In this document: positions 1-64,000 of the stretch, piece by piece
How positions within the stretch are numbered: the stretch's first letter is position 1
How the letters are laid out: the number at the start of each line of letters is the position of its first letter
NCBI GenBank assembly: GCA_026417735.1
Contig: JAOACR010000007.1
Location: 186,001 to 250,000, forward strand
Length of the DNA stretch: 64,000 nucleotides
Direction of reading: 5' to 3'
Origin: Kiritimatiellia bacterium
GTDB lineage: Bacteria > Verrucomicrobiota > Kiritimatiellia > PWTM01
Notes under the pieces: generated by a model
What the model was told of the DNA's origin: nothing
Database searches by the model: none
The model's input: only the letters and a program-made list of their open reading frames with translations
Program-made: the position numbers and the translations under genes

Positions 1-1
1 G

Positions 2-1012
2 CGGGTGGACCCCACGATCGACTCGGAGACGATTGATCCGCAGCGCGCCTTTTTGGTGCCGGTACCGCACTACATCACCAACGCGGCCGGTGAGATCTCG
101 TATTACTACCAGATCGAGGGAGTACCGAAAGAGAAGGCCGCTGCCGAGATCAGCCAGAGTGACTGGTTGCGGTCGTGGGGGGCGATCTGGGACATCGCGC
201 CGGGGATGACGCTGCGGCTGAACTGGAGCCAGACCATCGCGCGCCCGACGTTCCTCGAGATCGCGCCCGTGATCACTCCGGACTACATCGAGGGGGACTC
301 CTTCATCGGCAACCGGGATCTGCGCATTTCGCACATCGTGAACCGGGACCTTCGCTGGGAGTGGATTCAAGGACCGGACGACGTGCTCGCGTTCAGCGTC
401 TTCGACAAGGACGTCACCGACCCCATTGAGAAGGAAACGTTCGGGTATCTCTCGGAGTCCTACACGCTGGCGATCAACTATCCGCGCGGGCGCGTCGAGG
501 GCTTCGAGGTGGAGGCGCGGCGGCGGATGGAGTTTCTGCCGCCGCCGTTCGATGCGCTGCGGGTAGGGGTCAACTACGCGCGGCTTCGCTCCTGGGTGGA
601 GATGCCGGAGCGGCTGGTGAACGCGTTCACACCCTACGGGCTGCCGCCGCGCGAGCGCCGGCCGATGGAGGGGCAGCCGGAATACCTTTTCAATTTCCAG
701 CTGCTCTACGACATCGAGCGCTGGGGGACGTCCTTCGGGTGGTTCTACACGATCCGCGGCGACATGTTGAAGAGCGGCGCGGCGATCGGCGAGAGCGGGG
801 CGACACCCGACATCATGCTGCTGAAACAGCCGTCGGTCGGCATCAGCATTTCGCAGAAGATCGGCTCGCGCGTGAAGGTCACGTTCCGCGCGCAAAACCT
901 TTTGGATCCACCCGTCCGCGAGGTGTACCGAATCCCGGGCCAGGAGGACGTGATGCGCCGGCAATACCGCGAGGGCGTGCGTTATTCGATCGGGTTCAGC
1001 GCGGAGTTTTGA
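2..1012 (+). CDS. TonB-dependent receptor, C-terminal part (cut by window edge)
   Basis: The reading frame is open to the window edge, so the signal peptide and plug lie upstream. What remains is the C-terminal portion of an outer-membrane TonB-dependent receptor: alternating beta-strand sequence, a segment that reads LNWSQTIARPTF (typical of the late barrel in TonB receptors), an 'AQNLLDPP' motif near the end and a terminal aromatic residue (AEF) as used by the BAM insertion machinery. Such receptors import large substrates (glycans, siderophores) using energy from TonB. The stop is only three bases before the DUF3450 gene, so receptor and energising complex are probably co-transcribed. The substrate cannot be told from this fragment; the polysaccharide-related genes elsewhere in the window make a glycan plausible, but that is inference. 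Confidence 0.9.
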   Translation, partial: RVDPTIDSETIDPQRAFLVPVPHYITNAAGEISYYYQIEGVPKEKAAAEISQSDWLRSWGAIWDIAPGMTLRLNWSQTIARPTFLEIAPVITPDYIEGDSFIGNRDLRISHIVNRDLRWEWIQGPDDVLAFSVFDKDVTDPIEKETFGYLSESYTLAINYPRGRVEGFEVEARRRMEFLPPPFDALRVGVNYARLRSWVEMPERLVNAFTPYGLPPRERRPMEGQPEYLFNFQLLYDIERWGTSFGWFYTIRGDMLKSGAAIGESGATPDIMLLKQPSVGISISQKIGSRVKVTFRAQNLLDPPVREVYRIPGQEDVMRRQYREGVRYSIGFSAEF

Positions 1013-1015
1013 ACG

Positions 1016-1807
1016 ATGCGACGGTGGCGGCGATGGCTGGGAGTGGCGGCGGTGCTCGGCATGCCGGCGGCGCCGGTGCCAGCACTGACGGCGGTGACCA
1101 ACTCGCCCCCCGATGCGGAGGCGGAGGGGCGCGCCGCGATTGAGAAGTGGGTGGAAACGCGGCGTCTGCTCTCGCGGGAGACCCAGGAGTGGCGCGTCGC
1201 GCGGGAGATCCTCGAGGGCCGTGCGGAGCTGCTCTCGCGCGAGGTGGAGACGATCGAGGCGCAAATCCGGCAAACCACGAACGAGATCGGCGAGCTGGAC
1301 GTGAAGCTGGCGGAGTCCCGCGCGCAGCGGGAGCGACTGGTGGCCGCGACGGCGGGGCTGGACGAGAGCATCGCGAGGCTGGAGCGGCGGGTCGTCGGCC
1401 TACTGGAGCGCATGCCCGCGCCGCTGCGCGAACGGGTGCAGCCGTTGAGCCAGCGCATTCCGGCACCGGAGGCCGCTTCACCACCGCCGCTGGCGGAGCG
1501 CTTCCAGAACGTGATCGGCGTGCTGAACGAGTTGCAGAAGGCGGCGCGAGAGATTCTGGTGACCAGCGAGGTGCGGACGCTCGATGGGGGCGAGCGCATC
1601 GAGGTGACGGTGCTCTACATCGGGCTGGCGCAGGCGTACTTCGTGAATCCGGCCGGCACCGTCGCCGGGGTCGGGCGTCCCGGCCCGAAGGGGTGGACCT
1701 GGGAACGCGACGACCAGCTGGCGGCGGCGGTGCAGGCGGCGATTGCGGTGTATCGCAATGAGCGGCCGGCGGAGTACGTGCGGCTGCCGGTGGTGATGGA
1801 TGACTGA
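1016..1807 (+). CDS. DUF3450 family periplasmic coiled-coil protein of a TonB system
   Basis: 263 residues. A basic N-terminus and hydrophobic core followed by PALTAV look like a cleavable signal peptide. Residues about 35-135 form a long charged coiled coil; the C-terminal part carries the family's IGLAQAYFV segment and a tryptophan-rich 'GWTWERDD' stretch. DUF3450 proteins are regularly encoded directly before TtpC/ExbB/ExbD/TonB in the TonB2-type systems of Vibrio and other Gram-negatives, which is exactly the order here. The gene starts three bases after the receptor stop and its last 8 bases overlap the next start, so translation is probably coupled. Its molecular role is not established; a periplasmic adaptor of the TonB motor is the usual suggestion. 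Confidence 0.85.
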   Translation: MRRWRRWLGVAAVLGMPAAPVPALTAVTNSPPDAEAEGRAAIEKWVETRRLLSRETQEWRVAREILEGRAELLSREVETIEAQIRQTTNEIGELDVKLAESRAQRERLVAATAGLDESIARLERRVVGLLERMPAPLRERVQPLSQRIPAPEAASPPPLAERFQNVIGVLNELQKAAREILVTSEVRTLDGGERIEVTVLYIGLAQAYFVNPAGTVAGVGRPGPKGWTWERDDQLAAAVQAAIAVYRNERPAEYVRLPVVMDD

Positions 1808-3395
1808 GGTGCGTACGGTTTGCGGAGCGATGGGGCGGGCGGTGCGGCTCGGCGTGGCGCTGATGCTGGCGATGCCCGCGTTCGGACAGTTTCCCCCGCT
1901 GCGCGAGGCCCGGCCTGGGCGGCAGATACCGGCCGTCCCGAAGCCGGCGAAGTCGCAGCGGCGGCCCACCGCGGCGGTTTCGACCTCCGCCCCGCCGGCG
2001 GCGTTGTCTGCGGCAACTTCCGCGGTCGCAAGCACGACGGCGCCCGCAGAGTTGCCGCCCTGGGTTGCCACCGCAAAAGAGCGGCTGGCCGCCGCCGTTG
2101 CGGAGCTCGATCAAGCGCGCCGCACGATTGCGGACGAACGACTGGCACTGAGCCGGCGCATCGGAGATCTCGAGCGACGGCTCGCCGAGGTCCGCACGGC
2201 CTATGAAGTGGTCCGTCGGCAGTTCGACCATCGTGCGTTGGACCTGAACAACCTGCGCAACGAGATCAAGGGGCGGGAGCAGGAGGCCGCGTATCTCTCC
2301 AATCTGTTGGCAGAGTACATCCGCAATTTCGAACCTCGACTGCACATCGCAGAGGTTGCGCGCCACGCGGAAGTGCTGCGCGAGGCGCGGCTGGCCATGG
2401 ACAACACCACGCTGGAACCGGCGCAGGTCTACCGTCGGCAAATGGCAGTGGTCGAGAGCAGCCTGGAACGGTTGGAACGGCTGGTCGGCGGCTACCGGTT
2501 TCGAGGGGCCGCGGCGGCGGCCGACGGCCGTATGGTCGAAGGCGTCTTCGCGGTGTTCGGGCCGATGGTGGTGTTTGCGTCGGAGAATGCCGCGCACGTC
2601 GGGCTGGTCGAACAACGGCTCGGCTCGGTGGAGCCTTCGGTCGAGCCGTTCGGCGATCCGGCGCTCGTGGCAGCGGCGGCGGCGCTGGTGCGGGACGGAG
2701 GCGGCACACTGCCGTTCGACGCGAGCCTCGGCAACGCGCGGAAGGTGGAGCGCACCCGCGAGACACTTTGGGAGCACATTCAGAAAGGGGGCGCGGTCAT
2801 GTGGCCGATCCTCGGAGTCGCCGCGGTCGCCGCGATTGTCGCGCTGACGAAGTGGATCACGCTGGCCCGCGTGCGCGTCCCCGATGAGCAGGAGGTGGGC
2901 CCCCTGCTGGAAGCGGCGGCCGCGCGGGACGCCGCCGCGGTGATGGAGGTGGCCACCGCCTGGCCGGGGCCGGCGGCGGAGATGATCGAGGCGGGCGCGG
3001 CAAACCTGGCGCACGGCCGCGACCTGATCGAGGAGGCGATGTTCGAGCGTGTGCTGCGCGCCCGGTCGCGGTTCCAGCGGGGGCTGCCGATTCTCGCGGT
3101 GGCGGCGGCGAGCGCGCCGCTGCTGGGGCTGCTGGGCACTGTGACCGGGATCATCTCGACCTTCAAGCTGCTGACGGTGTTCGGCACTGGCGACGTGAAG
3201 ATGTTGTCGGCCGGCATTTCGGAGGCACTGATCACCACGGAGTTCGGGTTGTACGTGGCGATTCCCTCACTGCTGTCGCATTCGTTTTTGTCGCGTCGCG
3301 CGAAATCGCTGACCGACCGGCTCGAGCGGCTCGCGGTGGCGTTCCTCGCTCAGGTGGAGAAAGGGCGCGGGGTGGTCGAGGAGGTGGCGGCATGA
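1800..3395 (+). CDS. TtpC-like MotA/TolQ/ExbB proton channel protein with periplasmic coiled coil
   Basis: 531 residues, more than twice the size of a plain ExbB. An N-terminal signal-like segment (to about residue 32) is followed by an Ala/Pro/Ser linker, a coiled coil (about 85-200), and a C-terminal MotA/TolQ/ExbB domain beginning near residue 325, with the family's [10 protein letters not shown] signature near residue 440 and the [12 protein letters not shown] helix after it. This architecture matches TtpC, the extra ExbB-like component needed by TonB2-type systems. The start overlaps the DUF3450 stop by 8 bases and the stop overlaps exbB as ATGA. It sits in the inner membrane, with the N-terminal half in the periplasm. 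Confidence in the family is high; function by analogy to Vibrio TtpC. Confidence 0.9.
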   Translation: MTEVRTVCGAMGRAVRLGVALMLAMPAFGQFPPLREARPGRQIPAVPKPAKSQRRPTAAVSTSAPPAALSAATSAVASTTAPAELPPWVATAKERLAAAVAELDQARRTIADERLALSRRIGDLERRLAEVRTAYEVVRRQFDHRALDLNNLRNEIKGREQEAAYLSNLLAEYIRNFEPRLHIAEVARHAEVLREARLAMDNTTLEPAQVYRRQMAVVESSLERLERLVGGYRFRGAAAAADGRMVEGVFAVFGPMVVFASENAAHVGLVEQRLGSVEPSVEPFGDPALVAAAAALVRDGGGTLPFDASLGNARKVERTRETLWEHIQKGGAVMWPILGVAAVAAIVALTKWITLARVRVPDEQEVGPLLEAAAARDAAAVMEVATAWPGPAAEMIEAGAANLAHGRDLIEEAMFERVLRARSRFQRGLPILAVAAASAPLLGLLGTVTGIISTFKLLTVFGTGDVKMLSAGISEALITTEFGLYVAIPSLLSHSFLSRRAKSLTDRLERLAVAFLAQVEKGRGVVEEVAA

Positions 3396-4063
3396 ACGGC
3401 GCGTTTTGGCAGGAGTTGCTGCCGGAGGCGGCGAACATCTGGCGGAGCGGCGGCTGGGGGATGTTTGCGCTGGCCGCCAACGGCATCGTGCTGTTCGGGG
3501 TTGCGACCCGCATGCTGTTGCGGCTGATGGCGGTGGGCCAACTGTCACCGCCCGTGGCGAACACGGTGCGAGGTCGGGAAACCCCGGGCGAACGGCTCGC
3601 GCGGGCGGCGGAACGCGAGACCGACGAAGCAGGTGTGATACGGGTGTTTGCGGCGGCGCGGCACGACTTGCTGGCGCCGTTTGAACGGGATCACCGGGTG
3701 TTGCAGGTCGCAGTGCGCGCGGCGCCGCTGCTGGGGCTGCTGGGCACCGTGACCGGTATGCTCGCGACCTTTCACGGGCTGGCGACCGGCGGGTCGGCCG
3801 AAAAGACGATGACCATCGTCGCCGGCGGCATTTCCGAGGCGCTGATCACCACGGAGACGGGGCTGGTGATGGCGCTGGTGGGTCTGATGTTTGAAAACCT
3901 GCTGCTGCGGCGGCAGCAGCGCATTGAGGAAGCGCTGGCGCATCTGGAGACCTTCTGTCTGCAGCGGCATCACCGCGTGATGGCGGTCGCGGCGGTCAAT
4001 GGGCCGGGCGGCGAGACGGAGCCTTCGGCGGCGATCGCGTGGTCGCAGGGAGCGGGCGCATGA
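3392..4063 (+). CDS. exbB: Biopolymer transport protein ExbB
   Basis: 223 residues with three predicted membrane helices (about 25-45, 105-125, 145-170), the normal size and topology for ExbB/TolQ. The [11 protein letters not shown] motif near residue 112 and the following '[14 protein letters not shown]' helix are the conserved channel-forming segments. ExbB forms the pentameric inner-membrane proton channel that, with ExbD, energises TonB. Both ends overlap neighbours by ATGA, so synthesis is likely coupled to that of the TtpC-like protein and ExbD. The operon thus has two ExbB-family proteins, as in TonB2-type systems. Confidence 0.93.
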
Positions 4064-4473
4064 GACGGTTCGGTGCGGCAACGGACGATGCGGGCGAGAC
4101 GAACATCGACATCTCGCCGCTGATTGATTGCATCTTCATTCTGCTGCTGTTTTTCATCGTCACCACAACGTTTGTAGAGGAGACCGGCGTCGAGGTGGAC
4201 AAGCCCACCGCGGCCGCCGCGGTGAACCTCGAAAAGAACAGCGTGCTGATCGCCGTCACTGCGCGCGGCGAGGTCGTCTATGGGGGGCGTGACATCGGCG
4301 TGGGGGGCGTGCGCTCGGTGGTGCGCCGGCTGATCGAGAAAGAGGACCTGCCGGTGATCATTCAGGTGGACCAGGCGGTGCCGTCCGGCTTGCTGGTGCG
4401 AGTGATTGACGAAGCGAAGCTGGCGGGTGCGAAGCGGGTCAATTTGGCGACGCGGCGCGCGGAGGGTGCATGA
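4060..4473 (+). CDS. exbD: Biopolymer transport protein ExbD
   Basis: 137 residues from the ATG that overlaps the exbB stop (ATGA); an in-frame GTG 21 bases earlier is less likely because of that coupling and the usual ExbD N-terminus. A short cytoplasmic segment ends with NIDISPLID, one membrane helix follows (about 20-40) and the rest is a periplasmic domain. Asp23 in the helix corresponds to the conserved proton-carrying aspartate of ExbD/TolR. The protein pairs with ExbB to form the proton-driven motor for TonB. The stop overlaps the tonB start. Confidence 0.93.
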
Positions 4474-5159
4474 GTGGCGCACGTCCATCGTGGTGTCGGC
4501 GGGCGCTGGGTGCTGTGCTGCGCGCTGTCGGGACGGTGGCGGTTGCGGCCGGTCTCACGTTGGTGGTGTTTCTCGTGTTGCCGCTGATCCAGCGGATTGC
4601 GCATCCGCCGGCCGCGGAGATGGAGCTGCGCCCGGTCACGACCGCGGCGCTGCCGCCGCCGCCCGCGCCGCCGCCGCCGGAACCGGAGCCGGAAAAGCCG
4701 GAAGAGGAGCCACCTCCGCCCGAGCTGGACGCCCCTGCGCCGCCACCCATGGACCTCGCAGCGCTGGAGATGGCGCTGGACCCTGGCCTGGGGGGGGGCG
4801 GTGCGGTGCTGGACATCGGCGCGCGGTTGCTCTCGACGCTCGAACAGCGGGCGAAGGAGGAGGGGGAGGCGGTGTTTTCGGTGGCGGATCTGGATCAGGT
4901 GCCGCGTCCGGTACATCAGCCCGCGCCCGAGTATCCGACGGAGCTGAAGCGGAAGCGAATCGAGGGCACGGTGCATGTGGTGTTTCTGGTGGATCCCAGC
5001 GGTGCGGTCCAGAACCCGACGGTGGTGCAGTCGGTGCACCCCGCGCTGGATCGTGCGGCGCTACAGTCGGTGCGGAAGTGGCGATTTGATCCTGGCCGGC
5101 GCGGTGGGCAACCGGTGGCGTTTCGAATGAAGGTGCCGATCACGTTTGCGCTGCGATGA
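4470..5159 (+). CDS. tonB: Energy transducer TonB
   Basis: 229 residues. One N-terminal membrane anchor (about 20-45), a Pro/Glu-rich periplasmic spacer (about 55-95), and a C-terminal TonB domain from about residue 145 containing [12 protein letters not shown], '[11 protein letters not shown]' and the closing VRKWRFDP. TonB spans the periplasm and passes proton-motive energy from ExbB/ExbD to outer-membrane receptors such as the one at the left window edge. ATGA overlaps at both ends. A run of eight G near 4792-4799 lies in the glycine-rich linker and could be prone to slippage, but the frame is open. Confidence 0.93.
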
Positions 5160-6544
5160 GACGGACCCTGGTCATGTTGGCGGTGGTGGCGATGGCCGGC
5201 GGGATCGCCGCGGATGACGGCGAGCTGCGGATTTTTCGGAGCGCATCATTTCGCCGCGCGATGATCGGCGAGTTCGGCATGCGGACGGAGGTGGAGCCAC
5301 GTGTGACGGAGGCGGAGCGCGCGGTGCTGGAGAAGGTCGCCGCCGCGATGGGCACGCGAGGGGGGACGGCCGCCGCCCGCCGACTGCTCGAGGGGGCGGT
5401 GACGCCCGCCGCGAGTGCGGCGCTGGACTTTGCGCTCGCGCACCTCTGGTTTTTGGACGGAGACCTCGAGCGGGCTGCCGCCGGCTATGGGCGGGCGATC
5501 GCGAAGTTTCCGGCGTTTCTGCGCGCGCATAAACAGCTGGGCGTGGTGCATGTGCGGGCGGGGCGGTTTGCCGAGGCGGTGCCGAGACTCGCGCGGGCGA
5601 TCGAGCTGGGTGGTGGTGACGGGCTGACGTACGGGCTGCTGGGATTTGCGTGCCTGCAGACGGACCGTCTCACCGCGGCGGAAAGCGCCTACCGCATGGC
5701 GATTCTGCTGCAGCCGGACGTCCCCGACTGGCGGCTGGGGCTGGCGCGCGTGTTTTTCCGGCAGGGACGGCATGCAGAGGTTGTTGCACTGTGCGACGAA
5801 CTGATCCGCGCAGAGCCCAACCGACCGGAATACCGCGCACTGCAGGCGGGTGCGTATCTCGGGCTGCGGGAGACCGCGAAGGCGGCAGAGATCTACGAGA
5901 TGCTCGACCTGGCGGGCCACGCGACGCCGGAGATGCTGCAGACATTGGGGGACGTGCACCTGCGCGACGGCTTTGCGGATCTCGCGGCGGAGGCCTATCT
6001 GCGCGCGCTTACGCGCGGAGGCGCCGCGCAGGCGGAGCGGTCGCTGCGTGCGGCGGAGATGCTGGCCGCGCGCGGCGCGCCTGCCGAGGCGCAGCGGGTG
6101 GCCGACAGAGTCCGGGAGGTCGCCGGCGACCGGCTGGACGAAGCGATGCGTCTGCGGCTGCTGAAGCTCGCCGCGCGTGCGGCGGCCGCGCAGGGGGAGC
6201 CGGCCGCCGAGCAGATCCGGCGGCTCGAGGAGATCGTCGCACTGGATCCGCTCGATGGCGAGACGCTGATCCTGTTGGCGCAGCATCACGCCGCGGCCGG
6301 CGACCTGGACCGGGCGGTGCTGCTGTTCGAGCGTGCGGCCGCGATCGAGGCCAGCGAGGCGGAGGCCCGGTTGCGACATGCGCAGTGTCTGGTGCGCGCA
6401 GGACGGTACGCGGACGCGCTGCCGCTTCTGAAGCGAGCGCAGGAACTTCGTCCGCGGGACGAGGTCGCGCGGTATCTGGAGCAGGTGGAACGAATGGCCC
6501 GACTGCGGCGCGGCGCCGCGGGCGGGTCTAGTGGAGGCCCGTGA
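5156..6544 (+). CDS. TPR-repeat protein of the TonB operon
   Basis: 462 residues. A signal peptide ([20 protein letters not shown]) precedes repeated helix pairs with TPR consensus spacing (for example 'GYGRAIAKFPAFLRAHKQLG', 'LLPQPDV'-type turns and a C-terminal set ending 'LKRAQELRPRDEVARYL'). A secreted TPR protein is the usual last member of DUF3450/TtpC/ExbB/ExbD/TonB operons, and this one begins inside the tonB stop (ATGA). It is likely periplasmic and serves as a scaffold; no enzymatic motif is visible. Confidence 0.85.
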   Translation: MRRTLVMLAVVAMAGGIAADDGELRIFRSASFRRAMIGEFGMRTEVEPRVTEAERAVLEKVAAAMGTRGGTAAARRLLEGAVTPAASAALDFALAHLWFLDGDLERAAAGYGRAIAKFPAFLRAHKQLGVVHVRAGRFAEAVPRLARAIELGGGDGLTYGLLGFACLQTDRLTAAESAYRMAILLQPDVPDWRLGLARVFFRQGRHAEVVALCDELIRAEPNRPEYRALQAGAYLGLRETAKAAEIYEMLDLAGHATPEMLQTLGDVHLRDGFADLAAEAYLRALTRGGAAQAERSLRAAEMLAARGAPAEAQRVADRVREVAGDRLDEAMRLRLLKLAARAAAAQGEPAAEQIRRLEEIVALDPLDGETLILLAQHHAAAGDLDRAVLLFERAAAIEASEAEARLRHAQCLVRAGRYADALPLLKRAQELRPRDEVARYLEQVERMARLRRGAAGGSSGGP

Positions 6545-6588
6545 ACGACCGGCGCGCCGCGCCGGCATGGAAAGGACAAACGAGAACC

Positions 6589-7497
6589 ATGAAGAGCTGG
6601 ATGCAAACGAATCTCATTTTGGTAGGACTCCTCACACTCGTGGTGGGGGCGAGCGCGCAGGCGGCGCCGTCCGACTCGCCGCCGCCGGCGGATGCGGAGC
6701 TCGAGCTCACCCAGGCGGAACCGTGGCGGGTGAGCGTGGAGGGGTTGAGCTATCTGGTCGTCTGGCAGCACGACGCGCTGCAGACGCGTGCCGACTACGA
6801 AGAGGACCGTCGGGAGAGTTGGCGCGATGGCGACGTGAACGGCAATGGCTGGGGGCTGCGGCTGGCGGTGGGCCGCGGTGATGGCGCGCTGTCTGCGCGG
6901 TTCATCGGCGCCAACTACGACTACGAACGGCGCGAAGCGAACGGCCATCACGAGATCGAAAGCGACCGCAACGATCTGGAGATCCTCTGGAGCCAGCGTG
7001 CCGGTGCCGCGGAGCACGCGGAGTGGGGCTGGGAGCTCGGCTACCGTTATCTCGGCATCACGAAGCGTGTCGATCTACGCGAGGGCGGCGACCGATTTCG
7101 TGCCTCGGAGAACGTGAACTGGCATTTTCTCGAGGCCGGCTACTTCGGTCGGTGGCGTCCCTTCAAGGGGCCGAACCTTGGCGTGTACGCGCTGGTGCGC
7201 GGGATGCTCGGGGAGGCGCGCGGCCTCGCGCGTCAGGGCAGCGACCACAAGTGGGACGGCGACATCAAGGAAAGCTACCGTAACGACTACTCGCTCGCGT
7301 ACGGCGCGCGCGGAGAGTTCGGCGTGGACTGGATGCTGCGCAACGGCGTGCGCGCCAGCGTCAGCTATCACCGCGAGTGGGCCTACTCGTTCGATTCCAC
7401 GGAGTCCGGGCTGGTGGTGTTTCCGGACAACTCCGACGCGCTCTTCATCGAGAATGTCTACGCGGTCGTGATCAGCGTCGGTTACATGTTCCAATAA
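6589..7497 (+). CDS. Outer-membrane beta-barrel protein, unknown function
   Basis: 302 residues from the ATG at 6589, chosen because it begins a clear signal peptide (MKSWMQTNLILVGLL, cleavage near AQAAPS) and follows AAAGGA 12 bases upstream; an in-frame GTG overlapping the TPR stop is possible but would bury the signal. The mature protein is rich in alternating strands with aromatic girdle residues (for example WGWELGYRYLGI, VGYMF near the end), as in small outer-membrane barrels. No specific family recognised. It directly follows the TonB operon and may be its last gene; a role in the same uptake process is inference from position only. Confidence 0.7.
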   Translation: MKSWMQTNLILVGLLTLVVGASAQAAPSDSPPPADAELELTQAEPWRVSVEGLSYLVVWQHDALQTRADYEEDRRESWRDGDVNGNGWGLRLAVGRGDGALSARFIGANYDYERREANGHHEIESDRNDLEILWSQRAGAAEHAEWGWELGYRYLGITKRVDLREGGDRFRASENVNWHFLEAGYFGRWRPFKGPNLGVYALVRGMLGEARGLARQGSDHKWDGDIKESYRNDYSLAYGARGEFGVDWMLRNGVRASVSYHREWAYSFDSTESGLVVFPDNSDALFIENVYAVVISVGYMFQ

Positions 7498-7664
7498 ACA
7501 GAACCCGCCGGATTCGTAATCAAAAAAATGACGCTATCTGACGTGTGCCACATCAAACGCTAACCGCGTTCGGCGACGGTATCGCGCGTGCGGAGGTCTA
7601 CACGGTCAGGCCCGCCGGGTCGGCGGGCGATCGGGTGGGCGGCTGCGAGAGGAGACTCGACGAC
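7498..7664. other. Intergenic leader with hairpin before secreted protein gene
   Basis: A 167-base gap after the barrel gene. It has a locally A-rich stretch (a run of seven A near 7522-7528) unlike the G+C-rich surroundings, and a perfect 7-bp hairpin at 7611-7617 / 7621-7627 (CCCGCCG, loop GGT, CGGCGGG) about 40 bases before the next start. No T-run follows the hairpin, so it may be a leader structure rather than a terminator. Confidence 0.4.
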
Positions 7665-8411
7665 GTGAAAAGAATGCTAGCGATCTGGGTGGCCAGCGGA
7701 CTGACGGGGGGGATTGCCCACAGTCAGTCGTTCCCCAGCGTGAACTCGGTGGGCGTCGTACCGGTGACGATTCCACCGGCCGGGGCCTCGGTGCTGCTGG
7801 GGATCAACCTGCAGCAGTTGAACGGAGCGGGCGCGATCGGCGCGGTGCAGCTCTTTGGTTCGAACCAGCTCGTGCGAGCCAATATGCCACAGTTCGCGAC
7901 TCAGATTCACATCTGGGATTCCGCGAACCAACAGTTTGTGACGTTGTACCAGCGGCTCGACGGGCGGTACCGGCTGACGACCGGCCAGTTTACCAACTAT
8001 CCGCTGCGGACGGGTGACGCGGTGTGGCTGCAGTCCCCGTCAACCAGCACCGCACCCCGCACGATCTACCTGGTGGGGGAAGTGCTGGCGGGTCTCGCGG
8101 TGCAGCGTCCCATGGTGCCGGGGCTGCGGATGATCGCCAATCCGTTCATGGCCCCCTGGTACCTGAATGGTCCCGGCATGAGCTGGGTGGCCGATGGTGC
8201 GAAGCGTGGACTGCCCAGCACGGCGGATCTGATTCTCATCTGGGATGGTAACGTTTACCGCACCTATTACCTGCGGGCGGCGAACTCCAACTGGTGCAAT
8301 GCGGCAGACAACACCGTGCTCACCACACCCGTGCCCATCGGTCGGGGGTTCTGGTATCACGGCCGCGGCACCAGCTATGTGAGCCGAATCCCCCGCTGGA
8401 CGGGCAACTAA
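7665..8411 (+). CDS. Secreted protein of unknown function, neighbour of PEP-CTERM gene
   Basis: 248 residues from the GTG at 7665. This start is preferred because GAGAGGAG lies about 10 bases upstream and it gives a proper signal peptide (MKRMLAIWVASGLTGG, cleavage near AHSQS). The mature protein is rich in Asn, Gln and aromatic residues, with repeated motifs of the type 'G.AVWLQSP' and 'GRGFWYHGRG' that suggest beta structure. No PEP-CTERM sorting signal is visible at its C-terminus, unlike the next gene, with which it shares leader style and composition. I do not recognise the family. Confidence 0.65.
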   Translation: MKRMLAIWVASGLTGGIAHSQSFPSVNSVGVVPVTIPPAGASVLLGINLQQLNGAGAIGAVQLFGSNQLVRANMPQFATQIHIWDSANQQFVTLYQRLDGRYRLTTGQFTNYPLRTGDAVWLQSPSTSTAPRTIYLVGEVLAGLAVQRPMVPGLRMIANPFMAPWYLNGPGMSWVADGAKRGLPSTADLILIWDGNVYRTYYLRAANSNWCNAADNTVLTTPVPIGRGFWYHGRGTSYVSRIPRWTGN

Positions 8412-8497
8412 TTGTAAACCTTTGGGTAAGGTGGGACATGCGTCCTGCCCGAGACGTCAAGAACATCGAGAGTAAGCGAACGGAGGAGAAAAACCGC

Positions 8498-9100
8498 ATG
8501 AAAAACAACTGCGCGAGACGAGTCGTAACTGGTGTGATGGTGTTCATGGCGGGTGTGGCGACCGCCCAGGGGCCGTGGTCGTTGCAGCTGTTCTGGGGAT
8601 CGCAGGAATCCGGGCTGAACGCCAACGGGTTGCCTGATGTCTACATGCCCAACGGGCAGCCGGTGCCGCATACGTCCCTCTGGGCCGCACAGATTGTGCT
8701 GGCGTCCAACCCCAGCACGGTGTTGTATCAGGCACATCACACGGGCAGCGGAGAGGGCTGGGGGTTCTGGGACTTCCTGTGGGAGGATCTCGGTTTGGAC
8801 GGAGTCGCGTTCCAGGCTGCGATCATCCCGCCAACGGCCAGCGGAGTCCCCATTATGACCCGGATTTTCAACCATCCGGACCCAGCCCAGGCGACCATGT
8901 TCGCGGACGCGGGCGTTACCACTTTCACGTGGGATCCCTATGCGCCCGTACCAACACTTCCGCAGGTGTACGACTTCGGCACCGTGCCGCAGAGCGCGTG
9001 GCAGGTGATCCCAGAGCCCGCCTCGGCGGCGCTGATTGTGCTGGGTGCCGGTGGGGCACTGATGGTGCGCCGGTGGCGCTGGCGGCTCGGCCGCGAGTAA
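8498..9100 (+). CDS. PEP-CTERM sorting-domain protein
   Basis: 200 residues. GGAGGAG lies 10-11 bases before the ATG; the N-terminus is a signal peptide (cleavage near VATAQG). The C-terminus has the tripartite sorting signal: VIPEPAS, a hydrophobic helix (AALIVLGAGGALMV) and a basic tail (RRWRWR). Such proteins are exported and then processed by the membrane enzyme exosortase in bacteria that make exopolysaccharide. The central region has no recognised domain. No exosortase gene is in the window. A strong terminator follows the stop. Confidence 0.85.
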   Translation: MKNNCARRVVTGVMVFMAGVATAQGPWSLQLFWGSQESGLNANGLPDVYMPNGQPVPHTSLWAAQIVLASNPSTVLYQAHHTGSGEGWGFWDFLWEDLGLDGVAFQAAIIPPTASGVPIMTRIFNHPDPAQATMFADAGVTTFTWDPYAPVPTLPQVYDFGTVPQSAWQVIPEPASAALIVLGAGGALMVRRWRWRLGRE

Positions 9101-9124
9101 GCTTCCGTTAGAAAACGGTTAGGT

Positions 9125-9158
9125 GCAAAAACCGCGGGCCTGCGCCCGCGGTTTTTGC
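9125..9158 (+). terminator. Rho-independent terminator after PEP-CTERM gene
   Basis: Perfect 15-bp inverted repeat: GCAAAAACCGCGGGC at 9125-9139 and its complement at 9144-9158, loop CTGC. The A5 and T5 tracts inside the arms give a terminator shape on both strands. It lies 24 bases after the stop and ends just before the promoter-like TATCCT of the next gene. Confidence 0.9.
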
Positions 9159-9159
9159 G

Positions 9160-9165
9160 TATCCT
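9160..9165 (+). promoter_or_regulatory. -10-like hexamer for leaderless start
   Basis: TATCCT, 6 bases before the GTG at 9172, with no Shine-Dalgarno in between. It directly abuts the terminator hairpin. No clear -35 at 16-18 bases (that stretch is inside the hairpin). Confidence 0.4.
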
Positions 9166-9171
9166 AAATGC

Positions 9172-12171
9172 GTGAGTTCAGCGTCTCGCTCCAATCCCGG
9201 TCGTTTTCGCGTTGAGCCCCAGCCTCGGCTTCGTTTGCCGCTACCGGTGGCAATGGGGCTCGCAGCGTTCGTCCTGTTTGTGGGAACCATCGCACGGACC
9301 CCCATCCCCGGGCCATCTGTGGATTCGATCGTGCGGGGCGCTGGTCTGGACGGTGCACCGATGCTGACGCGTCCCATCTGGGCCGGGCTGCTGCGGGCAC
9401 TCTCAATGGTGCCCCTCGGCGCGATCTATCAACGGGTCCATGCGCTGTCAGCGTTGCTGGGGGCGGCGGCAGTGGTCATGGTCGTCTGGTTGGGGCGCCG
9501 TTGGTTCCCGAAGTGGGTCGGCATGGGGACCGCTGGCTCTGGCAACGAGCGGGAGGCGGTGGCGGGTGCGCTGATCGCGGGGACGGTACTGGCGCTGCAA
9601 GGACCGTTTTGGATCTCAGCGACGCGCGCCTCGCCGGAGATGCTGAGCCTTGTGCTCGTGCTGGGCGTGATGGTGCTGACGGAACTGGCGGTGACTCGGC
9701 GGCGTCTCGGATGGGGGATCGCGGCCGGTGCGCTGGCGGGCGTCGCCGTCGTGGAATCACCGGTCGGGGCGCTGCACGTGCCGGTGGTGCTGCTGCAAGC
9801 CGCCGGCGCGCTGGCGGACGATCTGACGGCGCCAGTGAAGCCGGATCGGCGACGGCCTGTAGTGGCGGTCGCCGGTGCGTTTCTGGCCGGCGCGGTGGTG
9901 CCGCTGGCTGCGGTGACGACCGTGCTGGCGGCATCGCCGCTGCGGGATGCCCTTGGCTTGAGAACGGTGGGAGCGCTGTTGCGCGCGTTGGTACGGGCGC
10001 ATGCGGCGCAGGTGCGGGAATCGTTGCCCCCCCTCGGATGGCTGCTGACCGCTTTGGTGACGGTCGTCCCTGTGGGCGTGGTGTTGTGGGCGGTCTCTTC
10101 ACCGGTGCGCCGTCGCCGGGTGCGGATGAGTGTGGCGGCGGGAATTCTGACGTGTTGGGGTCTGGCGGTGCTGCTGCATACGCCGTTGGCGCCGTGGCCG
10201 ACGCTGCCCTCGCCGCTGCCTTCCCCTTTTCCCTCGTTGTGGGTGGCGGTCTGGTTGGGGGCGGGCGTGGCGATGGGAGCGCGAGTGCTGCGCGATACCT
10301 TGCTGGCGAAGTTGGCACCGCGCGTTGCGATGGCCGGTGGGCTGGTGTTGGCACTGGCTGGCGCAGTTCGCGCGTTTCCGTACGTCGATGACCGGGCGCT
10401 CCGAGCGGCGGGGTGGGTAGGGGAGGGCATTGCGCGCGAATTGGCGCCCGCAGCCTGGGTGGTCAGCGGCGGAGGATGGGACGGAGTCGTGATGGCGGTC
10501 GCGCGACAGCGACAGGCTGCTCCCCGATGGGTTCGGCTGGATTTGGCGCGGGAGTCGGAATACCTGGCCCGGCTTTCCGCATACCCGTGGGGAACGCCGC
10601 TGGCGAAAGCGATGCTGCCGGTCGGACTGGAGGCCTGGCTGCCGCTGTGGTTCGAGGTGGTCCCTACCGCCCGGACGAACGCGGTGACGTTCGACCTGCC
10701 GCACTTCTTCGAGGCCACCGTGGGGGCGGCGGTGCCGGGGCTCTGGATTTATCGCAGCGTGGCGGGCGCGCCGCCGCCGGTTGGCGAGATCGAACGCTGG
10801 CGGCGTGATGCGGAACGGTACCGGGCGCTCTGGCAACGTGGTCTCGGGCCCTATCGCGGAGTCGGCGGGATGGCGCTCCGCGAAGCTTCGCGGACGATGA
10901 ACGATCTTGCGGTGCGGCTGGAGGAGATGGAGCGGCCGGACGTCGCGATGCGCGCGTATCACGCGGCGCTGGCCGCGGATCCGGACAATATCGTTGCGGC
11001 GCTGAACCGGGCCCGGCTGGCGCGACGAATGGAGCGGCTGGAGGCCGATCGAACTGAGCAGGAGCTGATGCGGTTGGTGGAAACGTACGCGGGCCGTTTG
11101 GACCTGCTGCGCGTCCGGGTGCAGTTCGGGAGGATTCGGGATCCCGCATGGCTATTTGAGCGCAGCCGGCAGCTGGCGAGAGTCGGCCGGCTGGATGAGG
11201 CGATCACGGAGCTGGGGCAGGCGATGATCATCGGCGGTACCAACGACCTTGCGGTGGCGGCGGTGGCGCGTCTGCTGGCGGCAAAGGGGCGGTGGGAGGA
11301 GGCACGGGCAGCGCTGGATGAGGGTGAACGTCGGTTTCCGAACAGTCGATCGATCGCCACCACCCGCGAGTGGCTCGTCGACCTGCAGGAGGGCGCCGAG
11401 AGCGAACGTGGAGGGCCGGATGATCTTGCAAGGGCAGCGATGCACGTGTTGCGCGGCGAGTGGACGGCCGCGGAGTCGGCGCTGCGGTCTCATTTGGAAC
11501 GCACGCCAGATGATCCGGCGGTGGCGGCGCTGGGCGGATTGGTGGCGCTGAATCGGGGTGACCTCCACAGTGCGCGAACGCTGTCGGAGCGCGCGGTGCG
11601 AAGAGACCGACCACGTCCCCCCCTCGCATACCTCACGCTGGCGGCCACCGCGATGGCGGAAAACCGTTGGCTCGACGCGCGCCGAACGCTGGAACAGGCG
11701 CTCGGAGAATATCCCAACCTGCTGGCCGCGCGGCGGTTGCTGACGGTCTGGGCGCATCAACAGCGCGACTCCGCGGCGCTGAACACTCATCTGGTGGGCT
11801 GGCTGCGGCAGAGCCCGAAGGAACCCACCGCGCTGCAGTTGCTGGCCGACCGCTATGCAGAACTTCGGCAATTCGACCGCGCGGAGGCGGTCCTGCGATT
11901 TCTCGCGGAGCGGTACCCTTCCGCCACCCACTTCAACGGTCTGGCATGGACGCTCTGGCGGCAGGGCCGCGCGGACGAGGCGTTGCCGGCCGCGGAGGAA
12001 GCGGTGCGACGCGCCCCGACTTACGCGGACGCGTGGGCGAACCTCGCGGCGATCCGCTGGGATTTGGGACGGCGCGACGAAGCGATGGCTGCGCTTGCAG
12101 AGGCTGAGCGACTTTCGCCCACGAGCGAAACCGTTCGCGCGCGCGCCGCTCTGCTCCGCGGCGCGAACTAA
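9172..12171 (+). CDS. Polytopic membrane protein with C-terminal TPR domain (GT39/DUF2723-like)
   Basis: 999 residues. The first half has about ten hydrophobic helices, starting at 'MGLAAFVLFVGTIART', with a layout like DUF2723 / protein-O-mannosyltransferase-like (GT-C) membrane proteins common in this phylum: an early luminal loop (PGPSVDSIVRGA) and multiple helices with charged turns. The second half (from about residue 560) is a string of TPR units ('MRAYHAALAADPDNIVAALNRA', later 'AEEAVRRAPTYADAWANLAAI'). A transfer of sugar from a lipid carrier to surface molecules is a plausible role, but I see no definite catalytic motif. The GTG start fits a leaderless promoter; the ATG at 9253 is an alternative. 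The stop overlaps the convergent avtA stop by 3 bases. Confidence 0.7.
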   Translation: MSSASRSNPGRFRVEPQPRLRLPLPVAMGLAAFVLFVGTIARTPIPGPSVDSIVRGAGLDGAPMLTRPIWAGLLRALSMVPLGAIYQRVHALSALLGAAAVVMVVWLGRRWFPKWVGMGTAGSGNEREAVAGALIAGTVLALQGPFWISATRASPEMLSLVLVLGVMVLTELAVTRRRLGWGIAAGALAGVAVVESPVGALHVPVVLLQAAGALADDLTAPVKPDRRRPVVAVAGAFLAGAVVPLAAVTTVLAASPLRDALGLRTVGALLRALVRAHAAQVRESLPPLGWLLTALVTVVPVGVVLWAVSSPVRRRRVRMSVAAGILTCWGLAVLLHTPLAPWPTLPSPLPSPFPSLWVAVWLGAGVAMGARVLRDTLLAKLAPRVAMAGGLVLALAGAVRAFPYVDDRALRAAGWVGEGIARELAPAAWVVSGGGWDGVVMAVARQRQAAPRWVRLDLARESEYLARLSAYPWGTPLAKAMLPVGLEAWLPLWFEVVPTARTNAVTFDLPHFFEATVGAAVPGLWIYRSVAGAPPPVGEIERWRRDAERYRALWQRGLGPYRGVGGMALREASRTMNDLAVRLEEMERPDVAMRAYHAALAADPDNIVAALNRARLARRMERLEADRTEQELMRLVETYAGRLDLLRVRVQFGRIRDPAWLFERSRQLARVGRLDEAITELGQAMIIGGTNDLAVAAVARLLAAKGRWEEARAALDEGERRFPNSRSIATTREWLVDLQEGAESERGGPDDLARAAMHVLRGEWTAAESALRSHLERTPDDPAVAALGGLVALNRGDLHSARTLSERAVRRDRPRPPLAYLTLAATAMAENRWLDARRTLEQALGEYPNLLAARRLLTVWAHQQRDSAALNTHLVGWLRQSPKEPTALQLLADRYAELRQFDRAEAVLRFLAERYPSATHFNGLAWTLWRQGRADEALPAAEEAVRRAPTYADAWANLAAIRWDLGRRDEAMAALAEAERLSPTSETVRARAALLRGAN

Positions 12172-13436
12172 TCCCACGCGTCACGGATCACCGCACCGAT
12201 GCGTTCGAGACCCCGCCACACCACCTCGTCCGGCTGTGCAAAGCTCACGCGCAGGCACTCGTCACGGTGCGGATCGGTTTGGTCGGCGCCGGCGAAGAAG
12301 TGGTGGCCGGACACCACGATCACGCCGCGCTCCTTCAGCCGCCGGTAAAGCTCGCGCGACCCCATGCCGAGTCCCGGCAGCCAGACCCAGAAAAAGAACG
12401 CTCCCTCCCGCACGTGCAGCCGCCACGGGCGGTCAGCGGGCCAGTACTCCGCAAGCCAGAGTCGCGCCGTCTCCGCTTTTCGATCATAGAAAGGGCGGAG
12501 CTCTCGTCGGCAGAGATCAAAAAGTTCGCCACTGCGCAGCAGCGGCTCCACGAGCGCTGGGCCAAGGTTACCCCCTGCCAGCGCCGCGATCGCGTGCATT
12601 TCTGCGACACGGTGTGCCCACCGTTCTCCCGCCACCACGATACCGGTTCGCACGCCGGGCAACCCGAGCTTCGAGAGGCTCAGCAGCCAGATCACCCGTT
12701 CATTCCAGAACGGACGGACCTCGCCGGTCACAATGTCCGGGAAAGGTGGACCATAGGCGCCGTCGACGATCAGCGGGATGTCGCGCTCCCCCGCCAGCGC
12801 GGCCAGATCGCGCAGCTCCGCATCGGTGATCACGTTGCCGGTGGGATTCGTCGGCCGCGAGAGCAGAATCGCGACCGCGTCTGGCGGCGGCTCGTCTCCG
12901 CTGAGGCGATACTTGAACTCTCGCTCTCCCTGCAACTCAATCCTCCGCCGGCTGGCCACGAGCCAGTCACGCCGATGCAGGAGGTCGGCGTACCCGATGT
13001 ACTCGGGTGTCATCGGCAGCCAGATGCGGCCGCGCCGGCCTGCAAGGAGATGGGCGAGATAGAAGATCGCGCCCTGTCCGCCGTGGGTCAGCGCAACATT
13101 CGCGGCGGTGAGGGGCCAGCCGTAGCGCGCGCGCAGCGCCTCCGCGACCGCCTCCCGGAACGCGGGGCTACCCTGCGGCTCCTCGTAGATGCCGAGCAGC
13201 CGCTCAAACCGGTCGTCCTCTCGCAACAGCTCCTCCATCCGGCGCCGCCACACGTGTTCTGCCGCCGCGACTCGTGCCGGATTTCCGCCGCCGAGCATCA
13301 GCAGAGGGGTCCGACCGCCGAGCGCCGCACCGAGGTCGTCCATCAGCTCGCGGATTCCGCTCGGCCAGCCGGCGGGCTCGCCGGGCTCCGGCAGCTTGGG
13401 GTGGTTGGCGCGTTGCGGGGGATCGCGCGGGCTCAC
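12168..13436 (-). CDS. avtA: Valine--pyruvate aminotransferase
   Basis: 422 residues, a full-length match to the AvtA family of fold-type I PLP enzymes that interconvert alanine and 2-oxoisovalerate (valine/alanine metabolism). Family landmarks are clear: MLGGGNPA near the N-terminus, 'PEYIGYAD', 'SRPTNPTGNVITD', the PLP-lysine segment SLSKLGLPGVRTG (Lys near 255) and 'GHHFFAG' towards the end. The GTG start overlaps the stop of the ankyrin gene (GTGA), so the two are one operon with the ankyrin gene first. The 3' end overlaps the convergent membrane-protein gene by a few bases. Confidence 0.92.
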   Translation of the reverse strand: MSPRDPPQRANHPKLPEPGEPAGWPSGIRELMDDLGAALGGRTPLLMLGGGNPARVAAAEHVWRRRMEELLREDDRFERLLGIYEEPQGSPAFREAVAEALRARYGWPLTAANVALTHGGQGAIFYLAHLLAGRRGRIWLPMTPEYIGYADLLHRRDWLVASRRRIELQGEREFKYRLSGDEPPPDAVAILLSRPTNPTGNVITDAELRDLAALAGERDIPLIVDGAYGPPFPDIVTGEVRPFWNERVIWLLSLSKLGLPGVRTGIVVAGERWAHRVAEMHAIAALAGGNLGPALVEPLLRSGELFDLCRRELRPFYDRKAETARLWLAEYWPADRPWRLHVREGAFFFWVWLPGLGMGSRELYRRLKERGVIVVSGHHFFAGADQTDPHRDECLRVSFAQPDEVVWRGLERIGAVIRDAWD

Positions 13437-14125
13437 GGCGGCGGGCTTGACCGACGGGCGGCGGCCTCCTCCAGCAGACGCACGACCTGTGCGTGACCGT
13501 TCTTGCGGGCGAACTCGATGGCGCGGTCCTGGTCTGCGTCGCGAAGCTCCGGATCGGCTCCGCGCTCCAGCAGCAGGCGCACCACCTCTGCCTGGCCTTC
13601 CGCGGCCGCGAACATCAGCGCGGTCCAGCGTTCGCCTCGGTCGGCCGCATTCACATCCGCACCGGCATCCAGCAGCAGCCGAACCACATCTGCATGCGGG
13701 CCGGTGGCCGCGTACATCAGCGCAGTGCGGCCGATCTCGTCGCGGCGGTTCACATCGGCGCCGTAACCGATCAGTCGCCGGCAGAGCGTGGTGTGCCCAT
13801 TGAACGCGGCGAGCATCAGCATCGTGCGGCCTTGTTCACCGACCGCGTTCGGATCGAGCAATCCCTCGCGCACCACGCGGTCAATGAGTTCCTCCATGCC
13901 GTTCATCGCGGCTTCCGCGTACTCTCGAGGTAGCGTGAGCAGCCCGCGGCCGCGCGCAGCTGGCGCAGACGGCGGCGTCGGGTTCGCGGGCGCAGAGGGC
14001 GGCGCCGGCGCCGGGGCGAGGACGGCGGGCGGCTTCGCCGGCGGCGGTGGCGGCGGAGCGGAGCGATCGCGCCGTCCACAGGCACCCATCAAGGCGCCCA
14101 CGCCGACGAGTGTCGTGATCCCCAT
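13433..14125 (-). CDS. Ankyrin-repeat lipoprotein
   Basis: 230 residues from the ATG at 14125. The N-terminus (GVGALMGACGRRD) is a short signal with a lipobox-like cysteine, then a Pro/Ala-rich linker (about 25-60) and four ankyrin repeats with typical turns such as 'GRTMLMLAAFNGHTTLCRRLI', 'GADVNRRDEIGRTALMYAA' and 'VVRLLLERGADPEL'. It is likely anchored in a membrane and facing the periplasm, where ankyrin repeats serve protein binding. A TACACT hexamer 7 bases before the ATG supports this start. The link to avtA is translational coupling; why the two are joined is unknown. Confidence 0.85.
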   Translation of the reverse strand: MGITTLVGVGALMGACGRRDRSAPPPPPPAKPPAVLAPAPAPPSAPANPTPPSAPAARGRGLLTLPREYAEAAMNGMEELIDRVVREGLLDPNAVGEQGRTMLMLAAFNGHTTLCRRLIGYGADVNRRDEIGRTALMYAATGPHADVVRLLLDAGADVNAADRGERWTALMFAAAEGQAEVVRLLLERGADPELRDADQDRAIEFARKNGHAQVVRLLEEAAARRSSPPP

Positions 14126-14132
14126 GCGAACG

Positions 14133-14138
14133 AGTGTA
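14133..14138 (-). promoter_or_regulatory. -10-like hexamer for leaderless start of ankyrin gene
   Basis: TACACT on the minus strand, 7 bases before the ATG at 14125. A GAGAGG lies further upstream, too far to act as a normal ribosome site. No good -35 seen. Confidence 0.4.
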
Positions 14139-14291
14139 CCTCTCACCCCGGTCTCCCGATGTCGGTGCGATCGGACATCCGAGCATAGAAACGCGCGGTG
14201 CGAACCGCAATGCATAGGTCGCTGAGCTGAGTGGCCGCCCGCCCGCGCTGCAAACCGGCCGGCAAACGCGGGGCCCGCGACCGCCGCACGG

Positions 14292-15260
14292 TCAGCGCGA
14301 CAGCGCGCGCCGCCACCATTCGACCGTGCGGCGCAGACCTTCGTCCAGCGAGACACGAGCGCGCCATCCGAGCCGTTCCCGGATTTTCGTCGGGTCGAGC
14401 TCGATGAACGGTTGATCCGAGGCGATCGGCCGGGCCGGATAGTCGGGCGGATATTCGCCGAACACAATTCGCCGTGCGGGATAGCCGACCAGTTTCGCGA
14501 TTCGCAGCGCGAGCTCGCGGTTGGTGACGATCTGGCCGGCCGCCGCATTGAACGCCTCACCGGCGGCTTCCGGATGAGCCATCGCGGCGCGATAGGCGGC
14601 CACGTGATCGCTGACGAACATGTAGTCCCGCACGGAGTCCGGCGCGCCGACGTGCACCGGCTGCCGCCGCAGCATGCGCGTGATCAGGTATTCGACGAGG
14701 AAGTTCGTCTCGATCTTGCGCCCGTAGGTGTTGACGCACCGCAACACGATCGCGGGCAGGCCGTACACCGGTGTCATCATTCGCAGATAGGTGTCGGTGA
14801 CTGCCTTCGTGTTCGCGTACGGGCTGGAGGGCTGCAACGGCAGATCTTCGCGCAGCGGCGGAACGGCCTGGATGCCGTAGACCTCGGCGGTGGAGGCGTA
14901 GAGCAACAGCCGGCGGGACGGCTCGCGCAGTTCCAACATCGCGTGGGCGAGGTTCAACGTACCGACGATGTTCGCCTGCACGTACGCGAATGGCATTTCA
15001 AACGAGTGGCGCACCGGACTCATCGCGGCGAGGTGAATCACCACTTCCGGGTCCGCCTTCCGCAGCGCGCCGAGCACGCCGATGAAATCCGTCAGCTCGC
15101 TGGTGATCAGCCGCACGCCGCGCAAAAAGGGCGCGAGGCGGACCGCATCGCGGCTGGTGGAATGGCGCACCAGCCCCCAGACCTCGTGCTCACGGACCAG
15201 CGACTGCGCCAGATGGCTGCCGATGAAGCCGGTGACGCCGGTGATCAGCACCCGGCTCAT
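14292..15260 (-). CDS. NAD-dependent sugar-nucleotide epimerase/dehydratase
   Basis: 322 residues, extended SDR family. The Rossmann motif GVTGFIGSH sits at the N-terminus, 'HLAAMSPVRHS' around residue 85, and the catalytic YANTK (Tyr-x3-Lys) near residue 155. The overall pattern resembles GDP-mannose 4,6-dehydratase / GDP-6-deoxy-sugar reductase type enzymes, but substrate cannot be fixed from sequence. The start overlaps the stop of the methyltransferase gene (ATGA), placing it second in a minus-strand operon for making a modified nucleotide sugar for a surface glycan. Confidence 0.88.
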   Translation of the reverse strand: MSRVLITGVTGFIGSHLAQSLVREHEVWGLVRHSTSRDAVRLAPFLRGVRLITSELTDFIGVLGALRKADPEVVIHLAAMSPVRHSFEMPFAYVQANIVGTLNLAHAMLELREPSRRLLLYASTAEVYGIQAVPPLREDLPLQPSSPYANTKAVTDTYLRMMTPVYGLPAIVLRCVNTYGRKIETNFLVEYLITRMLRRQPVHVGAPDSVRDYMFVSDHVAAYRAAMAHPEAAGEAFNAAAGQIVTNRELALRIAKLVGYPARRIVFGEYPPDYPARPIASDQPFIELDPTKIRERLGWRARVSLDEGLRRTVEWWRRALSR

Positions 15261-16546
15261 CGGCTCCCGGCCTCCATCGCGGCCAGTTCCGCGGCGCCGA
15301 CCACGCGCACCTCCGGAATCGCAAAGAGCATGCGCCCACCGCGCCGGAGAAACTCCGCCTCCTGCAGCATGATCTCGCGCTGGAACTGGTACGGCAGCAC
15401 GAAGAGCAGGTCCGGCGGATCGGCGCGGTACTGCTCGAGCGTGATGCAGCGAATGCCGGTACCGGCGATGTAACGGCCGGCCTTGTCGGGGTTCTTGTCC
15501 ACCGCCAGCGGGATCAGCTCTGCGGTGATGCCCGCGTACTGCAGCACCACCAGCCCCCGCGTCGAGGCGCCGTAGATCATCACGCGGCGGCCCGCGCGCC
15601 GCTCCTCTTCGAGCACTTCGCGGAGCCGGTCCCGGATGCGCTCGATGCGCCGCGCAAATCCGGCCAGTGCGTCGGCCCGCTCCAGCCCGAGCTCCGCTTC
15701 CCGCTGGCGGATCGCCATCAGCCGCCGGTCCGCGCCGTCGAACGGGCGCACCGTTGCGCCCCGCCGGCGGATGTAGAGCCGGACGCTGCCGCCGTTCACA
15801 TCGTTCAACTCGGCGTCCATCACCTCGAGATCGTGCCGGTCGAGCAACCGTTCCATCGCGGCCAGCGAGTAGTATTCAAGGTGTTCGTGCGAGATGTTGT
15901 CGAAGGTCGCGTTCTCGATCATCAGACCGAGATAGTTCATCTGCACGATCCAGACGCCGTCCGGAGCCAGACAGGCGACGATGTCGCGCACGAACGTGTT
16001 GGGGTCCTCCAGATCGTAGAACATCGCGATGCTCGTGATCGCGCGCGCGGGGCGTCCGCCCGAAAGTTCGAGGAACGGTGCCGCGCGGAAGTAATCGTGC
16101 ACGATGCGGCCGGCATCGGTTGCGAGCGTCCAAAGGTTGGAGGGCTCGAAGCCGATCGTTTCCAATCCTTGGACCGCGTACTGACGCAGCAGGGTGCCGT
16201 CGTTGCAGCCGATGTCGATGACCAGGTCGCCGCTCTTCAGCGCGGCGACACGCTCGGCCGCCCGCGCGACGTCGCGCAGCGCGGCGACCATCGTGGTGCT
16301 GATGCCGGAGCGGTACCAGTAACGTCGATAGAGGAGGTCGTGATCGAGCGTGTGCCGCAACTGGACGAGCGCGCAGCCGCCGCGCGCGGGGTCGCAGAAC
16401 ACCAGCTCGAGTGGCGCCCGCACCGCCGGTTCGGCCGGCGAATCGAGGAACGCGACCGCGTACTGCTCGCCGAGCGAGAGCAGCGGCACGAGGTCGCCAC
16501 GCCCGCAGACACGGCAGTGAGTGTGTTCAACGATCGCGCTCTTCAC
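15257..16546 (-). CDS. SAM-dependent sugar C-methyltransferase
   Basis: 429 residues from the GTG at 16546, preferred because GGGGAG lies 6-8 bases upstream and the protein then begins right before its zinc site. Architecture: N-terminal zinc-binding domain (HCRVCG, then paired Cys in VFCDPARGGC), central SAM-binding domain (VIDIGCNDGTLLRQY near residue 115) and the C-terminal putative methyltransferase domain with ASTRGLVVLQYAG and 'DKNPDKAGR'. This is the layout of NDP-hexose C-methyltransferases (TylC3/NovU-like), which add a methyl to a keto-sugar carbon to make branched deoxysugars. Coupled to the epimerase downstream, and divergent from a GT2 gene. Confidence 0.88.
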   Translation of the reverse strand: MKSAIVEHTHCRVCGRGDLVPLLSLGEQYAVAFLDSPAEPAVRAPLELVFCDPARGGCALVQLRHTLDHDLLYRRYWYRSGISTTMVAALRDVARAAERVAALKSGDLVIDIGCNDGTLLRQYAVQGLETIGFEPSNLWTLATDAGRIVHDYFRAAPFLELSGGRPARAITSIAMFYDLEDPNTFVRDIVACLAPDGVWIVQMNYLGLMIENATFDNISHEHLEYYSLAAMERLLDRHDLEVMDAELNDVNGGSVRLYIRRRGATVRPFDGADRRLMAIRQREAELGLERADALAGFARRIERIRDRLREVLEEERRAGRRVMIYGASTRGLVVLQYAGITAELIPLAVDKNPDKAGRYIAGTGIRCITLEQYRADPPDLLFVLPYQFQREIMLQEAEFLRRGGRMLFAIPEVRVVGAAELAAMEAGSR

Positions 16547-16652
16547 GAAGGACTCCCCGCGGCGCGGGCCATCCGAATACTCGATCGGCGGAGCGGACGC
16601 AAGCCGCCCGGTGCTCCTCGCGACGGCATTCGGCAAGGGGGCGCGACTGCGG

Positions 16653-16658
16653 TACAAC
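16653..16658 (+). promoter_or_regulatory. -10-like hexamer for leaderless start of GT2 gene
   Basis: TACAAC, 7 bases before the GTG at 16666; TTCGGC lies 18 bases upstream as a weak -35. No Shine-Dalgarno in the last 20 bases. Confidence 0.35.
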
Positions 16659-16665
16659 ATCGGGC

Positions 16666-17565
16666 GTGAGACCGTATCTGACGATCTGCATCCCGACCTA
16701 TCATCGTGCGCGGTTTCTGCGCGAGATGCTCGGCACGATCGCGCGACAGTTGCGGGAGGGCGGCTGGGACGCCGCGACCGTCGCCGTCGCGGTGTCCGAC
16801 AACGGGTCGCCGGACGAGACGCCGCAGGTGATTGCGGAGGCCCGGCAGGGGGGGGTGCCGGTCGAGTCGGTCCGCCAGCCGCGCAATCTGGGCATCAATC
16901 CAAACCTCTGCGCAGCGCTGGAGATGGCACGGGGGCGCTTCGCCTGGCTGCTCGGCGACGATGAGCTGCTGCAGCCCGGCGCGATCAGGACGGTGTTGGA
17001 CTGGCTGCGTCGCCATGATCCGGGCCTGCTGCTGTTGTTCGACGCGCGCTACCCGCGGGCGCTGCCACGCCCGGCGGTCTATTCGGACTACCGCAGTTTC
17101 GCGGCCGACTGCGTGCGGCGGGATCCGGCGGCGCTGACCGAGCACACGCTGCTGTCGAGCAACGTTGTGCGGGTGGACTGCTATGACGCCGCGTTTGCGC
17201 GCGCGTCGCTCGAGACGGACTTTCCGCACATGTTTGGGATGATTCGCGGTCTGCGGCGCACCGGGGCGCCGGTGGTGGTGCCGGACGCGCCGGTGATCAT
17301 GACGCGGGAGGACCGGCCGCCGCCACCGGACGGGCGCTGGGTGCCGATCGATCGCAAATGGCGGGATTATCTGAGCTGGTTGCGCGCGGAACTCGAGCTG
17401 CCGGAGATTGATCCGCTGGCGCCGACGCGGCTGGCGCGCCGCGCGATGCTCGGCTCGATCGCGCGGGATCCGTGGCGGTTTGTGCGCCAGCACTGGCGTT
17501 CAGCGTTTCGCGCTTCCGCGTGGCGGTTTCTCTGGGACCGTCTGCGCCTGGGGCGTGACCGCTAG
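16666..17565 (+). CDS. Glycosyltransferase family 2
   Basis: 299 residues. The N-terminus 'YLTICIPTYHRARFLREML' is the GT-A nucleotide-sugar fold of GT2; the first acidic motif is VSDNGSPDET, and the metal-binding segment is LLGDDELLQPGAI near residue 105. It probably adds a sugar to a surface polysaccharide repeat unit, next to the epimerase and C-methyltransferase transcribed the other way. GTG start set by the -10-like hexamer 7 bases upstream and the start of the fold. The 3' end overlaps that of a convergent GT2 gene (CTAG). Confidence 0.85.
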   Translation: MRPYLTICIPTYHRARFLREMLGTIARQLREGGWDAATVAVAVSDNGSPDETPQVIAEARQGGVPVESVRQPRNLGINPNLCAALEMARGRFAWLLGDDELLQPGAIRTVLDWLRRHDPGLLLLFDARYPRALPRPAVYSDYRSFAADCVRRDPAALTEHTLLSSNVVRVDCYDAAFARASLETDFPHMFGMIRGLRRTGAPVVVPDAPVIMTREDRPPPPDGRWVPIDRKWRDYLSWLRAELELPEIDPLAPTRLARRAMLGSIARDPWRFVRQHWRSAFRASAWRFLWDRLRLGRDR

Positions 17566-18560
17566 CGGGGCGAGGGTGGCGAGTGCAGCGCCTGGCTCAG
17601 GCGGGCGCGGCGCTCGCGGTCCACCGCGTACCGCGCGCGAAGTAGGCCGATCGCGTTCCCGGCGGTGGAGACCAGCCCCGCCGGCGCGTGGAGCAGCCAG
17701 TCCGGATCGCGGGCGAGCAGCGCGCGGATCAATCCTTCGACCGCGGGGCCGACCACCGTCGAGAAATACAGCAGCGCGGCGAGTTTGCGGAGCACACCGC
17801 CCGCGTCCCAGGTGGCGGGCGCCTCTTCGCGGCGTAGCGACCGGATGATCATTGCGCGTTGGCGCTTGCGGAAGTAGTCCGACCACGTCGTCACGTAGTG
17901 GTGCCAGATGCCGCAGCCGCGGATCTTGATCAGAGTGCGCACACCGCGGCGCATCAGCTCCGGGAAGAACACCGCCTCGTGGTAGGGCCGGTCGGCGGGC
18001 AGCGCGGCCAGCCGCTCGCGCGGGAAGATGAAGCCGTTGGCGCCGGTCGGGTAGGCGCCGTCGGCGGGCAACTCGAACACCTCGACATCGCCCGGTTCCA
18101 CCGCGCGCCGCCGCAGCCGGCCGGCGAGGAATCGGGCGTAGGGGTCGCTGATCTGGAGGCAGGAGGTCAGATAGCGATTCAGCCGGCTGTGGCATGGACA
18201 TTTGAGATAGTACGACTCGAACCCCAGCGCCTCGGGGTGACGCTCCAGCGCGGCGAGCGCCCGGCCGAGCCAGTCGGTGCCGACGATTTCGTTGTCCGCG
18301 TCGAGCAGCGCGATGTGGCGGCCGCGCGCCGCCGCCATGGCCCGACGCTTCGCAGCCTCGGCGAGCTCGCCACGGGCGTCGAGAACCGTGGCGCCGTAGG
18401 CGCGCGCGATCTCGACGGTGCGGTCGCGCGAGCCGCCGTCCGGCACGAGAATTTCCACGCGAGCCGGGTCGAACGCCTGCCGGCGCACCGAGGCGAGACA
18501 GCCGGACAGCAGCGCTTCCGCGTTCAGAGTCGGAATGACGAAGGAGACGTCGATCTGCAC
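17562..18560 (-). CDS. Glycosyltransferase family 2
   Basis: 332 residues from the GTG at 18560. GT2 landmarks: VSFVIPTLNAEALL, 'VPDGGSRDRTVEIA', and the metal site LLDADNEIVG near residue 90. A Cys/His-containing segment (KCPCHSRLN) and membrane-active C-terminal helices (LLYFSTVVGPAVEGL) follow. The start is supported by a full leaderless promoter; an in-frame TTG 36 bases upstream coincides with its -35 and is therefore unlikely to be the start. Likely takes part in surface-polysaccharide assembly with the other genes here. Confidence 0.85.
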   Translation of the reverse strand: MQIDVSFVIPTLNAEALLSGCLASVRRQAFDPARVEILVPDGGSRDRTVEIARAYGATVLDARGELAEAAKRRAMAAARGRHIALLDADNEIVGTDWLGRALAALERHPEALGFESYYLKCPCHSRLNRYLTSCLQISDPYARFLAGRLRRRAVEPGDVEVFELPADGAYPTGANGFIFPRERLAALPADRPYHEAVFFPELMRRGVRTLIKIRGCGIWHHYVTTWSDYFRKRQRAMIIRSLRREEAPATWDAGGVLRKLAALLYFSTVVGPAVEGLIRALLARDPDWLLHAPAGLVSTAGNAIGLLRARYAVDRERRARLSQALHSPPSPR

Positions 18561-18567
18561 GCTGCGC

Positions 18568-18596
18568 AGCGTAGGCGACGGGGGTGTGGCGGACAA
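18568..18596 (-). promoter_or_regulatory. Leaderless promoter of GT2 gene
   Basis: Minus strand TTGTCC (18591-18596), 17-base spacer, TACGCT (18568-18573), then 7 bases to the GTG at 18560. Best example in the window of the TTG-N17-TANNNT-N7-start pattern. Confidence 0.6.
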
Positions 18597-18614
18597 GCGG
18601 TCCGGTCGCTTCGG

Positions 18615-20087
18615 TCAACCGGGCGGCGAGCGGGCTGCGCCACGATCCCACTGCAGCAGCCGCCGTTCGCCTTCCAGCGCGCGGATGCCGGTGACGTCCT
18701 GGGCCACTTCGATGCAACCGCGGTAACCGCCGGCCGCGTCGCGGACCGCAAAGTATCGGATGTGAAGGAACCGCCCCTGGCGGTTCTGCATCCAGAACTC
18801 GGCGACGTCGCGCCGGCCGGCCCGGAACTCGTCGAGGATTTCCTGCACCATGGGCAGGCTCTTCGGTGGATGGCAGTTCTGTACTTTGCGGCCAATCACA
18901 GCGGGCGAACGGGGGAACACACGGTGGGGTGTTTCGTTGTAGAAGCGGACCTCGTCATGCTCGTCCACGAACGAGATTTCCACGGGCAGGTGGCGGAAGA
19001 TCAGGTTGATTTGCTCGAGCGAGAGGCGGCCCACATCGAGCGGAAGACCCTCCGAAACAGGGGGCGGCGGTTCCTGGGACACATCGCCCGGCCGCTCCGC
19101 GGCGGACGGCCAGAGGGCGGCGGGGGGCGTCCAACCGTAGCCGAGGGTATCTTCGCCGCGGCGGAGCTCCGCCCACTCGTCCGGTGTGAGCGTCGCCAGC
19201 GCCAGCGGAAACAGAATCTTTTCCTCTTTGTACACCATCTCGGCGAGCGCGCGGGCGGCCGCGGGCGCGTCGGCCGCCCAGCCGGCACGATCGCCCCGTT
19301 CGAGAGCGGTGCGGAGCGATTTCAGCGCGGATCGGATTTCGTCGTGGACCGCCCACATCACCTGGGAGGGGCCGGTGATGCCATGGCGTTCCAGCAGTGG
19401 AAACCACTGGTTTTCCTTTCGACGGTAGTGCAGCTCGATGCGGTCAAACTCCGCGGCGAGCGCATGTGCGCGCGCGGCAAACGCGTCCTCGGTGAGGTCC
19501 GCAGCGAAGCGGCCCAGTTCCGCCAGGTCGGCGGCGATCTGTTCGATGCGGCGGTTCTCCGCCGCGGCGGTGTGGATCGGATGGCCCGGCGGCGCTTCGA
19601 CCGCGGCATGCCGGTCGAGCGCGGCGCGCAACGCGCCGACGTGCAGATCGCACAGACGCTGAATCTCCGCCACCGGCAGCCCCTCGCGGATGAGCTGCTG
19701 CTCCAGCTCGGCGATCTCCTGCGCAGAGACGTCGCCGAGCTCCGCGGCGAACCGCGCGCGGGCGCGCTCGAGATCGCCGCCTTCGTGCAGCGAACGGATG
19801 ATCGCCCGCAACGTTTGCAGCCGCTGCTCCCGTGGGTCCGCGGAGGCGCTGGCGCCCGGCGGTCGCGGAGTGCTCGCGATCGCGGCGGAGAGCGTGCGCA
19901 GCAAATCTTCGAGCGGGAGACCGCCCAGTTCGGCGACTCTGCGCAGCGTCGCGGTGCGGGCCAGCGTGGCGCGAGCAACCGGATTGCGAAGCACGCCGAA
20001 CCTTGGACTGAGGGCGGTGAGCGTGTCGAGCAGCTCGGGGTGATGGCGGAGGAGCTCGTGGACGGTGGTGTCCGGGGTGATCGTCAT
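18615..20087 (-). CDS. DUF438 / hemerythrin / PAS domain protein
   Basis: 490 residues from the ATG at 20087. Domains in order: DUF1858 (about 1-65, 'DTTVHELLRHHPELL'), DUF438 (about 85-150, 'LRAIIRSLHEGGDLE'), a hemerythrin-like HHE cation-binding region (about 170-310, with HPIHTAAAENRR, HYRRKENQWFPLLERHG and MVYKEEKILFPLAL supplying His/Glu ligands), and a C-terminal PAS domain ('FRHLPVEISFVDEHDEVRFYNET'). Proteins of this build are thought to sense oxygen or nitric oxide through the di-iron site; no output domain is visible. Divergent from fabI across about 100 bases containing both promoters. Confidence 0.88.
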   Translation of the reverse strand: MTITPDTTVHELLRHHPELLDTLTALSPRFGVLRNPVARATLARTATLRRVAELGGLPLEDLLRTLSAAIASTPRPPGASASADPREQRLQTLRAIIRSLHEGGDLERARARFAAELGDVSAQEIAELEQQLIREGLPVAEIQRLCDLHVGALRAALDRHAAVEAPPGHPIHTAAAENRRIEQIAADLAELGRFAADLTEDAFAARAHALAAEFDRIELHYRRKENQWFPLLERHGITGPSQVMWAVHDEIRSALKSLRTALERGDRAGWAADAPAAARALAEMVYKEEKILFPLALATLTPDEWAELRRGEDTLGYGWTPPAALWPSAAERPGDVSQEPPPPVSEGLPLDVGRLSLEQINLIFRHLPVEISFVDEHDEVRFYNETPHRVFPRSPAVIGRKVQNCHPPKSLPMVQEILDEFRAGRRDVAEFWMQNRQGRFLHIRYFAVRDAAGGYRGCIEVAQDVTGIRALEGERRLLQWDRGAARSPPG

Positions 20088-20093
20088 GCTGGA

Positions 20094-20122
20094 ACGGTCG
20101 GCGCGGACGGGGGGGTTGTCAA
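20094..20122 (-). promoter_or_regulatory. Promoter of DUF438/hemerythrin gene, leaderless geometry
   Basis: Minus strand consensus -35 TTGACA (20117-20122), 17-base spacer, weak -10 GACCGT (20094-20099), then 6 bases to the ATG at 20087. Confidence 0.5.
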
Positions 20123-20135
20123 CCCTGCCCATGGT

Positions 20136-20163
20136 TTGAAACGCGGTTGTGCTGAAGTATGGT
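20136..20163 (+). promoter_or_regulatory. Sigma-70-type promoter of fabI
   Basis: TTGAAA (20136-20141), 16-base spacer, TATGGT (20158-20163). Predicted start near 20170, leaving a short leader with GGAGG before the ATG at 20192. Its -35 lies only 13 bases from that of the divergent DUF438 gene. Confidence 0.65.
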
Positions 20164-20191
20164 ACGGCCCGGCGGCACGGAGGTTTCCGCG

Positions 20192-21055
20192 ATGATCGAA
20201 CCGGGCAAAACATATGTGGTGATGGGCCTGCTGGACGCCGACTCGATCGCGTGGGTGATCGGGCGGCGTCTGCGCGACCTCGGGGGCCGCGTCATCTTCA
20301 CGGTGCAGAACGAGCGGATGAAGAACATCTTTCTGGACCGCAGCGACCGCCGGCTGCCACCGGATGAGCTGGAGACGCTGGACATCCGCTTCTGCGATGT
20401 GACGGACGACTCGCAGATCGCCCGGCTGTTCGGGCAGACGGGTCCGGTCGCCGGCGTGGTGCATTCGATCGCCTACGCGAATCCGCGGACGTGTCTCGGT
20501 GAGGAGTTTCACACCGACGCGATCGAGGACATCCGCCAGTCGTACCACATCAGTTGCATCTCGTTCGCGCGGGTCGCCCGGCACGCAAGCGCGGTGATGG
20601 GGGACGGTGGCTCGCTGGTCACGCTGACGTTCGACACGTCCCGTGTGTATCCCTATTACAACTGGATGGGAGTGCACAAGGCGGCGCTGGAGGCGCTGGT
20701 GCGCGCGCTCGCGCGGCGGCACGGGCGCGATCTGATCCGGGTGAACGCGATCTCGGCGGGGCCGCTCCACAGTCGTGCGGCGTCGAAGATCCCCGGCTTC
20801 AACCGGCTGCATCGGATCTGGCGCAGCGTGAGCCCGCTGCCCTGGGATGTGGAGGCGGACAAGGTGGAAGTCGCGAACATGGCCGCGTTTCTACTGGGGC
20901 CGTACTCGCGCAAAGTGACCGGGCAGGTGATCCATGTGGATGGGGGCGCTTCGGTGGTGGGCGGTGCGCTGATGCCGTGGGAACAGTGGCAGTACGCGAC
21001 GGCGCTGTCGGACGATCCCCATGAGGACCACGAGGGGCCGGTGCTCCGTCTGTAG
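20192..21055 (+). CDS. fabI: Enoyl-[acyl-carrier-protein] reductase (NADH), FabI
   Basis: 287 residues. ATG with GGAGG nine bases upstream; an in-frame start 33 bases earlier would overlap the -10. FabI features: divergent SDR N-terminus with LLDADSIAW in place of the usual GxxxGxG, 'VVHSIAYANP', and the active-site Tyr156 and Lys163 in the YNWMGVHKAALE segment (Tyr-x6-Lys, diagnostic of FabI rather than other SDRs); 'TGQVIHVDGGASVVGG' closes the fold. It catalyses the last step of each type II fatty-acid elongation cycle in the cytoplasm. Single gene with its own promoter. Confidence 0.93.
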   Translation: MIEPGKTYVVMGLLDADSIAWVIGRRLRDLGGRVIFTVQNERMKNIFLDRSDRRLPPDELETLDIRFCDVTDDSQIARLFGQTGPVAGVVHSIAYANPRTCLGEEFHTDAIEDIRQSYHISCISFARVARHASAVMGDGGSLVTLTFDTSRVYPYYNWMGVHKAALEALVRALARRHGRDLIRVNAISAGPLHSRAASKIPGFNRLHRIWRSVSPLPWDVEADKVEVANMAAFLLGPYSRKVTGQVIHVDGGASVVGGALMPWEQWQYATALSDDPHEDHEGPVLRL

Positions 21056-21075
21056 TCGCGCCGGTCGGGCTCATT

Positions 21076-21097
21076 GCCAGAGGCCGCATCGCGGCTC
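21076..21097 (+). terminator. Possible terminator hairpin after fabI
   Basis: CAGAGGCCGC / GCGGCTCTG arms with loop ATC and one bulged G, 20 bases after the fabI stop. No T-run, so weak. Confidence 0.3.
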
Positions 21098-21114
21098 TGC
21101 GCCGGGCGTGGATC

Positions 21115-21144
21115 TTGCGGGGAGGCGCTGGGAAGCAGTACCGT
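21115..21144 (+). promoter_or_regulatory. Promoter of EF-hand gene
   Basis: TTGCGG (21115-21120), 18-base spacer, TACCGT (21139-21144). Start expected near 21151, giving a leader of about 15 bases with GGGAGG and AAGG before the ATG at 21166. Confidence 0.45.
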
Positions 21145-21165
21145 AACGGCGGGAGGGTCGCAAGG

Positions 21166-21501
21166 ATGAAGCGGGTGAGCCTCGCGTTCGTGCTGGCCGC
21201 GCTGGTGGGCGTGGCGAGGGCGCAGCCGACGATGTCGCCACCGGCGGAACCTTCTCCACCGGCTCAGGGGCGGCCGGGCGGTCCATTGACATTCGCACAG
21301 CTGGATCTGAACGGGGACGGGGGCGTCGTCTGGGATGAGTTCCTTCGTGCACACGCCCGTGCAGCAGGACGGCCGGAGGACAAGGCCGCCGCGATTCCTG
21401 CGAAGGAAATGACCCGATTGCGGCGGATCTTCCGCGAGGCGGACAACGATCGGAGCGGCATTCTGACGCAGAAAGAGTGGGACGAGTACCCGCGAAAATA
21501 G
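21166..21501 (+). CDS. Secreted EF-hand calcium-binding protein
   Basis: 111 residues. Signal peptide (MKRVSLAFVLAALVGVARAQP), Pro-rich linker, then two EF-hand loops: DLNGDGGVVWDEF and DNDRSGILTQKEW, both with Asp at positions 1, 3/5 and Glu/Asp at 12 as calcium ligands. The protein is exported, so it likely binds calcium in the periplasm or outside. Small secreted EF-hand proteins are common in Planctomycetes and Verrucomicrobia; no partner is known. Own promoter; lemA follows after 73 bases. Confidence 0.85.
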   Translation: MKRVSLAFVLAALVGVARAQPTMSPPAEPSPPAQGRPGGPLTFAQLDLNGDGGVVWDEFLRAHARAAGRPEDKAAAIPAKEMTRLRRIFREADNDRSGILTQKEWDEYPRK

Positions 21502-21574
21502 GCGGGCGCGCACCCGGTGGGATGGCCGGTCGGCCGTCCGGCGTGCTTCGCAAAAAAAGGACGGAGCCAACGTG

Positions 21575-22159
21575 ATGACGGGATGGATCTTGCTCGGCGT
21601 GGTGGTGGTGCTGGTGTTCGCGGCGGTTGGCATCTACAACCGGCTTGTCGCGCTGCGCAACCGGTACCGGAACGCGTTCTCGCAGATCGAGGTTCAGCTG
21701 AAGCGCCGCTACGACCTGATCCCCAATCTCGTGGAGAGCGTGAAGGGTTATCTCGCACACGAGCGGCAGACGCTGGAGGCGGTGATCGCGGCGCGCAATG
21801 CGGCGTGGACGGCGGGCCAGGCTGCCGCCGCACATCCCGGCGAGGCGGGCGCGATGCGCGGTCTGAGCGGTGCGGAGACGGCGCTCACCGGCGCATTGGG
21901 TCGATTGATGGTGCTGGTGGAACAGTACCCCAACCTGAAGGCGGACCAGCGGATGGCGCAGCTGATGGAGGAACTGACCTCCACCGAGAACAAGGTCGCA
22001 TTTGCGCGCCAGGCGTACAACGACGCGGTGATGGCCTACAACACCGCCCGCGAGACGTTCCCGGCGGTGCTGCTGGCGGGTGCGCTCGGATTTCAGCCGG
22101 CCGCGCTCTTTGAGGTCGCGGCGCCGGCGGAACGCGAGGCGCCGAAGGTACAGTTCTGA
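21575..22159 (+). CDS. lemA: LemA family protein
   Basis: 194 residues. One N-terminal membrane helix (TGWILLGVVVVLVFAAVGIYN), then a helical domain with the family's core 'RNRYRNAFSQIEVQLKRRYDLIPNLVE' split over the helix start, and 'NDAVMAYNTARETFP' and 'FQPAALFE' near the end. ATG preferred over the GTG three bases earlier because GGAG is 8 bases upstream. LemA proteins are often encoded just before an M48 (HtpX-like) protease, as here; their biochemical role is unsettled. Confidence 0.92.
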   Translation: MTGWILLGVVVVLVFAAVGIYNRLVALRNRYRNAFSQIEVQLKRRYDLIPNLVESVKGYLAHERQTLEAVIAARNAAWTAGQAAAAHPGEAGAMRGLSGAETALTGALGRLMVLVEQYPNLKADQRMAQLMEELTSTENKVAFARQAYNDAVMAYNTARETFPAVLLAGALGFQPAALFEVAAPAEREAPKVQF

Positions 22160-22183
22160 TTCGGGCGTCGCTGCGCCCGCACG

Positions 22184-24064
22184 ATGACCCGGCCCGCTTC
22201 GATGGATTTCTTCGGTCTGCAAGAGCAGGCGCGCCGTCGCACCGCGCTGCTGCTGGTGCTCTATGTGCTGGCGGTGCTGGGGATGATCGTTGCGGTGTAC
22301 GGGGTGGTTCGGGCGGTGCTCGTGGAGGTCCGGGGGACGTTCGAGATCGCGCGGTGGTGGCAGCCGGGCCTGTTTCTGGCGGTGGCCGGAGGGGTGCTGG
22401 CGATCGTTGCGGCTGGCAGCGCGGCGAAATCGGCCGAGCTGGCGACGACGGGCGGTGCCGGCGTCGCGGAGCGCTTGGGAGGGCGTCGGCTGGTGCCCAA
22501 CACCGGCGACCTCGCCGAGCGGCGGCTGTTGAACGTGGTGGAGGAGATGGCGCTGGCCGCGGGGTTGCCGGTGCCGCGGGTGTATGTGCTGGACCAAGAA
22601 CGGGCCATCAATGCGTTTGCGGCAGGCTTCAGCCCGCGCGACGCGGTGATCGGCGTCACGCGCGGCGCGCTCGACGCGCTGACGCGGGATGAGCTGCAAG
22701 GAGTGATTGGGCACGAGTTCAGCCACATTCTGTACGGCGACATGCGGCTGAACCTGAGGCTGATCGGTGTGCTGCACGGCATTCTGCTGCTGTCGCTGCT
22801 CGGCCAGGGGATGCTGCGCGCGCTGCGCCAGATACGGTGGACGAGCGGCCGACGCCGAGGTCAGGGGGGCGGTGCGGCGCTGTTGATGATGCTTGTGCTC
22901 GGCGTGACACTCTGGGTGGTGGGGTGGATCGGCGCCGCGCTCGCGTCCCTGATCCGGGCAGCGGTCGCCCGGCAGCGCGAGTTCCTCGCCGACGCCGCCT
23001 CTGCACAGTTCACCCGGAACCCCTCCGGATTGGCGGGCGCCCTGAAGAAAATCGCCGGTTGGAGTCACGGTGGCCGGATCACCGTGCCTTCCGCGCCGGA
23101 GGCGGCGCATCTGTTTTTTGTGGACGCGCTGGGGTTTTGTCTTGACCGATTGCTCGCCAGTCATCCCCCGCTCGCCGAGCGCATTCGCCGGCTCGAGCCG
23201 GGGGGCAGGGCGGGGAGGGCCGCGCAAACATGGCCGGAATGGCCGGCGACGGCGATGGACAGCGGTGCGGCCGCGCTGGTCGCCGCCGCGGGTACGGTGA
23301 CGCCGGCCGCGCTCGATTGGGCGCGGGCGTTGCGGCAGGAGATTCCGCCGGCGCTTCTGGAGGCGGCGCACGAGCCCGAGGGCGCGCGCGCCATCGTGTA
23401 CGGGTTGCTTCTGCGTGAGGGCGCAGAGAGCCGCGCTGTCATCGTAGATGTGCCGGCAATCGAGCGCCTCCAACGGCTTGCGCCGCTGCTCGCGGAGCTG
23501 CGCCCGGCAGCGCGGCTGCCGCTGATCGAGATGGCGATGCCCGCGCTCCGGCAGATGAGCGCGGGGGAATACAGACAATTCCGCGAGCGGATGCTCCAAC
23601 TCATCCAGGCTGACGAGCGGGTCAATCTTTTCGAGTACGCGCTGATCCGGATGATCGAGCGGCACCTGGATCCCGTGTTCGGGCGGATGGACACCGCGCC
23701 GCAGCGGCATCGCCGTTTGGATGCGCTCGAGGCGGAGGCCAAAACGGTGCTGGCCGCGCTGGCACGCTGGGGCGCGCGTGACGAGGAGACGATCGTTCGC
23801 GCCTGGCACCGTGCGCTGCAGCGGCTGGGACGGCCAGCAGAGGGTAGGCCGCCGGAGGTGTCACTGGACGACGTTCACCACGCGCTGCAGCGCCTGCGGA
23901 CCACCGCTCCCTCGGTGCGCCGCGTGCTGCTCGATGCCTGTGCGGTGAGTGTCGCGGAGGATGAGCGGCTCGATCCGATCGAGGCCGACCTGCTGCGCGC
24001 GATCGCCGACGCGCTCGATTGTCCGCTGCCGCCCTTGAGCGTCGTTGGAGTGGCGTCGGATTGA
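22184..24064 (+). CDS. M48 family zinc metalloprotease (HtpX-like) with C-terminal extension
   Basis: 626 residues, about twice HtpX. N-terminal membrane helices at about 25-50 and 60-85; catalytic zinc motif HEFSH near residue 176 (ligands both His) with a downstream Glu in REFLADAAS near 266; two further helices between them. The C-terminal 250 residues are soluble and helical, with 'LIQADERVNLFEYALIRMI' resembling TerB-like / DUF533 helical domains. M48 enzymes degrade misfolded membrane proteins. The ATG at 22202 (MDFFGLQEQARRRT) matches the usual family N-terminus and may be the real start. Follows lemA by 24 bases, the common pairing. Confidence 0.9.
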   Translation: MTRPASMDFFGLQEQARRRTALLLVLYVLAVLGMIVAVYGVVRAVLVEVRGTFEIARWWQPGLFLAVAGGVLAIVAAGSAAKSAELATTGGAGVAERLGGRRLVPNTGDLAERRLLNVVEEMALAAGLPVPRVYVLDQERAINAFAAGFSPRDAVIGVTRGALDALTRDELQGVIGHEFSHILYGDMRLNLRLIGVLHGILLLSLLGQGMLRALRQIRWTSGRRRGQGGGAALLMMLVLGVTLWVVGWIGAALASLIRAAVARQREFLADAASAQFTRNPSGLAGALKKIAGWSHGGRITVPSAPEAAHLFFVDALGFCLDRLLASHPPLAERIRRLEPGGRAGRAAQTWPEWPATAMDSGAAALVAAAGTVTPAALDWARALRQEIPPALLEAAHEPEGARAIVYGLLLREGAESRAVIVDVPAIERLQRLAPLLAELRPAARLPLIEMAMPALRQMSAGEYRQFRERMLQLIQADERVNLFEYALIRMIERHLDPVFGRMDTAPQRHRRLDALEAEAKTVLAALARWGARDEETIVRAWHRALQRLGRPAEGRPPEVSLDDVHHALQRLRTTAPSVRRVLLDACAVSVAEDERLDPIEADLLRAIADALDCPLPPLSVVGVASD

Positions 24065-24096
24065 CGGGTGGGGCACGTGCCGGGATCATCGCGGGC

Positions 24097-25101
24097 GTGA
24101 ACATCGTGGTCTTTGACGCGGCGCTGTGGAATCCCGAACCGTTGCCGTGGACGGAGTTGCAGGCGATGGGGGAGGTGCGGCCGCTGGGCACGCTCTCGAA
24201 GGACGAGATCGGTCGGCTCGCGGCGGATGCGGAGGCGGTTTTCACTTGGCGGACGGTGCTGAACCGGGAGGCGATTCGCGCGATGCCGCGCCTGCGGTAC
24301 ATCGGGGTGGTGGATCCGGATGGCTCGGCGCGGGTGAACTTGGACGCCGCGACGAAACGGGGGATCACGGTGTGTCGGGTGCCGCTGCCGACGGCGGTGT
24401 CCGTTGCGGAACATGTGTTTGCGGTCATGCTGGAACTGGCGCGCGGCGTCGGTCGCCACATGCATGCGGTGTATGGCGGCGCATGGACGAGATCGGGGCG
24501 GCCGTGTTGGTGGCAGTTCCCGTTGCAGCGACTGGCGGGGCGCACGGTGGGTCTGATTGGCGCGACGGTGGCGGCGGGAGAAGTTGTACGGCGCGCGCGG
24601 GCGTTCGACATGCGTGTGCTCGTGGTGCCGGTGCCGGGCGGTGAGTCGCCCGTGCCGGCGGAGGCGGAAGCGACGGATCTGGGCCGGGTGTTGGGGGAAA
24701 GCGATGTGGTCGTCGTGCTGGCGCCGTCGATGCCGGAAACTGCGGGGCTACTGAATGCGGCGCGGCTCGCCGGGATGAAACCTGGGTCGTGGCTGATCCA
24801 CGTGGGTGGGCCGGGGGTGGTGGACGAGGCCGCGCTCGCGGAGGCGTTGCGCCAGGGAGTGGCGCCGGCCGTTGCCGTGCTGGACCGTCTCGGCTTGGAG
24901 CCGCCACCGCCGGACCACCCGCTGTTGCGTGTGCGGAACTGTCGGATCACGCCGCATCAGGCCTGGGCGGCGGTGGCGGCTCGCGCGGAGTTCATTGCAG
25001 CGGCGGCCCGGAACCTTCGGGCGTGGTTGGAGGGGCATCCCGAAGGGTTGCTCGCCGCGGGCGATCGGATCGGACCTGGAACGCGGGAGTCGGGAGCATG
25101 A
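24097..25101 (+). CDS. D-2-hydroxyacid dehydrogenase-like protein with altered motifs
   Basis: 334 residues from the GTG at 24097, where the fold begins (VNIVVFDAALWNPEPL, as in glycerate dehydrogenases). The chain aligns along its whole length with the D-isomer-specific 2-hydroxyacid dehydrogenase family: 'DSVAQH'-type helix (SVAEHVFAVMLELARGVGRH), 'SDVVVVLAPSMPETAGLLN', 'VVDEAALAEALRQG', LEPPPPDHPLL and ITPHQAW. Two key motifs are lost: the NAD-binding GxGxxG is GATVAAG, and the segment normally NxxRG, which supplies the substrate-binding arginine, reads HVGGPG. The catalytic-type Glu and His remain. Probably not a normal dehydrogenase. The stop overlaps a 19-codon ORF. Confidence 0.75.
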   Translation: MNIVVFDAALWNPEPLPWTELQAMGEVRPLGTLSKDEIGRLAADAEAVFTWRTVLNREAIRAMPRLRYIGVVDPDGSARVNLDAATKRGITVCRVPLPTAVSVAEHVFAVMLELARGVGRHMHAVYGGAWTRSGRPCWWQFPLQRLAGRTVGLIGATVAAGEVVRRARAFDMRVLVVPVPGGESPVPAEAEATDLGRVLGESDVVVVLAPSMPETAGLLNAARLAGMKPGSWLIHVGGPGVVDEAALAEALRQGVAPAVAVLDRLGLEPPPPDHPLLRVRNCRITPHQAWAAVAARAEFIAAAARNLRAWLEGHPEGLLAAGDRIGPGTRESGA

Positions 25102-25157
25102 AGGCGGAGCATCGCCGCCGCAAGGTTCTCAATGGCCGAAAGGTGGTCCGCCCGTGA
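25098..25157 (+). CDS. Possible 19-residue coupled leader peptide
   Basis: ATG at 25098 overlaps the dehydrogenase stop (ATGA), and the TGA at 25155-25157 overlaps the GTG of the symporter gene (GTGA). The 19 residues are very basic (MKAEHRRRKVLNGRKVVRP). Ribosomes could pass from one gene to the next through it. It may equally be chance in a 52-base gap; no homologue can be claimed. Confidence 0.3.
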   Translation: MKAEHRRRKVLNGRKVVRP

Positions 25158-26449
25158 GGTCGCCCGCCTCCACTCGCCGGATCCTGATGGGCATGGCATG
25201 GGGGGCGGCGACCGGTCTGCTGCTCCATGCGGTTCGCGCGCGTTGGCCCGCGATCGCGCCGGCAATGGACCGCCATGTGATCGGGGGTATGTTCGATGCG
25301 GTGGGGAGATTGTTCCTGTCCGCGATCCAACTGCTGGTGGTGCCGCTGGCGTTGGTGTCGCTCTCGGTCGGCATGGCCGGAGCCGGTTCCGTGCGCCGGC
25401 TAGGTCGAATCGGCGCGCGGGTGATGGGATTGTACGTGGGCACCACCGCGGTGGCGGTCAGCCTGGCCCTTCTCCTCGCGCACGTTGTGGGGCCGGGCCG
25501 AGGCGCATCGCGGCCGGCTGCGGTCACGGCCGGCCAGCCGGGCAGTGCACCCTCCGCTTGGGAGATGTTGGGCGGGCTGGTCCCGCCGAACCCCGTTCGC
25601 GCGATGGCGGAGGGGAACATGCTGCAGGTGATCGTGCTTGCGCTGCTCGTGGGCGCGGCGCTGGTGCAGATGGGGACGCGTTCCGGCCGGCTGCGCGAGC
25701 GGCTGGAAGATTGGAACGACCTGCTGCTGGCGATGGTGGGCCTGGTGATGCGTGCGGCGCCGGTCGGCGTGTTCGCGCTGATCGCCCGTGTGCTGGCCGC
25801 CCAAGGGCCGGCGGTCGCCGGTCGGCTGCTTGCCTACATGGGAACGCTGCTCGCCGCGCTGGCGTTGCATGTTGCGATCGTCTACGGGACGTTGATTCGA
25901 GGGCTGGCGAAGCTGCCGTTCGGACTGTTTCTGCGCCGGTTCCGCGAAGCGCTGCTGGTTGCGTTCAGCACGTCCAGCAGCAACGCAACGCTGCCGGTCA
26001 CGCTCGACGTGCTGCAAAACCGCGTGGGCGTGTCGAGATCCATCGCCGCGTTCGCGGTGCCGCTCGGTGCGACGATCAACATGGATGGCACGGCGATCAT
26101 GCAAGGCGTCGCGACGGTGTTCATCGCGCAGGTCTACGGCGTTCCGCTGGGGTGGAACGCGGCGGTGCAGATCGTGGCGGTGGCGACGCTGGCCTCGATC
26201 GGGACGGCCGGCGTCCCCGGTGTCGGTCTCGTGATGCTGGCGATGGTGCTCCGCCAGGTCGGATTGCCGCTGGAGGGAATCGGGTTGGTGCTGGGCGTTG
26301 ACCGGCTGCTGGACATGGCGCGGACCGCAGTGAACGTGCTGGGCGACGGTGTCGTCGCGACGGTGGTCGCGCGGCTCGAAAATGAACTGGATGAATCAGT
26401 GTTGCGAGGTGGGGCTCGTACCGAGCCGCCACCGACGATGGACCGTTGA
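25154..26449 (+). CDS. Dicarboxylate/amino acid:cation symporter (DAACS family)
   Basis: 431 residues from the GTG at 25154, with AAGGTGG about 10 bases upstream. Eight or more membrane helices plus the two re-entrant hairpin motifs of the glutamate-transporter fold: STSSSNATLPVT near residue 273 and GATINMDGTAI near 307, the latter containing the sodium/substrate-binding NMDG. Transports dicarboxylates, glutamate/aspartate or neutral amino acids with sodium or protons across the inner membrane; the exact substrate is not decidable here. Likely co-transcribed with the dehydrogenase-like gene. Confidence 0.92.
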   Translation: MRSPASTRRILMGMAWGAATGLLLHAVRARWPAIAPAMDRHVIGGMFDAVGRLFLSAIQLLVVPLALVSLSVGMAGAGSVRRLGRIGARVMGLYVGTTAVAVSLALLLAHVVGPGRGASRPAAVTAGQPGSAPSAWEMLGGLVPPNPVRAMAEGNMLQVIVLALLVGAALVQMGTRSGRLRERLEDWNDLLLAMVGLVMRAAPVGVFALIARVLAAQGPAVAGRLLAYMGTLLAALALHVAIVYGTLIRGLAKLPFGLFLRRFREALLVAFSTSSSNATLPVTLDVLQNRVGVSRSIAAFAVPLGATINMDGTAIMQGVATVFIAQVYGVPLGWNAAVQIVAVATLASIGTAGVPGVGLVMLAMVLRQVGLPLEGIGLVLGVDRLLDMARTAVNVLGDGVVATVVARLENELDESVLRGGARTEPPPTMDR

Positions 26450-26474
26450 GCCCGCCGCCGAACGGTGCTAGAGT
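26446..26474 (+). promoter_or_regulatory. Promoter-like element before secreted protein gene
   Basis: TTGAGC (26446-26451), 17-base spacer, TAGAGT (26469-26474), then 9 bases to the ATG at 26484: near-leaderless geometry. The -35 overlaps the symporter stop codon. Confidence 0.45.
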
Positions 26475-26483
26475 GGGAATGGC

Positions 26484-27248
26484 ATGAATCCGGCTGTTGT
26501 GCTCGGACTGCTGCTGGGGTTCACATTGACCGCGCGCGCGGCGTCCGCACCGAACGTTTCATTCGATCGCTACCAGGTGATTCTTGATCGCCAGCCGTTC
26601 GGTGTGCCGCTGCAGACCACTGCGACCGAGACCTCGGCGGCACCGGCGCTGGTCGTTGGACCGGGCGGAGAAGCGCTGGGCCTGCGCGCCTGCAGTCTGG
26701 TGATGATCGAAGGGGAGGGGCCGCGCGCGGGGCTTGTCGAGGTGAAGGGCGGCAAAAGTTACATGTTGTCGCCGGGCGAGACGATCGACGGGATCCGGCT
26801 CGTGTCAGTGGACATGAATGAGGAGCAGATTGTGATCCAGCGGGGCACGGAGATGGCGGTGCTGAAGCTGAAAGAAGCCAGTCCGACTGAACGCCGCACC
26901 TCCGTTGCCGGCGGTTCGCTGAGTCGACCCGGGCTCACACGCACGCTGACGATCGGGAACGTGCCGTCCTCGTCCGCCGCGCCGTCGCCCCCGGTGGTGC
27001 CTCCGCCGGCGCCGCCACGACTGCAGGGCGAAGAGCTTCAGCGGCATCTCCAGCAGTACCAGATGGAAGTGATCCGCAAGGGGTTGCCGCCACTGCCGAT
27101 CCCGCTGACGCCGGAGATGGACCGCCAGCTGGTCCAAGAGGGAGTGCTGCCACCGCAGGAACCGGTGGTGATTCAGCAGGGCGGTGCCCAGATCATCATC
27201 GCCCCCCAGCCCGCGGTGCCCGCGGCCAATGCGCCGGTCACTCAGTAG
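26484..27248 (+). CDS. Secreted protein, possibly T2SS GspC-like
   Basis: 254 residues. Signal peptide (MNPAVVLGLLLGFTLTARA), then a domain beginning 'VSFDRYQVILDRQPFG', with a central stretch (LGLRACSLVMIEGEG to 'IVIQRGTEMAVLKL') that resembles the homology region of type II secretion GspC/PilP-like proteins. The C-terminal third is Pro/Gln-rich and low in complexity. No other secretion genes are adjacent, so the GspC link rests on local sequence feel only; otherwise a hypothetical periplasmic protein. Confidence 0.55.
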   Translation: MNPAVVLGLLLGFTLTARAASAPNVSFDRYQVILDRQPFGVPLQTTATETSAAPALVVGPGGEALGLRACSLVMIEGEGPRAGLVEVKGGKSYMLSPGETIDGIRLVSVDMNEEQIVIQRGTEMAVLKLKEASPTERRTSVAGGSLSRPGLTRTLTIGNVPSSSAAPSPPVVPPPAPPRLQGEELQRHLQQYQMEVIRKGLPPLPIPLTPEMDRQLVQEGVLPPQEPVVIQQGGAQIIIAPQPAVPAANAPVTQ

Positions 27249-27352
27249 CGGCTTTCCGCGTCGTGAGGCGCGGCGATCTGTACGGAATGGTGGCGCGGAA
27301 GGCTCGACGGGTGGGGTGTGGCGACGGCGCGTGGACGCCGCGGCTGCGGCGG

Positions 27353-28444
27353 ATGAGCAGGCGCGACGGGTTGCGCTGCGCGAGGGTGCTGGGGTTGGTG
27401 GCAATGGTGGCAGAGGCGTGCGCGGGTGAGCCCTCCGGGTCGGCCGCGATGCCCGGCAGAGAAGAGGAACAGTCCCGCACCGGTTATTACCAACACCGCG
27501 CCTGTCTGGACCACGCGACGGGCCCGTGGCATCCGGAGCAGCCGGAGCGCCTCCGTGCGATCGAAGCGGCGCTGAAGAGGGAACGACTCTGGTTGCGGTT
27601 GCGGCACATGTCGCCGGCGCCGGCGACGATCGAGACGCTGCGCTTGGTCCATGATGCCGACTATGTCGAGCAGGTGCGGCGGGAGATCTTGGCGGGCCGG
27701 GCGGAGCTGAGCACCGGTGATACGCCCATTAGCCGTGGTAGCTGGGAGGCGGCGACGCATGCCGCCGGCGCGGTGTGCGACGCGGTGGATGCGGTGCTGG
27801 ATCGGCGGCTGCGCAACGCGTTCTGTGCGGTCCGGCCGCCCGGACATCACGCCACCCCGAATCGTGGGATGGGTTTTTGCATCTTCAACAATGTCGCCAT
27901 CGGGGCGCGACATGCCCTTCTGCGCCGGGGTCTGCGGCGGGTGCTGATCGTCGATTGGGACGTACACCACGGGAAGGGACCGCAGGCCGCCTTTTGGGAG
28001 GATCCCGCTGTGTTGAAGTTTCATCGTCACCGGCGGGGCATCTATCCCGGTACTGGCTGGCCTTCGGAACGGGGGGAAGGACCGGCCCGCGGGCGCGTGA
28101 TCAACTGCCCAGTTCCTGCGGGCAGCGGTGTTGCGGAATTCGAGCGGGCGATCGCGGAGCAGCTGCTGCCCGCCGCCCGGTCGTTCCGTCCGGAGCTGAT
28201 TCTGGTGTCCGCGGGCTATGACGCACACCGGAATGACCCGTTGGGGGGGCTGGCGCTGACCACAGCAGATTTTGCTCAGCTGACGCGACGGGTTCTGGAC
28301 CTCGCCGACGAGTGCTGCGACGGCCGGGTCGTGATGGTGCTAGAGGGAGGTTACAATTTCCACGCGCTGGGGGATTCCGTCGCGGCGACGATCCGGGAGA
28401 TGATCGAGCGGTCTTCCATGCCACGTCCCGACCGACCGGACTGA
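27353..28444 (+). CDS. Histone deacetylase-like (acetoin utilisation / deacetylase) family protein
   Basis: About 363 residues from the ATG at 27353; GTG 27263 and ATG 27287 are in frame upstream and cannot be excluded. The family's zinc site and active-site motifs are complete: RPPGHHA, GFCIFNNVAIGA, VDWDVHHGKG, 'YPGTGW' and SAGYDAHRNDPLGG (Asp and His zinc ligands). These enzymes remove acetyl or related acyl groups from amines (polyamines, lysines). The chosen start gives a hydrophobic stretch (VLGLVAMVAEACAG) like a signal or lipoprotein leader, which would make this an exported deacetylase; that depends on the start. A 6-bp hairpin (TCCGAC-ACA-GTCGGA) directly follows the stop. Confidence 0.85.
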   Translation: MSRRDGLRCARVLGLVAMVAEACAGEPSGSAAMPGREEEQSRTGYYQHRACLDHATGPWHPEQPERLRAIEAALKRERLWLRLRHMSPAPATIETLRLVHDADYVEQVRREILAGRAELSTGDTPISRGSWEAATHAAGAVCDAVDAVLDRRLRNAFCAVRPPGHHATPNRGMGFCIFNNVAIGARHALLRRGLRRVLIVDWDVHHGKGPQAAFWEDPAVLKFHRHRRGIYPGTGWPSERGEGPARGRVINCPVPAGSGVAEFERAIAEQLLPAARSFRPELILVSAGYDAHRNDPLGGLALTTADFAQLTRRVLDLADECCDGRVVMVLEGGYNFHALGDSVAATIREMIERSSMPRPDRPD

Positions 28445-28459
28445 TCCGACACAGTCGGA
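28445..28459 (+). terminator. Small hairpin after HDAC-like gene
   Basis: TCCGAC, loop ACA, GTCGGA immediately after the stop codon. No T-run; weak terminator candidate. Confidence 0.3.
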
Positions 28460-28505
28460 CGGTGAGCGGTCAGAATTCCGCGCTGTTCCGCCGGCTGCAG
28501 TCGGG

Positions 28506-28533
28506 TTGACCCGGCGTCTCGGCGCGCGATACT
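28506..28533 (+). promoter_or_regulatory. Promoter of tRNA-Arg
   Basis: TTGACC (28506-28511), 16-base spacer, GATACT (28528-28533); 12 bases to the first base of the mature tRNA. Confidence 0.6.
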
Positions 28534-28545
28534 GTGCGCAACGGC

Positions 28546-28622
28546 GCACCCGTAGCGCAACTGGACAGAGCATCAGACTTCGGATCTGAGGGTTGCAGGT
28601 TCGAATCCTGCCGGGTGCGCCA
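28546..28622 (+). tRNA. tRNA-Arg (anticodon TCG)
   Basis: 77 bases with CCA encoded. Acceptor stem GCACCCG (28546-28552) pairs with CGGGTGC (28612-28618), discriminator G, CCA at 28620-28622. The anticodon loop CTTCGGA sits on a 5-bp stem TCAGA/TCTGA, giving anticodon TCG, which reads CGN arginine codons. T-arm GCAGG-TTCGAAT-CCTGC is canonical. Own promoter. Confidence 0.95.
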
Positions 28623-28739
28623 GGCCGCCGTTTGCGTGGATGAGAACCTTCACCTCCCCGCTTGGCGAATGGGGGCACCGCGGTCGAAGCATCGAGAAGA
28701 GCGCATCGGCGCAACCCTCACGGTCCGAGAGAGCCCGGC

Positions 28740-29420
28740 ATGAAGTGGTTTCGACGGCGGACGATGTGGTGGCCGACCTGGCGCGTTTGGCTGTTGGTGA
28801 TGGTGGCAATGGTCGGGATGGGACACCTGGCGGCGCCCGCGCTGTACGACCTGCTCTCGCCGCGGGACGATGGTAAGGCGGATGTTCTCGTGATTGAGGG
28901 CTGGATTCCTGATTTTGCGGTGCCCGAGGTCCTCAGGCGGATCGAGAGCAATCCGGACGCGCGGGTGGTGACGACGGGTGGGCCCGTCGAACATGGGGGT
29001 TACCTGCAGGAGTGGCGCACCTATGCGGAGGCGGCACGTGCGACGTTGCTGGCGGCGGGCGCCCCGAGCGGACGCGTGGTCGCGGTCCCTGCACCGGCCT
29101 GCCGAACGGATCGAACCTTTGCCTCCGCGTTGGCGTTGAAGCGGTATCTGGAGGAGAGCGGCGTCGGAGGGGGGCGGGTCAGCGTGGTGACGCTCAGTGT
29201 GCACGCGCGACGCAGCCGCGCGTTGTTTCAGAGGGCTCTCGGCGGGGCGTTTCAGGTGGGCAGCGAGCCCTACGAAAGCCCGCAGTTCGGCCGGAGGGAC
29301 TGGTGGAGGAGCAGCGAAGGGGTGCGATGGGTGTTGAGTGAAACGATCGCGGCGGTCCATGCGTGGCTGTGCCCGCCCCGTCCGCCGCTGGCGATGGACG
29401 AAATGACGGCGGGGCGGTGA
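28740..29420 (+). CDS. YdcF/SanA-like (DUF218) membrane-anchored protein
   Basis: 226 residues from the ATG at 28740, with GAGAG nine bases upstream. One N-terminal membrane helix (WRVWLLVMVAMVGMGHLAAPAL) and then a DUF218-type domain starting 'ADVLVIEGWIPDFAVPEVL', followed by 'VVTTGGPVEHGGYL', 'RTDRTFASALALKRYLEE' and 'VSVVTLSVHARRSRALFQRAL', which match the order of the family's conserved segments (acidic start, TGG, DRTF-type, S.H..R). DUF218 proteins act at the cell envelope with unknown chemistry. The sulfatase gene follows after 23 bases. Confidence 0.75.
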   Translation: MKWFRRRTMWWPTWRVWLLVMVAMVGMGHLAAPALYDLLSPRDDGKADVLVIEGWIPDFAVPEVLRRIESNPDARVVTTGGPVEHGGYLQEWRTYAEAARATLLAAGAPSGRVVAVPAPACRTDRTFASALALKRYLEESGVGGGRVSVVTLSVHARRSRALFQRALGGAFQVGSEPYESPQFGRRDWWRSSEGVRWVLSETIAAVHAWLCPPRPPLAMDEMTAGR

Positions 29421-29443
29421 GACGCGAGCGGAAAGTGCGGCCC

Positions 29444-30970
29444 GTGAGGTTCACCTCGTGGATCGCTTTCGCGCTGGCGGCGGGCGCAGGGCTCGCGGCT
29501 CCGGTTCAGCGACCGAACTTCCTGCTGATTGTGGTCGACGATCAGTCCCCGTTTGATTTTCGGTTCTACGATACGGCCTCGCGGTTGCGCGCCCCCGCGA
29601 TCGAGCGGCTGGCCGCAGAGGGGGTGGTGTTCGAGACGGCCGTGCACATGGGCTCATTCTCCGCTGCGGTGTGCACTCCCTCGCGGTACATGATCATGAC
29701 CGGCCGCTCGCTCTGGCACCTACCGATCAGCCCGACCCCGATCCCGCGGTGTCCGTCGGGGATCGAAACGAACACGATGGCGGCTGTGTTTCGCCGGGCC
29801 GGCTATGTGACGATGCACACCTCCAAGGTCGGCAACAGCTACAAAGGTGCGAACCGGCAGTTTGAAGTTCGTCGCGACGCGACGAAGCGGGGGCCGGGCG
29901 AAGAGGACGGCAGCGCGTGGCACGCGAACCAGGTGCTGGCTTTCCTTCGGGAGTGGGGCACGGCGGGCGATGCTCGGCCGTTCTTCATCCATTTGGGATT
30001 TTCTCATCCGCACGACCCGCGTGATGCCCCGCAGGTACTGCTGCGACGCTACGGCGCGGTCAATGTGAAGAATCCGGCGGAGGTGTCGGAGGCCAGTGCG
30101 GCGACACCACCACTGCCGCTGAACTGGCTTCCGCGACATCCCTTCCCGCATGGTCACGAGGACGTCCGTGACGAGGTCGCAGTACCGGGCGTGGGCACCG
30201 ACCGTTCGCCGCGCGTGATCCGCAACGAGCTCGGCCGTCAGTACGCATGCGTCGAAAACATCGACCGCCAAATCGCGCGGGTTCGGGAACGGTTGGAACA
30301 GATGGGCGAATGGACTCGCACCTATGTGATCTACACCGCGGACAATGGCATTTCGATCGGTCGGCACGGGCTGATGGGCAAACAAACGTTGTATGAGCAC
30401 GCGTGGCGGGTCCCCTTCGTTGTTCGCGGACCCGGTGTGCCGGCGGGCGTGCGAGTGCGGGGAAACATTTATCTCAGCGATGTGCTTCCAACCCTGTGCG
30501 ACCTGGCCGGCATTCCGCCGCCGCCGACGGTAGAGGGACAGAGCTTTCGCGCCGTGCTCGAGGGGCGCAGGGCGGCGTTGCGCGAGGTGCTTTACGGCGC
30601 ATACTGCGGCGGGGCGAAACCCGGAATCCGCTGTGTGCGCGAGGGCGACTGGAAGCTCATTGCGTATCACAACGGCACGGCGACCGGCCGCCGCGTGCAA
30701 CTGTTCAACCTTCGCGACAACCCCTGGGAACTGCTGCCGGAACACCGAGCGCCGGAGGTTGTCGCCGCACTCGGCCGCTGTCCGGCGGCGGCTGAGACGG
30801 ATCTCGCCGGTGACCCGCGTTTCGCTTCGCAGCTTGCGCGAATGCAGGCGCTGTTGCTATCGGAGATGCGCCGGCTCGACGACCCGTGGCGGCTGTGGTT
30901 TGAGCCAAACGAGGGGCGGGTAGCTCCCACCGACAAGGCCAGGCCGGATGGCCCTCCAAGTACGCTGTGA
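29444..30970 (+). CDS. Arylsulfatase (S1 family)
   Basis: 508 residues from the GTG at 29444 (GGAAAG upstream), which starts a signal peptide (VRFTSWIAFALAAGAGLAAP). Sulfatase landmarks: metal-binding 'PNFLLIVVDDQS', the active-site CTPSR with Cys77 to be converted to formylglycine, 'TSKVGNSYK', 'YTADNGISIGRHGLMGK', and a late IRCVREGDWKLI. The Cys-type active site needs an FGE or anSME maturase, not seen in this window. Secreted sulfatases of this kind remove sulfate esters from marine polysaccharides such as fucoidan, ulvan or carrageenan. Intact, unlike the related gene downstream. Confidence 0.92.
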   Translation: MRFTSWIAFALAAGAGLAAPVQRPNFLLIVVDDQSPFDFRFYDTASRLRAPAIERLAAEGVVFETAVHMGSFSAAVCTPSRYMIMTGRSLWHLPISPTPIPRCPSGIETNTMAAVFRRAGYVTMHTSKVGNSYKGANRQFEVRRDATKRGPGEEDGSAWHANQVLAFLREWGTAGDARPFFIHLGFSHPHDPRDAPQVLLRRYGAVNVKNPAEVSEASAATPPLPLNWLPRHPFPHGHEDVRDEVAVPGVGTDRSPRVIRNELGRQYACVENIDRQIARVRERLEQMGEWTRTYVIYTADNGISIGRHGLMGKQTLYEHAWRVPFVVRGPGVPAGVRVRGNIYLSDVLPTLCDLAGIPPPPTVEGQSFRAVLEGRRAALREVLYGAYCGGAKPGIRCVREGDWKLIAYHNGTATGRRVQLFNLRDNPWELLPEHRAPEVVAALGRCPAAAETDLAGDPRFASQLARMQALLLSEMRRLDDPWRLWFEPNEGRVAPTDKARPDGPPSTL

Positions 30971-31262
30971 GCGTAGAAGGTTGTCGCCATGCTGCATGTG
31001 GACTGGCTGTGATGGCGTCTGATGGGTGGCCCTGCGCCCCTCTGGGGCCGCACCAGCAGCGGCCGGAGGGATGGCCGGGGCTGTGCCGGCGACTGGCGCA
31101 CGAGATGGTGTTGTCGCGGAACCGCAGTGTGGGAAATGAGGCCCGGTGGGTGCGCGGGGTGGGTTCCTGCGGCGCGGCCCAGACTTGACCGCGGACAGGA
31201 CCGTAGCTGATCCTCGGACGAAGAGTGACCCCCACTGACACGGAGGCAGAGCTGGGGGGGCG
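30971..31262. other. Gap between intact and decayed sulfatase genes
   Basis: 292 bases with no supported gene, RNA or repeat. Short open frames here have no signal, motif or ribosome site. Confidence 0.5.
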
Positions 31263-32352
31263 TTGGCAGCGATGGCCGCCTCGCTCGCGAGCGCGGCAGT
31301 CCAGCCGAACATCGTTCTGATCGTGGCTGACGATCTGGGGGTGGAGTGTATCGGCGTGTACGGTGGTGAGTCGTACCAGACACTGAGCCTCGACCGCCTC
31401 GCGGCCGAGGAGGTTTGGTTCGAGCATTTTCATGTGATGCCGCTATGCACCCTGACGCGCGTGGAGCTGATGACCGGACTGTACAACATCCGCAACTCCG
31501 TGCAGTTTGGCCGGCTTCTCAACGGCGCGCAGACCTTTGTTCACGTGTTTCGGGACGCGGGATATGCGACCGCAGTGTTCGGCAAGTGGCAGCTGGGTTC
31601 CGAACCGGATCTTCCCCGACGTGCCGGCTTTGAGGAAGCGGTGCTCTGGCAGCACACCCGAAGGCCGCCCGGATACGCGAACCCGGGCCTCGAAATCAAC
31701 GGTGTCGAGACCAACTTCCGGGGGCGCTTATGGCCGTGCGCTGGTCCACGACTTTGCGATTTCGTTCCTGCGGAGCCACCGAGACCGGCCATTCCTGCTC
31801 TCCTATCCGATGACGCTCGTTCACTCGCCGTTTCAGCCCCCTCCCAACATCGGCGATTCGAATCCCGATGCCCGTGGGGAGGGCAACAATAATCCTTGTT
31901 ACTTTGCCGACATGGTCGCATACATGGACCGGCTCGTGGGCGGGCTCGATGCGGAGCTTGCCGCGCTGGGGCTCCGCCTGCCGACCATCTGTGAGGTGGC
32001 CGGCATTCCGGTGCCGAGCGGTCTCGACGGCGTCAGTCTGCTTCCCCAGGTTAGCCGCGAGACGGGCCGCCCGCGGGAATGGCTTTACGCGTGGTAGTCG
32101 CCCCGCCAAAACGCCCGCGAACATTCGGTGGTCGAGTTTGCCTGGGACCAGCGATGGAAGCTCTATCGGGACGGTCGCATCTTTGAGATCGCGGTAGATC
32201 TGGACGAACGCCGACCGGTTGACCCCGCCGCCGTGCCGGCTGACGGCCGGCCCGCGTCCCAGAAGCTGACGGCGGCGCTGGCGCAATTTGAGGGAGCTCG
32301 TGCATCGGAACTCGATGCGCTTCCCAGCGCCCCGCGTGAGTCGTCTGGCTGA
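31263..32352 (+). pseudogene. Decayed arylsulfatase (frameshift, internal deletion, stop)
   Basis: The first frame encodes a sulfatase N-terminus ('PNIVLIVADDLGVECIGVYGG', 'LMTGLYNIRNS', FGKWQLGSEPD). The active-site segment reads PLCTLTR instead of CTPTR-type, losing the proline of the formylglycine signature. Around 31720-31735 homology jumps to the +2 frame (GRALVHDFAISFLRSHRDRP, FADMVAYMDRLVGG). After 'AELAALGLR' the text goes straight to LPTICEVAGIPVP, so roughly 70-90 residues holding the DNG metal motif are missing. At 32095-32097 a TAG replaces the Tyr codon of the usual W-Y-S-P-R, and the same frame then continues (FAWDQRWKLYRDGR) to 32352. Not functional. Confidence 0.88.
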
Positions 32353-32484
32353 TTCCCGGGCGAGGGGTCGGATCCATGCTGCCAGAGGACTCGCGCTGAA
32401 CCTCCGCCGCAGTTCGGCTCCGCGGCCAACGTTGTCGGAGCTGCCCCTCCGGTGCGGGCGGTCACATTCGACGGCCGGCTCTGC

Positions 32485-32490
32485 TATTCT
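32485..32490 (+). promoter_or_regulatory. -10-like hexamer for leaderless start of rlmI
   Basis: TATTCT, 7 bases before the ATG at 32498; only pyrimidine-rich sequence lies between, with no Shine-Dalgarno. -35 unclear. Confidence 0.4.
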
Positions 32491-32497
32491 CCTTCTC

Positions 32498-33703
32498 ATG
32501 CCGCTTGCCACCGTGAACGTCCGGCTCGCGCCTGGTCGTGACACCAGTGTGCGCAACCGACATCCCTGGCTTTTTTCCGGCGCGATCGCGTCGGTGGAGG
32601 GCGGCGATGGCTCGATGATTGCGCAGGCAGAAGTGTTCGACGCAGATGGCCGGTGGCTTGCGCGGGGGGTGTTTCATGCGGAGGCAGAGCTGGCGGTTCG
32701 CCTCTACACGTGGAATCCCGACGAGGCGATCGGGCCCGAGATGGTGGCGCGGCGGATTCAGGCCGCCTGCAATCGCCGCGCCGCCGTGCTCGGCGTGATG
32801 CCGGATCCCGACACCGACGCGTTCCGCCTGGTTCATTCGGAGGCGGATGGTCTGTCGGGGCTGGTCGTGGACCGGTACGCGAACCGTCTCTCGGTGCGGG
32901 TGGGGGCGGCCGCGATCGAAGCGTGGCTCGATGGCGTGCTGGACGCTCTCTCGGAAATCACCGGCATTCGGGATGTGGTGGTGCGCGCCGATGCGGACGG
33001 AGCCGCGCGAGAGCGGTTGGACGCCGCCGCCATTGCGGCGCGCACTCGCGGGCCGGAGACTGCGGAGTTCCGAGAAAGCGGTGCGGTGTTCACCGCGGAT
33101 CTCGCCGGCGGACAAAAGACCGGTTTTTTCTTGGATCAGCGCGAGAATCGGCGACGAGTCGCGAAATGGGCACGGGGGCGCCGGCTGCTCAGTGCGTACT
33201 GTTACAGCGGTGCGTTCGAGGTGATCGCGGCCCGGGCGGGTGCGACCTCAATCGTGGGGATCGACACCTCGGAGGCGGCGCTGGCGGCGGCCCAGCGGCA
33301 CCATCAGCTCAACCGCACGACCGTACCCGTCGAATATCTGCGCGCAGACGTGCCCTCCGCGTTGCGGCGCTTCCGCGATGAAGGGCGGTCGTTTGATCTG
33401 ATCGTGCTCGACCCGCCGAAGTTTGCGGTTCATCGCGGGCAGGTCGAGCGAGCGTTGCGCGCCTATAAGGACATCAACCTGCTGGCGATCAAACTGCTGG
33501 CTCCGGGCGGCGTGTTGGCCACGTTCTCCTGTTCAGGGCTTGTTGGGGCCGATTTGTTTGCGGACATGCTGCGGTGGGCGGCGGCAGATTCGGGGCGGGA
33601 CCTGCGCCTTGTGGAGCGGCTGGGTCAACCGTTTGACCATCCGGTGCTGGCCACCTGCCCGGAAACGGGCTATCTGATCGGAGCGATCGGGATGGTGGAG
33701 TAG
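32498..33703 (+). CDS. rlmI: Class I SAM-dependent rRNA methyltransferase, RlmI-like
   Basis: 401 residues, the normal RlmI size. N-terminal PUA domain ('RHPWLFSGAI'), a central EEHEE-like region ('LVHSEADGLSGLVVDRYANRLSV'), then the Rossmann domain: 'GQKTGFFLDQRENRR', LSAYCYSGAFEVIAARAG (SAM site), the LDPPKFA motif near 308, and 'LATFSCSGLVG' with the catalytic Cys. RlmI methylates C1962 of 23S rRNA at carbon 5. Start chosen at the PUA domain and supported by a -10 hexamer 7 bases upstream. The DUF721 gene follows after 4 bases. Confidence 0.9.
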   Translation: MPLATVNVRLAPGRDTSVRNRHPWLFSGAIASVEGGDGSMIAQAEVFDADGRWLARGVFHAEAELAVRLYTWNPDEAIGPEMVARRIQAACNRRAAVLGVMPDPDTDAFRLVHSEADGLSGLVVDRYANRLSVRVGAAAIEAWLDGVLDALSEITGIRDVVVRADADGAARERLDAAAIAARTRGPETAEFRESGAVFTADLAGGQKTGFFLDQRENRRRVAKWARGRRLLSAYCYSGAFEVIAARAGATSIVGIDTSEAALAAAQRHHQLNRTTVPVEYLRADVPSALRRFRDEGRSFDLIVLDPPKFAVHRGQVERALRAYKDINLLAIKLLAPGGVLATFSCSGLVGADLFADMLRWAAADSGRDLRLVERLGQPFDHPVLATCPETGYLIGAIGMVE

Positions 33704-33707
33704 GCCG

Positions 33708-34166
33708 ATGACCGGGCGGCGTGAGGTCTACGGCGCAGAACGCGGTGGGGATGACCGGCTCAGCGAGCAGGTGCGGATTCGTCCCAGCAGTGGTGCCCGC
33801 CGGCCGCCACCGCCGCTGCGATCAGCGCAGCCCATCGGCAAGATCGTCGAACAAGTGGTCCTTGACATTGCTCAGCGATTGCCGCGCGAGAGCGCTGAAG
33901 GGGATGTTCGCTGCCGGTTGTTGCGCGAATGGCCGCAGCTGGTCGGTTCGCGGCTGGCGGGCCTTTTGCGGCCGGGACCATCCTCCGCGGCGACGCCCGC
34001 GACGCTCGTCGTCTGGGCGCGCAATCCGGTGGCGATGTCCGAGGCGGCGCGTCAGCTGCGGGACCTCGCCGAGCGAATCCGCAGTCGGTTGCCGGACGCG
34101 CCCTGGAGGCGGGTCCAGTTTCGTCTCGAGCCAACCGATCTGACGGAACCGGAGGAGGGGCAGTAG
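33708..34166 (+). CDS. DUF721 family protein
   Basis: 152 residues with GGAG 8-9 bases before the ATG. After a basic, Pro-rich N-terminus comes the DUF721 core: 'IGKIVEQVVLDIAQRLP', LLREWPQLVGSRLA, 'ATLVVWARNPVAMSEAARQL' and 'RVQFRL'. DUF721/DciA-type proteins include loaders of the replicative helicase, but short versions like this are only loosely related, so function is not assigned. Likely co-transcribed with rlmI. Confidence 0.75.
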   Translation: MTGRREVYGAERGGDDRLSEQVRIRPSSGARRPPPPLRSAQPIGKIVEQVVLDIAQRLPRESAEGDVRCRLLREWPQLVGSRLAGLLRPGPSSAATPATLVVWARNPVAMSEAARQLRDLAERIRSRLPDAPWRRVQFRLEPTDLTEPEEGQ

Positions 34167-34191
34167 CGGGCTCGTGCTGCCGGCGCGGCGC

Positions 34192-37100
34192 TCAGTGAGC
34201 CGGCGCCGGCGGTGGCTGCGCCGGACCCTCGAGCAACTCGCTGATCTTCTGTTCGAGCTCGTCCGCACCAAACGGTTTTTGCAGCAGCACTGGTGGGGGG
34301 CCGGCCAGTCCCAGGCTGGGCAGCGCTTCGGGCGTATAACCGGACATGAACAGGCACTTGACGCCGGGATGGCGGGCCGAGATGTGTTCCGCGAGCTCGC
34401 GGCCGTCCATATGCGGCATCATCAGGTCCGCAATCAGCAGGTCTAGCGGCTCGCGCATCTCCTCTGCGCAGCGAATCGCGTCGCGTGGGTCGGTGGTGCC
34501 GAACACCTGGTGGCCAAGACGCTCGAGCATGCGGCGGACCAACGACAGCAGATCCGGCTGGTCTTCACACACGAGGATCCGCGCTGTGCGGCGAGGGGTC
34601 GTTGCGCCGCCGGGTGCCGCAGCGGCGGGCGCGGACTCCCCGGCCGCCTCGCCCTCGACGCACCGCGGAAGATAGATCTCGATGCGCGTGCCGCGTCCGG
34701 GTCCGCTGTCCAGGTCGATGAAGCCGCCGCTCTGATGAACGATACCATGCACGGTACTGAGGCCGAGCCCGCTACCGCGTCCCGGTTCCTTCGTGGTGAA
34801 AAATGGCTCGAAGGCGCGGGCCTTGACCTCGGCGGTCATCCCGCAGCCGGTGTCACTGAAGGTGAGGCGCACGTAGTCGCCGGGCGTCCAGCCGGGGCGC
34901 CGGGCGCAGGCGACCTCGTCGAGTCTGACGTTCATCGTTTCGATCGTGACGGTACCGGTGCCGGAAATCGCGTCCCGCGCGTTGGACATGAGGTTCAGCA
35001 GCACCTCGTCCAACTGGTTTGGGTCAATGCGTACCGACCAGAGGGGATCGCCGGGGCGCCAAAGAATTTGGATCCGGTCACCTCCCAGGCCATGGAGCAG
35101 CGGCAAACAGCGCGCGATCCCGTCATTGAGGGACAGCGCGACCACCGCGCGGCTCTGGCGGCGCGCGAAACCGAGCAGCTGCCGTGCGAGCGCGGCGCCG
35201 TGTTCGGCGGCGGTGCGGATGGCCTGCAGCGGTGCCGCAAGCGGATGACGTTCATCCAGCTGTTGCAGCGCCAGCTCAGTTTCGCCGAGGACCACGCCCA
35301 ACACGTTGTTGAAGTCGTGCGCGAGGCCACCAGCCATCTGGCCGACCAGCTCCAGCCGCCGCGATTGTTCCAGTTCCGCCTCCATTTGCAGCTCCGCGGT
35401 GACGTCCCGCTTCACCGCGACGTAATGCACAATGCGGCCGGCCTCATCCATCACGGGGCTGATCGTCGCCTCCTCGGTGTACAGACGGCCATCGCGGCGC
35501 CGGTTCACGAACCGTCCGTGCCACACCCGGCCGGCGGTGATGGTCGTCCACAGTTCGCGATAAAAGGCGTCGCTGTGATGACCGCTCTTCAGCAGCTGCG
35601 GCGTCCGGCCGAGCACCTCCTCGCGTGAATATCCGGTGATTCTTTCGAACGCGGGGTTCACGTACAGGATGCGGGCGGCGGTGTCCGTGATCACGATCGC
35701 CTCCGCCGCCTGTTCAATGGCGGCTTCGAGGCGTCGGCGTTCCTGTTCTGCGGCGCGCGTGGCGGTCACATCACGCAGCATGAGATGAATGGCTGGTCGG
35801 TCACCCAGCCGAAACGGTGCGATGCGCGCCTCCACGATGCGCAGAAGGTCCCCGCGGGTGGCCAGCGCAAGCTCAGCGGCGGGGATCACCGTCCCGCGAT
35901 CGCGGGCGAGGGATGCGGCCTCCGCAAATGCGGTGCGGCTCTCCGCCGCGAACAGCTCGGCGGTTGGCCGGCCGATCATTTCGTCTTCATTCACCGCTCC
36001 GAAGAGCTCGCGCGCCGCCTCGTTCAACATCGCGATTCGGCCGTCGATGTCCACCAGCAACGGTGCGGGCGAGAACCGAAACAGGTTCCGGTAGCGATCT
36101 TCGCTTTCCCGTGAGGCCGCTTCCGCCTGGTAGCGGTCGGTCACGTCCGTGTGCATGATCAGCACGCAGCCCGGCCCCGCGGCGGGACAGCGCGCGAAAC
36201 GGCTGTACACTCGCCGCACCCCACTGGCCGCCGACCAGTCGTGCTCCAGTCCAAACTCGGAACGCTCGCCGGAGGAGATCTCTCGCAGCACCGTTGCGAT
36301 AGTGGCCCGGTACTCCGGTCCTGGCCCACCGGCGTAGCGCGCAACGGCGAGGTAGTCGGCACCCGCGCCGCAGGAGGCCGGATCGGCGCCCGATTCCCGG
36401 ACGCGCGCGTTCCACGACTCGTTCACGGTGACAATGCGTCCGTGGGCATCCACCAGGCAGATACTGCTGGCCAGCGCATCGAGCACCGCCGCGGCGAACT
36501 GCCGCGCGCGCCAAGACTCTTCTTCGCCGCGAATGCGTTCGGAGATGTCGCGAGTGACCGAGATGACGGCGTCGGGGCCAAAGGGTGCCACGGAGGTCTC
36601 GAGCCACACCTGTCGGCCTTCCCTCTCGCGGGAATATTGAATGAAGACCTCCCGACCCGCTCGCAGCGCTGCGTCGATCGCCCGCAGGAGGCGATCGGCG
36701 GTCTCCGCTGGATAGACCTCCCGCACGCTCCGCCCGAGCAGGTCAGCCGGCGATCGCGGCAGCAGGTCGGTGCGGCCGGGAACTACGTACCGGTGGATGC
36801 CGTCCCGGTCGAGCACGACGACGGCATCCCGCAGAGCTTTGCAGATCGCTTCGAGCGTGACGCGTGCCTCGTGAGCGTCGGTGACGTCGCGCACGAGCCC
36901 CTCGATCGCAACGAGGCGGCCCTCCGCATCGTGGATGGGGACCACGAAGTGTTCGGTCCACAACACGCGGCCGTCCTTGCGTATCCACCGCAGCAGCAGG
37001 GGCTGGTGCGGGATGGTGGAATCGACGATCAGCCGCTCGAGGAGATCGCGATCGGCCGGGTGAACGATTTTTCGCCCGAGGTCGGGGTCCGCGTAGTGCT

Positions 37101-37278
37101 CAGCTACCGTGTAGCCGGTCAGGCGCTCCGCCGCCGCGCTGACGAACGTGAACCTTCGCAGGGGGAAAAATTCATAACGGTAAAGCAAATCCGGCAACCG
37201 GTCCGCGAGACGCTCCAACGCGCCCCGCGGATCCCGAGCATTACTTTCGGCTGGACTGCGCTGCGGATCCGGCGTCAT
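34192..37278 (-). CDS. Multi-PAS hybrid sensor histidine kinase
   Basis: 1028 residues with CGGAGC six bases before the ATG. No membrane helix is seen, so a cytoplasmic sensor. Several PAS/PAC units in tandem ('RFTFVSAAAERLTGYT', 'ICLVDAHGRIVTVNESW', 'YRNLFRFSPAPLLVDIDGRI', 'ILYVNPAFERITGYSREEV'), then a HisKA domain with GGLAHDFNNVLG (His near 653), an HATPase with NLMSNARDAI and GRGSGLGLSTVHGIV, and a C-terminal receiver starting RILVCEDQ with LLIADLMMP (phospho-Asp near 950) and a Lys in LLQKPF. The H-box with D-F-N-N is the type whose kinases pass phosphate to an attached receiver. No partner regulator is adjacent. Signal unknown. Confidence 0.92.
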   Translation of the reverse strand: MTPDPQRSPAESNARDPRGALERLADRLPDLLYRYEFFPLRRFTFVSAAAERLTGYTVAEHYADPDLGRKIVHPADRDLLERLIVDSTIPHQPLLLRWIRKDGRVLWTEHFVVPIHDAEGRLVAIEGLVRDVTDAHEARVTLEAICKALRDAVVVLDRDGIHRYVVPGRTDLLPRSPADLLGRSVREVYPAETADRLLRAIDAALRAGREVFIQYSREREGRQVWLETSVAPFGPDAVISVTRDISERIRGEEESWRARQFAAAVLDALASSICLVDAHGRIVTVNESWNARVRESGADPASCGAGADYLAVARYAGGPGPEYRATIATVLREISSGERSEFGLEHDWSAASGVRRVYSRFARCPAAGPGCVLIMHTDVTDRYQAEAASRESEDRYRNLFRFSPAPLLVDIDGRIAMLNEAARELFGAVNEDEMIGRPTAELFAAESRTAFAEAASLARDRGTVIPAAELALATRGDLLRIVEARIAPFRLGDRPAIHLMLRDVTATRAAEQERRRLEAAIEQAAEAIVITDTAARILYVNPAFERITGYSREEVLGRTPQLLKSGHHSDAFYRELWTTITAGRVWHGRFVNRRRDGRLYTEEATISPVMDEAGRIVHYVAVKRDVTAELQMEAELEQSRRLELVGQMAGGLAHDFNNVLGVVLGETELALQQLDERHPLAAPLQAIRTAAEHGAALARQLLGFARRQSRAVVALSLNDGIARCLPLLHGLGGDRIQILWRPGDPLWSVRIDPNQLDEVLLNLMSNARDAISGTGTVTIETMNVRLDEVACARRPGWTPGDYVRLTFSDTGCGMTAEVKARAFEPFFTTKEPGRGSGLGLSTVHGIVHQSGGFIDLDSGPGRGTRIEIYLPRCVEGEAAGESAPAAAAPGGATTPRRTARILVCEDQPDLLSLVRRMLERLGHQVFGTTDPRDAIRCAEEMREPLDLLIADLMMPHMDGRELAEHISARHPGVKCLFMSGYTPEALPSLGLAGPPPVLLQKPFGADELEQKISELLEGPAQPPPAPAH

Positions 37279-37606
37279 TTATGCTCCGACACTGCGGCAC
37301 TTCCCCCCCAGCGCCCAGCCGCACTGCCCGCACCGCCTTCGTGCAGGCACCCACGGATTCCAACACCCAGCCCAGCGCATTGTAGAAGCGGACGCATGCG
37401 ACGCAAGCCGGATGGAGAAAAAGGGCGCGGAGACGTGACGCCCACCATTCTTCGGACGCTGCGAAACGGTGACGATTGCGCGTCACCGATTTTTGCGGCG
37501 AAACGGCTCGGTTTGCTGCTGCAATCGTTCGCAAGATCTGCGACGTTTTCTGCGCCCGCGATGAGTCGGACGAACCGCCGGTCTACACCCGCGGAACAGC
37601 AGGCGC
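37279..37606. other. 328-base gap between histidine kinase and SHD1 operon
   Basis: Holds the intrinsic terminator at 37467-37488. A small minus-strand frame (37241-37534) overlaps the kinase start and has no ribosome site or known motif. Nothing else supported. Confidence 0.5.
37467..37488 (-). terminator. Intrinsic terminator at end of Rieske/panD/SHD1 operon
   Basis: 8-bp perfect stem CGGTGACG (37467-37474) / CGTCACCG (37481-37488) with loop ATTGCG, flanked by AAA on one side and ATTTTT on the other, so it can work on both strands. Only minus-strand genes approach it, from the SHD1 gene ending at 37607. Confidence 0.65.
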
Positions 37607-38404
37607 TCAGTTTCGAGTGGGGGGCCGGGCTTGGATGGTCTCCGTCAAACCGAGCCGGTTGTCCTTCAGCTCGGTCCAGATGACCAGCGTGTATTTTCCC
37701 GGTTTGGGAAGCTCGCCGATGTAGCCCTTGCCGGGCTCCGGCTCAAGCGTGCTCAGGCGCTCCTTGCGGCGGAACACGACCGCACCGGTTTCATCGGCCA
37801 CGTAAAACTCCGCGGTTCCGTCCTCGCGTTTCCGATCGCTCGTGCCATCCTTCTTCTTCCGCACACGAACCAGCTCGCAGGTAATCGTCAGCGGAATCGG
37901 ATCGCCTTCTTTCCAGTCGGGATCTTTTTCGCCCAACCGGTGTTTCACCGACGCGCCCCCCAAAAACTCGTACTGATCGCCTGTCCGTTCGTCGGTGAAC
38001 TGTCGTTTGAGAGCGGCGATTTCGGACTCCGGCAGCGGGGCCAACCTGGAGTCCTTGGATTCCTTCCTTGCACTGGCCGGACCGGTGAGCACCGCCGGGG
38101 TGGAGGAGGGCACCGGCACGGTACGGCTGGTGCGCGGCTCCCGACCATGGCGGGGAGGCGGCGTGGCGGGGGGCGTGGCCGGTCGGGCGGTCTGTTCGCG
38201 CACGAACTGCTGGTCTTCGGGGCTCAGTTGAGAGAGCGGAATCATCATCCGGCGGCCGTCGGCACCCTCCAGAATGACGACTGTGCCCTGCAGCGCCTTG
38301 AACTCCGCTTCGACGGTGCTACCACTCACGCTGGTCCACGTGCGGCCCGAAGCCATCCCGGCCGCGATCAGCAGCGCTCCGACAACCCACGGACGCGCAT
38401 TCAT
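37607..38404 (-). CDS. SHD1 (SLA1 homology domain 1) secreted protein
   Basis: 265 residues from the ATG at 38404, with GAGGAGG seven bases upstream. Signal peptide (MNARPWVVGALLIAAGMASG), then an SHD1-type domain: RTWTSVSGSTVEAEFKAL, 'VVILEGADGRR' and IPLSQLSPEDQQFV. This small domain is very common in Planctomycetes and Verrucomicrobia. A Pro/Ser linker follows and then a C-terminal beta domain ('LTITCELVRVRKKK', 'AEFYVADETGAVVFRRKERL') that I do not recognise. Probably periplasmic or surface. Last gene of the operon with panD (12 bases after it). Confidence 0.8.
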   Translation of the reverse strand: MNARPWVVGALLIAAGMASGRTWTSVSGSTVEAEFKALQGTVVILEGADGRRMMIPLSQLSPEDQQFVREQTARPATPPATPPPRHGREPRTSRTVPVPSSTPAVLTGPASARKESKDSRLAPLPESEIAALKRQFTDERTGDQYEFLGGASVKHRLGEKDPDWKEGDPIPLTITCELVRVRKKKDGTSDRKREDGTAEFYVADETGAVVFRRKERLSTLEPEPGKGYIGELPKPGKYTLVIWTELKDNRLGLTETIQARPPTRN

Positions 38405-38415
38405 GATCTGCCTCC

Positions 38416-38793
38416 TCATGCGTTCCGCCGCCGCCGCGGCGCGCTGCGGGCAGGTCGGTTGCCCGCGGCGATCCGGACGATGGTGGGGCGGAATGTGCCG
38501 AGATCCTTTTCGTCCACCACGGCAAAAGTCGCGACGATGAGCGGATCGCCCGGCACTCCCAGCCGGGCGGCGGCGCCGTTCAACATTACCGTGCCGGAAC
38601 CGGCCGGCGCCGGGATTGCGTACGTGATCCACCGGTGGCCGTTGGCGACGTTGTAAACGTGGACCTGTTCGCCGGGCGCGATGTTCGCGGCTCGCAACAG
38701 CGATTCGTCCAGCGCAAGGCTGCCCTCGTAGTCCAGGTCCACCGCGGTGACCACGACACGGTGAATCTTTGATTTCAGCATGATCCGCTGCAT
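38416..38793 (-). CDS. panD: Aspartate 1-decarboxylase PanD
   Basis: 125 residues. Aligns end to end with E. coli PanD: MLKSKIHRV, 'LDYEGSLALD', 'VYNVANGHRWITYAI', 'MLNGAAARLGVPGD'. With the start at 38793 the self-cleavage pair is Gly24-Ser25, as in E. coli; cleavage makes the pyruvoyl cofactor. It decarboxylates aspartate to beta-alanine for pantothenate and coenzyme A. The ATG at 38781 is a shorter alternative; neither start has a good ribosome site. Lies in an operon with a Rieske protein, an unknown protein and an SHD1 protein, not with panB/panC. Confidence 0.92.
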   Translation of the reverse strand: MQRIMLKSKIHRVVVTAVDLDYEGSLALDESLLRAANIAPGEQVHVYNVANGHRWITYAIPAPAGSGTVMLNGAAARLGVPGDPLIVATFAVVDEKDLGTFRPTIVRIAAGNRPARSAPRRRRNA

Positions 38794-38848
38794 GAGTGAA
38801 CACTTGGGCGAAATCCACCGATCAGTGTCGATCCGACCAGCCCGCAAG

Positions 38849-39121
38849 TCAATCTGTGGGCGGCGGCCCCTCCGCCGCCCGTCGCCATGCGCGGGTACGG
38901 AGCACATCCTCCCAGGAGGCGGCTCGCCGCCGGTAACGGTCTTCCACCTTCCGCAGCAGAAACTCCCATTGCTCCGCCGTCGGCTGCATCTGCCGCGTCC
39001 ATCGCTCGTCCCCGTCGCGGCGAAACTGCCACGAAATCGAGCGGGTGCCATGAAACACCACGCGGATGCGGACGCGCACACCCTCCGCATTCCGTTCCAC
39101 CCATTCCACCGGTCGGCGCAT
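38849..39121 (-). CDS. Conserved-looking hypothetical protein between Rieske and panD
   Basis: 90 residues from the ATG at 39121, with GAAGGA 5-6 bases upstream, 8 bases after the Rieske stop. Mostly a charged, aromatic-rich soluble sequence (RRPVEWVERNAEGVRVRIRV, FHGTRSISWQFRR, 'EQWEFLLRKVEDRYRRR'). No signal peptide, membrane helix or cysteine. Family unknown. Position suggests a role with the Rieske protein. Confidence 0.6.
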   Translation of the reverse strand: MRRPVEWVERNAEGVRVRIRVVFHGTRSISWQFRRDGDERWTRQMQPTAEQWEFLLRKVEDRYRRRAASWEDVLRTRAWRRAAEGPPPTD

Positions 39122-39129
39122 CGCGTCCT

Positions 39130-39447
39130 TCAGACCCGTACCCAAATCCGGCCGTTCTCCACTCGCGTCTCGTACACCTCGAGCGGCCGGGTCGCGGGCG
39201 GTGAGAGGTTTGTCCCACTGCGCAGGTCGAAGCGGGCGCCATGCAGCGGGCACTCGATCTCATGGCCGGAGACCGTTCCGCCCGCCATCGGCGCATATTC
39301 GTGCGTGCAGATTGCGGACACTGCGTGGATGCGGTCGCCGACCTTCACCAGCAAGATTTGTTCACCGCCCGCAACGACCACTTTGCGGTCGGTCTCCGCG
39401 AAGTCAGATTCCGAGGCAACGTCATACCAAGAACGAAAGAATCCCAT
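39130..39447 (-). CDS. Small Rieske [2Fe-2S] ferredoxin
   Basis: 105 residues with GGAGGTGG six bases before the ATG. The single-domain Rieske fold has both cluster motifs: C47-T-H49 and C66-P-L-H69 (CTHEYAPMAG and CPLHGARFDL), so Cys47/Cys66 and His49/His69 bind the [2Fe-2S] cluster. Such proteins pass electrons to oxygenases or nitrite reductase (NirD-like). No oxygenase or reductase is adjacent; instead an unknown gene and panD follow. No signal peptide, hence cytoplasmic. First gene of its operon. Confidence 0.9.
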   Translation of the reverse strand: MGFFRSWYDVASESDFAETDRKVVVAGGEQILLVKVGDRIHAVSAICTHEYAPMAGGTVSGHEIECPLHGARFDLRSGTNLSPPATRPLEVYETRVENGRIWVRV

Positions 39448-40275
39448 GCTCCACCTCCGTCAACCGGCTCGGCCCGGCCTCCGTGGCCGGCCGCTCATCG
39501 CGAACTCAAACGCGCGGGGCACCTCACGTGCGTATCATAGCGGGTGGCGCACGGGATGTCCGCACCGCGTGGGCGCCGGGCGCAAGATTTCACGGCGGGC
39601 ATACTCCGCCGGTACCGGAGGGGCGCCAGGGAAGCCGGGGTGGAGCCTGACGGCTCACCGTCGCTGGTCCAGAGTGGGGTTCAAGCGTCGCCGGGCACGT
39701 GGTGCGGCGGCGGGCGAACAGAGGGGCTCGACGAGTAGCGCGGGGCGCTCGTGCCGAGGGCGATCACGCTGCCCGCGGTCCTTCGTGCGAGCAAAGACTC
39801 CGGGGGCGGATGAGCGGACGGCCGATCCTGCAAGCATTGGACGGCTCCGGCCCGCATGGGTCCAGGACCTGTCAGCGGTCCAGGAGTCGCCGGTATTGAG
39901 TGCGGCGTGTGGTGCCGGCGCTCGCAGGCTACGGCCAATGATGCCGACCGCGTGAGTCCACCGGCGATGCCGCCTGTTTCACAACGTCTTCCCGAGGGCT
40001 TCAGGCGGCGACCGCCGATCGCTATTGTGTCGCGCCTCTCACGCAGAGCGGCGAACACCCGCTGCGCGCCTCACTCGACGGCCGGATGACGATGCCACGA
40101 CCTCGTCGTCCGCCCGTGGGAGTGCTGAATCGGCGCACGCGCCGGCGACCCCCCGCCGCTCCTCTTCTCGCGGAGTCCAGGTGGGTACGCTGGGCACCGG
40201 TGGGGGCCCAGGGGTGTGGAGGGAGCGGAAGCTGCGAAGCGGGCGGAACACGGAACCTGCGCCGTCGACGCGGTA
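39448..40275. other. 828-base region without a recognisable gene
   Basis: Contains a TATGAT (39534-39539, minus strand) that may be the -10 of the Rieske operon, then nothing I can support. Open frames on both strands are Arg/Pro/Ser-rich with no start signals or motifs, typical of chance frames in G+C-rich DNA. No tRNA, RNase P, tmRNA or tandem repeat recognised. Could be the remains of a decayed gene, like those at 31.3 and 49.5-52.9 kb. Confidence 0.5.
39534..39539 (-). promoter_or_regulatory. -10-like element of Rieske operon
   Basis: TATGAT on the minus strand, about 85 bases before the Rieske ATG. The -35 region is poor (GGACAT at 16 bases). Confidence 0.35.
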
Positions 40276-41742
40276 TCAGACGCGCTCCGGTACCACGTAA
40301 GGCGGGCGATACTCGCGCGACAGGTAGCGATTGGCGCGCCGGCCGGACCAGAAGCCGCGGAACTGCTCGCGGCGCACGTCGTACTCGAGCATCGGGCCGA
40401 GCACGACGCGGTCCTTTTTCAGGTCCACGCCGTTCGCGCGCAGGTGTTCCGCGAAGCGATCGAACGCGTCCTCCCCGCCCGGCAATGTGCGAATCTCCTC
40501 GCGGACCTCGTCCGGCTCGAGCTCACGGCCAAGCCGGTAAGAGATGTTGGCGAGGTGGGGCAGCACGCTGGACAGGTGACCACACTCGATGGGAGCCGTC
40601 AGGTGGCGCGGATCACGCGTGCGGACCGCCTCAATGAAATGCTCGATATGCCGGTCGGTGCCGACCGCGGGGAACTGCTGCAGCCGTTTGCCCTGCCGGT
40701 CGTAGGTCCATCCGCCGCCCTGGCCGCCGGCGTAATACCCGCCTTCGCACTCGATCACAATGCCGATCCGAACGCCCCGATAGTGGTCCATCGTTTCGAG
40801 GCCGGTTTTCATTGGCAGTCCACGTACCTCAAAGATCACCGGCGCCACGTCGAAGTCATAGAAGGCGATCTGGGTGTTGGGGGTGGTCGCGTCGTCATCG
40901 TAGACGTACCGGCCGCCGATGCAGATCACGCGGCGGGGACCGGCCGGATTGCCCAGCGCCCAGCGGCACATGTCCAGCTCGTGGATGCCCTGGTTGCCGA
41001 TGTCGCCGTTGCCGGTTTCCCAGACCCAGTGCCAGTCGTAGTGGAGCCGCTGCCGCATCAGCGGGCCTTTCGGTGCGGGACCGCACCAGAGGTCGTAGTC
41101 CACCTCCGGCGGGATGGGCTGCGGACCGGAGACTTTGCCGATCGAGGGGCGCCGCTTGTAGCAGAAGCCGCGGACGAGCCGGATGCGGCCGAGATGTCCC
41201 TCCGCAATGTGGCGCAGTGCGGCGGCGAGCCCCTCGTTGGAGCGGTTCTGGGTGCCCGCCATAACGATGCGGTTGTATTTGCGGGCCGCTTCCACCAGCC
41301 GACGGCCCTCCCAGATGTTGTGCGAGACCGGCTTTTCGACGTACACGTCCTTGCCGGCCTGGCAGGCCCAGATCGCGGCGAGCGCGTGCCAGTGGTTGGG
41401 CGTGGCGATACAGACCGCGTCCACCTCGGGCGATTCGTACAGCTTGCGCAGGTCGGTGAAGGTGAGAAGCTCCTCGCCGCGCTTCTGCGCCTCCGCGCGC
41501 TCTCGCTCCAACAGCGAGCGGTCAGGGTCGCAGACCGCGACCACGCGCACTCCGGGCACTTTGCGGAAGTCGGCGACATGCGCGTGCCCTTTGCCATGGA
41601 CGCCGAGCACCGCGACGCGGACGGCCGCATTCGCGCCCGATACCTGCGCCCACACGCGCGCGGGCAGCGACACAAAGGCGGCCGCGCCGGCCGCACGGCG
41701 GAGAAAGGCGCGTCGTGAACACGTCCCAAAGGTGGCGACCAT
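40276..41742 (-). CDS. Tat-exported Gfo/Idh/MocA family oxidoreductase
   Basis: 488 residues; AGGGAGAA about nine bases before the ATG. A twin-arginine signal ([16 protein letters not shown], cleavage near VWAQ) shows folded export. The NAD(P)-binding domain follows (RVAVLGVHGKGHAHVADF), then ATPNHWHALAAIWACQAGKDVYVEKP with the Glu-Lys-Pro of the family, and 'GDIGNQGIHELDMCRWAL' in the C-terminal sheet domain. This type with a Tat signal is abundant in Planctomycetes, Verrucomicrobia and Lentisphaerae and is thought to act on sugars in the periplasm; substrate unknown. Stands alone behind its own promoter. Confidence 0.92.
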   Translation of the reverse strand: MVATFGTCSRRAFLRRAAGAAAFVSLPARVWAQVSGANAAVRVAVLGVHGKGHAHVADFRKVPGVRVVAVCDPDRSLLERERAEAQKRGEELLTFTDLRKLYESPEVDAVCIATPNHWHALAAIWACQAGKDVYVEKPVSHNIWEGRRLVEAARKYNRIVMAGTQNRSNEGLAAALRHIAEGHLGRIRLVRGFCYKRRPSIGKVSGPQPIPPEVDYDLWCGPAPKGPLMRQRLHYDWHWVWETGNGDIGNQGIHELDMCRWALGNPAGPRRVICIGGRYVYDDDATTPNTQIAFYDFDVAPVIFEVRGLPMKTGLETMDHYRGVRIGIVIECEGGYYAGGQGGGWTYDRQGKRLQQFPAVGTDRHIEHFIEAVRTRDPRHLTAPIECGHLSSVLPHLANISYRLGRELEPDEVREEIRTLPGGEDAFDRFAEHLRANGVDLKKDRVVLGPMLEYDVRREQFRGFWSGRRANRYLSREYRPPYVVPERV

Positions 41743-41770
41743 GGCTCGTTCTCCCTGGCGTCGATGTCGC

Positions 41771-41799
41771 AGCATAATCTTCACGGCGGTCGGCGACAA
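41771..41799 (-). promoter_or_regulatory. Promoter of Gfo/Idh/MocA gene
   Basis: Minus strand TTGTCG (41794-41799), 17-base spacer, TATGCT (41771-41776); about 28 bases to the ATG, including AGGGAG. Confidence 0.6.
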
Positions 41800-41818
41800 G
41801 GCAGCGCGGTGAATAGCT

Positions 41819-43603
41819 CTATCGGGAGGCCGCGGTGGATGGCCGGTGGACCACCGCGGAAAGGCATTCGCGGTAGTTTGAACGGAACCAGGCGGTCCAC
41901 CGCGCCAAACGTTCGTGACGGCGGAGGGGCACCGCGGGAGCGATTGCGGAGCGCCAGTTAAGCGGCTCGGGCGAATCGGGCAATCGTTCGAGCACCGCGA
42001 TCGCGCGCGGTTGGGCCTCCGGCCCGCCGTTCGCGAGAATCGCGCGCCAGGCGGCACAAAGCTCGTCATGGGAGTCCACGCACATTGCGCGGACCAGGTC
42101 GCGCAACACGCCGAAATGGTCGGCGGTCCAGCGCGGTCGGTAGGTGAAGGACTCGGCCAGCCGGTAGGGCTGCCGGTCAGGCGCGGTGAGATCTTCCTCC
42201 GTATGGGGGCGATGCTGCTCGAACACGTTTTGCAGCACCGGGTTCGCGGAAGGGTAGAAATCGCGGCGGACCGGCATCCGCCGCAGTGCGTAGCGCTCCG
42301 GACCGCCCGGTGCACCCACCCGGTAGGCCCACAGCCGCTGGCCCTCGGGGGAAAGCACAAATTCGATGAATCGCGCGGCGAGGGCCGGCTGCTCGGCGCC
42401 GCGCAATCGGCCGACCGGGTCACCGCTGATGGTGGTGCCGCCGGGCGGGGCGTGAAAGACGACGCGGCGGCCGCCGTCGGGGCCACGGCTGAACTGTTCC
42501 TGAAAGCGGGCGTAGAAGTCGATCGCGAGGCCCGCGGCGGCGCGGCCATGGGCGACATCGAGCGGGATGCGGCTGGAAGCGTCGGCGAACTGGCGGCTGT
42601 TGGCGCCGAGCCGCTGGAGGCGAAGTACGCCGAGGCGCCAACCATCTTCGACCGCCCGCTGGTATTCTGCCGGAACGCCGGGCGGCAGCTCGCCGGGGGG
42701 GCGGCGCGCGGAGCGAATCTGCTCCTCCCAGGCGTCGATCTGCGCGTCGGTGAAGCCGGCCGCGTGCACCCGGTCGCGGCAGGCTTCGTGCACGATCATC
42801 TCGAACGCTTTCGCGACGCTGCCGCTCTTGGTCGGGTCGGCGAGTGCGAGTGTGCCGAACCATCGGGGATCTTCGAGGTCGGCCCATCGGACGGGCGGTG
42901 CGGCGCCGAGCTCCCGGCAGCGATCGAGGTTCGCCATGATGCCGAAGGCGCTGACCGCGGCTGCGAAATAGCGGTCGGTGCGGAGCGTTTCGCCGCCGAC
43001 GGTTTCGGGGATCAGTTCGGTACCGTCTTCGGTGGTGAACAGGCCCGAGGGCGCGCTGCCGGGCGGCCAGGGGGGCACGAGCATTCCCTGTGTCGCGGCG
43101 CGGTGGAAATCGTACTGCCCGCCGCCGAAGAACACGTCGAGCCGGCAACCGAACTCGGCGGGGCTATCGGTGGATCGGTATTCGCGCCAGAGGTCCTCTG
43201 CGAGGGGGTCGCCAGTGGGCGGCGTGGCGCGGAACATCGCGGCGGCGAGGTCGGCGCGCCACGGTCGGCCGCGCCGGCGCCACCAGGCGCGGACCGCCTC
43301 GGTGTACTGGGTCTCAAGGAAGCGCGCGATCTCGGTGGTTCCGCCGATCACGATCCACTGCACGTCGACCGGGGTGCCGTGTCGCTCCGCGTGCCAGCGG
43401 GAGAACGCGCGTGCAAACTCGCGCCGGATCGCGTCGTTGTGCGGCGAGATCACCGCCAGCCGAAGTGCGACTGGGGCGGTTGGCCCCGGCGCTGCGGTGC
43501 GACCGTCCGAGCGGCGCAGTGCGAACGGCAGCCCGATCAACACCGCAAGGCCGATCAGCGGTGTCGCGCGCTCGAGCATGTGAAGGAGGCGGTACCGCGT
43601 CAC
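41819..43603 (-). CDS. Extracellular solute-binding protein
   Basis: 594 residues from the GTG at 43603; ATG 43579 is in frame. N-terminal membrane anchor/signal (LERATPLIGLAVLIGLPFA), then a periplasmic binding-protein fold: 'LRLAVISPHNDAIRREFARAFSRWHAERHG', VIGGTTEIARFLE, 'DVFFGGGQYDFHRAATQGML', a hinge 'YFAAAVSAFGIMANLDRCRELG', 'LALADPTKSGSVAKAFEMI' and 'FIEFVLSPEGQRLW'. It resembles iron/thiamine/phosphonate-type (class II, AfuA-like) binding proteins, but is larger. No permease or ATPase is adjacent, so it either serves a transporter elsewhere or acts as a sensor. Divergent from dgt with leaderless-type promoter. Confidence 0.8.
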   Translation of the reverse strand: MTRYRLLHMLERATPLIGLAVLIGLPFALRRSDGRTAAPGPTAPVALRLAVISPHNDAIRREFARAFSRWHAERHGTPVDVQWIVIGGTTEIARFLETQYTEAVRAWWRRRGRPWRADLAAAMFRATPPTGDPLAEDLWREYRSTDSPAEFGCRLDVFFGGGQYDFHRAATQGMLVPPWPPGSAPSGLFTTEDGTELIPETVGGETLRTDRYFAAAVSAFGIMANLDRCRELGAAPPVRWADLEDPRWFGTLALADPTKSGSVAKAFEMIVHEACRDRVHAAGFTDAQIDAWEEQIRSARRPPGELPPGVPAEYQRAVEDGWRLGVLRLQRLGANSRQFADASSRIPLDVAHGRAAAGLAIDFYARFQEQFSRGPDGGRRVVFHAPPGGTTISGDPVGRLRGAEQPALAARFIEFVLSPEGQRLWAYRVGAPGGPERYALRRMPVRRDFYPSANPVLQNVFEQHRPHTEEDLTAPDRQPYRLAESFTYRPRWTADHFGVLRDLVRAMCVDSHDELCAAWRAILANGGPEAQPRAIAVLERLPDSPEPLNWRSAIAPAVPLRRHERLARWTAWFRSNYRECLSAVVHRPSTAASR

Positions 43604-43609
43604 GCGGCC

Positions 43610-43637
43610 ACTGTAGCGCGTTGGGCCCGGCCAGCAA
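43610..43637 (-). promoter_or_regulatory. Leaderless promoter of solute-binding protein gene
   Basis: Minus strand TTGCTG (43632-43637), 16-base spacer, TACAGT (43610-43615), 6 bases to the GTG at 43603. Confidence 0.55.
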
Positions 43638-43655
43638 GGCCGGGCGCACCGGGAT

Positions 43656-43684
43656 TTGCGGCGGGCCGGTGGGGGCGGTAGGCT
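43656..43684 (+). promoter_or_regulatory. Leaderless promoter of dgt
   Basis: TTGCGG (43656-43661), 17-base spacer, TAGGCT (43679-43684), 7 bases to the ATG at 43692. Lies back to back with the promoter of the divergent gene. Confidence 0.55.
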
Positions 43685-43691
43685 GCCAGGG

Positions 43692-44846
43692 ATGATCCTG
43701 GGGCGGACCGAACACGAGGCGGCGGAGGCGCAGCGGCTCGCGCCGTGGGCGGCGCGCAGCGCGCAGTCGCGGGGCCGCGTGTACCCGCAGCCAGCGCACG
43801 ATCTGCGCAGCGAGTTCCAGCGCGATCGCGACCGCATCCTGCACAGCCGGCCATTTCGACGGTTGGAGTACAAAACGCAGGTGTTTGTGAACGGCACCGC
43901 GGATCACTACCGCACGCGGCTCACGCACACGATCGAGGTCGCCGCGGTCGCGCGCACGATCGCGCGGTGCCTTGGCGCCAACGAGGACCTCGCCGAGGCG
44001 ATCGCGCTCGCGCACGACGTGGGTCATTCGCCGTTCGGGCACAGCGGCGAGGCGGCGCTGGATGAGCTGATGCGCGACTGGGGCGGCTTCGACCACAACG
44101 ACCAGTCGTGCCGCGCGCTCGAATTGATCGAGCTGCAATATCCCGGATTTGCGGGGCTGAATCTGACCTGGGAGGTCCGCGCCGGGCTGCGGAAGCATCG
44201 TGCAGCGTCCGCCGAACCGCTCGATGGGTATCCGATTGGGCCGCAGCCGATGATCGAGGCGCAGATTGCGGACGTCGCCGACGATGTCACCTACCATGCA
44301 CACGACGTGGACGACGCGCTGGAGGCGGGGCTGATCGGGGAGGATGATTTGCGGGAGCTGGAAATCTGGCGACGCGCAGAGGCGCGCGCCCGCGCCCAGG
44401 GCGCCGGCGAGCCGGACGACCGGCTGCGCCGGCTGGCGGTGCGCAATCTGTTGGACATCCAGGTCGAGGACGTGATCCGCACCAGCGCGCAGCGTCTGGA
44501 GAAGGAGCGGCCGGACTCGGTCGAGGCCGTGATGAGCGCGTCGCGACGCATGGTCGACGGCAGCGAGGAACTGCGCGCGATGGTCGCGCCTCTGCATGCG
44601 TTTCTGTTTCAGCGGGTGTACTTTCATCCAGCGGTCGCGCGCGCGAACGAGGAGGCGGTTCGGCTGATGCGTCGCCTGTTCATGCACTACTTGGAACATC
44701 CGGAGACGATGGGTCGCAAGGCCCGCGCGCGAATCGCCACCGAGGGGCTCTGGCGCACGGTTTGCGATTACATCGCGGGGATGACGGACCGCTACGCGCT
44801 GGAGGAATACCAGCGGTTTGGTCTGGACGCCGGTCGGCCGGCGTGA
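43692..44846 (+). CDS. dgt: Deoxyguanosinetriphosphate triphosphohydrolase-like protein
   Basis: 384 residues, HD-superfamily dNTPase. Family landmarks: 'DRDRILHSRPFRRLEYKTQVF', RLTHTIEVA (metal His), LAHDVGHSPFGHSGE (the HD pair near residue 108) and 'DVADDVTYHAHDVDDAL' (last Asp). These enzymes hydrolyse dNTPs to nucleoside and triphosphate and help control dNTP pools. Start fixed by the -10 hexamer 7 bases upstream and the family N-terminus. trpD follows after 26 bases, probably in the same transcript. Confidence 0.92.
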   Translation: MILGRTEHEAAEAQRLAPWAARSAQSRGRVYPQPAHDLRSEFQRDRDRILHSRPFRRLEYKTQVFVNGTADHYRTRLTHTIEVAAVARTIARCLGANEDLAEAIALAHDVGHSPFGHSGEAALDELMRDWGGFDHNDQSCRALELIELQYPGFAGLNLTWEVRAGLRKHRAASAEPLDGYPIGPQPMIEAQIADVADDVTYHAHDVDDALEAGLIGEDDLRELEIWRRAEARARAQGAGEPDDRLRRLAVRNLLDIQVEDVIRTSAQRLEKERPDSVEAVMSASRRMVDGSEELRAMVAPLHAFLFQRVYFHPAVARANEEAVRLMRRLFMHYLEHPETMGRKARARIATEGLWRTVCDYIAGMTDRYALEEYQRFGLDAGRPA

Positions 44847-44872
44847 CGGCTCCGCGCAGGGAGGGCATCGCG

Positions 44873-45886
44873 ATGATTCGGGAGCTCATCGGGCGGCTGG
44901 CGGCGGGTGGGCGGCTCACGCGGGAGGAGGCGCGGACGGTGATGCGCGAGATTATGGCGGGCGAGGCGACGCCCGCGCAGATCGCCGCATATCTCACCGC
45001 GTTGCGGATCCGTGGGGAGACCGCGGAAGTGATCGCCGGCAGCGCGGAGGCGATGCGTGAGTGCTTCACTGCGATCCGTGCGCCGCACGACCGGGTGGTG
45101 GACACCTGTGGCACGGGGGGCGATGGTGCGAAGACCTTCAACATTTCGACTGCCGCGGCGTTCGTTGCCGCCGGCGCCGGTGCGACGGTCGCGAAGCATG
45201 GCAACCGCAGCGTATCCAGCGCCTGCGGAAGCGCGGACGTGCTGGCCGCGCTCGGCGTGAACCTCGACCTGTCGCCGGACCGGGTGGAGCGGTGTCTTGC
45301 AGAAACGGGGATCGCCTTTCTGTTTGCGCCGCTGCTGCATCCGGCGATGAAGCACGCGATTGGACCGCGGCGCGAAATCGGGATCCGCACCGTCTTCAAC
45401 ATTCTGGGGCCGCTCTCGAACCCGGCAGGCGCTCGGCGCGGTGTGCTAGGCGTCTACGACGCGCAACTCGTTGGTCTGCTCGCAGAGGCGGCGCTCGAGC
45501 TGGGTGCGGTGCATCTCTTTGTGGTGCACGGATCGGACGGCCTCGATGAGATCACGCTGACCGGTCCGACCGCGGTCGCTGAGGTCCGCGACGGGCGGGT
45601 CCAACGGTATGAGCTCCACCCGGAGGAGGTCGGCCTGCGGCGGTGCGGGCGTGGGGAGCTCAGCGGCGGTGATGCGGCCGCGAACGCGGCGATGCTGCGG
45701 GAGGTTCTGGGAGGTGCGGGCGGTCCGCGGCGGGACGTGGTCTGCCTGAATGCGGCCGCCGCGATCGTCGCGGCGGGGCTGGCCGCCGATTTGCGCGAGG
45801 GGGTTCAGCGCGCTCGGGCGGCGATTGATTCGGGCGCGGCACTCGCGAAGCTGGAGGCGTTGATTGCGTTCAGCCGGGCCGCTTGA
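44873..45886 (+). CDS. trpD: Anthranilate phosphoribosyltransferase
   Basis: 337 residues with GGGAGG nine bases before the ATG. Full-length TrpD: N-terminal helical domain, CGTGGDG near 79 (anthranilate/PRPP binding), 'FNISTAAAFVAAGAG', KHGNRSVSS near 108-116, 'LGPLSNPA' and 'GLDEITLTGPT'. It joins anthranilate to PRPP in tryptophan synthesis. No other trp gene is near; its neighbour dgt suggests the trp genes are scattered. Confidence 0.95.
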   Translation: MIRELIGRLAAGGRLTREEARTVMREIMAGEATPAQIAAYLTALRIRGETAEVIAGSAEAMRECFTAIRAPHDRVVDTCGTGGDGAKTFNISTAAAFVAAGAGATVAKHGNRSVSSACGSADVLAALGVNLDLSPDRVERCLAETGIAFLFAPLLHPAMKHAIGPRREIGIRTVFNILGPLSNPAGARRGVLGVYDAQLVGLLAEAALELGAVHLFVVHGSDGLDEITLTGPTAVAEVRDGRVQRYELHPEEVGLRRCGRGELSGGDAAANAAMLREVLGGAGGPRRDVVCLNAAAAIVAAGLAADLREGVQRARAAIDSGAALAKLEALIAFSRAA

Positions 45887-45947
45887 CCGCCAGGTCGGAT
45901 CTGACCTCGCCGGAGGCATCGGCAGAAGAAACGCGGCGGGGATGCGA

Positions 45948-46022
45948 TGGCGACCCCAACGGGACTCGAACCCGTGTTTCCAGGATGAAAACCTGGTGTC
46001 CTGACCTCTGGACGATGGGGTC
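45948..46022 (-). tRNA. tRNA-Glu (anticodon TTC)
   Basis: 75 bases on the minus strand, 5' end at 46022, CCA encoded at 45950-45948. Acceptor GACCCCA pairs with TGGGGTC, discriminator G. Anticodon arm CCAGG-TTTTCAT-CCTGG gives TTC, reading GAA/GAG. T-arm ACGGG-TTCGAGT-CCCGT is canonical. Confidence 0.95.
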
Positions 46023-46037
46023 CGCCGGAGCCGCGAA

Positions 46038-46065
46038 AGAATACCACAGCGGCGCGGGGCGGCAA
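46038..46065 (-). promoter_or_regulatory. Promoter of tRNA-Glu
   Basis: Minus strand TTGCCG (46060-46065), 16-base spacer, TATTCT (46038-46043), 15 bases to the tRNA 5' end. Lies between nth and the tRNA. Confidence 0.6.
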
Positions 46066-46070
46066 CCGCC

Positions 46071-46739
46071 CTAGCGACCGCGCCGGCGCGCGACGGTCTG
46101 TGCGGAGGGGCAGAGGTCAGCGACGGGGCAGCGCTCGCACGCGGGCCGGCGGGCGGTGCAGCAACGACGGCCGTGAATGACCATGCAGTGCGAGAAAACG
46201 GACCACTCCGTCGGCGGGATCAGTTCCCGCAGACGGAACTCGATCCTCACCGGATCGTCATCGTCAACAAAGCCCAGCCGGCGGCTGACGCGGGCGCAGT
46301 GGGTGTCCACGATGATGCCCTGGCCACCGAACGCGGTGGCGACGATGAGGTTGGCGGTTTTCCGGCCGATGCCCGGTAGTTGCACGAGCGTGTCAAAGTC
46401 CGACGGCAGCTGGCCGCCGTAGCGCTCGACGACCACTTTCGCGAGTTCGCGGATGTTGCGCGCTTTGTTGCGGAAGAATCCGGTTGGGCGGATTTCCGCT
46501 TCCAGCTGTTCCTGAGAGAGCGCCGCCCAGTCGGCCGGCGTTGGATGGGCACGGAAGAGCGTGGGCGTGAGCCGGTTCACACGTTCGTCGGTGCACTGCG
46601 CCGAGAGAATCGCCGCCACCGCCAGTTCGAACGGCGTGCGCCAGTGGCGAAGCTCGCAGCCGGCATCCGGATAGGCCGCCTTCAGTCGCGCGAGCACTTT
46701 TGCGGCGCGTTGGGGCTCCGCGGTGGTGGAGGGTTTCAT
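46071..46739 (-). CDS. nth: Endonuclease III
   Basis: 222 residues. DNA glycosylase/AP lyase for oxidised pyrimidines in base-excision repair. Helix-hairpin-helix [10 protein letters not shown] with catalytic Lys, catalytic Asp in '[15 protein letters not shown]', and a C-terminal [4Fe-4S] cluster with spacing Cys-x6-Cys-x2-Cys-x5-Cys ([17 protein letters not shown]). Usual length. Starts 5 bases after the pnp stop and is the third gene of the rpsO-pnp-nth run; its ribosome site is weak, so translation may depend on pnp. Confidence 0.95.
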
Positions 46740-46744
46740 CGTGC

Positions 46745-48988
46745 TCAGCGCCGGCGGCCGCCTCCACCGCCGCCGTGGTGGCCGCCGCCCGAGGGCGGAC
46801 GGCCGCCGTGGGGCGCGCCGCTGCTGCGGTGTGGTGGCGGGGGAGGCGGCGGACGCGGCGGTGGGGAGGAGGAGGCCGCACCGGTGGTCGTGCCGTCGCG
46901 CTCTGCGAGCGCGGCGCGTCGGCTCAGCCGGATCTTGCCGTTTTCGTCCACGTGGATGCACTTCACCCACATCAGATCGCCGACCTTGCAGACGTCCTCC
47001 ACGTTGGCGACACGAAAATTCGCCAGCTCGCTCACGTGCACCAGGCCCTCCAAGCCCGGCAGGATTTCGACGAACGCACCGAACTCCTTGATGCCGGTGA
47101 CGCGGCCCTGGTACGTCTTGCCGACCTCCGCTTCCGCTGTGAGCAGGCCGATCTCCCGCTTCGCGGCCTCCATGCCCTCCGCTCGGACGCTGTAGATGCG
47201 GACGGTGCCGTCGTCTTCCACGTCAATCTCGACCTTGTAGGTCTCGGTGATCCGCCGGATAGTTTTGCCCCCCGGTCCGATCAGCGCACCGATCTTGTCC
47301 ACGGGGATCTTCATCACCTCAACGCGCGGCGCGTAGGGGGAGAGCTCCGGCCGCGGCGCCGCGATCGTACGGGTGATGTGGTCCAGAATCTGCAGTCGCG
47401 CAACGCGGGCCTTTTCGAGGGCCTGCTCCACGATCTCCCAGTCCAGCCCGCGCAGCTTCAGGTCCACCTGAAAACCGGTGATGCCGTCGCGGGTACCCGC
47501 GATCTTGAAATCCATGTCCCCGCAGTGGTCTTCCGCCCCAATGATGTCGGTGACCAGCACTGGAGGGTGGCCGTCTGCGGTGAACAGGCCGATCGAGATG
47601 CCGGCGACCGGTTTGGCCAGCGGCACGCCGGCGTCCATCAGTGCGAGCGTGCCCGCGCAGACGCTCGCCATTGAGGACGAGCCGTTGGAGCCCATGATCT
47701 CCGCGACCACGCGCACGGTGTAGGGATAGTCCGCCGGCATCATCGGACGGATGGAGCGCTCTGCGAGCGCGCCGTGGCCGATCTCGCGGCGGTTCGTGCC
47801 GCCCAGCCGTCCCACTTCGCCGACGGAGTAGGGCGGGAAGTTGTAGTGGAGCAGGAAGCGCTTTTCCTCGGGGCCGCCCGCGATCGCGTCGAGATCCTGT
47901 GCGTCCTCGTGGGTGCCCAGCGTCACGGTGGCCAGCGCCTGCGTTTCGCCGCGGGTGAACAGCGCGGAACCGTGGGTGCGTGGCAACACGCCCACGCGGC
48001 ATTCGATGGGCCGCAGTTCGTCGAAGCCCCGTCCGCCGATGCGGCGGCCGCGCTCGAGCACCTGCCGCCGAACCGCGTCGATCTCGAGTGCGTCCAGCAG
48101 CTGTTTCACCTGGCCGGGTGTGAGGTCGGGCCGTGTTTCGGCGAGCCGCGCGCGCACGCCTTCGAGGATCTCGCTGATCCGCTGCTGCCGCTCGAGCTTG
48201 CCCGCGATTTCGAGCGCCTCCGCGAGCGGAGCGGCCGCCCACTCGCGCGCGAGCGCGAGCAGCTCCGGGGAGACCGCGGGCTCGTCGGCGATCGTCCGCT
48301 CGGGCAAACCGAGCTGCCGGCGCAGCTCCAGCTGCGCGTCGCAGATCTTCACGACCTCCGCGTGGGCAAACTTCATCGCGGCGAGGAAGTCCGCTTCCGA
48401 AACCTCGCGGGCGGATCCCTCCATCATGATGAACTTCTCTCGGGTGCCGGCGTAGATCAGATCGAGGTCGCTGGAGGGCAGCACCGAGTGGCCGGGGTTG
48501 ATCACCCACTGCCCGTTGACGCGCCCGATCCGGACCGCGCCGATCGGGCCGAGGAACGGAATTTCGGAGATCATCAGCGCGGCGCTGGCCGCGACGATGC
48601 TCAGCACGTCGGACTCGTTTTCGCCGTCCGCGCACAGCAGCGCGTTGTTCACCTGTACGTCGTTGCGGTAGGACTTCGGGAACAGCGGCCGCAGCGGCCG
48701 GTCGGTCATGCGCGCGACGAGGATTTCGCGCTCGGTCGGCCGAGACTCGCGCTTGAAGTAGCCGCCGGGCATGCGGCCAGCCGCGTAGAATTTTTCTCGG
48801 TACTCGACCTGGAGCGGGAGGTAGTCAATGTCCTCGCGCGGGGTCTTCGTGCAGGTGACCGCCGAGAACACGACGGTGTCGCCGAGGCGGGCGGTCACCG
48901 CACCTGCCGCCTGTTGCGCGAGCGTACCCGTTTCGAGGATGAGTGTGCCCGTCCCGACGGGGATCTGGACCGTATGCGACTGATTCAT
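46745..48988 (-). CDS. pnp: Polyribonucleotide nucleotidyltransferase (PNPase)
   Basis: 747 residues. Two RNase PH domains ('[16 protein letters not shown]', '[27 protein letters not shown]'; '[22 protein letters not shown]'; '[14 protein letters not shown]'), KH domain ([15 protein letters not shown]), S1 domain ('[23 protein letters not shown]'). The last 55 residues are a Pro-, Gly- and His-rich tail (for example a run of seven Pro and a run of six Gly), longer than in E. coli. Phosphorolytic 3'-5' exoribonuclease of the RNA degradosome. Follows rpsO as in most bacteria. Confidence 0.96.
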
Positions 48989-49088
48989 GGCTGTGCGAGA
49001 TCCGAGGGTGATCTCATGCGCGAGCTTCTGACGGCCTCCCCGACCGTCTCCGGTCCGACCCGGACGGCCCCCGCCCGGTGATGCGGGA

Positions 49089-49105
49089 CCGCCCCGGCGG
49101 GGCGG
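49089..49105 (-). other. Hairpin in rpsO-pnp spacer
   Basis: CCGCCCC, loop GGC, GGGGCGG just after the rpsO stop in the 130-base spacer. In E. coli this spacer holds a terminator and an RNase III site that controls pnp; here no T-run follows, so a processing or stabilising hairpin is more likely. Confidence 0.4.
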
Positions 49106-49118
49106 CGCCCGTCTGCGC

Positions 49119-49382
49119 TCAATGCCGCAGACCGAGTTTTTCGACCACCCGACGGTACCGTTCGTGGTCCGTTCGCTTCAGATAGTCCAGCAGGCGGCGT
49201 CGCTTGCTGACCATCAGAATAAGACCCCGGCGGGAGGCGTGATCCTTGCGGAACCGCTTCAGATGTTCCGTCAGCGAGGTGATCCGATTCGTCAGCAGTG
49301 CGATCTGCACTTCCGACGAGCCGGTATCCTTCTCGTGACGCTGGAACTCCCGTGGGATCTTGCTGGTGGCCGCGCTGTGCAT
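49119..49382 (-). CDS. rpsO: 30S ribosomal protein S15
   Basis: 87 residues from the ATG at 49382 with GAAGGTTG six bases upstream. Hallmark segment '[20 protein letters not shown]' then '[18 protein letters not shown]' and '[12 protein letters not shown]'. Binds 16S rRNA early in small-subunit assembly. Start of the rpsO-pnp-nth operon. Confidence 0.96.
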
Positions 49383-49490
49383 GAAGCAACCTTCGTCTCT
49401 CTCTGTTCCTCTGTTGTTGTTTTGCTCGGCGGAGACGGTACAAAACGCCGCTGCCGAACGCAAGCCCGACGGACGGCGGCGCCGCGGTGC

Positions 49491-52400
49491 TCAGCGTGGG
49501 CGTCGGCGTCCGAGCACCACCGGACCGAGCAGGCCGGAGGGCAACAGCGGCGTTCCCGGCCGGTCAGGGTTCCAGGTGGTCCACGTCTGCCGCTGTTCGG
49601 GCGGCGGCGCGGCGTCCGCAATCAGCCGGTTGGGCCACAGGTTCGCCACCTCGATTTCGAGGTCGTTTGGTCCCTCGCGCAACGCGCTGGTAAGCTCGAC
49701 GCGGAACGGCGGCGTCCACACCACGCCGACTTCTCGCCCGTTGCATCGCACGCGTGCGATCACCTCGACGCGACCGAGATCCAAATACCAGCGCGCCCCC
49801 GGCTGGATCGACTCCACCGGCAACCGCACCTGTTGCCGGTATGTCGCGACGTCGGCGAAGTGACGGATGCGTTCGTGGGGGTGTTCGTTCCCCGCCTGGA
49901 GCGCCTCGAACACCCCGGCCGCCGGCGCACCCCGGCCGGGCTGGAAGGCGACCTGCCAGGGACTGTCCAGTTGCAGCACCGGTTCGGGCGCGCCGTCGAG
50001 GGGGGCGCCTCCGCTGCTGGGCGGCGGGCCCCCGGCGAGTACGATGAACACCGAGCCGTGTGGCGCCAGTTTCAGCGGCACACGCAGGCGAGCGTCGGGT
50101 TCGGTCGCCGCAGTAAGGTCGACGATGCGGCCGTCCTGCGGGTCCCACAGCGACACGTGTGGGGCCTAAGCTCGGAGGCGACAGTTCGCGCAAACCGCGG
50201 AAGGAGCCGGGTTCGCGACGAAGTAGATGCCGATGCCGCCCCTTCGGTGGTGAAAGTGGCGCAGTGGTATGTCCGACTCGAAATCCGGCAACACACCGAT
50301 CTCCGACAGCACCGGGGCGGCTCGTTCGTAGGGCGGATAGGGCGGTGGAACTCGGAGCGCGAAATCGCGGCTTGCACTTCGGCCCGACGGGGGCGTGCCG
50401 GAAGGGCCGATCGGGCGCGCCCGAACCCAAGGGCCCTCGGGCTGGGTGGAGCACTCTCAGGATGAGTCGGTGGAGACGACGCGGCGCCGTCCGTCCGGAT
50501 AGCTGAACTCGAGCGTCGCGTTCAGGCCAGCGAGGTTGGAGCCGTCCCCGCCGTTGGTGGCCACGATCTCAACGAGATTAGTTCTCGGCCGGAGTCTGGC
50601 CAATACGTCCATCGCCACCAACTCAAGGAAGGTGGCCTCCTTCCCGACCGTCCGGCCGTTGACCAGGGCGCGAAACGCGTTGTCCGCGGTGGCGATGAGT
50701 CGCGCGGGCAAGGGGCGAGAAGCCTCCTCAAGGGCAAGGCAGAAACGGAAATGGCGCCGCCCCGGCGGCGCTCGCATCGGATCGGTTTCGGGAGACCAGG
50801 TCCACTGGCTGGCGGCATCCAGACGGCGGGTGACGGTTGGGGGCGCCGCCGGAGTGGGTGTGGAGCGCGGCGGCGCGAGCAGCCGTCCGCGCCCGACACG
50901 CCGCCAGGTCGGTTGTGTCAGTCGCGCGACGCCCGAGAGCTCGTCGGCGATCTCGCGCACCTTTGCGTCCGCGGGCGCCCCGCCGGCGCGTGAGGGCGAG
51001 GCGAGCGGGCGCGGCCCCATGGCAGTGGCGGCGTTGCGCACCAGCGAGCGGACCGTCTCCACGAGCTCCAGCGTCATCGATTCCGTTTCGGGCAGCACGA
51101 GCAGCGCGTACTCCGCACCCCCCTCAAAGGCGATTCGCCCGTTGCGAACGCGCGCGCCGGCGCAGCGTTGCCGGGTCGCACCCCCCAAACGCGTGGGCGC
51201 GGAACGACGGCATTTCCGGGTCGCCCCCGAGCGCGGTGGGGGGCGGGCGGAACACCTGCGGCGCGCCTTCCGGCACGAGGTAGAGAAGAGAATGTCCCCC
51301 ACCGGCGCGCCGAGGCGTAGCAGGTGCTGGCAGCGGGCGATGTAGCGGTGATATGCGAACGACATGACCCACCACGTCTGGGTCTATTGGCAGTGAACGC
51401 CGTAGGGGCCCATCGTCATGCCCGGCCAGCGGTCGGGGTGCGGCTGATGCGCGAAGGTTGCACAAGAGGAGCCGGTTGAGGCCGATGGGGAACGCCGAGT
51501 CGGTTTGCCCCTTCATCGCGCCGGGGTGCAGTCGCCAGTCCTTGCCCGGCGTGGCGGTGAACGATTCGGCCGCGACAATCGGCCGGCCCATTCTGTGGGC
51601 GATGGAGACCGCCTCGATGCAGTTGTAGACCGTGTTGAAACCGTAGCCGACGGCCCAGAATTCTCCCCGGGGAATGTACGCGACGGAGCCCAGAAACAGG
51701 TCCACGCAGAGATTCATGTCGTACGGCTCGATGGAGAGCTGCAACCTGTGCCGGTGAGCCATCTCCCGAAGCACGCCCACGTGATGACCCACCACGAACT
51801 CCTGCGCGGTCTACCGCGGGTCCCAAAGGAACTTCTCCGTCTCTACCGCTCTGTGGACCACACAGCCGTCCAACGCGGGTAGGAACGGCAAAAAATCGTA
51901 ACCGCGCCATCGCCGGAAGTCGACTGACCAATTCTGCGAGCTCATCTCCGCCCTATCTATCGAAAGTGCAGCGTGGTCAGGCCGACGCCGCGGGGGCGGC
52001 GCTCCCGCATCTCGAGGAGCGGTCGGGGAAAGTTCGTGAAGTGCGGTTCGAGGGGGGGCCGACTGAACTTGTCCGTCTCCCAACCTACTCCCGGCTCGGG
52101 CGCGGGGCGGGTGGTTTGGCCGGTCAGCGTGCGGCCGAACCAAAGCACGGTCCGTGAGCCGGGGGGCACCTCCCACTCCAGGCCTCCCTCCTGCCGCAGC
52201 TGGTCGCTGAGGTCGAGCCCACGATCGGCGGGGTGCACTGCTGCGGCGGGACCGGCGGCGCAGCCGCGGGTCGGCCAGCCGCGCCAGCACGCCCGGCTGC
52301 GACGAAAACGGAGCGCGGTGATCAAGGGCCTTTTTCTCCGCGTCCGGTATCCGCGCCTCACCCTCCGGTATGGGGAACGCAAGCAGGGCGACGTCTTGGT

Positions 52401-52880
52401 AGAACTCGCGCGATGTCGTGCGAAGGTGCGGCGGCAGCGTGCGCTCACCGAAAAAGGACGGTCTTGGTCGGGGACTGGGCAGTACCACGCATACTCGCGC
52501 CGGACCGGCGAGGCTGATGGAGGCGGCTACCAGCTGCTACATCGCCTGGTCCGGCGAAACCCTGAGCCACCGGTTCCACACCAGCCCGGTCCGGTGCCGA
52601 GCGCGATTTCCAGGCCGAGCCGTCCTGCTTCTCGCACCGCGTGACCGATGCCGGCCCGATGCATCGTCTCGGGATCGGCGGTCTTCGCCTCGCGGGAGAG
52701 GTTGCCGACCATGAACTACCAGTACACCCAGGGGTGGGCAGCATCGGGTGGCTCTCGGAACTGTCAGGCGTGCGCACGGATGGGCAAAACATCATTCGCG
52801 GCGGAGGCGCTCGCCAGCAGAGCTGTGAAGCCGGCACGAAGGCGGCGGGCGGGCGACGTGGTGGACACCCGACATGGGGT
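49491..52880 (-). pseudogene. Decayed GH106-type alpha-L-rhamnosidase
   Basis: Pieces of one large glycoside hydrolase lie in order on the minus strand but in changing frames. N-terminal: EPPDAAHPWVYW, stop TAG at 52716-52718, then FMVGNLSREAKTADPETMHR, directly joined to AVREAGRLGLEIALGTGPGW (internal deletion). Middle: 'YQDVALLAFPIPEGEARIP', 'LEWEVPPGSRTVLWFGRTL', 'FLWDPR' then TAG near 51809, 'HRLQLSIEPYDMNLCVDL', 'GYGFNTVYNCIEAVSIAHRM'. Then a carbohydrate-binding-like part ('ADNAFRALVNGRTVGKEA'), 'GIYFVANPAPSAV', another in-frame TAG at 50166-50168, and an intact C-terminal domain (49491-50156) ending 'LLPSGLLGPVVLG'. At least three stops, several frameshifts and one deletion: not functional. 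Would have removed rhamnose from plant or algal polysaccharides. Confidence 0.85.
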
Positions 52881-52936
52881 GATGATGGTGCACGCGGACG
52901 CCGGACTCCGGAGACGGTGCGGGGAACCGGGGTCCG

Positions 52937-53317
52937 TCAGGGCGAGCGAATCGAGAACTCGCCGTCGTACTCTCGCCAGTCCCAATCCGAGACCCGCACC
53001 CGGATCACGGTGAGCCGGGCGGTGACCACATCCACGTCCCATGCCGCGTGGCGCGGGCCCTCGCGCTGGTCGAGTACGACCCGGTGCAGACCGGGGCGCA
53101 GGTCCCAGGCGGCATCGTCGTAGCGGTCGAGCAGGCCGGCGTCGCCGCCGTTGATGTACACCCGGATGCGGTCGCCGGTGAAGTTGTCGAGAATCAGGCT
53201 GCCGTAGCCGGCGGGCGGGGTGTGGTCGTAGTCTCGCTCCTCGCAGCCGCCCGCCAGCAGCAGCGCCAGCAGCGTCACTGCTGCGAACCCCACGCGGCTG
53301 GTTCGTGCGCCAGACAT
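52937..53317 (-). CDS. Small lipoprotein with beta domain
   Basis: 126 residues with GGAGG ten bases before the ATG. Lipoprotein signal with lipobox LLAGGC (Cys about 25). Mature part: 'GSLILDNFTGDRIRVYINGGDAGLLDRYDD' region and 'PGLHRVVLDQREG', an arrangement like small beta-sandwich (PEGA-like) domains. Function unknown. Own promoter, divergent from the exonuclease gene. Confidence 0.7.
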   Translation of the reverse strand: MSGARTSRVGFAAVTLLALLLAGGCEERDYDHTPPAGYGSLILDNFTGDRIRVYINGGDAGLLDRYDDAAWDLRPGLHRVVLDQREGPRHAAWDVDVVTARLTVIRVRVSDWDWREYDGEFSIRSP

Positions 53318-53337
53318 TGCCGAATGCCTCCGGGATC

Positions 53338-53366
53338 ACTGTACGCCCGATTTGCGGCCGGGCCAA
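53338..53366 (-). promoter_or_regulatory. Promoter of lipoprotein gene
   Basis: Minus strand TTGGCC (53361-53366), 17-base spacer, TACAGT (53338-53343), 20 bases to the ATG with GGAGG between. Confidence 0.55.
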
Positions 53367-53391
53367 GTGGGCTCAGCCAGGTCGGCAAGGA

Positions 53392-53421
53392 TTGCGGAGG
53401 AGGGGGGGGCTCCGGCATAAC
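53392..53421 (+). promoter_or_regulatory. Possible promoter of exonuclease gene
   Basis: TTGCGG (53392-53397), 18-base spacer, CATAAC (53416-53421), about 21 bases to the ATG. Confidence 0.35.
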
Positions 53422-53442
53422 AGGAGCGGAAACCGACCGGTA

Positions 53443-54309
53443 ATGCTGCCGAAGATCCGCGATGTCGTGTGGGTGTTTGATTGCGAGTGGGTGCCCGATC
53501 CGGCTGCCGGCCGGCTGCTGTACGGATTGGCGTCCACCGCGACCGATGCGGAGGTGCTCGCCGAGATGTGGCGCCGGAATGGCGCGACCGATGAGAATCC
53601 GTTTCCGTTTCTGAAGTATGCTCTCTGCCGGCTGGTCAGCATCGCGGTGGTCGAGCGGCGGGTGAAGAAGGGCGCGGACCCCGCGGTCACGCTACTGTGG
53701 TTGCCGCGCCAGCCCGAAGACCCGGCGCAGGCGGCCGAGCCGGACATGCTGCGCAAGTTTCTCGAGGCGGTGGGTCGGCACCGGCCGCAGCTGGTCGGCT
53801 TCAATTCGCAAGGGTCGGACTTGCGGGTGTTGCTGCAGCGCGCGGTGGTGCACGGCCTGCCGTTGCCGGAGTTCTGTCGCCGGCCGCAGAAACCGTGGGA
53901 CGAGGAGCCGGATTATCTCGCGCGGTTCAATCAAAACCCCTGGAACGTGGACCTGCTAGAGACGCTCGGCGGGGGAAGTCGCGCCGCCACACCCTCGCTG
54001 CACGAAATCGCCGTACAGTGTGGCATCCCCGGCAAGTTCGACGCGGAGGGCCCGCAGGTCGCGCACCTGTGGCTGGCCGGTCAGTGGCCGGCAGTGATCC
54101 GGTACAACTGTTGCGACGCGATCTCGACGTACCTGCTCTGGTTGCGGATGGCCTTCGTGGGCGGTCTGTTCGACCGCGACCAGTACGAGCTGGAGCAGGA
54201 GCTGGTGCGCGAGATGCTGATGAACCTCGCCGAGCAGCCGGACGGGGAATGGGCGGAGCGGTATCTTGACGAGTGGCAACGGCTGGAGGAAGCGACAGGT
54301 CAGCTTTGA
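53443..54309 (+). CDS. Predicted 3'-5' exonuclease (PolB-like, DEDD)
   Basis: 288 residues. Matches the PF10108-type family of stand-alone exonucleases related to the proofreading domain of family B DNA polymerases. DEDD metal ligands: VFDCEW (Asp, Glu), 'LVGFNSQGSDLRVLL' (Asp) and YNCCDAISTYLLWLR (Asp). Other segments: 'NPWNVDLLETLGGG', 'PSLHEIAVQCGIPGKF'. Cytoplasmic; substrate not known. Single gene, followed by comB. Confidence 0.85.
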   Translation: MLPKIRDVVWVFDCEWVPDPAAGRLLYGLASTATDAEVLAEMWRRNGATDENPFPFLKYALCRLVSIAVVERRVKKGADPAVTLLWLPRQPEDPAQAAEPDMLRKFLEAVGRHRPQLVGFNSQGSDLRVLLQRAVVHGLPLPEFCRRPQKPWDEEPDYLARFNQNPWNVDLLETLGGGSRAATPSLHEIAVQCGIPGKFDAEGPQVAHLWLAGQWPAVIRYNCCDAISTYLLWLRMAFVGGLFDRDQYELEQELVREMLMNLAEQPDGEWAERYLDEWQRLEEATGQL

Positions 54310-54379
54310 GCGCACCGCGCCAGCACGGTTCCGAAGATTGGACGGCACAAGGGAGGGTGCGTCCAACCTTTGGACACGA

Positions 54380-55123
54380 ATGGGCCGCCGGTCCGTACGC
54401 GCGGTGATTGTCCGGTTGGCCAGAGGTCTGGAGGGGGCGGCAGCCGCCCGCGGTGACGTGGTGATTGTGGACGTGTTCCGCGCGATGACGTCTGCGGCGG
54501 TGCTGCTGGCGCGTGGCGTTGCGGAACTGCTCTGGACGCCGGACGTCGCCGAGGCGCTGCGCTGGCGCGCGACGGGGCGGGTGGACGTGTGCGCGGGGGA
54601 GGTGGAGGGCCGCCCGCCGCCGGGGTTCGACCACGGCAACTCGCCGGCCGAGCTGTTGCGCGCCCCGGTGGTGGGGCGGCGGGTGGTCCTCTCTACGCGC
54701 GCGGGGGCGGCCGGGCTGGCCGCGGCGGCGCCGAGCGCCCGACGGCTGTGGGGCGCGGCGCTGGTGACCCTGGAGGCGACCGCGTGCGCTCTTCGAGCAA
54801 TGGCACCCGAGATGGTGACGATCGTCGCGATGGGGTGGGCGGGACGCGAGCGGACCGCGGAGGATGAGTTGTGTGCGCGCGCGCTCGCGGCGCGGTTGGA
54901 GGGGCGCCGGGTGGACGGGCGCCAGCTGGTGCGGCGCCTGCGGGCATCCCCGGAGGCACGCAAGTTCGGGGATCCGGCGCGGCCGTGGTTTGCGGCGGAG
55001 GACCTCGAGATTGCGCTCGATCTCGACCGGTACGAGTTTGCGATCGCGGTGGCGCGTGGCGATGACGGCGTGCTCCGCTCGCGCGCGGTCCCCGCGGAGG
55101 GCACCGGCGATGGTGGAGCCTGA
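54380..55123 (+). CDS. comB: 2-phosphosulfolactate phosphatase-like protein (ComB family)
   Basis: 247 residues. ComB-type motifs: DVVIVDVFRAMTSA, 'CAGEVEGRPPPGFDHGNSPAELL' (split over the conserved GE and FD.GNSP) and 'VLSTRAGAAGL'. In archaea ComB makes sulfolactate for coenzyme M; in bacteria family members have uncertain substrates. The start is not well supported (no ribosome site close by). The last 14 bases overlap the photolyase gene. Confidence 0.75.
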   Translation: MGRRSVRAVIVRLARGLEGAAAARGDVVIVDVFRAMTSAAVLLARGVAELLWTPDVAEALRWRATGRVDVCAGEVEGRPPPGFDHGNSPAELLRAPVVGRRVVLSTRAGAAGLAAAAPSARRLWGAALVTLEATACALRAMAPEMVTIVAMGWAGRERTAEDELCARALAARLEGRRVDGRQLVRRLRASPEARKFGDPARPWFAAEDLEIALDLDRYEFAIAVARGDDGVLRSRAVPAEGTGDGGA

Positions 55124-56468
55124 ACGGGTGGCGGTGTTGAATCCGGCGCCAGAGCGACCGGACGGCCGGTATGTGCTGTATTGGATGCAGCAGTCGCAAC
55201 GCGCGGAGTGGAATCCGGCGCTGGCGCGCGCCATCGAGCATGCGAACCGCTTCCGGCGCCCAGTCGTTGTCGGCTTTGCGCTGACGCCGTCGTACCCAGA
55301 TGCGAATGCGCGGCACTACTGTTTCATGCTCGAAGGCCTCGAGGAGGTTCGTCGCACGCTCCAGACGCGGGGCATCGGCTGGGTGTTGCGGATCGGGGAT
55401 CCTCCGGAGGTGATTGCGGCGCTCGCTTCGGAGGCCGTGCTGGTCGTCACCGATCGTGGGTACATGCCGGTGCAGGTTGCGTGGCGGCGCGAGCTCGCGG
55501 CGCGGGTGCACGTGCGGCTCGAGCAGGTCGAGGGCGATGTCGTGGTGCCGGTGGAGACCGCCTCGGATCACGAGGAGTACGCCGCGCGCACGCTTCGGCC
55601 AAAGATCCACCGGCATCGCGCCAGGTTCTTGACCCCGTTCGCGGAGCCGGAAGTGGCGGTGCGCTGCGATGCGGCGCCGGTGGGGGAGGTGTGGACGAAC
55701 ACTGGGGACCTGCTGCGACGGCTTCGGGTGGACGGTTCCGTTGCGCCCTCCACCATCTTTCATGGCGGCACTTCGGAGGCGCGGCGACGGCTGCGGCGGT
55801 TCATCGCGGCCCACCTCGGCGTTTACCCGGAGCTGCGCAACGACCCGACCGCGGGCGCACAGTCGGAGCTAAGCCCCTATCTGCATTTCGGGCAGATTTC
55901 GCCGGTGGAGGTCGCGAGGGCGGTGCTCGAGGCGGAGGCCCCCCGCGCGGCGAAAGAGGCATTCTTGGAAGAGCTCATCGTCCGGCGCGAGCTTTCGATG
56001 AATTTCGCGCGCTACAACCCGCGCTGCCAGCACTACGACGCGCTGCCCGCCTGGGCGCGCGCGACACTCGCCGCGCACGCCGGCGACCCACGCCCGCATG
56101 TGTACACGCTCGAGCAATGGGAGGCTGCTGCGACGCACGATCCGGCCTGGAACGCCGCGCAGCGCGAGATGGTGATCACCGGGAAGATGCACAACTACAT
56201 GCGTATGTACTGGGGCAAGAAGATCCTCGAGTGGAGCCGGTCGCCAGAGGAAGCGTTCGCGATCGCGCTGCGCTTGAACGATCGCTACGAGCTGGACGGC
56301 CGCGATCCGAACTCCTGCGCCGGTGTCGCGTGGTGCTTCGGCAAGCACGATCGCCCGTGGGCGGAGCGGCCGGTGTTCGGGACGGTGCGCTATATGAGCG
56401 CCGCGGGTCTGCACCGGAAGTTCGATGTGGAGGAGTACATCCGCCGCTGGCGCGATGCCCCGCGCTGA
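55110..56468 (+). CDS. Class II CPD photolyase
   Basis: 452 residues with GGAGG nine bases before the ATG, inside comB. N-terminal alpha/beta domain ('YVLYWMQQSQRAEWNPAL') and C-terminal FAD domain: 'SELSPYLHFGQISPVEVA', 'EELIVRRELSMNFARYNP', MHNYMRMYWGKKILEW, 'DGRDPNSCAGVAWCFGKHDRPW'. The last two are diagnostic of class II enzymes, which use blue light and FADH- to split cyclobutane pyrimidine dimers. Suggests a lit habitat. Confidence 0.94.
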   Translation: MVEPERVAVLNPAPERPDGRYVLYWMQQSQRAEWNPALARAIEHANRFRRPVVVGFALTPSYPDANARHYCFMLEGLEEVRRTLQTRGIGWVLRIGDPPEVIAALASEAVLVVTDRGYMPVQVAWRRELAARVHVRLEQVEGDVVVPVETASDHEEYAARTLRPKIHRHRARFLTPFAEPEVAVRCDAAPVGEVWTNTGDLLRRLRVDGSVAPSTIFHGGTSEARRRLRRFIAAHLGVYPELRNDPTAGAQSELSPYLHFGQISPVEVARAVLEAEAPRAAKEAFLEELIVRRELSMNFARYNPRCQHYDALPAWARATLAAHAGDPRPHVYTLEQWEAAATHDPAWNAAQREMVITGKMHNYMRMYWGKKILEWSRSPEEAFAIALRLNDRYELDGRDPNSCAGVAWCFGKHDRPWAERPVFGTVRYMSAAGLHRKFDVEEYIRRWRDAPR

Positions 56469-56481
56469 ACGGGCGCCGGGA

Positions 56482-56510
56482 CTGGCGGGACGATGCAGTT
56501 TCGCTATGCT
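56482..56510 (+). promoter_or_regulatory. Leaderless promoter of cinA
   Basis: CTGGCG (56482-56487), 17-base spacer, TATGCT (56505-56510), 7 bases to the ATG at 56518. An ATG at 56506 lies inside the -10. Confidence 0.45.
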
Positions 56511-56517
56511 GCGCCGC

Positions 56518-57753
56518 ATGGCGGGCGTGGAACTGGTCGCAACCGGCGCGGAACTGCTCAGCGGTCGCACTGTGAACACTCATGCGCAGCGGCTGGCGCA
56601 CGCGCTGGCGCCGCTCGGGCTGCGACTCACGCGCGAGACCTCTGTGCCGGACGATCGCGCCGCGATTGCGGACGCGGTGCGCGGGGCGCTCGCGCGCGCG
56701 ACGGTCGTCGTTGTCACCGGCGGACTGGGGCCGACGGAGGACGACGTCACGCGCGAAGCGGTCGCGGAGCTGCTCGGCGCGGATCTGCGGTTGGACGAGC
56801 CCTCGCTCGAACGGATTCGCGAGCGGTGCGAGCGCTACGGGCAGACGCTCACCGAATCGCGCCGGCGGCAGGCGCTGGTGCTGGAGGGTGCGGAAGTGTT
56901 GCCCAATCCCGTCGGCGCGGCGCCCGGGGAACGGCTGACGCTGCCGGACGGGCGGACGCTGTTTCTGCTGCCCGGCCCGCCGCGCGAGTTTGAGGCGCTG
57001 CTGAACGGTCAGGTGTTGCGCTGGCTGCGCGAGCATGCGGGCGCGGAACCGGTGGTCGAGGAAGTGCGAATGATCTGCGGGCTGGGCGAGTCGGACGTGA
57101 TCGAACGCCTGCAGGCGGCGGGATTTGATCCGCGGCCGTTCGAGCTGGCCTACTGCGCGGCGCCCGGGCAGCTCGAAGTGCGGCTGACCGGCACTGCGGC
57201 GGACGCGTCGCGGCTGGCCGCGCTGGCACGGCAACTGGAGGAGATCCTCGGCGAGCACGTTTACTCGCGGCAGCGCGAGGATCTCGCCGCCGTAGTGGCG
57301 CGCGAACTGCTGAGCCGCGGCGCAACGCTCGCGGTCGCGGAGTCGTGCACCGGTGGGCTGATCATGCAACGGCTGACCTCGGTGCCCGGCAGTTCGCAGT
57401 GGTTCCGCGGCGGGGTGGTCGCCTACGCGAACGACGTGAAAACCCACTGGCTGGGCGTGCCGGAGCCGATGTTGCGAGAGCATGGTGCGGTCAGCGAGCC
57501 AGTCGTGCACGCGATGGCACTCGCGGCCCGCGAACGCTTCGCGGCCGACTACGCGCTGGCGACCAGCGGCATCGCCGGCCCCGGCGGCGGCACGCCAGAG
57601 AAGCCGGTGGGGCTGGTCTGGTGGGCGCTGTGCGATGCGCAGACCACACTGGCTCGGTCTCGCCGTTTCCCGGGCGATCGCGAGCTGGTTCGCCAGTGGG
57701 CGGCGCAGTTCACTCTGGATCTGCTCCGACGGCGGCTTCAGGGAGTGGTCTGA
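56518..57753 (+). CDS. cinA: CinA family nicotinamide-nucleotide amidohydrolase / competence-damage protein
   Basis: 411 residues. N-terminal MoCF-like pyrophosphatase domain (VELVATGAELLSGRTVNTH, 'TGGLGPTEDDVTREAV', 'FLLPGPPREFEAL') and C-terminal CinA deamidase domain ('AVAESCTGGLIMQRLTSVPGSS', 'YANDVKTHWLGV', 'ATSGIAGPGGGTPEKPVGLVW'). Recycles nicotinamide mononucleotide to nicotinic acid mononucleotide and cleans up damaged pyridine nucleotides. Start chosen to match the family N-terminus and the hexamer 7 bases upstream. Confidence 0.93.
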   Translation: MAGVELVATGAELLSGRTVNTHAQRLAHALAPLGLRLTRETSVPDDRAAIADAVRGALARATVVVVTGGLGPTEDDVTREAVAELLGADLRLDEPSLERIRERCERYGQTLTESRRRQALVLEGAEVLPNPVGAAPGERLTLPDGRTLFLLPGPPREFEALLNGQVLRWLREHAGAEPVVEEVRMICGLGESDVIERLQAAGFDPRPFELAYCAAPGQLEVRLTGTAADASRLAALARQLEEILGEHVYSRQREDLAAVVARELLSRGATLAVAESCTGGLIMQRLTSVPGSSQWFRGGVVAYANDVKTHWLGVPEPMLREHGAVSEPVVHAMALAARERFAADYALATSGIAGPGGGTPEKPVGLVWWALCDAQTTLARSRRFPGDRELVRQWAAQFTLDLLRRRLQGVV

Positions 57754-57788
57754 TCGGTGCGACGCCCCATCAACCCGAGGAGAGACGA

Positions 57789-60700
57789 ATGAGACTCGAG
57801 CTTCGGGCCTGGCGGGCAGCGATCACTGCTGCGCTCCTCGGCGCCGCTGAAGCGGGCGCCGACGCGATCGCGCCCATGGCATGGCGCACCAACTTCGCGG
57901 AGGTCACCGAGACCGGCGACCTCCGCTGGACGCCGCGGCCCTTCCTCCCTCAACGGGGTGAGACGGTCCGCTTCATCGATCCCGAGAGCGGCGACGATGC
58001 GCTCGCCGGCGACGCGCCGGACCGGGCGTGGCGTCACCATCCTTGGGATGCGTCGGCGACCGGCCGCGCCGCCGCGGAGCGCGAGGCCGACACCTATGTC
58101 TTTAAGGGCGGGACGATCTACCGCGGCCAGCTCACCGTCCGGCAGATGGGCCGGCCCGGCGCACCGATACGGCTGACCCGCGATCCCAGCTGGGGCCGCG
58201 GCGCGGCGATCCTCGCCGGATCGCGGCCGGTCACCAACTGGGTGCGCGGCGCGAACCGCGGCGATATCCCGGAGCCGCAGACGGTGTGGCGCGCGGAGCT
58301 CGACTTCGCGCCGAGAACACTCTGGGTCGTCGAGGCCGATGGTCGCGCCCGGCGTATTCCGCTGGCTCGTCATCCGAACTGGACCTCCGAGCCGGAGGAT
58401 CACAAAGCGCAGTGGTTCCGCTGGACGAACGACCGCCATCCGTTCAAGCCGCGCGAAACTTTCAGCGCGAACGATTCGAAGAACCTGAAAGGCTGTGATC
58501 CGGACTTCGTGCTCGGTGCACTGATCTATTCGGAGTTCGGGTGGGTGATGGGAACGCCCTACCCCTCGCGCGTGCGCGCGTTCGATCCGTCCGATGGCTC
58601 GGTCCGTTTTGAGCGATGGACCGGGGGCGGCAACGCGGAAATCATCTTCCGCGGCATGCGCTACTATCTGGAGGACAAGCCGCAGTATCTCGACGATCCC
58701 GAGGGCGAGTTCTGGGTGGCTCGGCGGCGTGGCGGCAGCACGCTGTACCTGCGGCCGCCGGGCGGCGCGGACCCACGGACGTTGAGAATCGAGGCGGGCG
58801 CGCTGAGTGACATCCTGGTCGGCGAGGTGGTGCGCCATCTCGAAATCACCGGCCTCGAGTTCCGATGGACCACGCCGGCATGGGATCTGGACGTTGTCGC
58901 GTGGGACTTCCGCCAGCGGCCCTACACGATCCGTCCGGACGCGCAGCCGGCGGCGATTCGGTTCTGGGGTGAGGTGGAGCACCTGCGCATCGCGAACTGC
59001 CGGTTCGAGGACCTGGTGGCGGGGATCCGACTGCGGGCAACGCGAGAGGGGACGGCGGTGCGGTCGGTGGTGATCGAGGACAACGAGTTTCGGAACTGCG
59101 ATGTCGCGGCGATCCATCTGAGCGACGGCGCCGGGTGGGGCTACGCCCATCCGGTCGGCGTGCTCGACGATGTTGCGATCTACCGCAACCATGCGACGCA
59201 CATCGGTTTCCGACCCACCCGCTACGAACGAGGCACCGCGATCGGATTGGACCACGCCCGCCGCGCACACATCGCCGGCAACGTGGTGGAACGCACCGGC
59301 GCGCAGGCGATCAACGTGGTGGGTGGAAAGAGCGCGACGCGCGGGGAGGTGCCGCTGGTGCGCGTGCTGATCCAGCAGAACAAGGCGTGGAAGACCATGC
59401 AGAACGGGAACGACTTCGGCGGCATCGAGAGCTGGCAGCACGGGCCGGTGTACATCTTCAACAACCTCAGCCACGACGCGCGCGGTCAGCGCGAGGGCGA
59501 GCGAATGTTTCACGGGCGCAGCGCCGGGTTCGGGCATGCGTACTATTTGGACGGCGGCTTCCAGCACTACGTTTTCAACAACATCGCCTGGGGACGTTCG
59601 AACGATCCTACCTCGCCGCTGGTGAACTGTGCCGCGTTTCAGGAGATCATTGGCTTTCAAAACCTGTTCTTGAACAACACCGCCTGGAACTACACCGTCG
59701 GTTCCCGTCGCCAGGCGCCCGAGGCGGGCCGCAACCGCTACATCGGCAACGTGTGGCAAGCGATCAGTGAACGGGTGTTTCGGCACGCGGAGCCGGCGAA
59801 GACGCGCGCGCAGGGGAACGAGGCGCACGCGGCCGCCGCGGAGGGCGGACGGATCGAGCACGAGCTCAACATTTATGCGGCGAACGTGTTTCACGATGTG
59901 GCGGAGCTCGGCGTGGTCGAACTCTCCGGCCGGTGGCTCAGGACGCTGGAGGAGTTCCGCAGCGCGTTGGTCGCGGCGCGCGCGCGCGTGGCGGACGTCG
60001 GGCGCATGGACCCGGTGCCGACGCTGCGCGATCCGGCGCGCGGCGACTTCCGGCTGAATCCCGCGTCGGCCGCGGTGGACGGCGGCGCGCTCGCGTTTGT
60101 GCCCTGGTCGCTTTGGGGCGTCGTCGGCGAGTGGCACTTCCTGCCGGCAGGCGATGATCCATCGCTGATCCCGGACGAGCACTGGTACGCGAAGGATTTC
60201 CTCACCGAGCGAACGGAGTACCGGCACCGCCCCACCTACCCGCTGCGGGTGGTGCATGGGGCGGTGACGGATTATGTGCCAGGCATCCTCGAGACATATG
60301 CGCCGGGGGCGTTGCGGTTGGATCCGAACCGCCGAATGTACGCGGTGGTGCCGCACGCGCAGCTCGCCCGGCCGTTCACCGCAAATCTCGCGACGCGTCC
60401 CGCGCACGGACAGGATCCCGCCCGCCGAGCGTTCACGTTCGAGGGCGATGAGCTGCGCACTGCGGACATTCACCGCGGCAACCTGCTGATCGAGGTCGTG
60501 CTGCAGGCCCGAGGCGATGGGCTGGTGGTGGGCAAGCAGCAGGGGCCGGGCTACCGACTGGAACTGCGCGGCGGCCGAGCGGTGTTCTCGATTGCGGGCG
60601 CGGAGGGGGGCCGGGGAGAGGTCGTTTCGAGTGGCGCCGTCGCGGACGGGCAGTGGCGGCATCTGGTGGCGGAAGCGGACCGCAGCGCCCGGCAGCTGCG

Positions 60701-61007
60701 GCTCTATCTGGACGGCCGGCCGGATGCGGCCGCGCCGGGTCCCGGACCGGAATCGCTCGCGAACGAGGGCGACCTGTGCGTGGGCGGAACGCCCGGCGGC
60801 GGCTGGCTGGACGCGACGGTCGACTTTCTGCGGATTGCGCGGGGCACACTCGCGGACGCGCACACGACGATCGAGGAACTCTACACTTGGCAGTTCGACG
60901 GGCCTGCGCGGCGCGACATGCTTGGCCGGCCGCCGCACGGTCGGGCGCGGGACGCCGGCGCCATCGAGTGCGTGGAGGCGTCCAGCTCAGGCGGTGAAGC
61001 GAAATGA
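57789..61007 (+). CDS. Secreted right-handed beta-helix protein with C-terminal LamG-like domain
   Basis: 1072 residues; GAGGAG ten bases before the ATG. Signal peptide (to about residue 25). Next, an N-terminal segment 'VRFIDPESGDDALAGDAPDRAWR' and 'DTYVFKGGTIYRGQLTVRQMG' typical of pectate-lyase-like / DUF1565 beta-helix proteins; the parallel beta-helix covers about 100-620 with Asn-ladder-like repeats ('VVIEDNEFRNCDVAAIHLSDG', 'VYIFNNLSHDARG', 'YVFNNIAWGRSND'). A concanavalin-like LamG domain follows (about 890-1040, 'WRHLVAEADRSARQLRLYLDGRP'). Such proteins bind or cleave polysaccharides. Its stop overlaps the next start (ATGA). Confidence 0.85.
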   Translation: MRLELRAWRAAITAALLGAAEAGADAIAPMAWRTNFAEVTETGDLRWTPRPFLPQRGETVRFIDPESGDDALAGDAPDRAWRHHPWDASATGRAAAEREADTYVFKGGTIYRGQLTVRQMGRPGAPIRLTRDPSWGRGAAILAGSRPVTNWVRGANRGDIPEPQTVWRAELDFAPRTLWVVEADGRARRIPLARHPNWTSEPEDHKAQWFRWTNDRHPFKPRETFSANDSKNLKGCDPDFVLGALIYSEFGWVMGTPYPSRVRAFDPSDGSVRFERWTGGGNAEIIFRGMRYYLEDKPQYLDDPEGEFWVARRRGGSTLYLRPPGGADPRTLRIEAGALSDILVGEVVRHLEITGLEFRWTTPAWDLDVVAWDFRQRPYTIRPDAQPAAIRFWGEVEHLRIANCRFEDLVAGIRLRATREGTAVRSVVIEDNEFRNCDVAAIHLSDGAGWGYAHPVGVLDDVAIYRNHATHIGFRPTRYERGTAIGLDHARRAHIAGNVVERTGAQAINVVGGKSATRGEVPLVRVLIQQNKAWKTMQNGNDFGGIESWQHGPVYIFNNLSHDARGQREGERMFHGRSAGFGHAYYLDGGFQHYVFNNIAWGRSNDPTSPLVNCAAFQEIIGFQNLFLNNTAWNYTVGSRRQAPEAGRNRYIGNVWQAISERVFRHAEPAKTRAQGNEAHAAAAEGGRIEHELNIYAANVFHDVAELGVVELSGRWLRTLEEFRSALVAARARVADVGRMDPVPTLRDPARGDFRLNPASAAVDGGALAFVPWSLWGVVGEWHFLPAGDDPSLIPDEHWYAKDFLTERTEYRHRPTYPLRVVHGAVTDYVPGILETYAPGALRLDPNRRMYAVVPHAQLARPFTANLATRPAHGQDPARRAFTFEGDELRTADIHRGNLLIEVVLQARGDGLVVGKQQGPGYRLELRGGRAVFSIAGAEGGRGEVVSSGAVADGQWRHLVAEADRSARQLRLYLDGRPDAAAPGPGPESLANEGDLCVGGTPGGGWLDATVDFLRIARGTLADAHTTIEELYTWQFDGPARRDMLGRPPHGRARDAGAIECVEASSSGGEAK

Positions 61008-62953
61008 TGCGGACGCTCCGCCTGCGCCCGGGCGCGCGGATCATGGTCCGCCGAACGCTCGCCGTGGCGGCGGCGATCGGCCTTGTTGGCGCATCCCTCG
61101 GTGCCGTTCCGGAGTGGTTCGGCCGCCCGGGCGCGGTGTGGTATGACAACGACGATCACCGCGACGCCTATGCCGACGAGTACATTTTGGCGCTCGCACA
61201 CCTCGGTGAACTCGCGCTGTTGGGGATCTCCACCAGCATCACCTGTGGCGAGCGCGACGCTGATGCGCTCCGCACAGGCCGGGTCTGGATCGCGCAACTG
61301 GCGCGAGAAAGCGGACTGCAAGGTGTGCCCGCGCCGATCGCTGGCGCCAGCGGGCCGTTCCGGACGCCGCCCTCGGGCCGCATCGAGGACACCGTCCCGC
61401 TGAACCTGGAGGCCGCCACCGCGCTGATCGAGCACGCGCGGTGCGCGACGGCGGAGCAGCCGCTCGTGTTTGTGGCCGGCGGCGCGCTGACGGTGGCCGC
61501 GGACGCGTTGATTCGTGCTCCCGAGATCGCGTCCCGGCTCATTGTGGCCGGCATGTTTGGTGTGCCGGAGCCGGATGCGAACGCGAGGTTGGATATCTGG
61601 GCGTGGACGATCGTCGTATCCCGATGTCGCGTGTTGGCAGTGCCGCGCAACGTGGCGGCCGCGGCGGAGGTGCCGAAGGAGCGCCTCCGCCGGGAGCTTC
61701 CGCGCGGGGTGCCGTTGTTTCGCTGGATCGCCGACAAGCATCATCCGGACGGCGCCGGGCCGGCCGAACGTGACGTGGACGGCGCCGCCGTCATTGCGCT
61801 GAAACGGCCGGATTATCTGCGCGCGGTGCGCCGCTGGCGTCCGGATGGCGTGCGGCCCGACGGGGCGGTGAAGCTCGTCCGCGACGACGCCGGCCCCGTG
61901 ATCGAGCTGATCGAAGCCGACCGGGCCGTGGCCACCGCGGAGTTCTGGCGTGCGATGCTCACGCTGCGCGACTCGCTGCAGCGCGACAGGTTCACCGGGC
62001 CCGCACCGATGCTGACCGACGACGGTCAGCCCACCGGCGGGGCGCTCGCGGGGGAGCGCTTCCGCGTGATCATCTGCACCGACATCGGCGGCGATGACCC
62101 CGACGACATCCAGTCGCTGGTTCACTATCTGGTGCATGCCGATCTGTTTGATACGGAGGGGCTGGTGTCGTCCCCACCGAAAGCAGGCCGCGCGCGGGAC
62201 ATCCATCAAGTGCTGGACGCGTACGAACGGGACCATCCTCGGTTGCGGCGGTATTCCGAGCGGTTTCCGGCGCCAGACGCGTTGCGAGCGCTCGTGAAGC
62301 AGGGCGCGACCGATCCCGCGCCCGCGGCGGGTTGGTCAGTCCCGACGGAGGGATCGCGGTGGATCATTGAAAGAGCGCGCGCGCCGGACCCGCGCCCGCT
62401 GTGGGTGCTGGTCTGGGGGTGCCTGACCGATGTCGCGCAGGCGCTGCACGACGCGCCGGACATCACCCGAACACTGCGCGTATACGCGATCGGTTCCTGG
62501 AACACCCGTCAGGATCCGGCGGCGCGCCAATATGTGGTGCGGTCGCATCCGGACCTCTGGTTGATCGAGACCGACACCACCTTTCGCGGCGCCTACGTGG
62601 GCGGGCCGCAGTCGGGCGACTGGAGCAATGCGGGTTTCGTGGAGCGGTACGTGCGAGGACGCGGGGCACTGGGTGAGCTGTACTGGGCCAGCAAGCCGGA
62701 GCTCAAGATGGGCGACACGCCGTCGGTGCTGTACTTGTTGCGCGGGCCGCACGAAGATCCGACCGCGGAGCACTGGGGTGGGGCTTTCGTACGGCAGGGT
62801 CCCGGGCGCCCGCACTGGGTGGACGACCCCGACCCGGCGCGACGTGAGGCGGCGGGGCGGGTCGAGTATGCGGGGGCGCGTACGGTCAGCCGCTGGCGCG
62901 AGGCGTGGCTGCAGGAGTGGCGCCGTCGCATGGGATGGCTGCGCACGCGCTGA
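61004..62953 (+). CDS. Secreted protein with two nucleoside-hydrolase-like halves (DUF1593-like)
   Basis: 649 residues. Start ATG overlaps the beta-helix stop (ATGATG); signal peptide follows (RRTLAVAAAIGLVGASLGA). Both halves begin with an acidic motif like the calcium site of nucleoside hydrolases: VWYDNDDHRDAYADEYILAL near residue 45 and ICTDIGGDDPDDIQSLVHYL near 355. The second half matches DUF1593 ('DTEGLVSSPPKAGRARDIHQVLDAY', 'LWVLVWGCLTDVAQAL', 'YAIGSWNTRQDPAARQYV'). The fold family cleaves N-glycosidic bonds; DUF1593 members are often in cellulose- or glycan-related clusters. An exported enzyme acting with the beta-helix protein is likely. Confidence 0.8.
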   Translation: MMRTLRLRPGARIMVRRTLAVAAAIGLVGASLGAVPEWFGRPGAVWYDNDDHRDAYADEYILALAHLGELALLGISTSITCGERDADALRTGRVWIAQLARESGLQGVPAPIAGASGPFRTPPSGRIEDTVPLNLEAATALIEHARCATAEQPLVFVAGGALTVAADALIRAPEIASRLIVAGMFGVPEPDANARLDIWAWTIVVSRCRVLAVPRNVAAAAEVPKERLRRELPRGVPLFRWIADKHHPDGAGPAERDVDGAAVIALKRPDYLRAVRRWRPDGVRPDGAVKLVRDDAGPVIELIEADRAVATAEFWRAMLTLRDSLQRDRFTGPAPMLTDDGQPTGGALAGERFRVIICTDIGGDDPDDIQSLVHYLVHADLFDTEGLVSSPPKAGRARDIHQVLDAYERDHPRLRRYSERFPAPDALRALVKQGATDPAPAAGWSVPTEGSRWIIERARAPDPRPLWVLVWGCLTDVAQALHDAPDITRTLRVYAIGSWNTRQDPAARQYVVRSHPDLWLIETDTTFRGAYVGGPQSGDWSNAGFVERYVRGRGALGELYWASKPELKMGDTPSVLYLLRGPHEDPTAEHWGGAFVRQGPGRPHWVDDPDPARREAAGRVEYAGARTVSRWREAWLQEWRRRMGWLRTR

Positions 62954-62979
62954 AGCAGGTGGTGAGGACGATGCACGGT

Positions 62980-63009
62980 TTGTGCGCGGCGATGGGTTTG
63001 CGCTACGCT
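62980..63009 (+). promoter_or_regulatory. Possible promoter of small lipoprotein gene
   Basis: TTGTGC (62980-62985), 18-base spacer, TACGCT (63004-63009); start near 63016, then AGGAG and the ATG at 63034. Confidence 0.4.
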
Positions 63010-63033
63010 GTCGGCGGCACAGGAGAGCGCAAG

Positions 63034-63366
63034 ATGAGCAGGCGGTCCATTCGTGCGGCGGCGATCGCGGTGGTGCTGGCCGCACTATGGCTGGGCGCGG
63101 GGTGTGTGACGGCCGGGGGGGCGGCGGGTCGGTTCGAGCGGCTGCTGACGCCGGAACTGTACAGTTTCCGCTATGACGCCGACACGCAGCGGCTGACCGT
63201 GGTCACGCGCTCGGGGGACGTGATCGAGCACGAGGGAGTCGCGGCGGAGACGGTGGCCGAGTGGCGCCGGGCGGAGGACCGCGACGCGTTTTACCGGGAT
63301 CAGATCAAGGCGAAGTGGCCGGGTCGGCCGATGGACCTGTCGGCGCCGGCGTTGCCGGCGCCGTAG
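63034..63366 (+). CDS. Small lipoprotein, possibly KTSC-domain
   Basis: 110 residues with AGGAGAG eight bases before the ATG. Lipoprotein signal with lipobox LGAGC. The mature part ('LYSFRYDADTQRLTVVTRSGDVIEHEGV', 'DRDAFYRDQIKAKWPGRP') resembles the small KTSC domain, in which a strand pair is followed by a helix and 'FY...I+..W'. Function unknown. Its last 62 bases overlap the 3' end of the convergent DHH gene. Confidence 0.65.
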   Translation: MSRRSIRAAAIAVVLAALWLGAGCVTAGGAAGRFERLLTPELYSFRYDADTQRLTVVTRSGDVIEHEGVAAETVAEWRRAEDRDAFYRDQIKAKWPGRPMDLSAPALPAP

Positions 63367-64000
63367 CGGGAGCGGTGGAGGGGGACGAGGGCTCGCCGGC
63401 GAGGGCGCGCGCGCGCGCGGCGCCCTGCGCCGCGGGCGCGCGCCCGCGAGGTGCCAGCATCTTCAGCAACTGGGCGCGGATCTGCTCGAGCAGTGCGGTT
63501 CGCTGGGCGGCATCGAGCCCCGGCACGGGGATTGCGCCGGCCGCCAGGCGGTCGTGTCCGCCGCCGCTGCCGCGCCGGCCGACCACCGCGCGGATGATCG
63601 CGCCGCAGCGCGCATTCCGGCGGTTGCTGCGGATCGAGACCAGCAGCGTGTCCTCCCGGAACGCGGTGCAGAACGCATACGACACCCGCTCGAGCCGCGC
63701 GAGACGGTCGGCGATCTCCGGCACGATCTCGGGGTTTGGCACCGCGGCGAGGTGGGACCAGGCGGTGTGGCCGTACACGCGCGCGTTCGCGAGCGCCTCG
63801 CGCAGCAGCGAAAAGTAATCGGCGGTGAGCGGCGCGTGGCGGATCAGACCGCGCAGACGCAGGCTCGCCCGCGGAAGCAGTGAAAGATAGGCGGCGCGGT
63901 CCTCCGGTGCGCCCCCGCGGGTGAAGTCCATCGTTTCGCTTTCGATCGCGTAGACCATGCAGGCGGCCAGCCACGCTGGCGGCTCCACGCCGGCCGCCTC
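63305..64000 (-). CDS. DHH-family phosphoesterase (NrnA-like), C-terminal part, cut by window edge
   Basis: At least 231 residues; the frame is open to the window edge. The visible part is the end of the DHH and the DHHA1 domain: 'YGHTAWSHLAAVPNPEIVPEI', 'CTAFREDTLLVSIRSNRRN' and the family's closing GSGGGHDRLAAGAIP. NrnA-type enzymes degrade nano-RNA or 3'-phosphoadenosine phosphate. A further 60-residue tail rich in Ala, Pro, Ser and Thr follows and runs under the convergent lipoprotein gene. Confidence 0.85.
   Translation of the reverse strand, partial: EAAGVEPPAWLAACMVYAIESETMDFTRGGAPEDRAAYLSLLPRASLRLRGLIRHAPLTADYFSLLREALANARVYGHTAWSHLAAVPNPEIVPEIADRLARLERVSYAFCTAFREDTLLVSIRSNRRNARCGAIIRAVVGRRGSGGGHDRLAAGAIPVPGLDAAQRTALLEQIRAQLLKMLAPRGRAPAAQGAARARALAGEPSSPSTAPATAPATPAPTGPSADPATSP

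Follow-up and report, generated by a model that had tools for sequence, protein, structure and literature searches.

Candidate leaderless genes behind sigma70-type promoters in a Kiritimatiellia genome and its class

Nine genes of a Kiritimatiellia MAG raise the question of whether promoters can be placed so close to start codons that the mRNA begins without a leader. The genes lie in the window, i.e., the whole stretch of DNA that was analysed (64,000 nucleotides, C7:186001-250000). The MAG spans 3.09 Mb in 24 contigs, is 96.8% complete and has a GC content of 0.68. In the GTDB taxonomy, Kiritimatiellia and Akkermansia muciniphila are both found under Verrucomicrobiota. NCBI places the class Kiritimatiellia in the phylum Kiritimatiellota of the PVC group. 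The closest named matches to the dGTPase of the window come from MAGs labelled Lentisphaerae, Verrucomicrobia, PVC group and Kiritimatiellia or Kiritimatiellales, which suggests the class Kiritimatiellia. A sequence-only reading of the window proposed that the nine genes lack a Shine-Dalgarno (SD) site, carry a TANNNT hexamer at a nearly fixed distance before the start codon and are transcribed as leaderless mRNAs. The sequence contains each of the nine hexamers at the spacing and start codon given in that reading; the spacer is the number of bases between the hexamer and the start codon. The elements are as follows:

9160..9165, forward strand: putative -10 TATCCT, spacer 6 to GTG 9172 (TPR / TMEM260-like protein), no TTG at 16-18 bases
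14133..14138, reverse strand: hexamer TACACT, spacer 7 to ATG 14125 (ankyrin-repeat protein), mixed evidence
16653..16658, forward strand: hexamer TACAAC, spacer 7 to GTG 16666 (glycosyltransferase), not TANNNT and unsupported
18568..18573, reverse strand: putative -10 TACGCT, spacer 7 to GTG 18560 (glycosyltransferase)
18591..18596, reverse strand: putative -35 TTGTCC, 17 bases from the -10 of 18560
26446..26451, forward strand: putative -35 TTGAGC, 17 bases from the -10 of 26484
26469..26474, forward strand: putative -10 TAGAGT, spacer 9 to ATG 26484 (protein without a Pfam match)
32485..32490, forward strand: putative -10 TATTCT, spacer 7 to ATG 32498 (RlmI-like 23S rRNA methyltransferase), no TTG at 16-18 bases
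43610..43615, reverse strand: putative -10 TACAGT, spacer 6 to GTG 43603 (solute-binding-protein-like)
43632..43637, reverse strand: putative -35 TTGCTG, 16 bases from the -10 of 43603
43656..43661, forward strand: putative -35 TTGCGG, 17 bases from the -10 of the dGTPase gene
43679..43684, forward strand: putative -10 TAGGCT, spacer 7 to ATG 43692 (dGTPase)
56505..56510, forward strand: putative -10 TATGCT, spacer 7 to ATG 56518 (CinA), no TTG at 16-18 bases

Eight of the nine sites have a TANNNT hexamer whose centre lies about 10 bp ahead of the start codon, the position described for TA-led genes, while the TACAAC of 16666 falls outside the pattern under which it had been listed. An independent scan (TANNNT at spacers 6-9 from any in-frame start within 90 nt of a called start) recovers the same eight sites in the window and no others. 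A TTG-type -35, claimed for several of the genes, is found 16-18 bases above the hexamer in four of the nine (18560, 26484, 43603 and 43692). The claimed absence of SD sites stands less well for two genes: an SD-like GAGG lies 13 bases ahead of the 14125 start, and 16666 is preceded by an SD site in both relatives that could be judged. The ribosome site claimed for fabI as a leadered counterexample is not borne out, as the stretch 3-14 bases ahead of its called start (20159) contains no GGAG, GAGG or AGGA. The 88-bp gap between the divergent genes 43603 and 43692 (43604-43691) holds two complete, back-to-back predicted leaderless promoters with their -35 elements 18 bases apart. Upstream of gene 9172, a perfect 13-base inverted repeat (9127-9139 and 9144-9156) with an A-run and a T-run resembles a two-way terminator and ends 3 bases before the -10; this hairpin-plus-promoter unit is present also in the congener G001.

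Whether such hexamers exceed chance was examined across the genome. Genes were called with a Markov coding model that is blind to upstream signals and that covered 2.21 of 3.09 Mb (71%). The starts of 1572 of the 1587 called genes entered the spacer, shuffle, -35 and SD counts, the other 15 being dropped for having fewer than 150 bases upstream or an N. At spacers 5 to 12, TANNNT occurs 3, 31, 20, 9, 16, 12, 6 and 3 times, compared to a background mean of 4.33 per spacer over spacers 30-120; internal NTG codons, used as a control, give no TANNNT spacer peak. Spacers 6-7 account for 51 of the 1572 genes versus 6.65 +/- 2.3 in 200 dinucleotide shuffles (maximum 13), and spacers 6-11 for 92 genes (hereafter the candidates) versus 19.1 +/- 4.1 (maximum 30). 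The peak at 6-7 bases that the sequence-only reading had made the test of its proposal is therefore present and lies beyond the shuffles. The excess at spacers 6-11 amounts to about 73 of the 1572 genes (5%). Unseeded and most seeded runs of EM motif discovery returned SD-like motifs only, while seeding with TANNNT yielded a blurred [GT]AT..T motif whose spacers peak at 6-7; direct counts with controls replaced this approach.

Part of this signal could consist of chance hexamers or wrongly assigned start codons, with the real starts lying elsewhere behind SD sites. Chance alone would supply about 19 of the 92 candidates, and calls from coding potential differ for three of the nine starts in the window (9253 vs 9172, 43579 vs 43603 and 56506 vs 56518). 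As a general explanation, however, chance and misplaced starts are highly unlikely: the TANNNT excess is far beyond the shuffles, half of the candidates pair the hexamer with a spaced TTG, and an SD-led start within 120 nt downstream is no commoner among the candidates (19/92) than among other genes (307/1480). A second alternative is that the hexamer belongs to a stretch that is AT-rich, folds weakly or binds S1, and that aids SD-less translation without any role in transcription; SD-less genes of some phyla do have AT-rich upstream regions, perhaps S1 sites, according to the part of PMC5397173 consulted. This explanation is hardly credible here, since TANNNT ranks first among 64 XYNNNZ patterns at spacer 6-7 (6.2-fold) and is the only one of the non-SD-like patterns to peak there; AANNNA reaches 1.8-fold, and AT-rich hexamers in general have no peak. 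Moreover, the TTG with which TANNNT is paired at 16-18 bases would lie outside any such mRNA.

The pairing with TTG points to promoters of the sigma70 type. Among the 92 candidates, 11 have TTG 16 bases above the hexamer, 30 have it at 17 and 5 at 18 (46/92), with 0-3 at each other gap. Hexamers located 20-59 bases from starts show TTG at the same gaps in 29, 51 and 25 of 225 genes. Since the TTG spacing is the same, the close and the distant hexamers look like one promoter class. Genome-wide, 203 TTG+TANNNT dyads are found 6-109 bases from starts, divided among spacers 6-11, 12-19, 20-60 and 61-109 as 47, 9, 111 and 36. By this dyad count, 23% of the recognisable promoters near genes would be leaderless or nearly so. 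The candidates also head transcription units more often than other genes (63/92 vs 715/1480).

Translation-side signals are in keeping with this picture. An SD-like motif precedes 13 of the 92 candidates, compared to 117 of the 225 genes with TANNNT only at 20-59 bases and 670 of the 1480 genes with no close hexamer; the candidates are thus about at the rate of control windows (278/1572), a loss that is partly mechanical because the hexamer occupies the place of the SD site. The MAG yielded no 16S gene when searched, so the anti-SD sequence is not readable from it. A pyrimidine occupies the position just before the start codon (-1) in 73% of the 51 genes with spacers 6-7 and in 41% of the 1480 others, and no such excess is seen among candidates with spacers 9-11.

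The exact position of the transcript start leaves room for another alternative, namely that the promoters are real and that transcription generally begins 2-5 bases ahead of the start codon, giving near-leaderless mRNAs that need some contact at the 5' end. Spacers of 9-11, which imply 2-4 extra bases, are found in 33 of the 92 candidates, and 22 of these 33 have TTG at 16-18 bases. As a rule for the whole set this is nonetheless improbable, to much the same degree as chance hexamers, since the main peak is at spacers 6-7 and the pyrimidine at -1 is enriched there and not at 9-11. Sorted by spacer from 6 to 11, the dyads number 15, 10, 2, 12, 4 and 4, with a dip at 8 and a second bump at 9, although the numbers are small. 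The dip may mean that leaders of one or two bases are disfavoured.

In the reading that we favour, and consider very probable, sigma70-type promoters sit so close to these genes that transcription begins with the start codon or no more than a few bases ahead of it. RNA polymerase would recognise TANNNT, about half of the time together with a TTG-type -35 located 16-18 bases further up, and would start about 7 bases past the hexamer, at the A or G that opens the start codon or close to it. The resulting mRNA would carry neither a leader nor an SD site, and its translation would depend on the 5'-terminal start codon being recognised directly. Both the exact transcript start and the leaderless mode of translation are predictions from DNA sequence. 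The favoured reading as a whole draws on the fixed position of the hexamers, the TTG pairing in half of the candidates, the background level of SD motifs, the pyrimidine at -1 and the relatives and class members described below.

Conservation is clearest for the dGTPase gene. Of 47 loci encoding Kiritimatiellota-type orthologs, three were dropped (no usable start, or a contig edge), and 36 of the 44 usable orthologs have TANNNT at spacer 5-10, compared to 4.7 +/- 2.1 in shuffles (maximum 14) and 0-2 in equal windows further upstream. TTG stands at 15-18 bases in 30 of these 36, the range being wider as TTTG was accepted too. The dGTPase arrangement spans GC contents of 0.49 to 0.72, and the bases between the elements differ. 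The chance-hexamer view is at odds with this conservation. On sequence grounds, the arrangement is real and genome-wide, and for the dGTPase gene at least it is old. It is also possible, though rather doubtful, that selection in Kiritimatiellia maintains the leaderless state of certain genes as such, the dGTPase gene (36/44, mostly with a -35) being the case in point; if so, the missing leader would be a conserved control (e.g., through the initiating nucleotide or stress ribosomes) and not drift.

The eight other genes were compared through 57 judged orthologs (identity of at least 45%, alignment start up to residue 60). Pooled, and with frames checked, TANNNT occurs at spacers 5-10 in 23 of the 57 versus 5 of the 57 at spacers 12-17. 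The genes differ widely. TATCCT-6-GTG of 9172 is kept in the congener G001, the one ortholog judged. For 18560, three of four orthologs have TANNNT at 7-8 with TTG, and for 26484 all four judged have it at 5-9 with TTG. The rlmI gene (32498) has TANNNT at 6-7 in 6 of 12 orthologs. For 43603, TANNNT at 6 is seen in 2 of 12 judged orthologs and is missing from 10, mostly beyond the near relatives. The cinA gene has TANNNT at 6-9 in 4 of 19 judged orthologs, all four within its own family, and 15 of the 19 are without it. For 14125, two of three judged orthologs have TANNNT at 5-10; the third, G001, is SD-led, as is G002 by eye, and the in-frame TANNNT-8-GTG and TANNNT-6-GTG of G003 and G006, which come with TTG, lie 14-17 codons upstream of the homologous start. 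For 16666, TANNNT occurs in one of two orthologs, at a remote TTG start, and an SD site precedes the homologous start in both. The SD-led orthologs of 14125 and 16666 are the cases in which the rival of misplaced or chance sites gains ground. With the relatives taken into account, the promoter-at-start arrangement appears to hold for seven of the nine genes proposed as leaderless examples; the evidence for 14125 is mixed and 16666 is unsupported.

A pooled scan of the relatives' loci speaks against the favoured reading. Under an order-5 model with the dGTPase genes removed, no clear peak is found (1 observed vs 1.7 expected among 90 genes, and 10 vs 6.9 among 175); alphaproteobacterial loci give 11 vs 6.7 expected in 289 genes. 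An order-3 model gives 5.3-fold and 3.3-fold enrichments with the dGTPase genes included, and says little on other genes because these were left in.

The same pipeline was applied to partial samples of 300 kb each from E. coli K-12 and from Deinococcus deserti plasmid 2, with an order-4 model for all. E. coli K-12 (232 genes) is at 0.56-fold at spacer 6-11, with one dyad and no peak, whereas D. deserti plasmid 2 (219 genes) is at 3.5-fold, with a peak at spacer 6 and one dyad. Under this model, the Kiritimatiellia MAG (1597 genes) is at 3.6-fold at spacer 6-11 with 49 dyads. The method gives a signal in a lineage known for leaderless genes and none in one whose genes are leadered. In Deinococcus the -10 mostly lacks a -35; the promoters described here often keep it.

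A TANNNT near the start is the mark of bacterial leaderless genes according to Zheng et al. 2011 (PMC3160421), in which, as far as the portion consulted goes, the groups listed as having leaderless genes (207 of 953 genomes) include no PVC group. The present genes resemble the TA-led genes of that survey (TANNNT some 12 bp ahead of the start codon, high GC, a minority beside SD-led genes), and differ from its groups in belonging to a PVC lineage and in coming with comparative evidence. For Deinococcus-Thermus, Zhong et al. 2025 (PMC12340547), consulted in part, demonstrate by mutation that the hexamer is the -10 of leaderless genes; it lies as a rule 6-7 bp ahead of the ORF, lacks a classical -35 in most cases and marks about 30% of ORFs. 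That study also scanned the whole bacterial domain. The location 6-7 bp before the ORF is shared with the Kiritimatiellia MAG, but TTG at 16-18 bases is found here in 46 of the 92 candidates and the share of genes is 5%.

The sequence-only reading also called leaderless genes notable for this phylum, which is only partly so. Cappable-seq had by 2016 placed 10% of the start sites of Akkermansia muciniphila at annotated gene starts, compared to 0.4% for E. coli (PMC4782308, consulted in part). A. muciniphila is likewise a PVC bacterium, although of another class, and its starts were measured, whereas those given here are predicted. Leaderless or S1-dependent starts are suggested for one planctomycete in the part of PMC5397173 consulted, and the titles and abstract openings searched held no measured leaderless transcripts of the PVC group beyond PMC4782308. 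Within the library searched, one paper, an anti-SD survey, mentions both leaderless genes and Kiritimatiellia. The Kiritimatiellia are thus best described as a probable new, well-supported lineage of a known mechanism. Leaderless expression would thereby be extended to an uncultured, high-GC PVC lineage on genome-wide, controlled and comparative evidence.

Breadth across the phylum was assessed by counting the pattern TTG-N20-TANNNT-N(6-8)-ATG against the same pattern with N(13-15) in 115 genomes; these counts, in which the ATG is not checked as a gene start, cover whole genomes independently of gene calling, and the class-wide claim is based on them. The MAG itself has 39 vs 16 (backward-read controls 3 and 3). 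Its own class has 2266 vs 960 (backward-read controls 637 and 585), with the close pattern the larger in 37 of 37 genomes and at p < 0.01 in 27. The other classes have 5285 vs 3831 (controls 2282 and 2223), the close pattern being larger in 67 of 78 genomes and at p < 0.01 in 23. The arrangement would then occur throughout the class and concern the smaller share of genes, most being leadered in the ordinary way. Among families, f31 (14 genomes) stands at 1365 vs 701, while f28 (270 vs 271), f38 (74 vs 71) and f41 (139 vs 145) have no excess. The ten genomes of f33 have 91 vs 57, both below the backward-read controls (111 and 98), as if such promoters may be avoided or another -10 used. The phylum mixes families with and without the arrangement, which makes the gain and loss of leaderless genes traceable. 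In G013 and G087 (family f6), many of the sites printed begin with TTGGAAA, longer than the usual -35, which might be either an extension of the -35 particular to this lineage or the site of a regulator.

Starts of this kind are misplaced by gene finders that look for SD sites, and cinA is an example in which the -10 box itself supplies an in-frame ATG. In TATGNT with a spacer of 7, the ATG of the hexamer is in frame with the true start, 12 bases upstream of it, and the gene finder picks this ATG; cinA was thus called at 56506 and not at 56518. At an offset of +12 from the called start, five TANNNT sites are found genome-wide.

Follow-up and report, generated by a model that had tools for sequence, protein, structure and literature searches.

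A putative non-catalytic protein derived from GHRC-type D-2-hydroxyacid dehydrogenases in a genus of Kiritimatiellia

The locus and the family of the encoded protein

The window, the whole stretch of DNA analyzed here, comprises 64,000 nucleotides of a Kiritimatiellia bacterium (assembly GCA_026417735.1, contig JAOACR010000007.1, positions 186,001 to 250,000). At positions 24097-25101 of its forward strand lies an open frame of 334 amino acids, running from a GTG start, 33 bases downstream of the end of an M48 peptidase gene, to a TGA stop. The genes around it are the following:

21115-21501, + strand: EF-hand protein, upstream of LemA
21572-22159, + strand: LemA, upstream of the M48 peptidase
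22184-24064, + strand: M48-family peptidase, upstream neighbor; its order with LemA and the EF-hand gene is kept in one congener only (G001)
24097-25101, + strand: putative pseudoenzyme with a 2-hydroxyacid dehydrogenase (2HADH) fold, 334 aa, GTG start; from Pfam and AlphaFold
25154-26449, + strand: sodium:dicarboxylate symporter (SDF), downstream neighbor; from Pfam; its counterpart in G001 is a pseudogene

The M48 peptidase, which closes the + strand block 21115-24064, has a long C-terminal extension. Between the symporter gene and a histone-deacetylase-like gene, positions 26484-27248 (+) encode a protein of 254 amino acids without a Pfam match.

Sequence searches against Pfam, NCBIfam and the PDB concur in assigning the window protein to the D-2-hydroxyacid dehydrogenases. 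Both Pfam domains are matched (2-Hacid_dh_C at 2e-36 and 2-Hacid_dh at 3e-16), and the preliminary description, which had an intact frame following the family from end to end, is borne out. Against the NCBIfam equivalogs, the protein remains far under every cut-off, with a best score of 190 of 448 bits, while its intact sister L007 reaches 322 bits on the same model. Descent from the GHRC lineage is borne out by full-length homology and by the nesting of the protein among intact GHRC-like sequences in a tree, and its best PDB match in both sequence and fold is 5tx7. Judged from these alignments, the protein is a GHRC-type D-2-hydroxyacid dehydrogenase by descent, yet it fails several tested defining features of a functional 2HADH. 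Under automatic annotation, the gene would likely be labeled as glycerate dehydrogenase or 2-hydroxyacid dehydrogenase, an activity that would then be attributed to the organism in error.

Changes at the active site and the cofactor site

Residues are numbered as in the window protein and their roles are taken from PMC6303947, which gives Arg230, Glu259, His277, Gly73, Asn227 and Gly231 as working residues of structure 5v7n and defines the GHRC “Asn-Lys” pocket motif. The comparison set consists of 102 intact GHRC-like relatives. Two further species of the genus have an orthologue with altered motifs as well, and residues of this trio are given in the order G000 (window), G001, G002.

24247-24252, + strand: residues 51-52, WR replacing the GHRC Asn-Lys motif; WR/WR/LC in the trio, NK in 100 of the 102 intact relatives
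24313-24339, + strand: residues 73-81, the beta4-alpha4 substrate loop, in which the whole trio has one inserted residue, the conserved Gly76 and a new, trio-invariant R79 (24331-24333)
24559-24576, + strand: residues 155-160, GATVAA, a degenerate form of the dinucleotide motif that is GxGxxG in intact relatives
24616-24642, + strand: residues 174-182, cofactor-ribose loop, degenerate here where close intact relatives have HTRTPP
24799-24813, + strand: residues 235-239, HVGGP replacing N-x-x-R-G; catalytic Arg and two positioning residues gone
24898-24900, + strand: E268, Glu of the catalytic triad, retained in all three
24955-24966, + strand: from H287, the catalytic His (H/H/R across the trio), to W290, a retained Trp of the pocket

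Of the dinucleotide motif, only the first glycine is retained. The second has become T157 and the third A160, and the second is T, S or A in the trio versus G in 102/102 intact relatives, which leaves all three proteins without the GxGxxG signature. The cofactor-ribose (TRT) loop, in turn, reads VPVPGG, TSCGVG or HSPDGA. The catalytic Arg238 is G/G/P in the trio versus R in 100 of the intact relatives (H in the other two), and the residues that position it, Asn235 and Gly239, both invariant across the comparison set, are H/H/Q and P/A/Y; the catalytic arginine of a functional GHRC or other 2HADH enzyme is therefore missing together with its positioning residues. In the substrate pocket, the Asn-Lys pair is lost while both tryptophans, Trp139 and Trp290, are retained, and the substrate loop has changed from L-ATGYN to VDPDGSA. 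The window protein also loses Y98, T100 and V264. From the catalytic pair, Glu268 is retained in three of three proteins and His287 in two, an arginine taking its place in G002 (ITPRHGW).

These readings agree with what had first been described for the window protein, namely a GxGxxG motif turned into GATVAAG, an NxxRG segment turned into HVGGPG (N235H, R238G, G239P) and a remaining glutamate and histidine, with the addition that the histidine is lost in a congener. The wording that exactly the cofactor- and substrate-binding residues had been lost was nearly right, but too narrow: the pocket Lys, Asn and Tyr and the ribose loop are gone too, as is the histidine in one species. Across the 38 columns that are at least 95% conserved in the intact relatives, the trio deviates at 16 (G000), 18 and 18, versus a median of 0 for intact sequences. 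The departures at near-invariant columns far exceed chance.

Orthologues and the origin of the loss

The orthologues lie at L108:10588-11598 in G001, the second species of the genus (70% identity), and at L109:1986-2957 in G002, the third (54% identity), and all three frames are intact. No orthologue was found in G003, a 68% complete genome of the same genus, and no more members turned up in 346 genomes of the class, 388 of the phylum or a pattern scan of genome contigs; the clade is known from three sequences of one genus in fragmented assemblies. In a maximum-likelihood tree of 115 sequences, the trio forms one clade (support 100/100, stem length 0.75), the nearest neighbors of which, L007 from the same family and L117 from the same class, have intact motifs. 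The preliminary description had reasoned that a conserved clade with the same changes would speak for a new function, and the tree indeed gives a genus-level clade with the same class of changes, under purifying selection and with normal outgroups. Because the inserted residue is common to the trio, 23 sites are changed in all three (three of them in the ragged C-terminus) and the sister sequences have normal motifs, catalysis appears to have been lost once, in the stem lineage of the genus.

A search for an intact GHRC paralogue in G000 found none, its other PF02826 matches being LdhA-like (L002), SerA-like (L003) and two more. That the gene is a duplicate left beside a working copy is thereby rejected for G000.

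Retained constraint and predicted structure

Between G000 and G001, pN is 0.209 and pS 0.571, giving a dN/dS of about 0.23, which is close to the 0.30 of the neighboring M48 peptidase gene; LemA has 0.06. The near-equal pS in every comparison indicates a saturated dS, which makes the ratios approximate and probably upper bounds. In a neutral simulation with substitutions only, 1.8% of the lineages were still free of stops at 0.5 substitutions per site. As far as substitution patterns can show it, the gene has been under purifying selection after the loss of its catalytic residues. This constraint is not uniform. Columns identical in the trio make up 25% of the cofactor half (residues 150-225) versus 50% elsewhere (Fisher p 1e-4), and among 54,014 intact triples with comparable identity, 393 have an equally low ratio (0.7%; the triples overlap and are not independent). 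Because identity is lower there to a degree seldom matched by intact triples, constraint was relaxed mainly in the cofactor half.

AlphaFold, run with an alignment of 37 sequences, gives a model with a pLDDT of 91.4 and a pTM of 0.87, the best PDB match of which is the apo GHRC structure 5tx7 (TM 0.89, 38% identity). The two-domain 2HADH fold is predicted to be intact in the window protein, from an input alignment of intact relatives that may bias the model toward the family fold.

Newly fixed residues

Besides its losses, the trio has gained residues of its own. Between 18 and 21 positions are fixed in the three proteins and rare or absent in relatives, including R28, K35, R79, R94, R135, W138, R145 and W232; 4 such sites were counted in the one intact clade of three rows that was comparable and passed the filter. 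Two stretches complete those listed above:

24376-24378, + strand: R94, trio-invariant; N in 98 of the 102 intact relatives
24499-24531, + strand: residues 135-145 with the trio-specific R135, W138 and R145; D, Y/F and E in intact relatives; the residue after W138, Trp139, is kept

R79 sits in the beta4-alpha4 loop, and alignment places R135 in the alphaB-betaA loop. The Arg and Lys residues with which SerA contacts its substrate come from these two loops (PMC6303947). A cleft with kept tryptophans and newly fixed arginines may have an anionic, possibly phosphorylated, metabolite as candidate ligand, which is put forward as a hypothesis since the correspondence with SerA is one of loops and the positions of R79 and R135 are not established as one-for-one homologous to its residues.

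Genomic neighborhood

The order of genes in G001 is the same as in the window: EF-hand, LemA, M48, dehydrogenase, symporter. The G001 symporter gene (L108:9406-10541, - strand; 63% identity) is interrupted by a frameshift and two in-frame stops and is either a pseudogene or an assembly error; lying beside a clean 2HADH-fold gene, it provides an internal control for decay. The G002 gene is flanked by an FkbM methyltransferase and a histone-deacetylase-like gene, a homologue of which is found 2.2 kb downstream of the gene in the window. The symporter singled out in the preliminary description does adjoin the gene in the window but carries no functional weight; with a pseudogene in G001 and other neighbors in G002, a functional link through conserved context is rejected. 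Since the context differs in G002, no partner gene can be named from the neighborhood.

For the wider metabolic setting, two families of glycerate kinase, PF02595 and PF05161, were sought and neither was found in G000 or G002, while PF05161 (class II) is present in G001 and also in G006. The absence in G000 and G002 is what would be expected if some members of the genus had given up the ancestral glycerate/hydroxypyruvate role, without proving it; the class II kinase still present in G001 counts on the other side.

A second altered GHRC lineage

Among relatives in the class, a second altered lineage is formed by L009 (G043:C12:102753-103667, - strand) and L012 (G032:C13:7650-8597, - strand), both of family f12. 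Their catalytic arginine has become a histidine, the substrate loop is GSDPS and the Asn-Lys motif is LR or VR, while GxGxxG, N235, G239 and the His and Glu are all retained. They depart from 9 and 11 of the 38 near-invariant columns, and both are changed at eight: 51, 52, 75, 76, 94, 98, 238 (R to H) and 299. Seven of these eight are also changed throughout the trio. From the aligned residues, the pocket was altered independently here with the cofactor site retained, which suggests that the pocket and cofactor modules are separately losable.

The leuC-leuD genes (3-isopropylmalate dehydratase) lie directly upstream of or near GHRC-type dehydrogenases in three relatives from the class (L111:7199-10468, L143:5739-9484, L144:5654-9425), a possible functional link for the intact subfamily. 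L009, L012 and the intact L008 all lie near such genes, and the ancestral gene may therefore have acted near that pathway.

Interpretation

A function that is non-catalytic or altogether different from the ancestral one is very likely, and the window protein is probably a conserved pseudoenzyme: a non-catalytic protein with the 2HADH fold, kept for the binding of a ligand or partner. Its catalytic residues are lost in a conserved clade that is under purifying selection and has an intact predicted fold. The ancestor would have been a GHRC-type glyoxylate/hydroxypyruvate reductase, the sole GHRC copy in the stem lineage of the genus, in which neither the NAD(P)H site nor the site for the 2-keto acid would have survived. 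The two-domain fold would afterwards have been maintained because a non-redox role was selected for, and the present protein may be a dimeric ligand- or partner-binding protein, acting as a scaffold or sensor in the manner of CtBP or ANGUSTIFOLIA instead of as a catalyst. More tentatively, the history could parallel in bacteria the transition represented by CtBP and ANGUSTIFOLIA: in one genus, the catalytic and cofactor sites of a metabolic reductase would have been dismantled and its cleft, with the fixed arginines, remade to sense an anionic metabolite independently of NAD. The first reading of the gene, as a pseudoenzyme or a new activity, is supported by the genus-level clade and by purifying selection, with normal motifs in close outgroups. 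Neither of the two outcomes named as refuting it was encountered: the closest relatives have altered motifs too, and sequencing error is excluded.

The retained glutamate (3/3) and histidine (2/3) count against the pseudoenzyme and make a redesigned active site conceivable, if unlikely. The Glu-His pair and the new arginines would then act together on an anionic substrate in the old cleft, by acid-base chemistry that is not redox and needs no NAD. The presence of E268 in all three proteins and of H287 in G000 and G001, the two kept pocket tryptophans and the fixed R79, R94, R135 and R145 are in line with this, as are the pocket loops DPDGSARVN and HVGG, in which G000 and G001 hardly differ, unlike in the cofactor loop. 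However, there is no clade-wide catalytic pair, as G002 lacks the histidine and has different pocket loops, and the papers searched gave no precedent for such chemistry on the 2HADH fold.

A gene in decay, its catalysis gone and its frame persisting by chance or weak selection, would account for the long stem branch and for motif residues that vary among the three species, as expected after constraint ends. It is nevertheless improbable in the face of three intact frames, a dN/dS of 0.23, conservation like that of functional neighbors, a confident predicted fold and clade-specific fixed residues, and simple decay is rejected on account of purifying selection and of G001, where the frame is clean although the symporter gene next to it is a pseudogene. 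Equally doubtful is a protein that still reduces 2-keto acids with NAD(P) despite its unusual motifs, R264, R79 or R52 standing in for R238. The family does tolerate change, since SerA of type IIIK is active despite a Lys for His and no Glu (PMC6303947), and L009 and L012 have R replaced by H next to an intact cofactor site. In the trio, however, the second glycine of GxGxxG, the TRT loop and the elements positioning the arginine are gone from all three proteins, and R264 is a glycine in G002. A sequencing error or local frameshift, for which no evidence was found, is excluded, as the two congeners, assembled independently, have changes of the same class and share the inserted residue.

Comparison with known systems

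The window protein and 5tx7, a GHRC of the HprA type from Desulfovibrio vulgaris, are homologous from end to end. The trio has the glutamate, Trp139, Trp290 and the fold in common with the GHRC subfamily, inside which it nests, and is unlike it in the lost NAD(P) motif, catalytic Arg, Asn-Lys pair and TRT loop and in a substrate loop longer by one residue. CtBP1 and CtBP2 have retained NAD binding and a weak dehydrogenase activity. They resemble the window protein in how they may work, as a 2HADH fold used for a regulatory scaffold, and differ from it in that the window protein is without the NAD motif. Altered active-site residues are also found in subfamily X4, where His is replaced by Trp and Glu is missing in about half of the members, and in X13, where Gly73 is lost (PMC6303947). 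Unlike X4, of which structure 1qp8 has a bound cofactor, the trio keeps the glutamate but loses the arginine and the cofactor site.

A parallel by description is plant ANGUSTIFOLIA, a CtBP/BARS homologue with the 2HADH fold that is reported to be without the catalytic residues and to have a non-enzymatic role (PMC6303947; PMC5469197). It is unlike the trio in being eukaryotic, of the CTBP lineage and the product of a separate loss. Enzyme-dead 2HADHs are already known through this protein, and in the papers searched the loss of catalysis is documented mainly for this one eukaryotic case; a search on inactive or pseudoenzyme 2-hydroxyacid dehydrogenases gave nothing relevant and no such bacterial clade, and the GHRC-derived clade is new as far as those papers go. 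With an intact sister known down to the family, it offers a testable bacterial case of the transition from enzyme to non-enzyme of which ANGUSTIFOLIA is the eukaryotic example.
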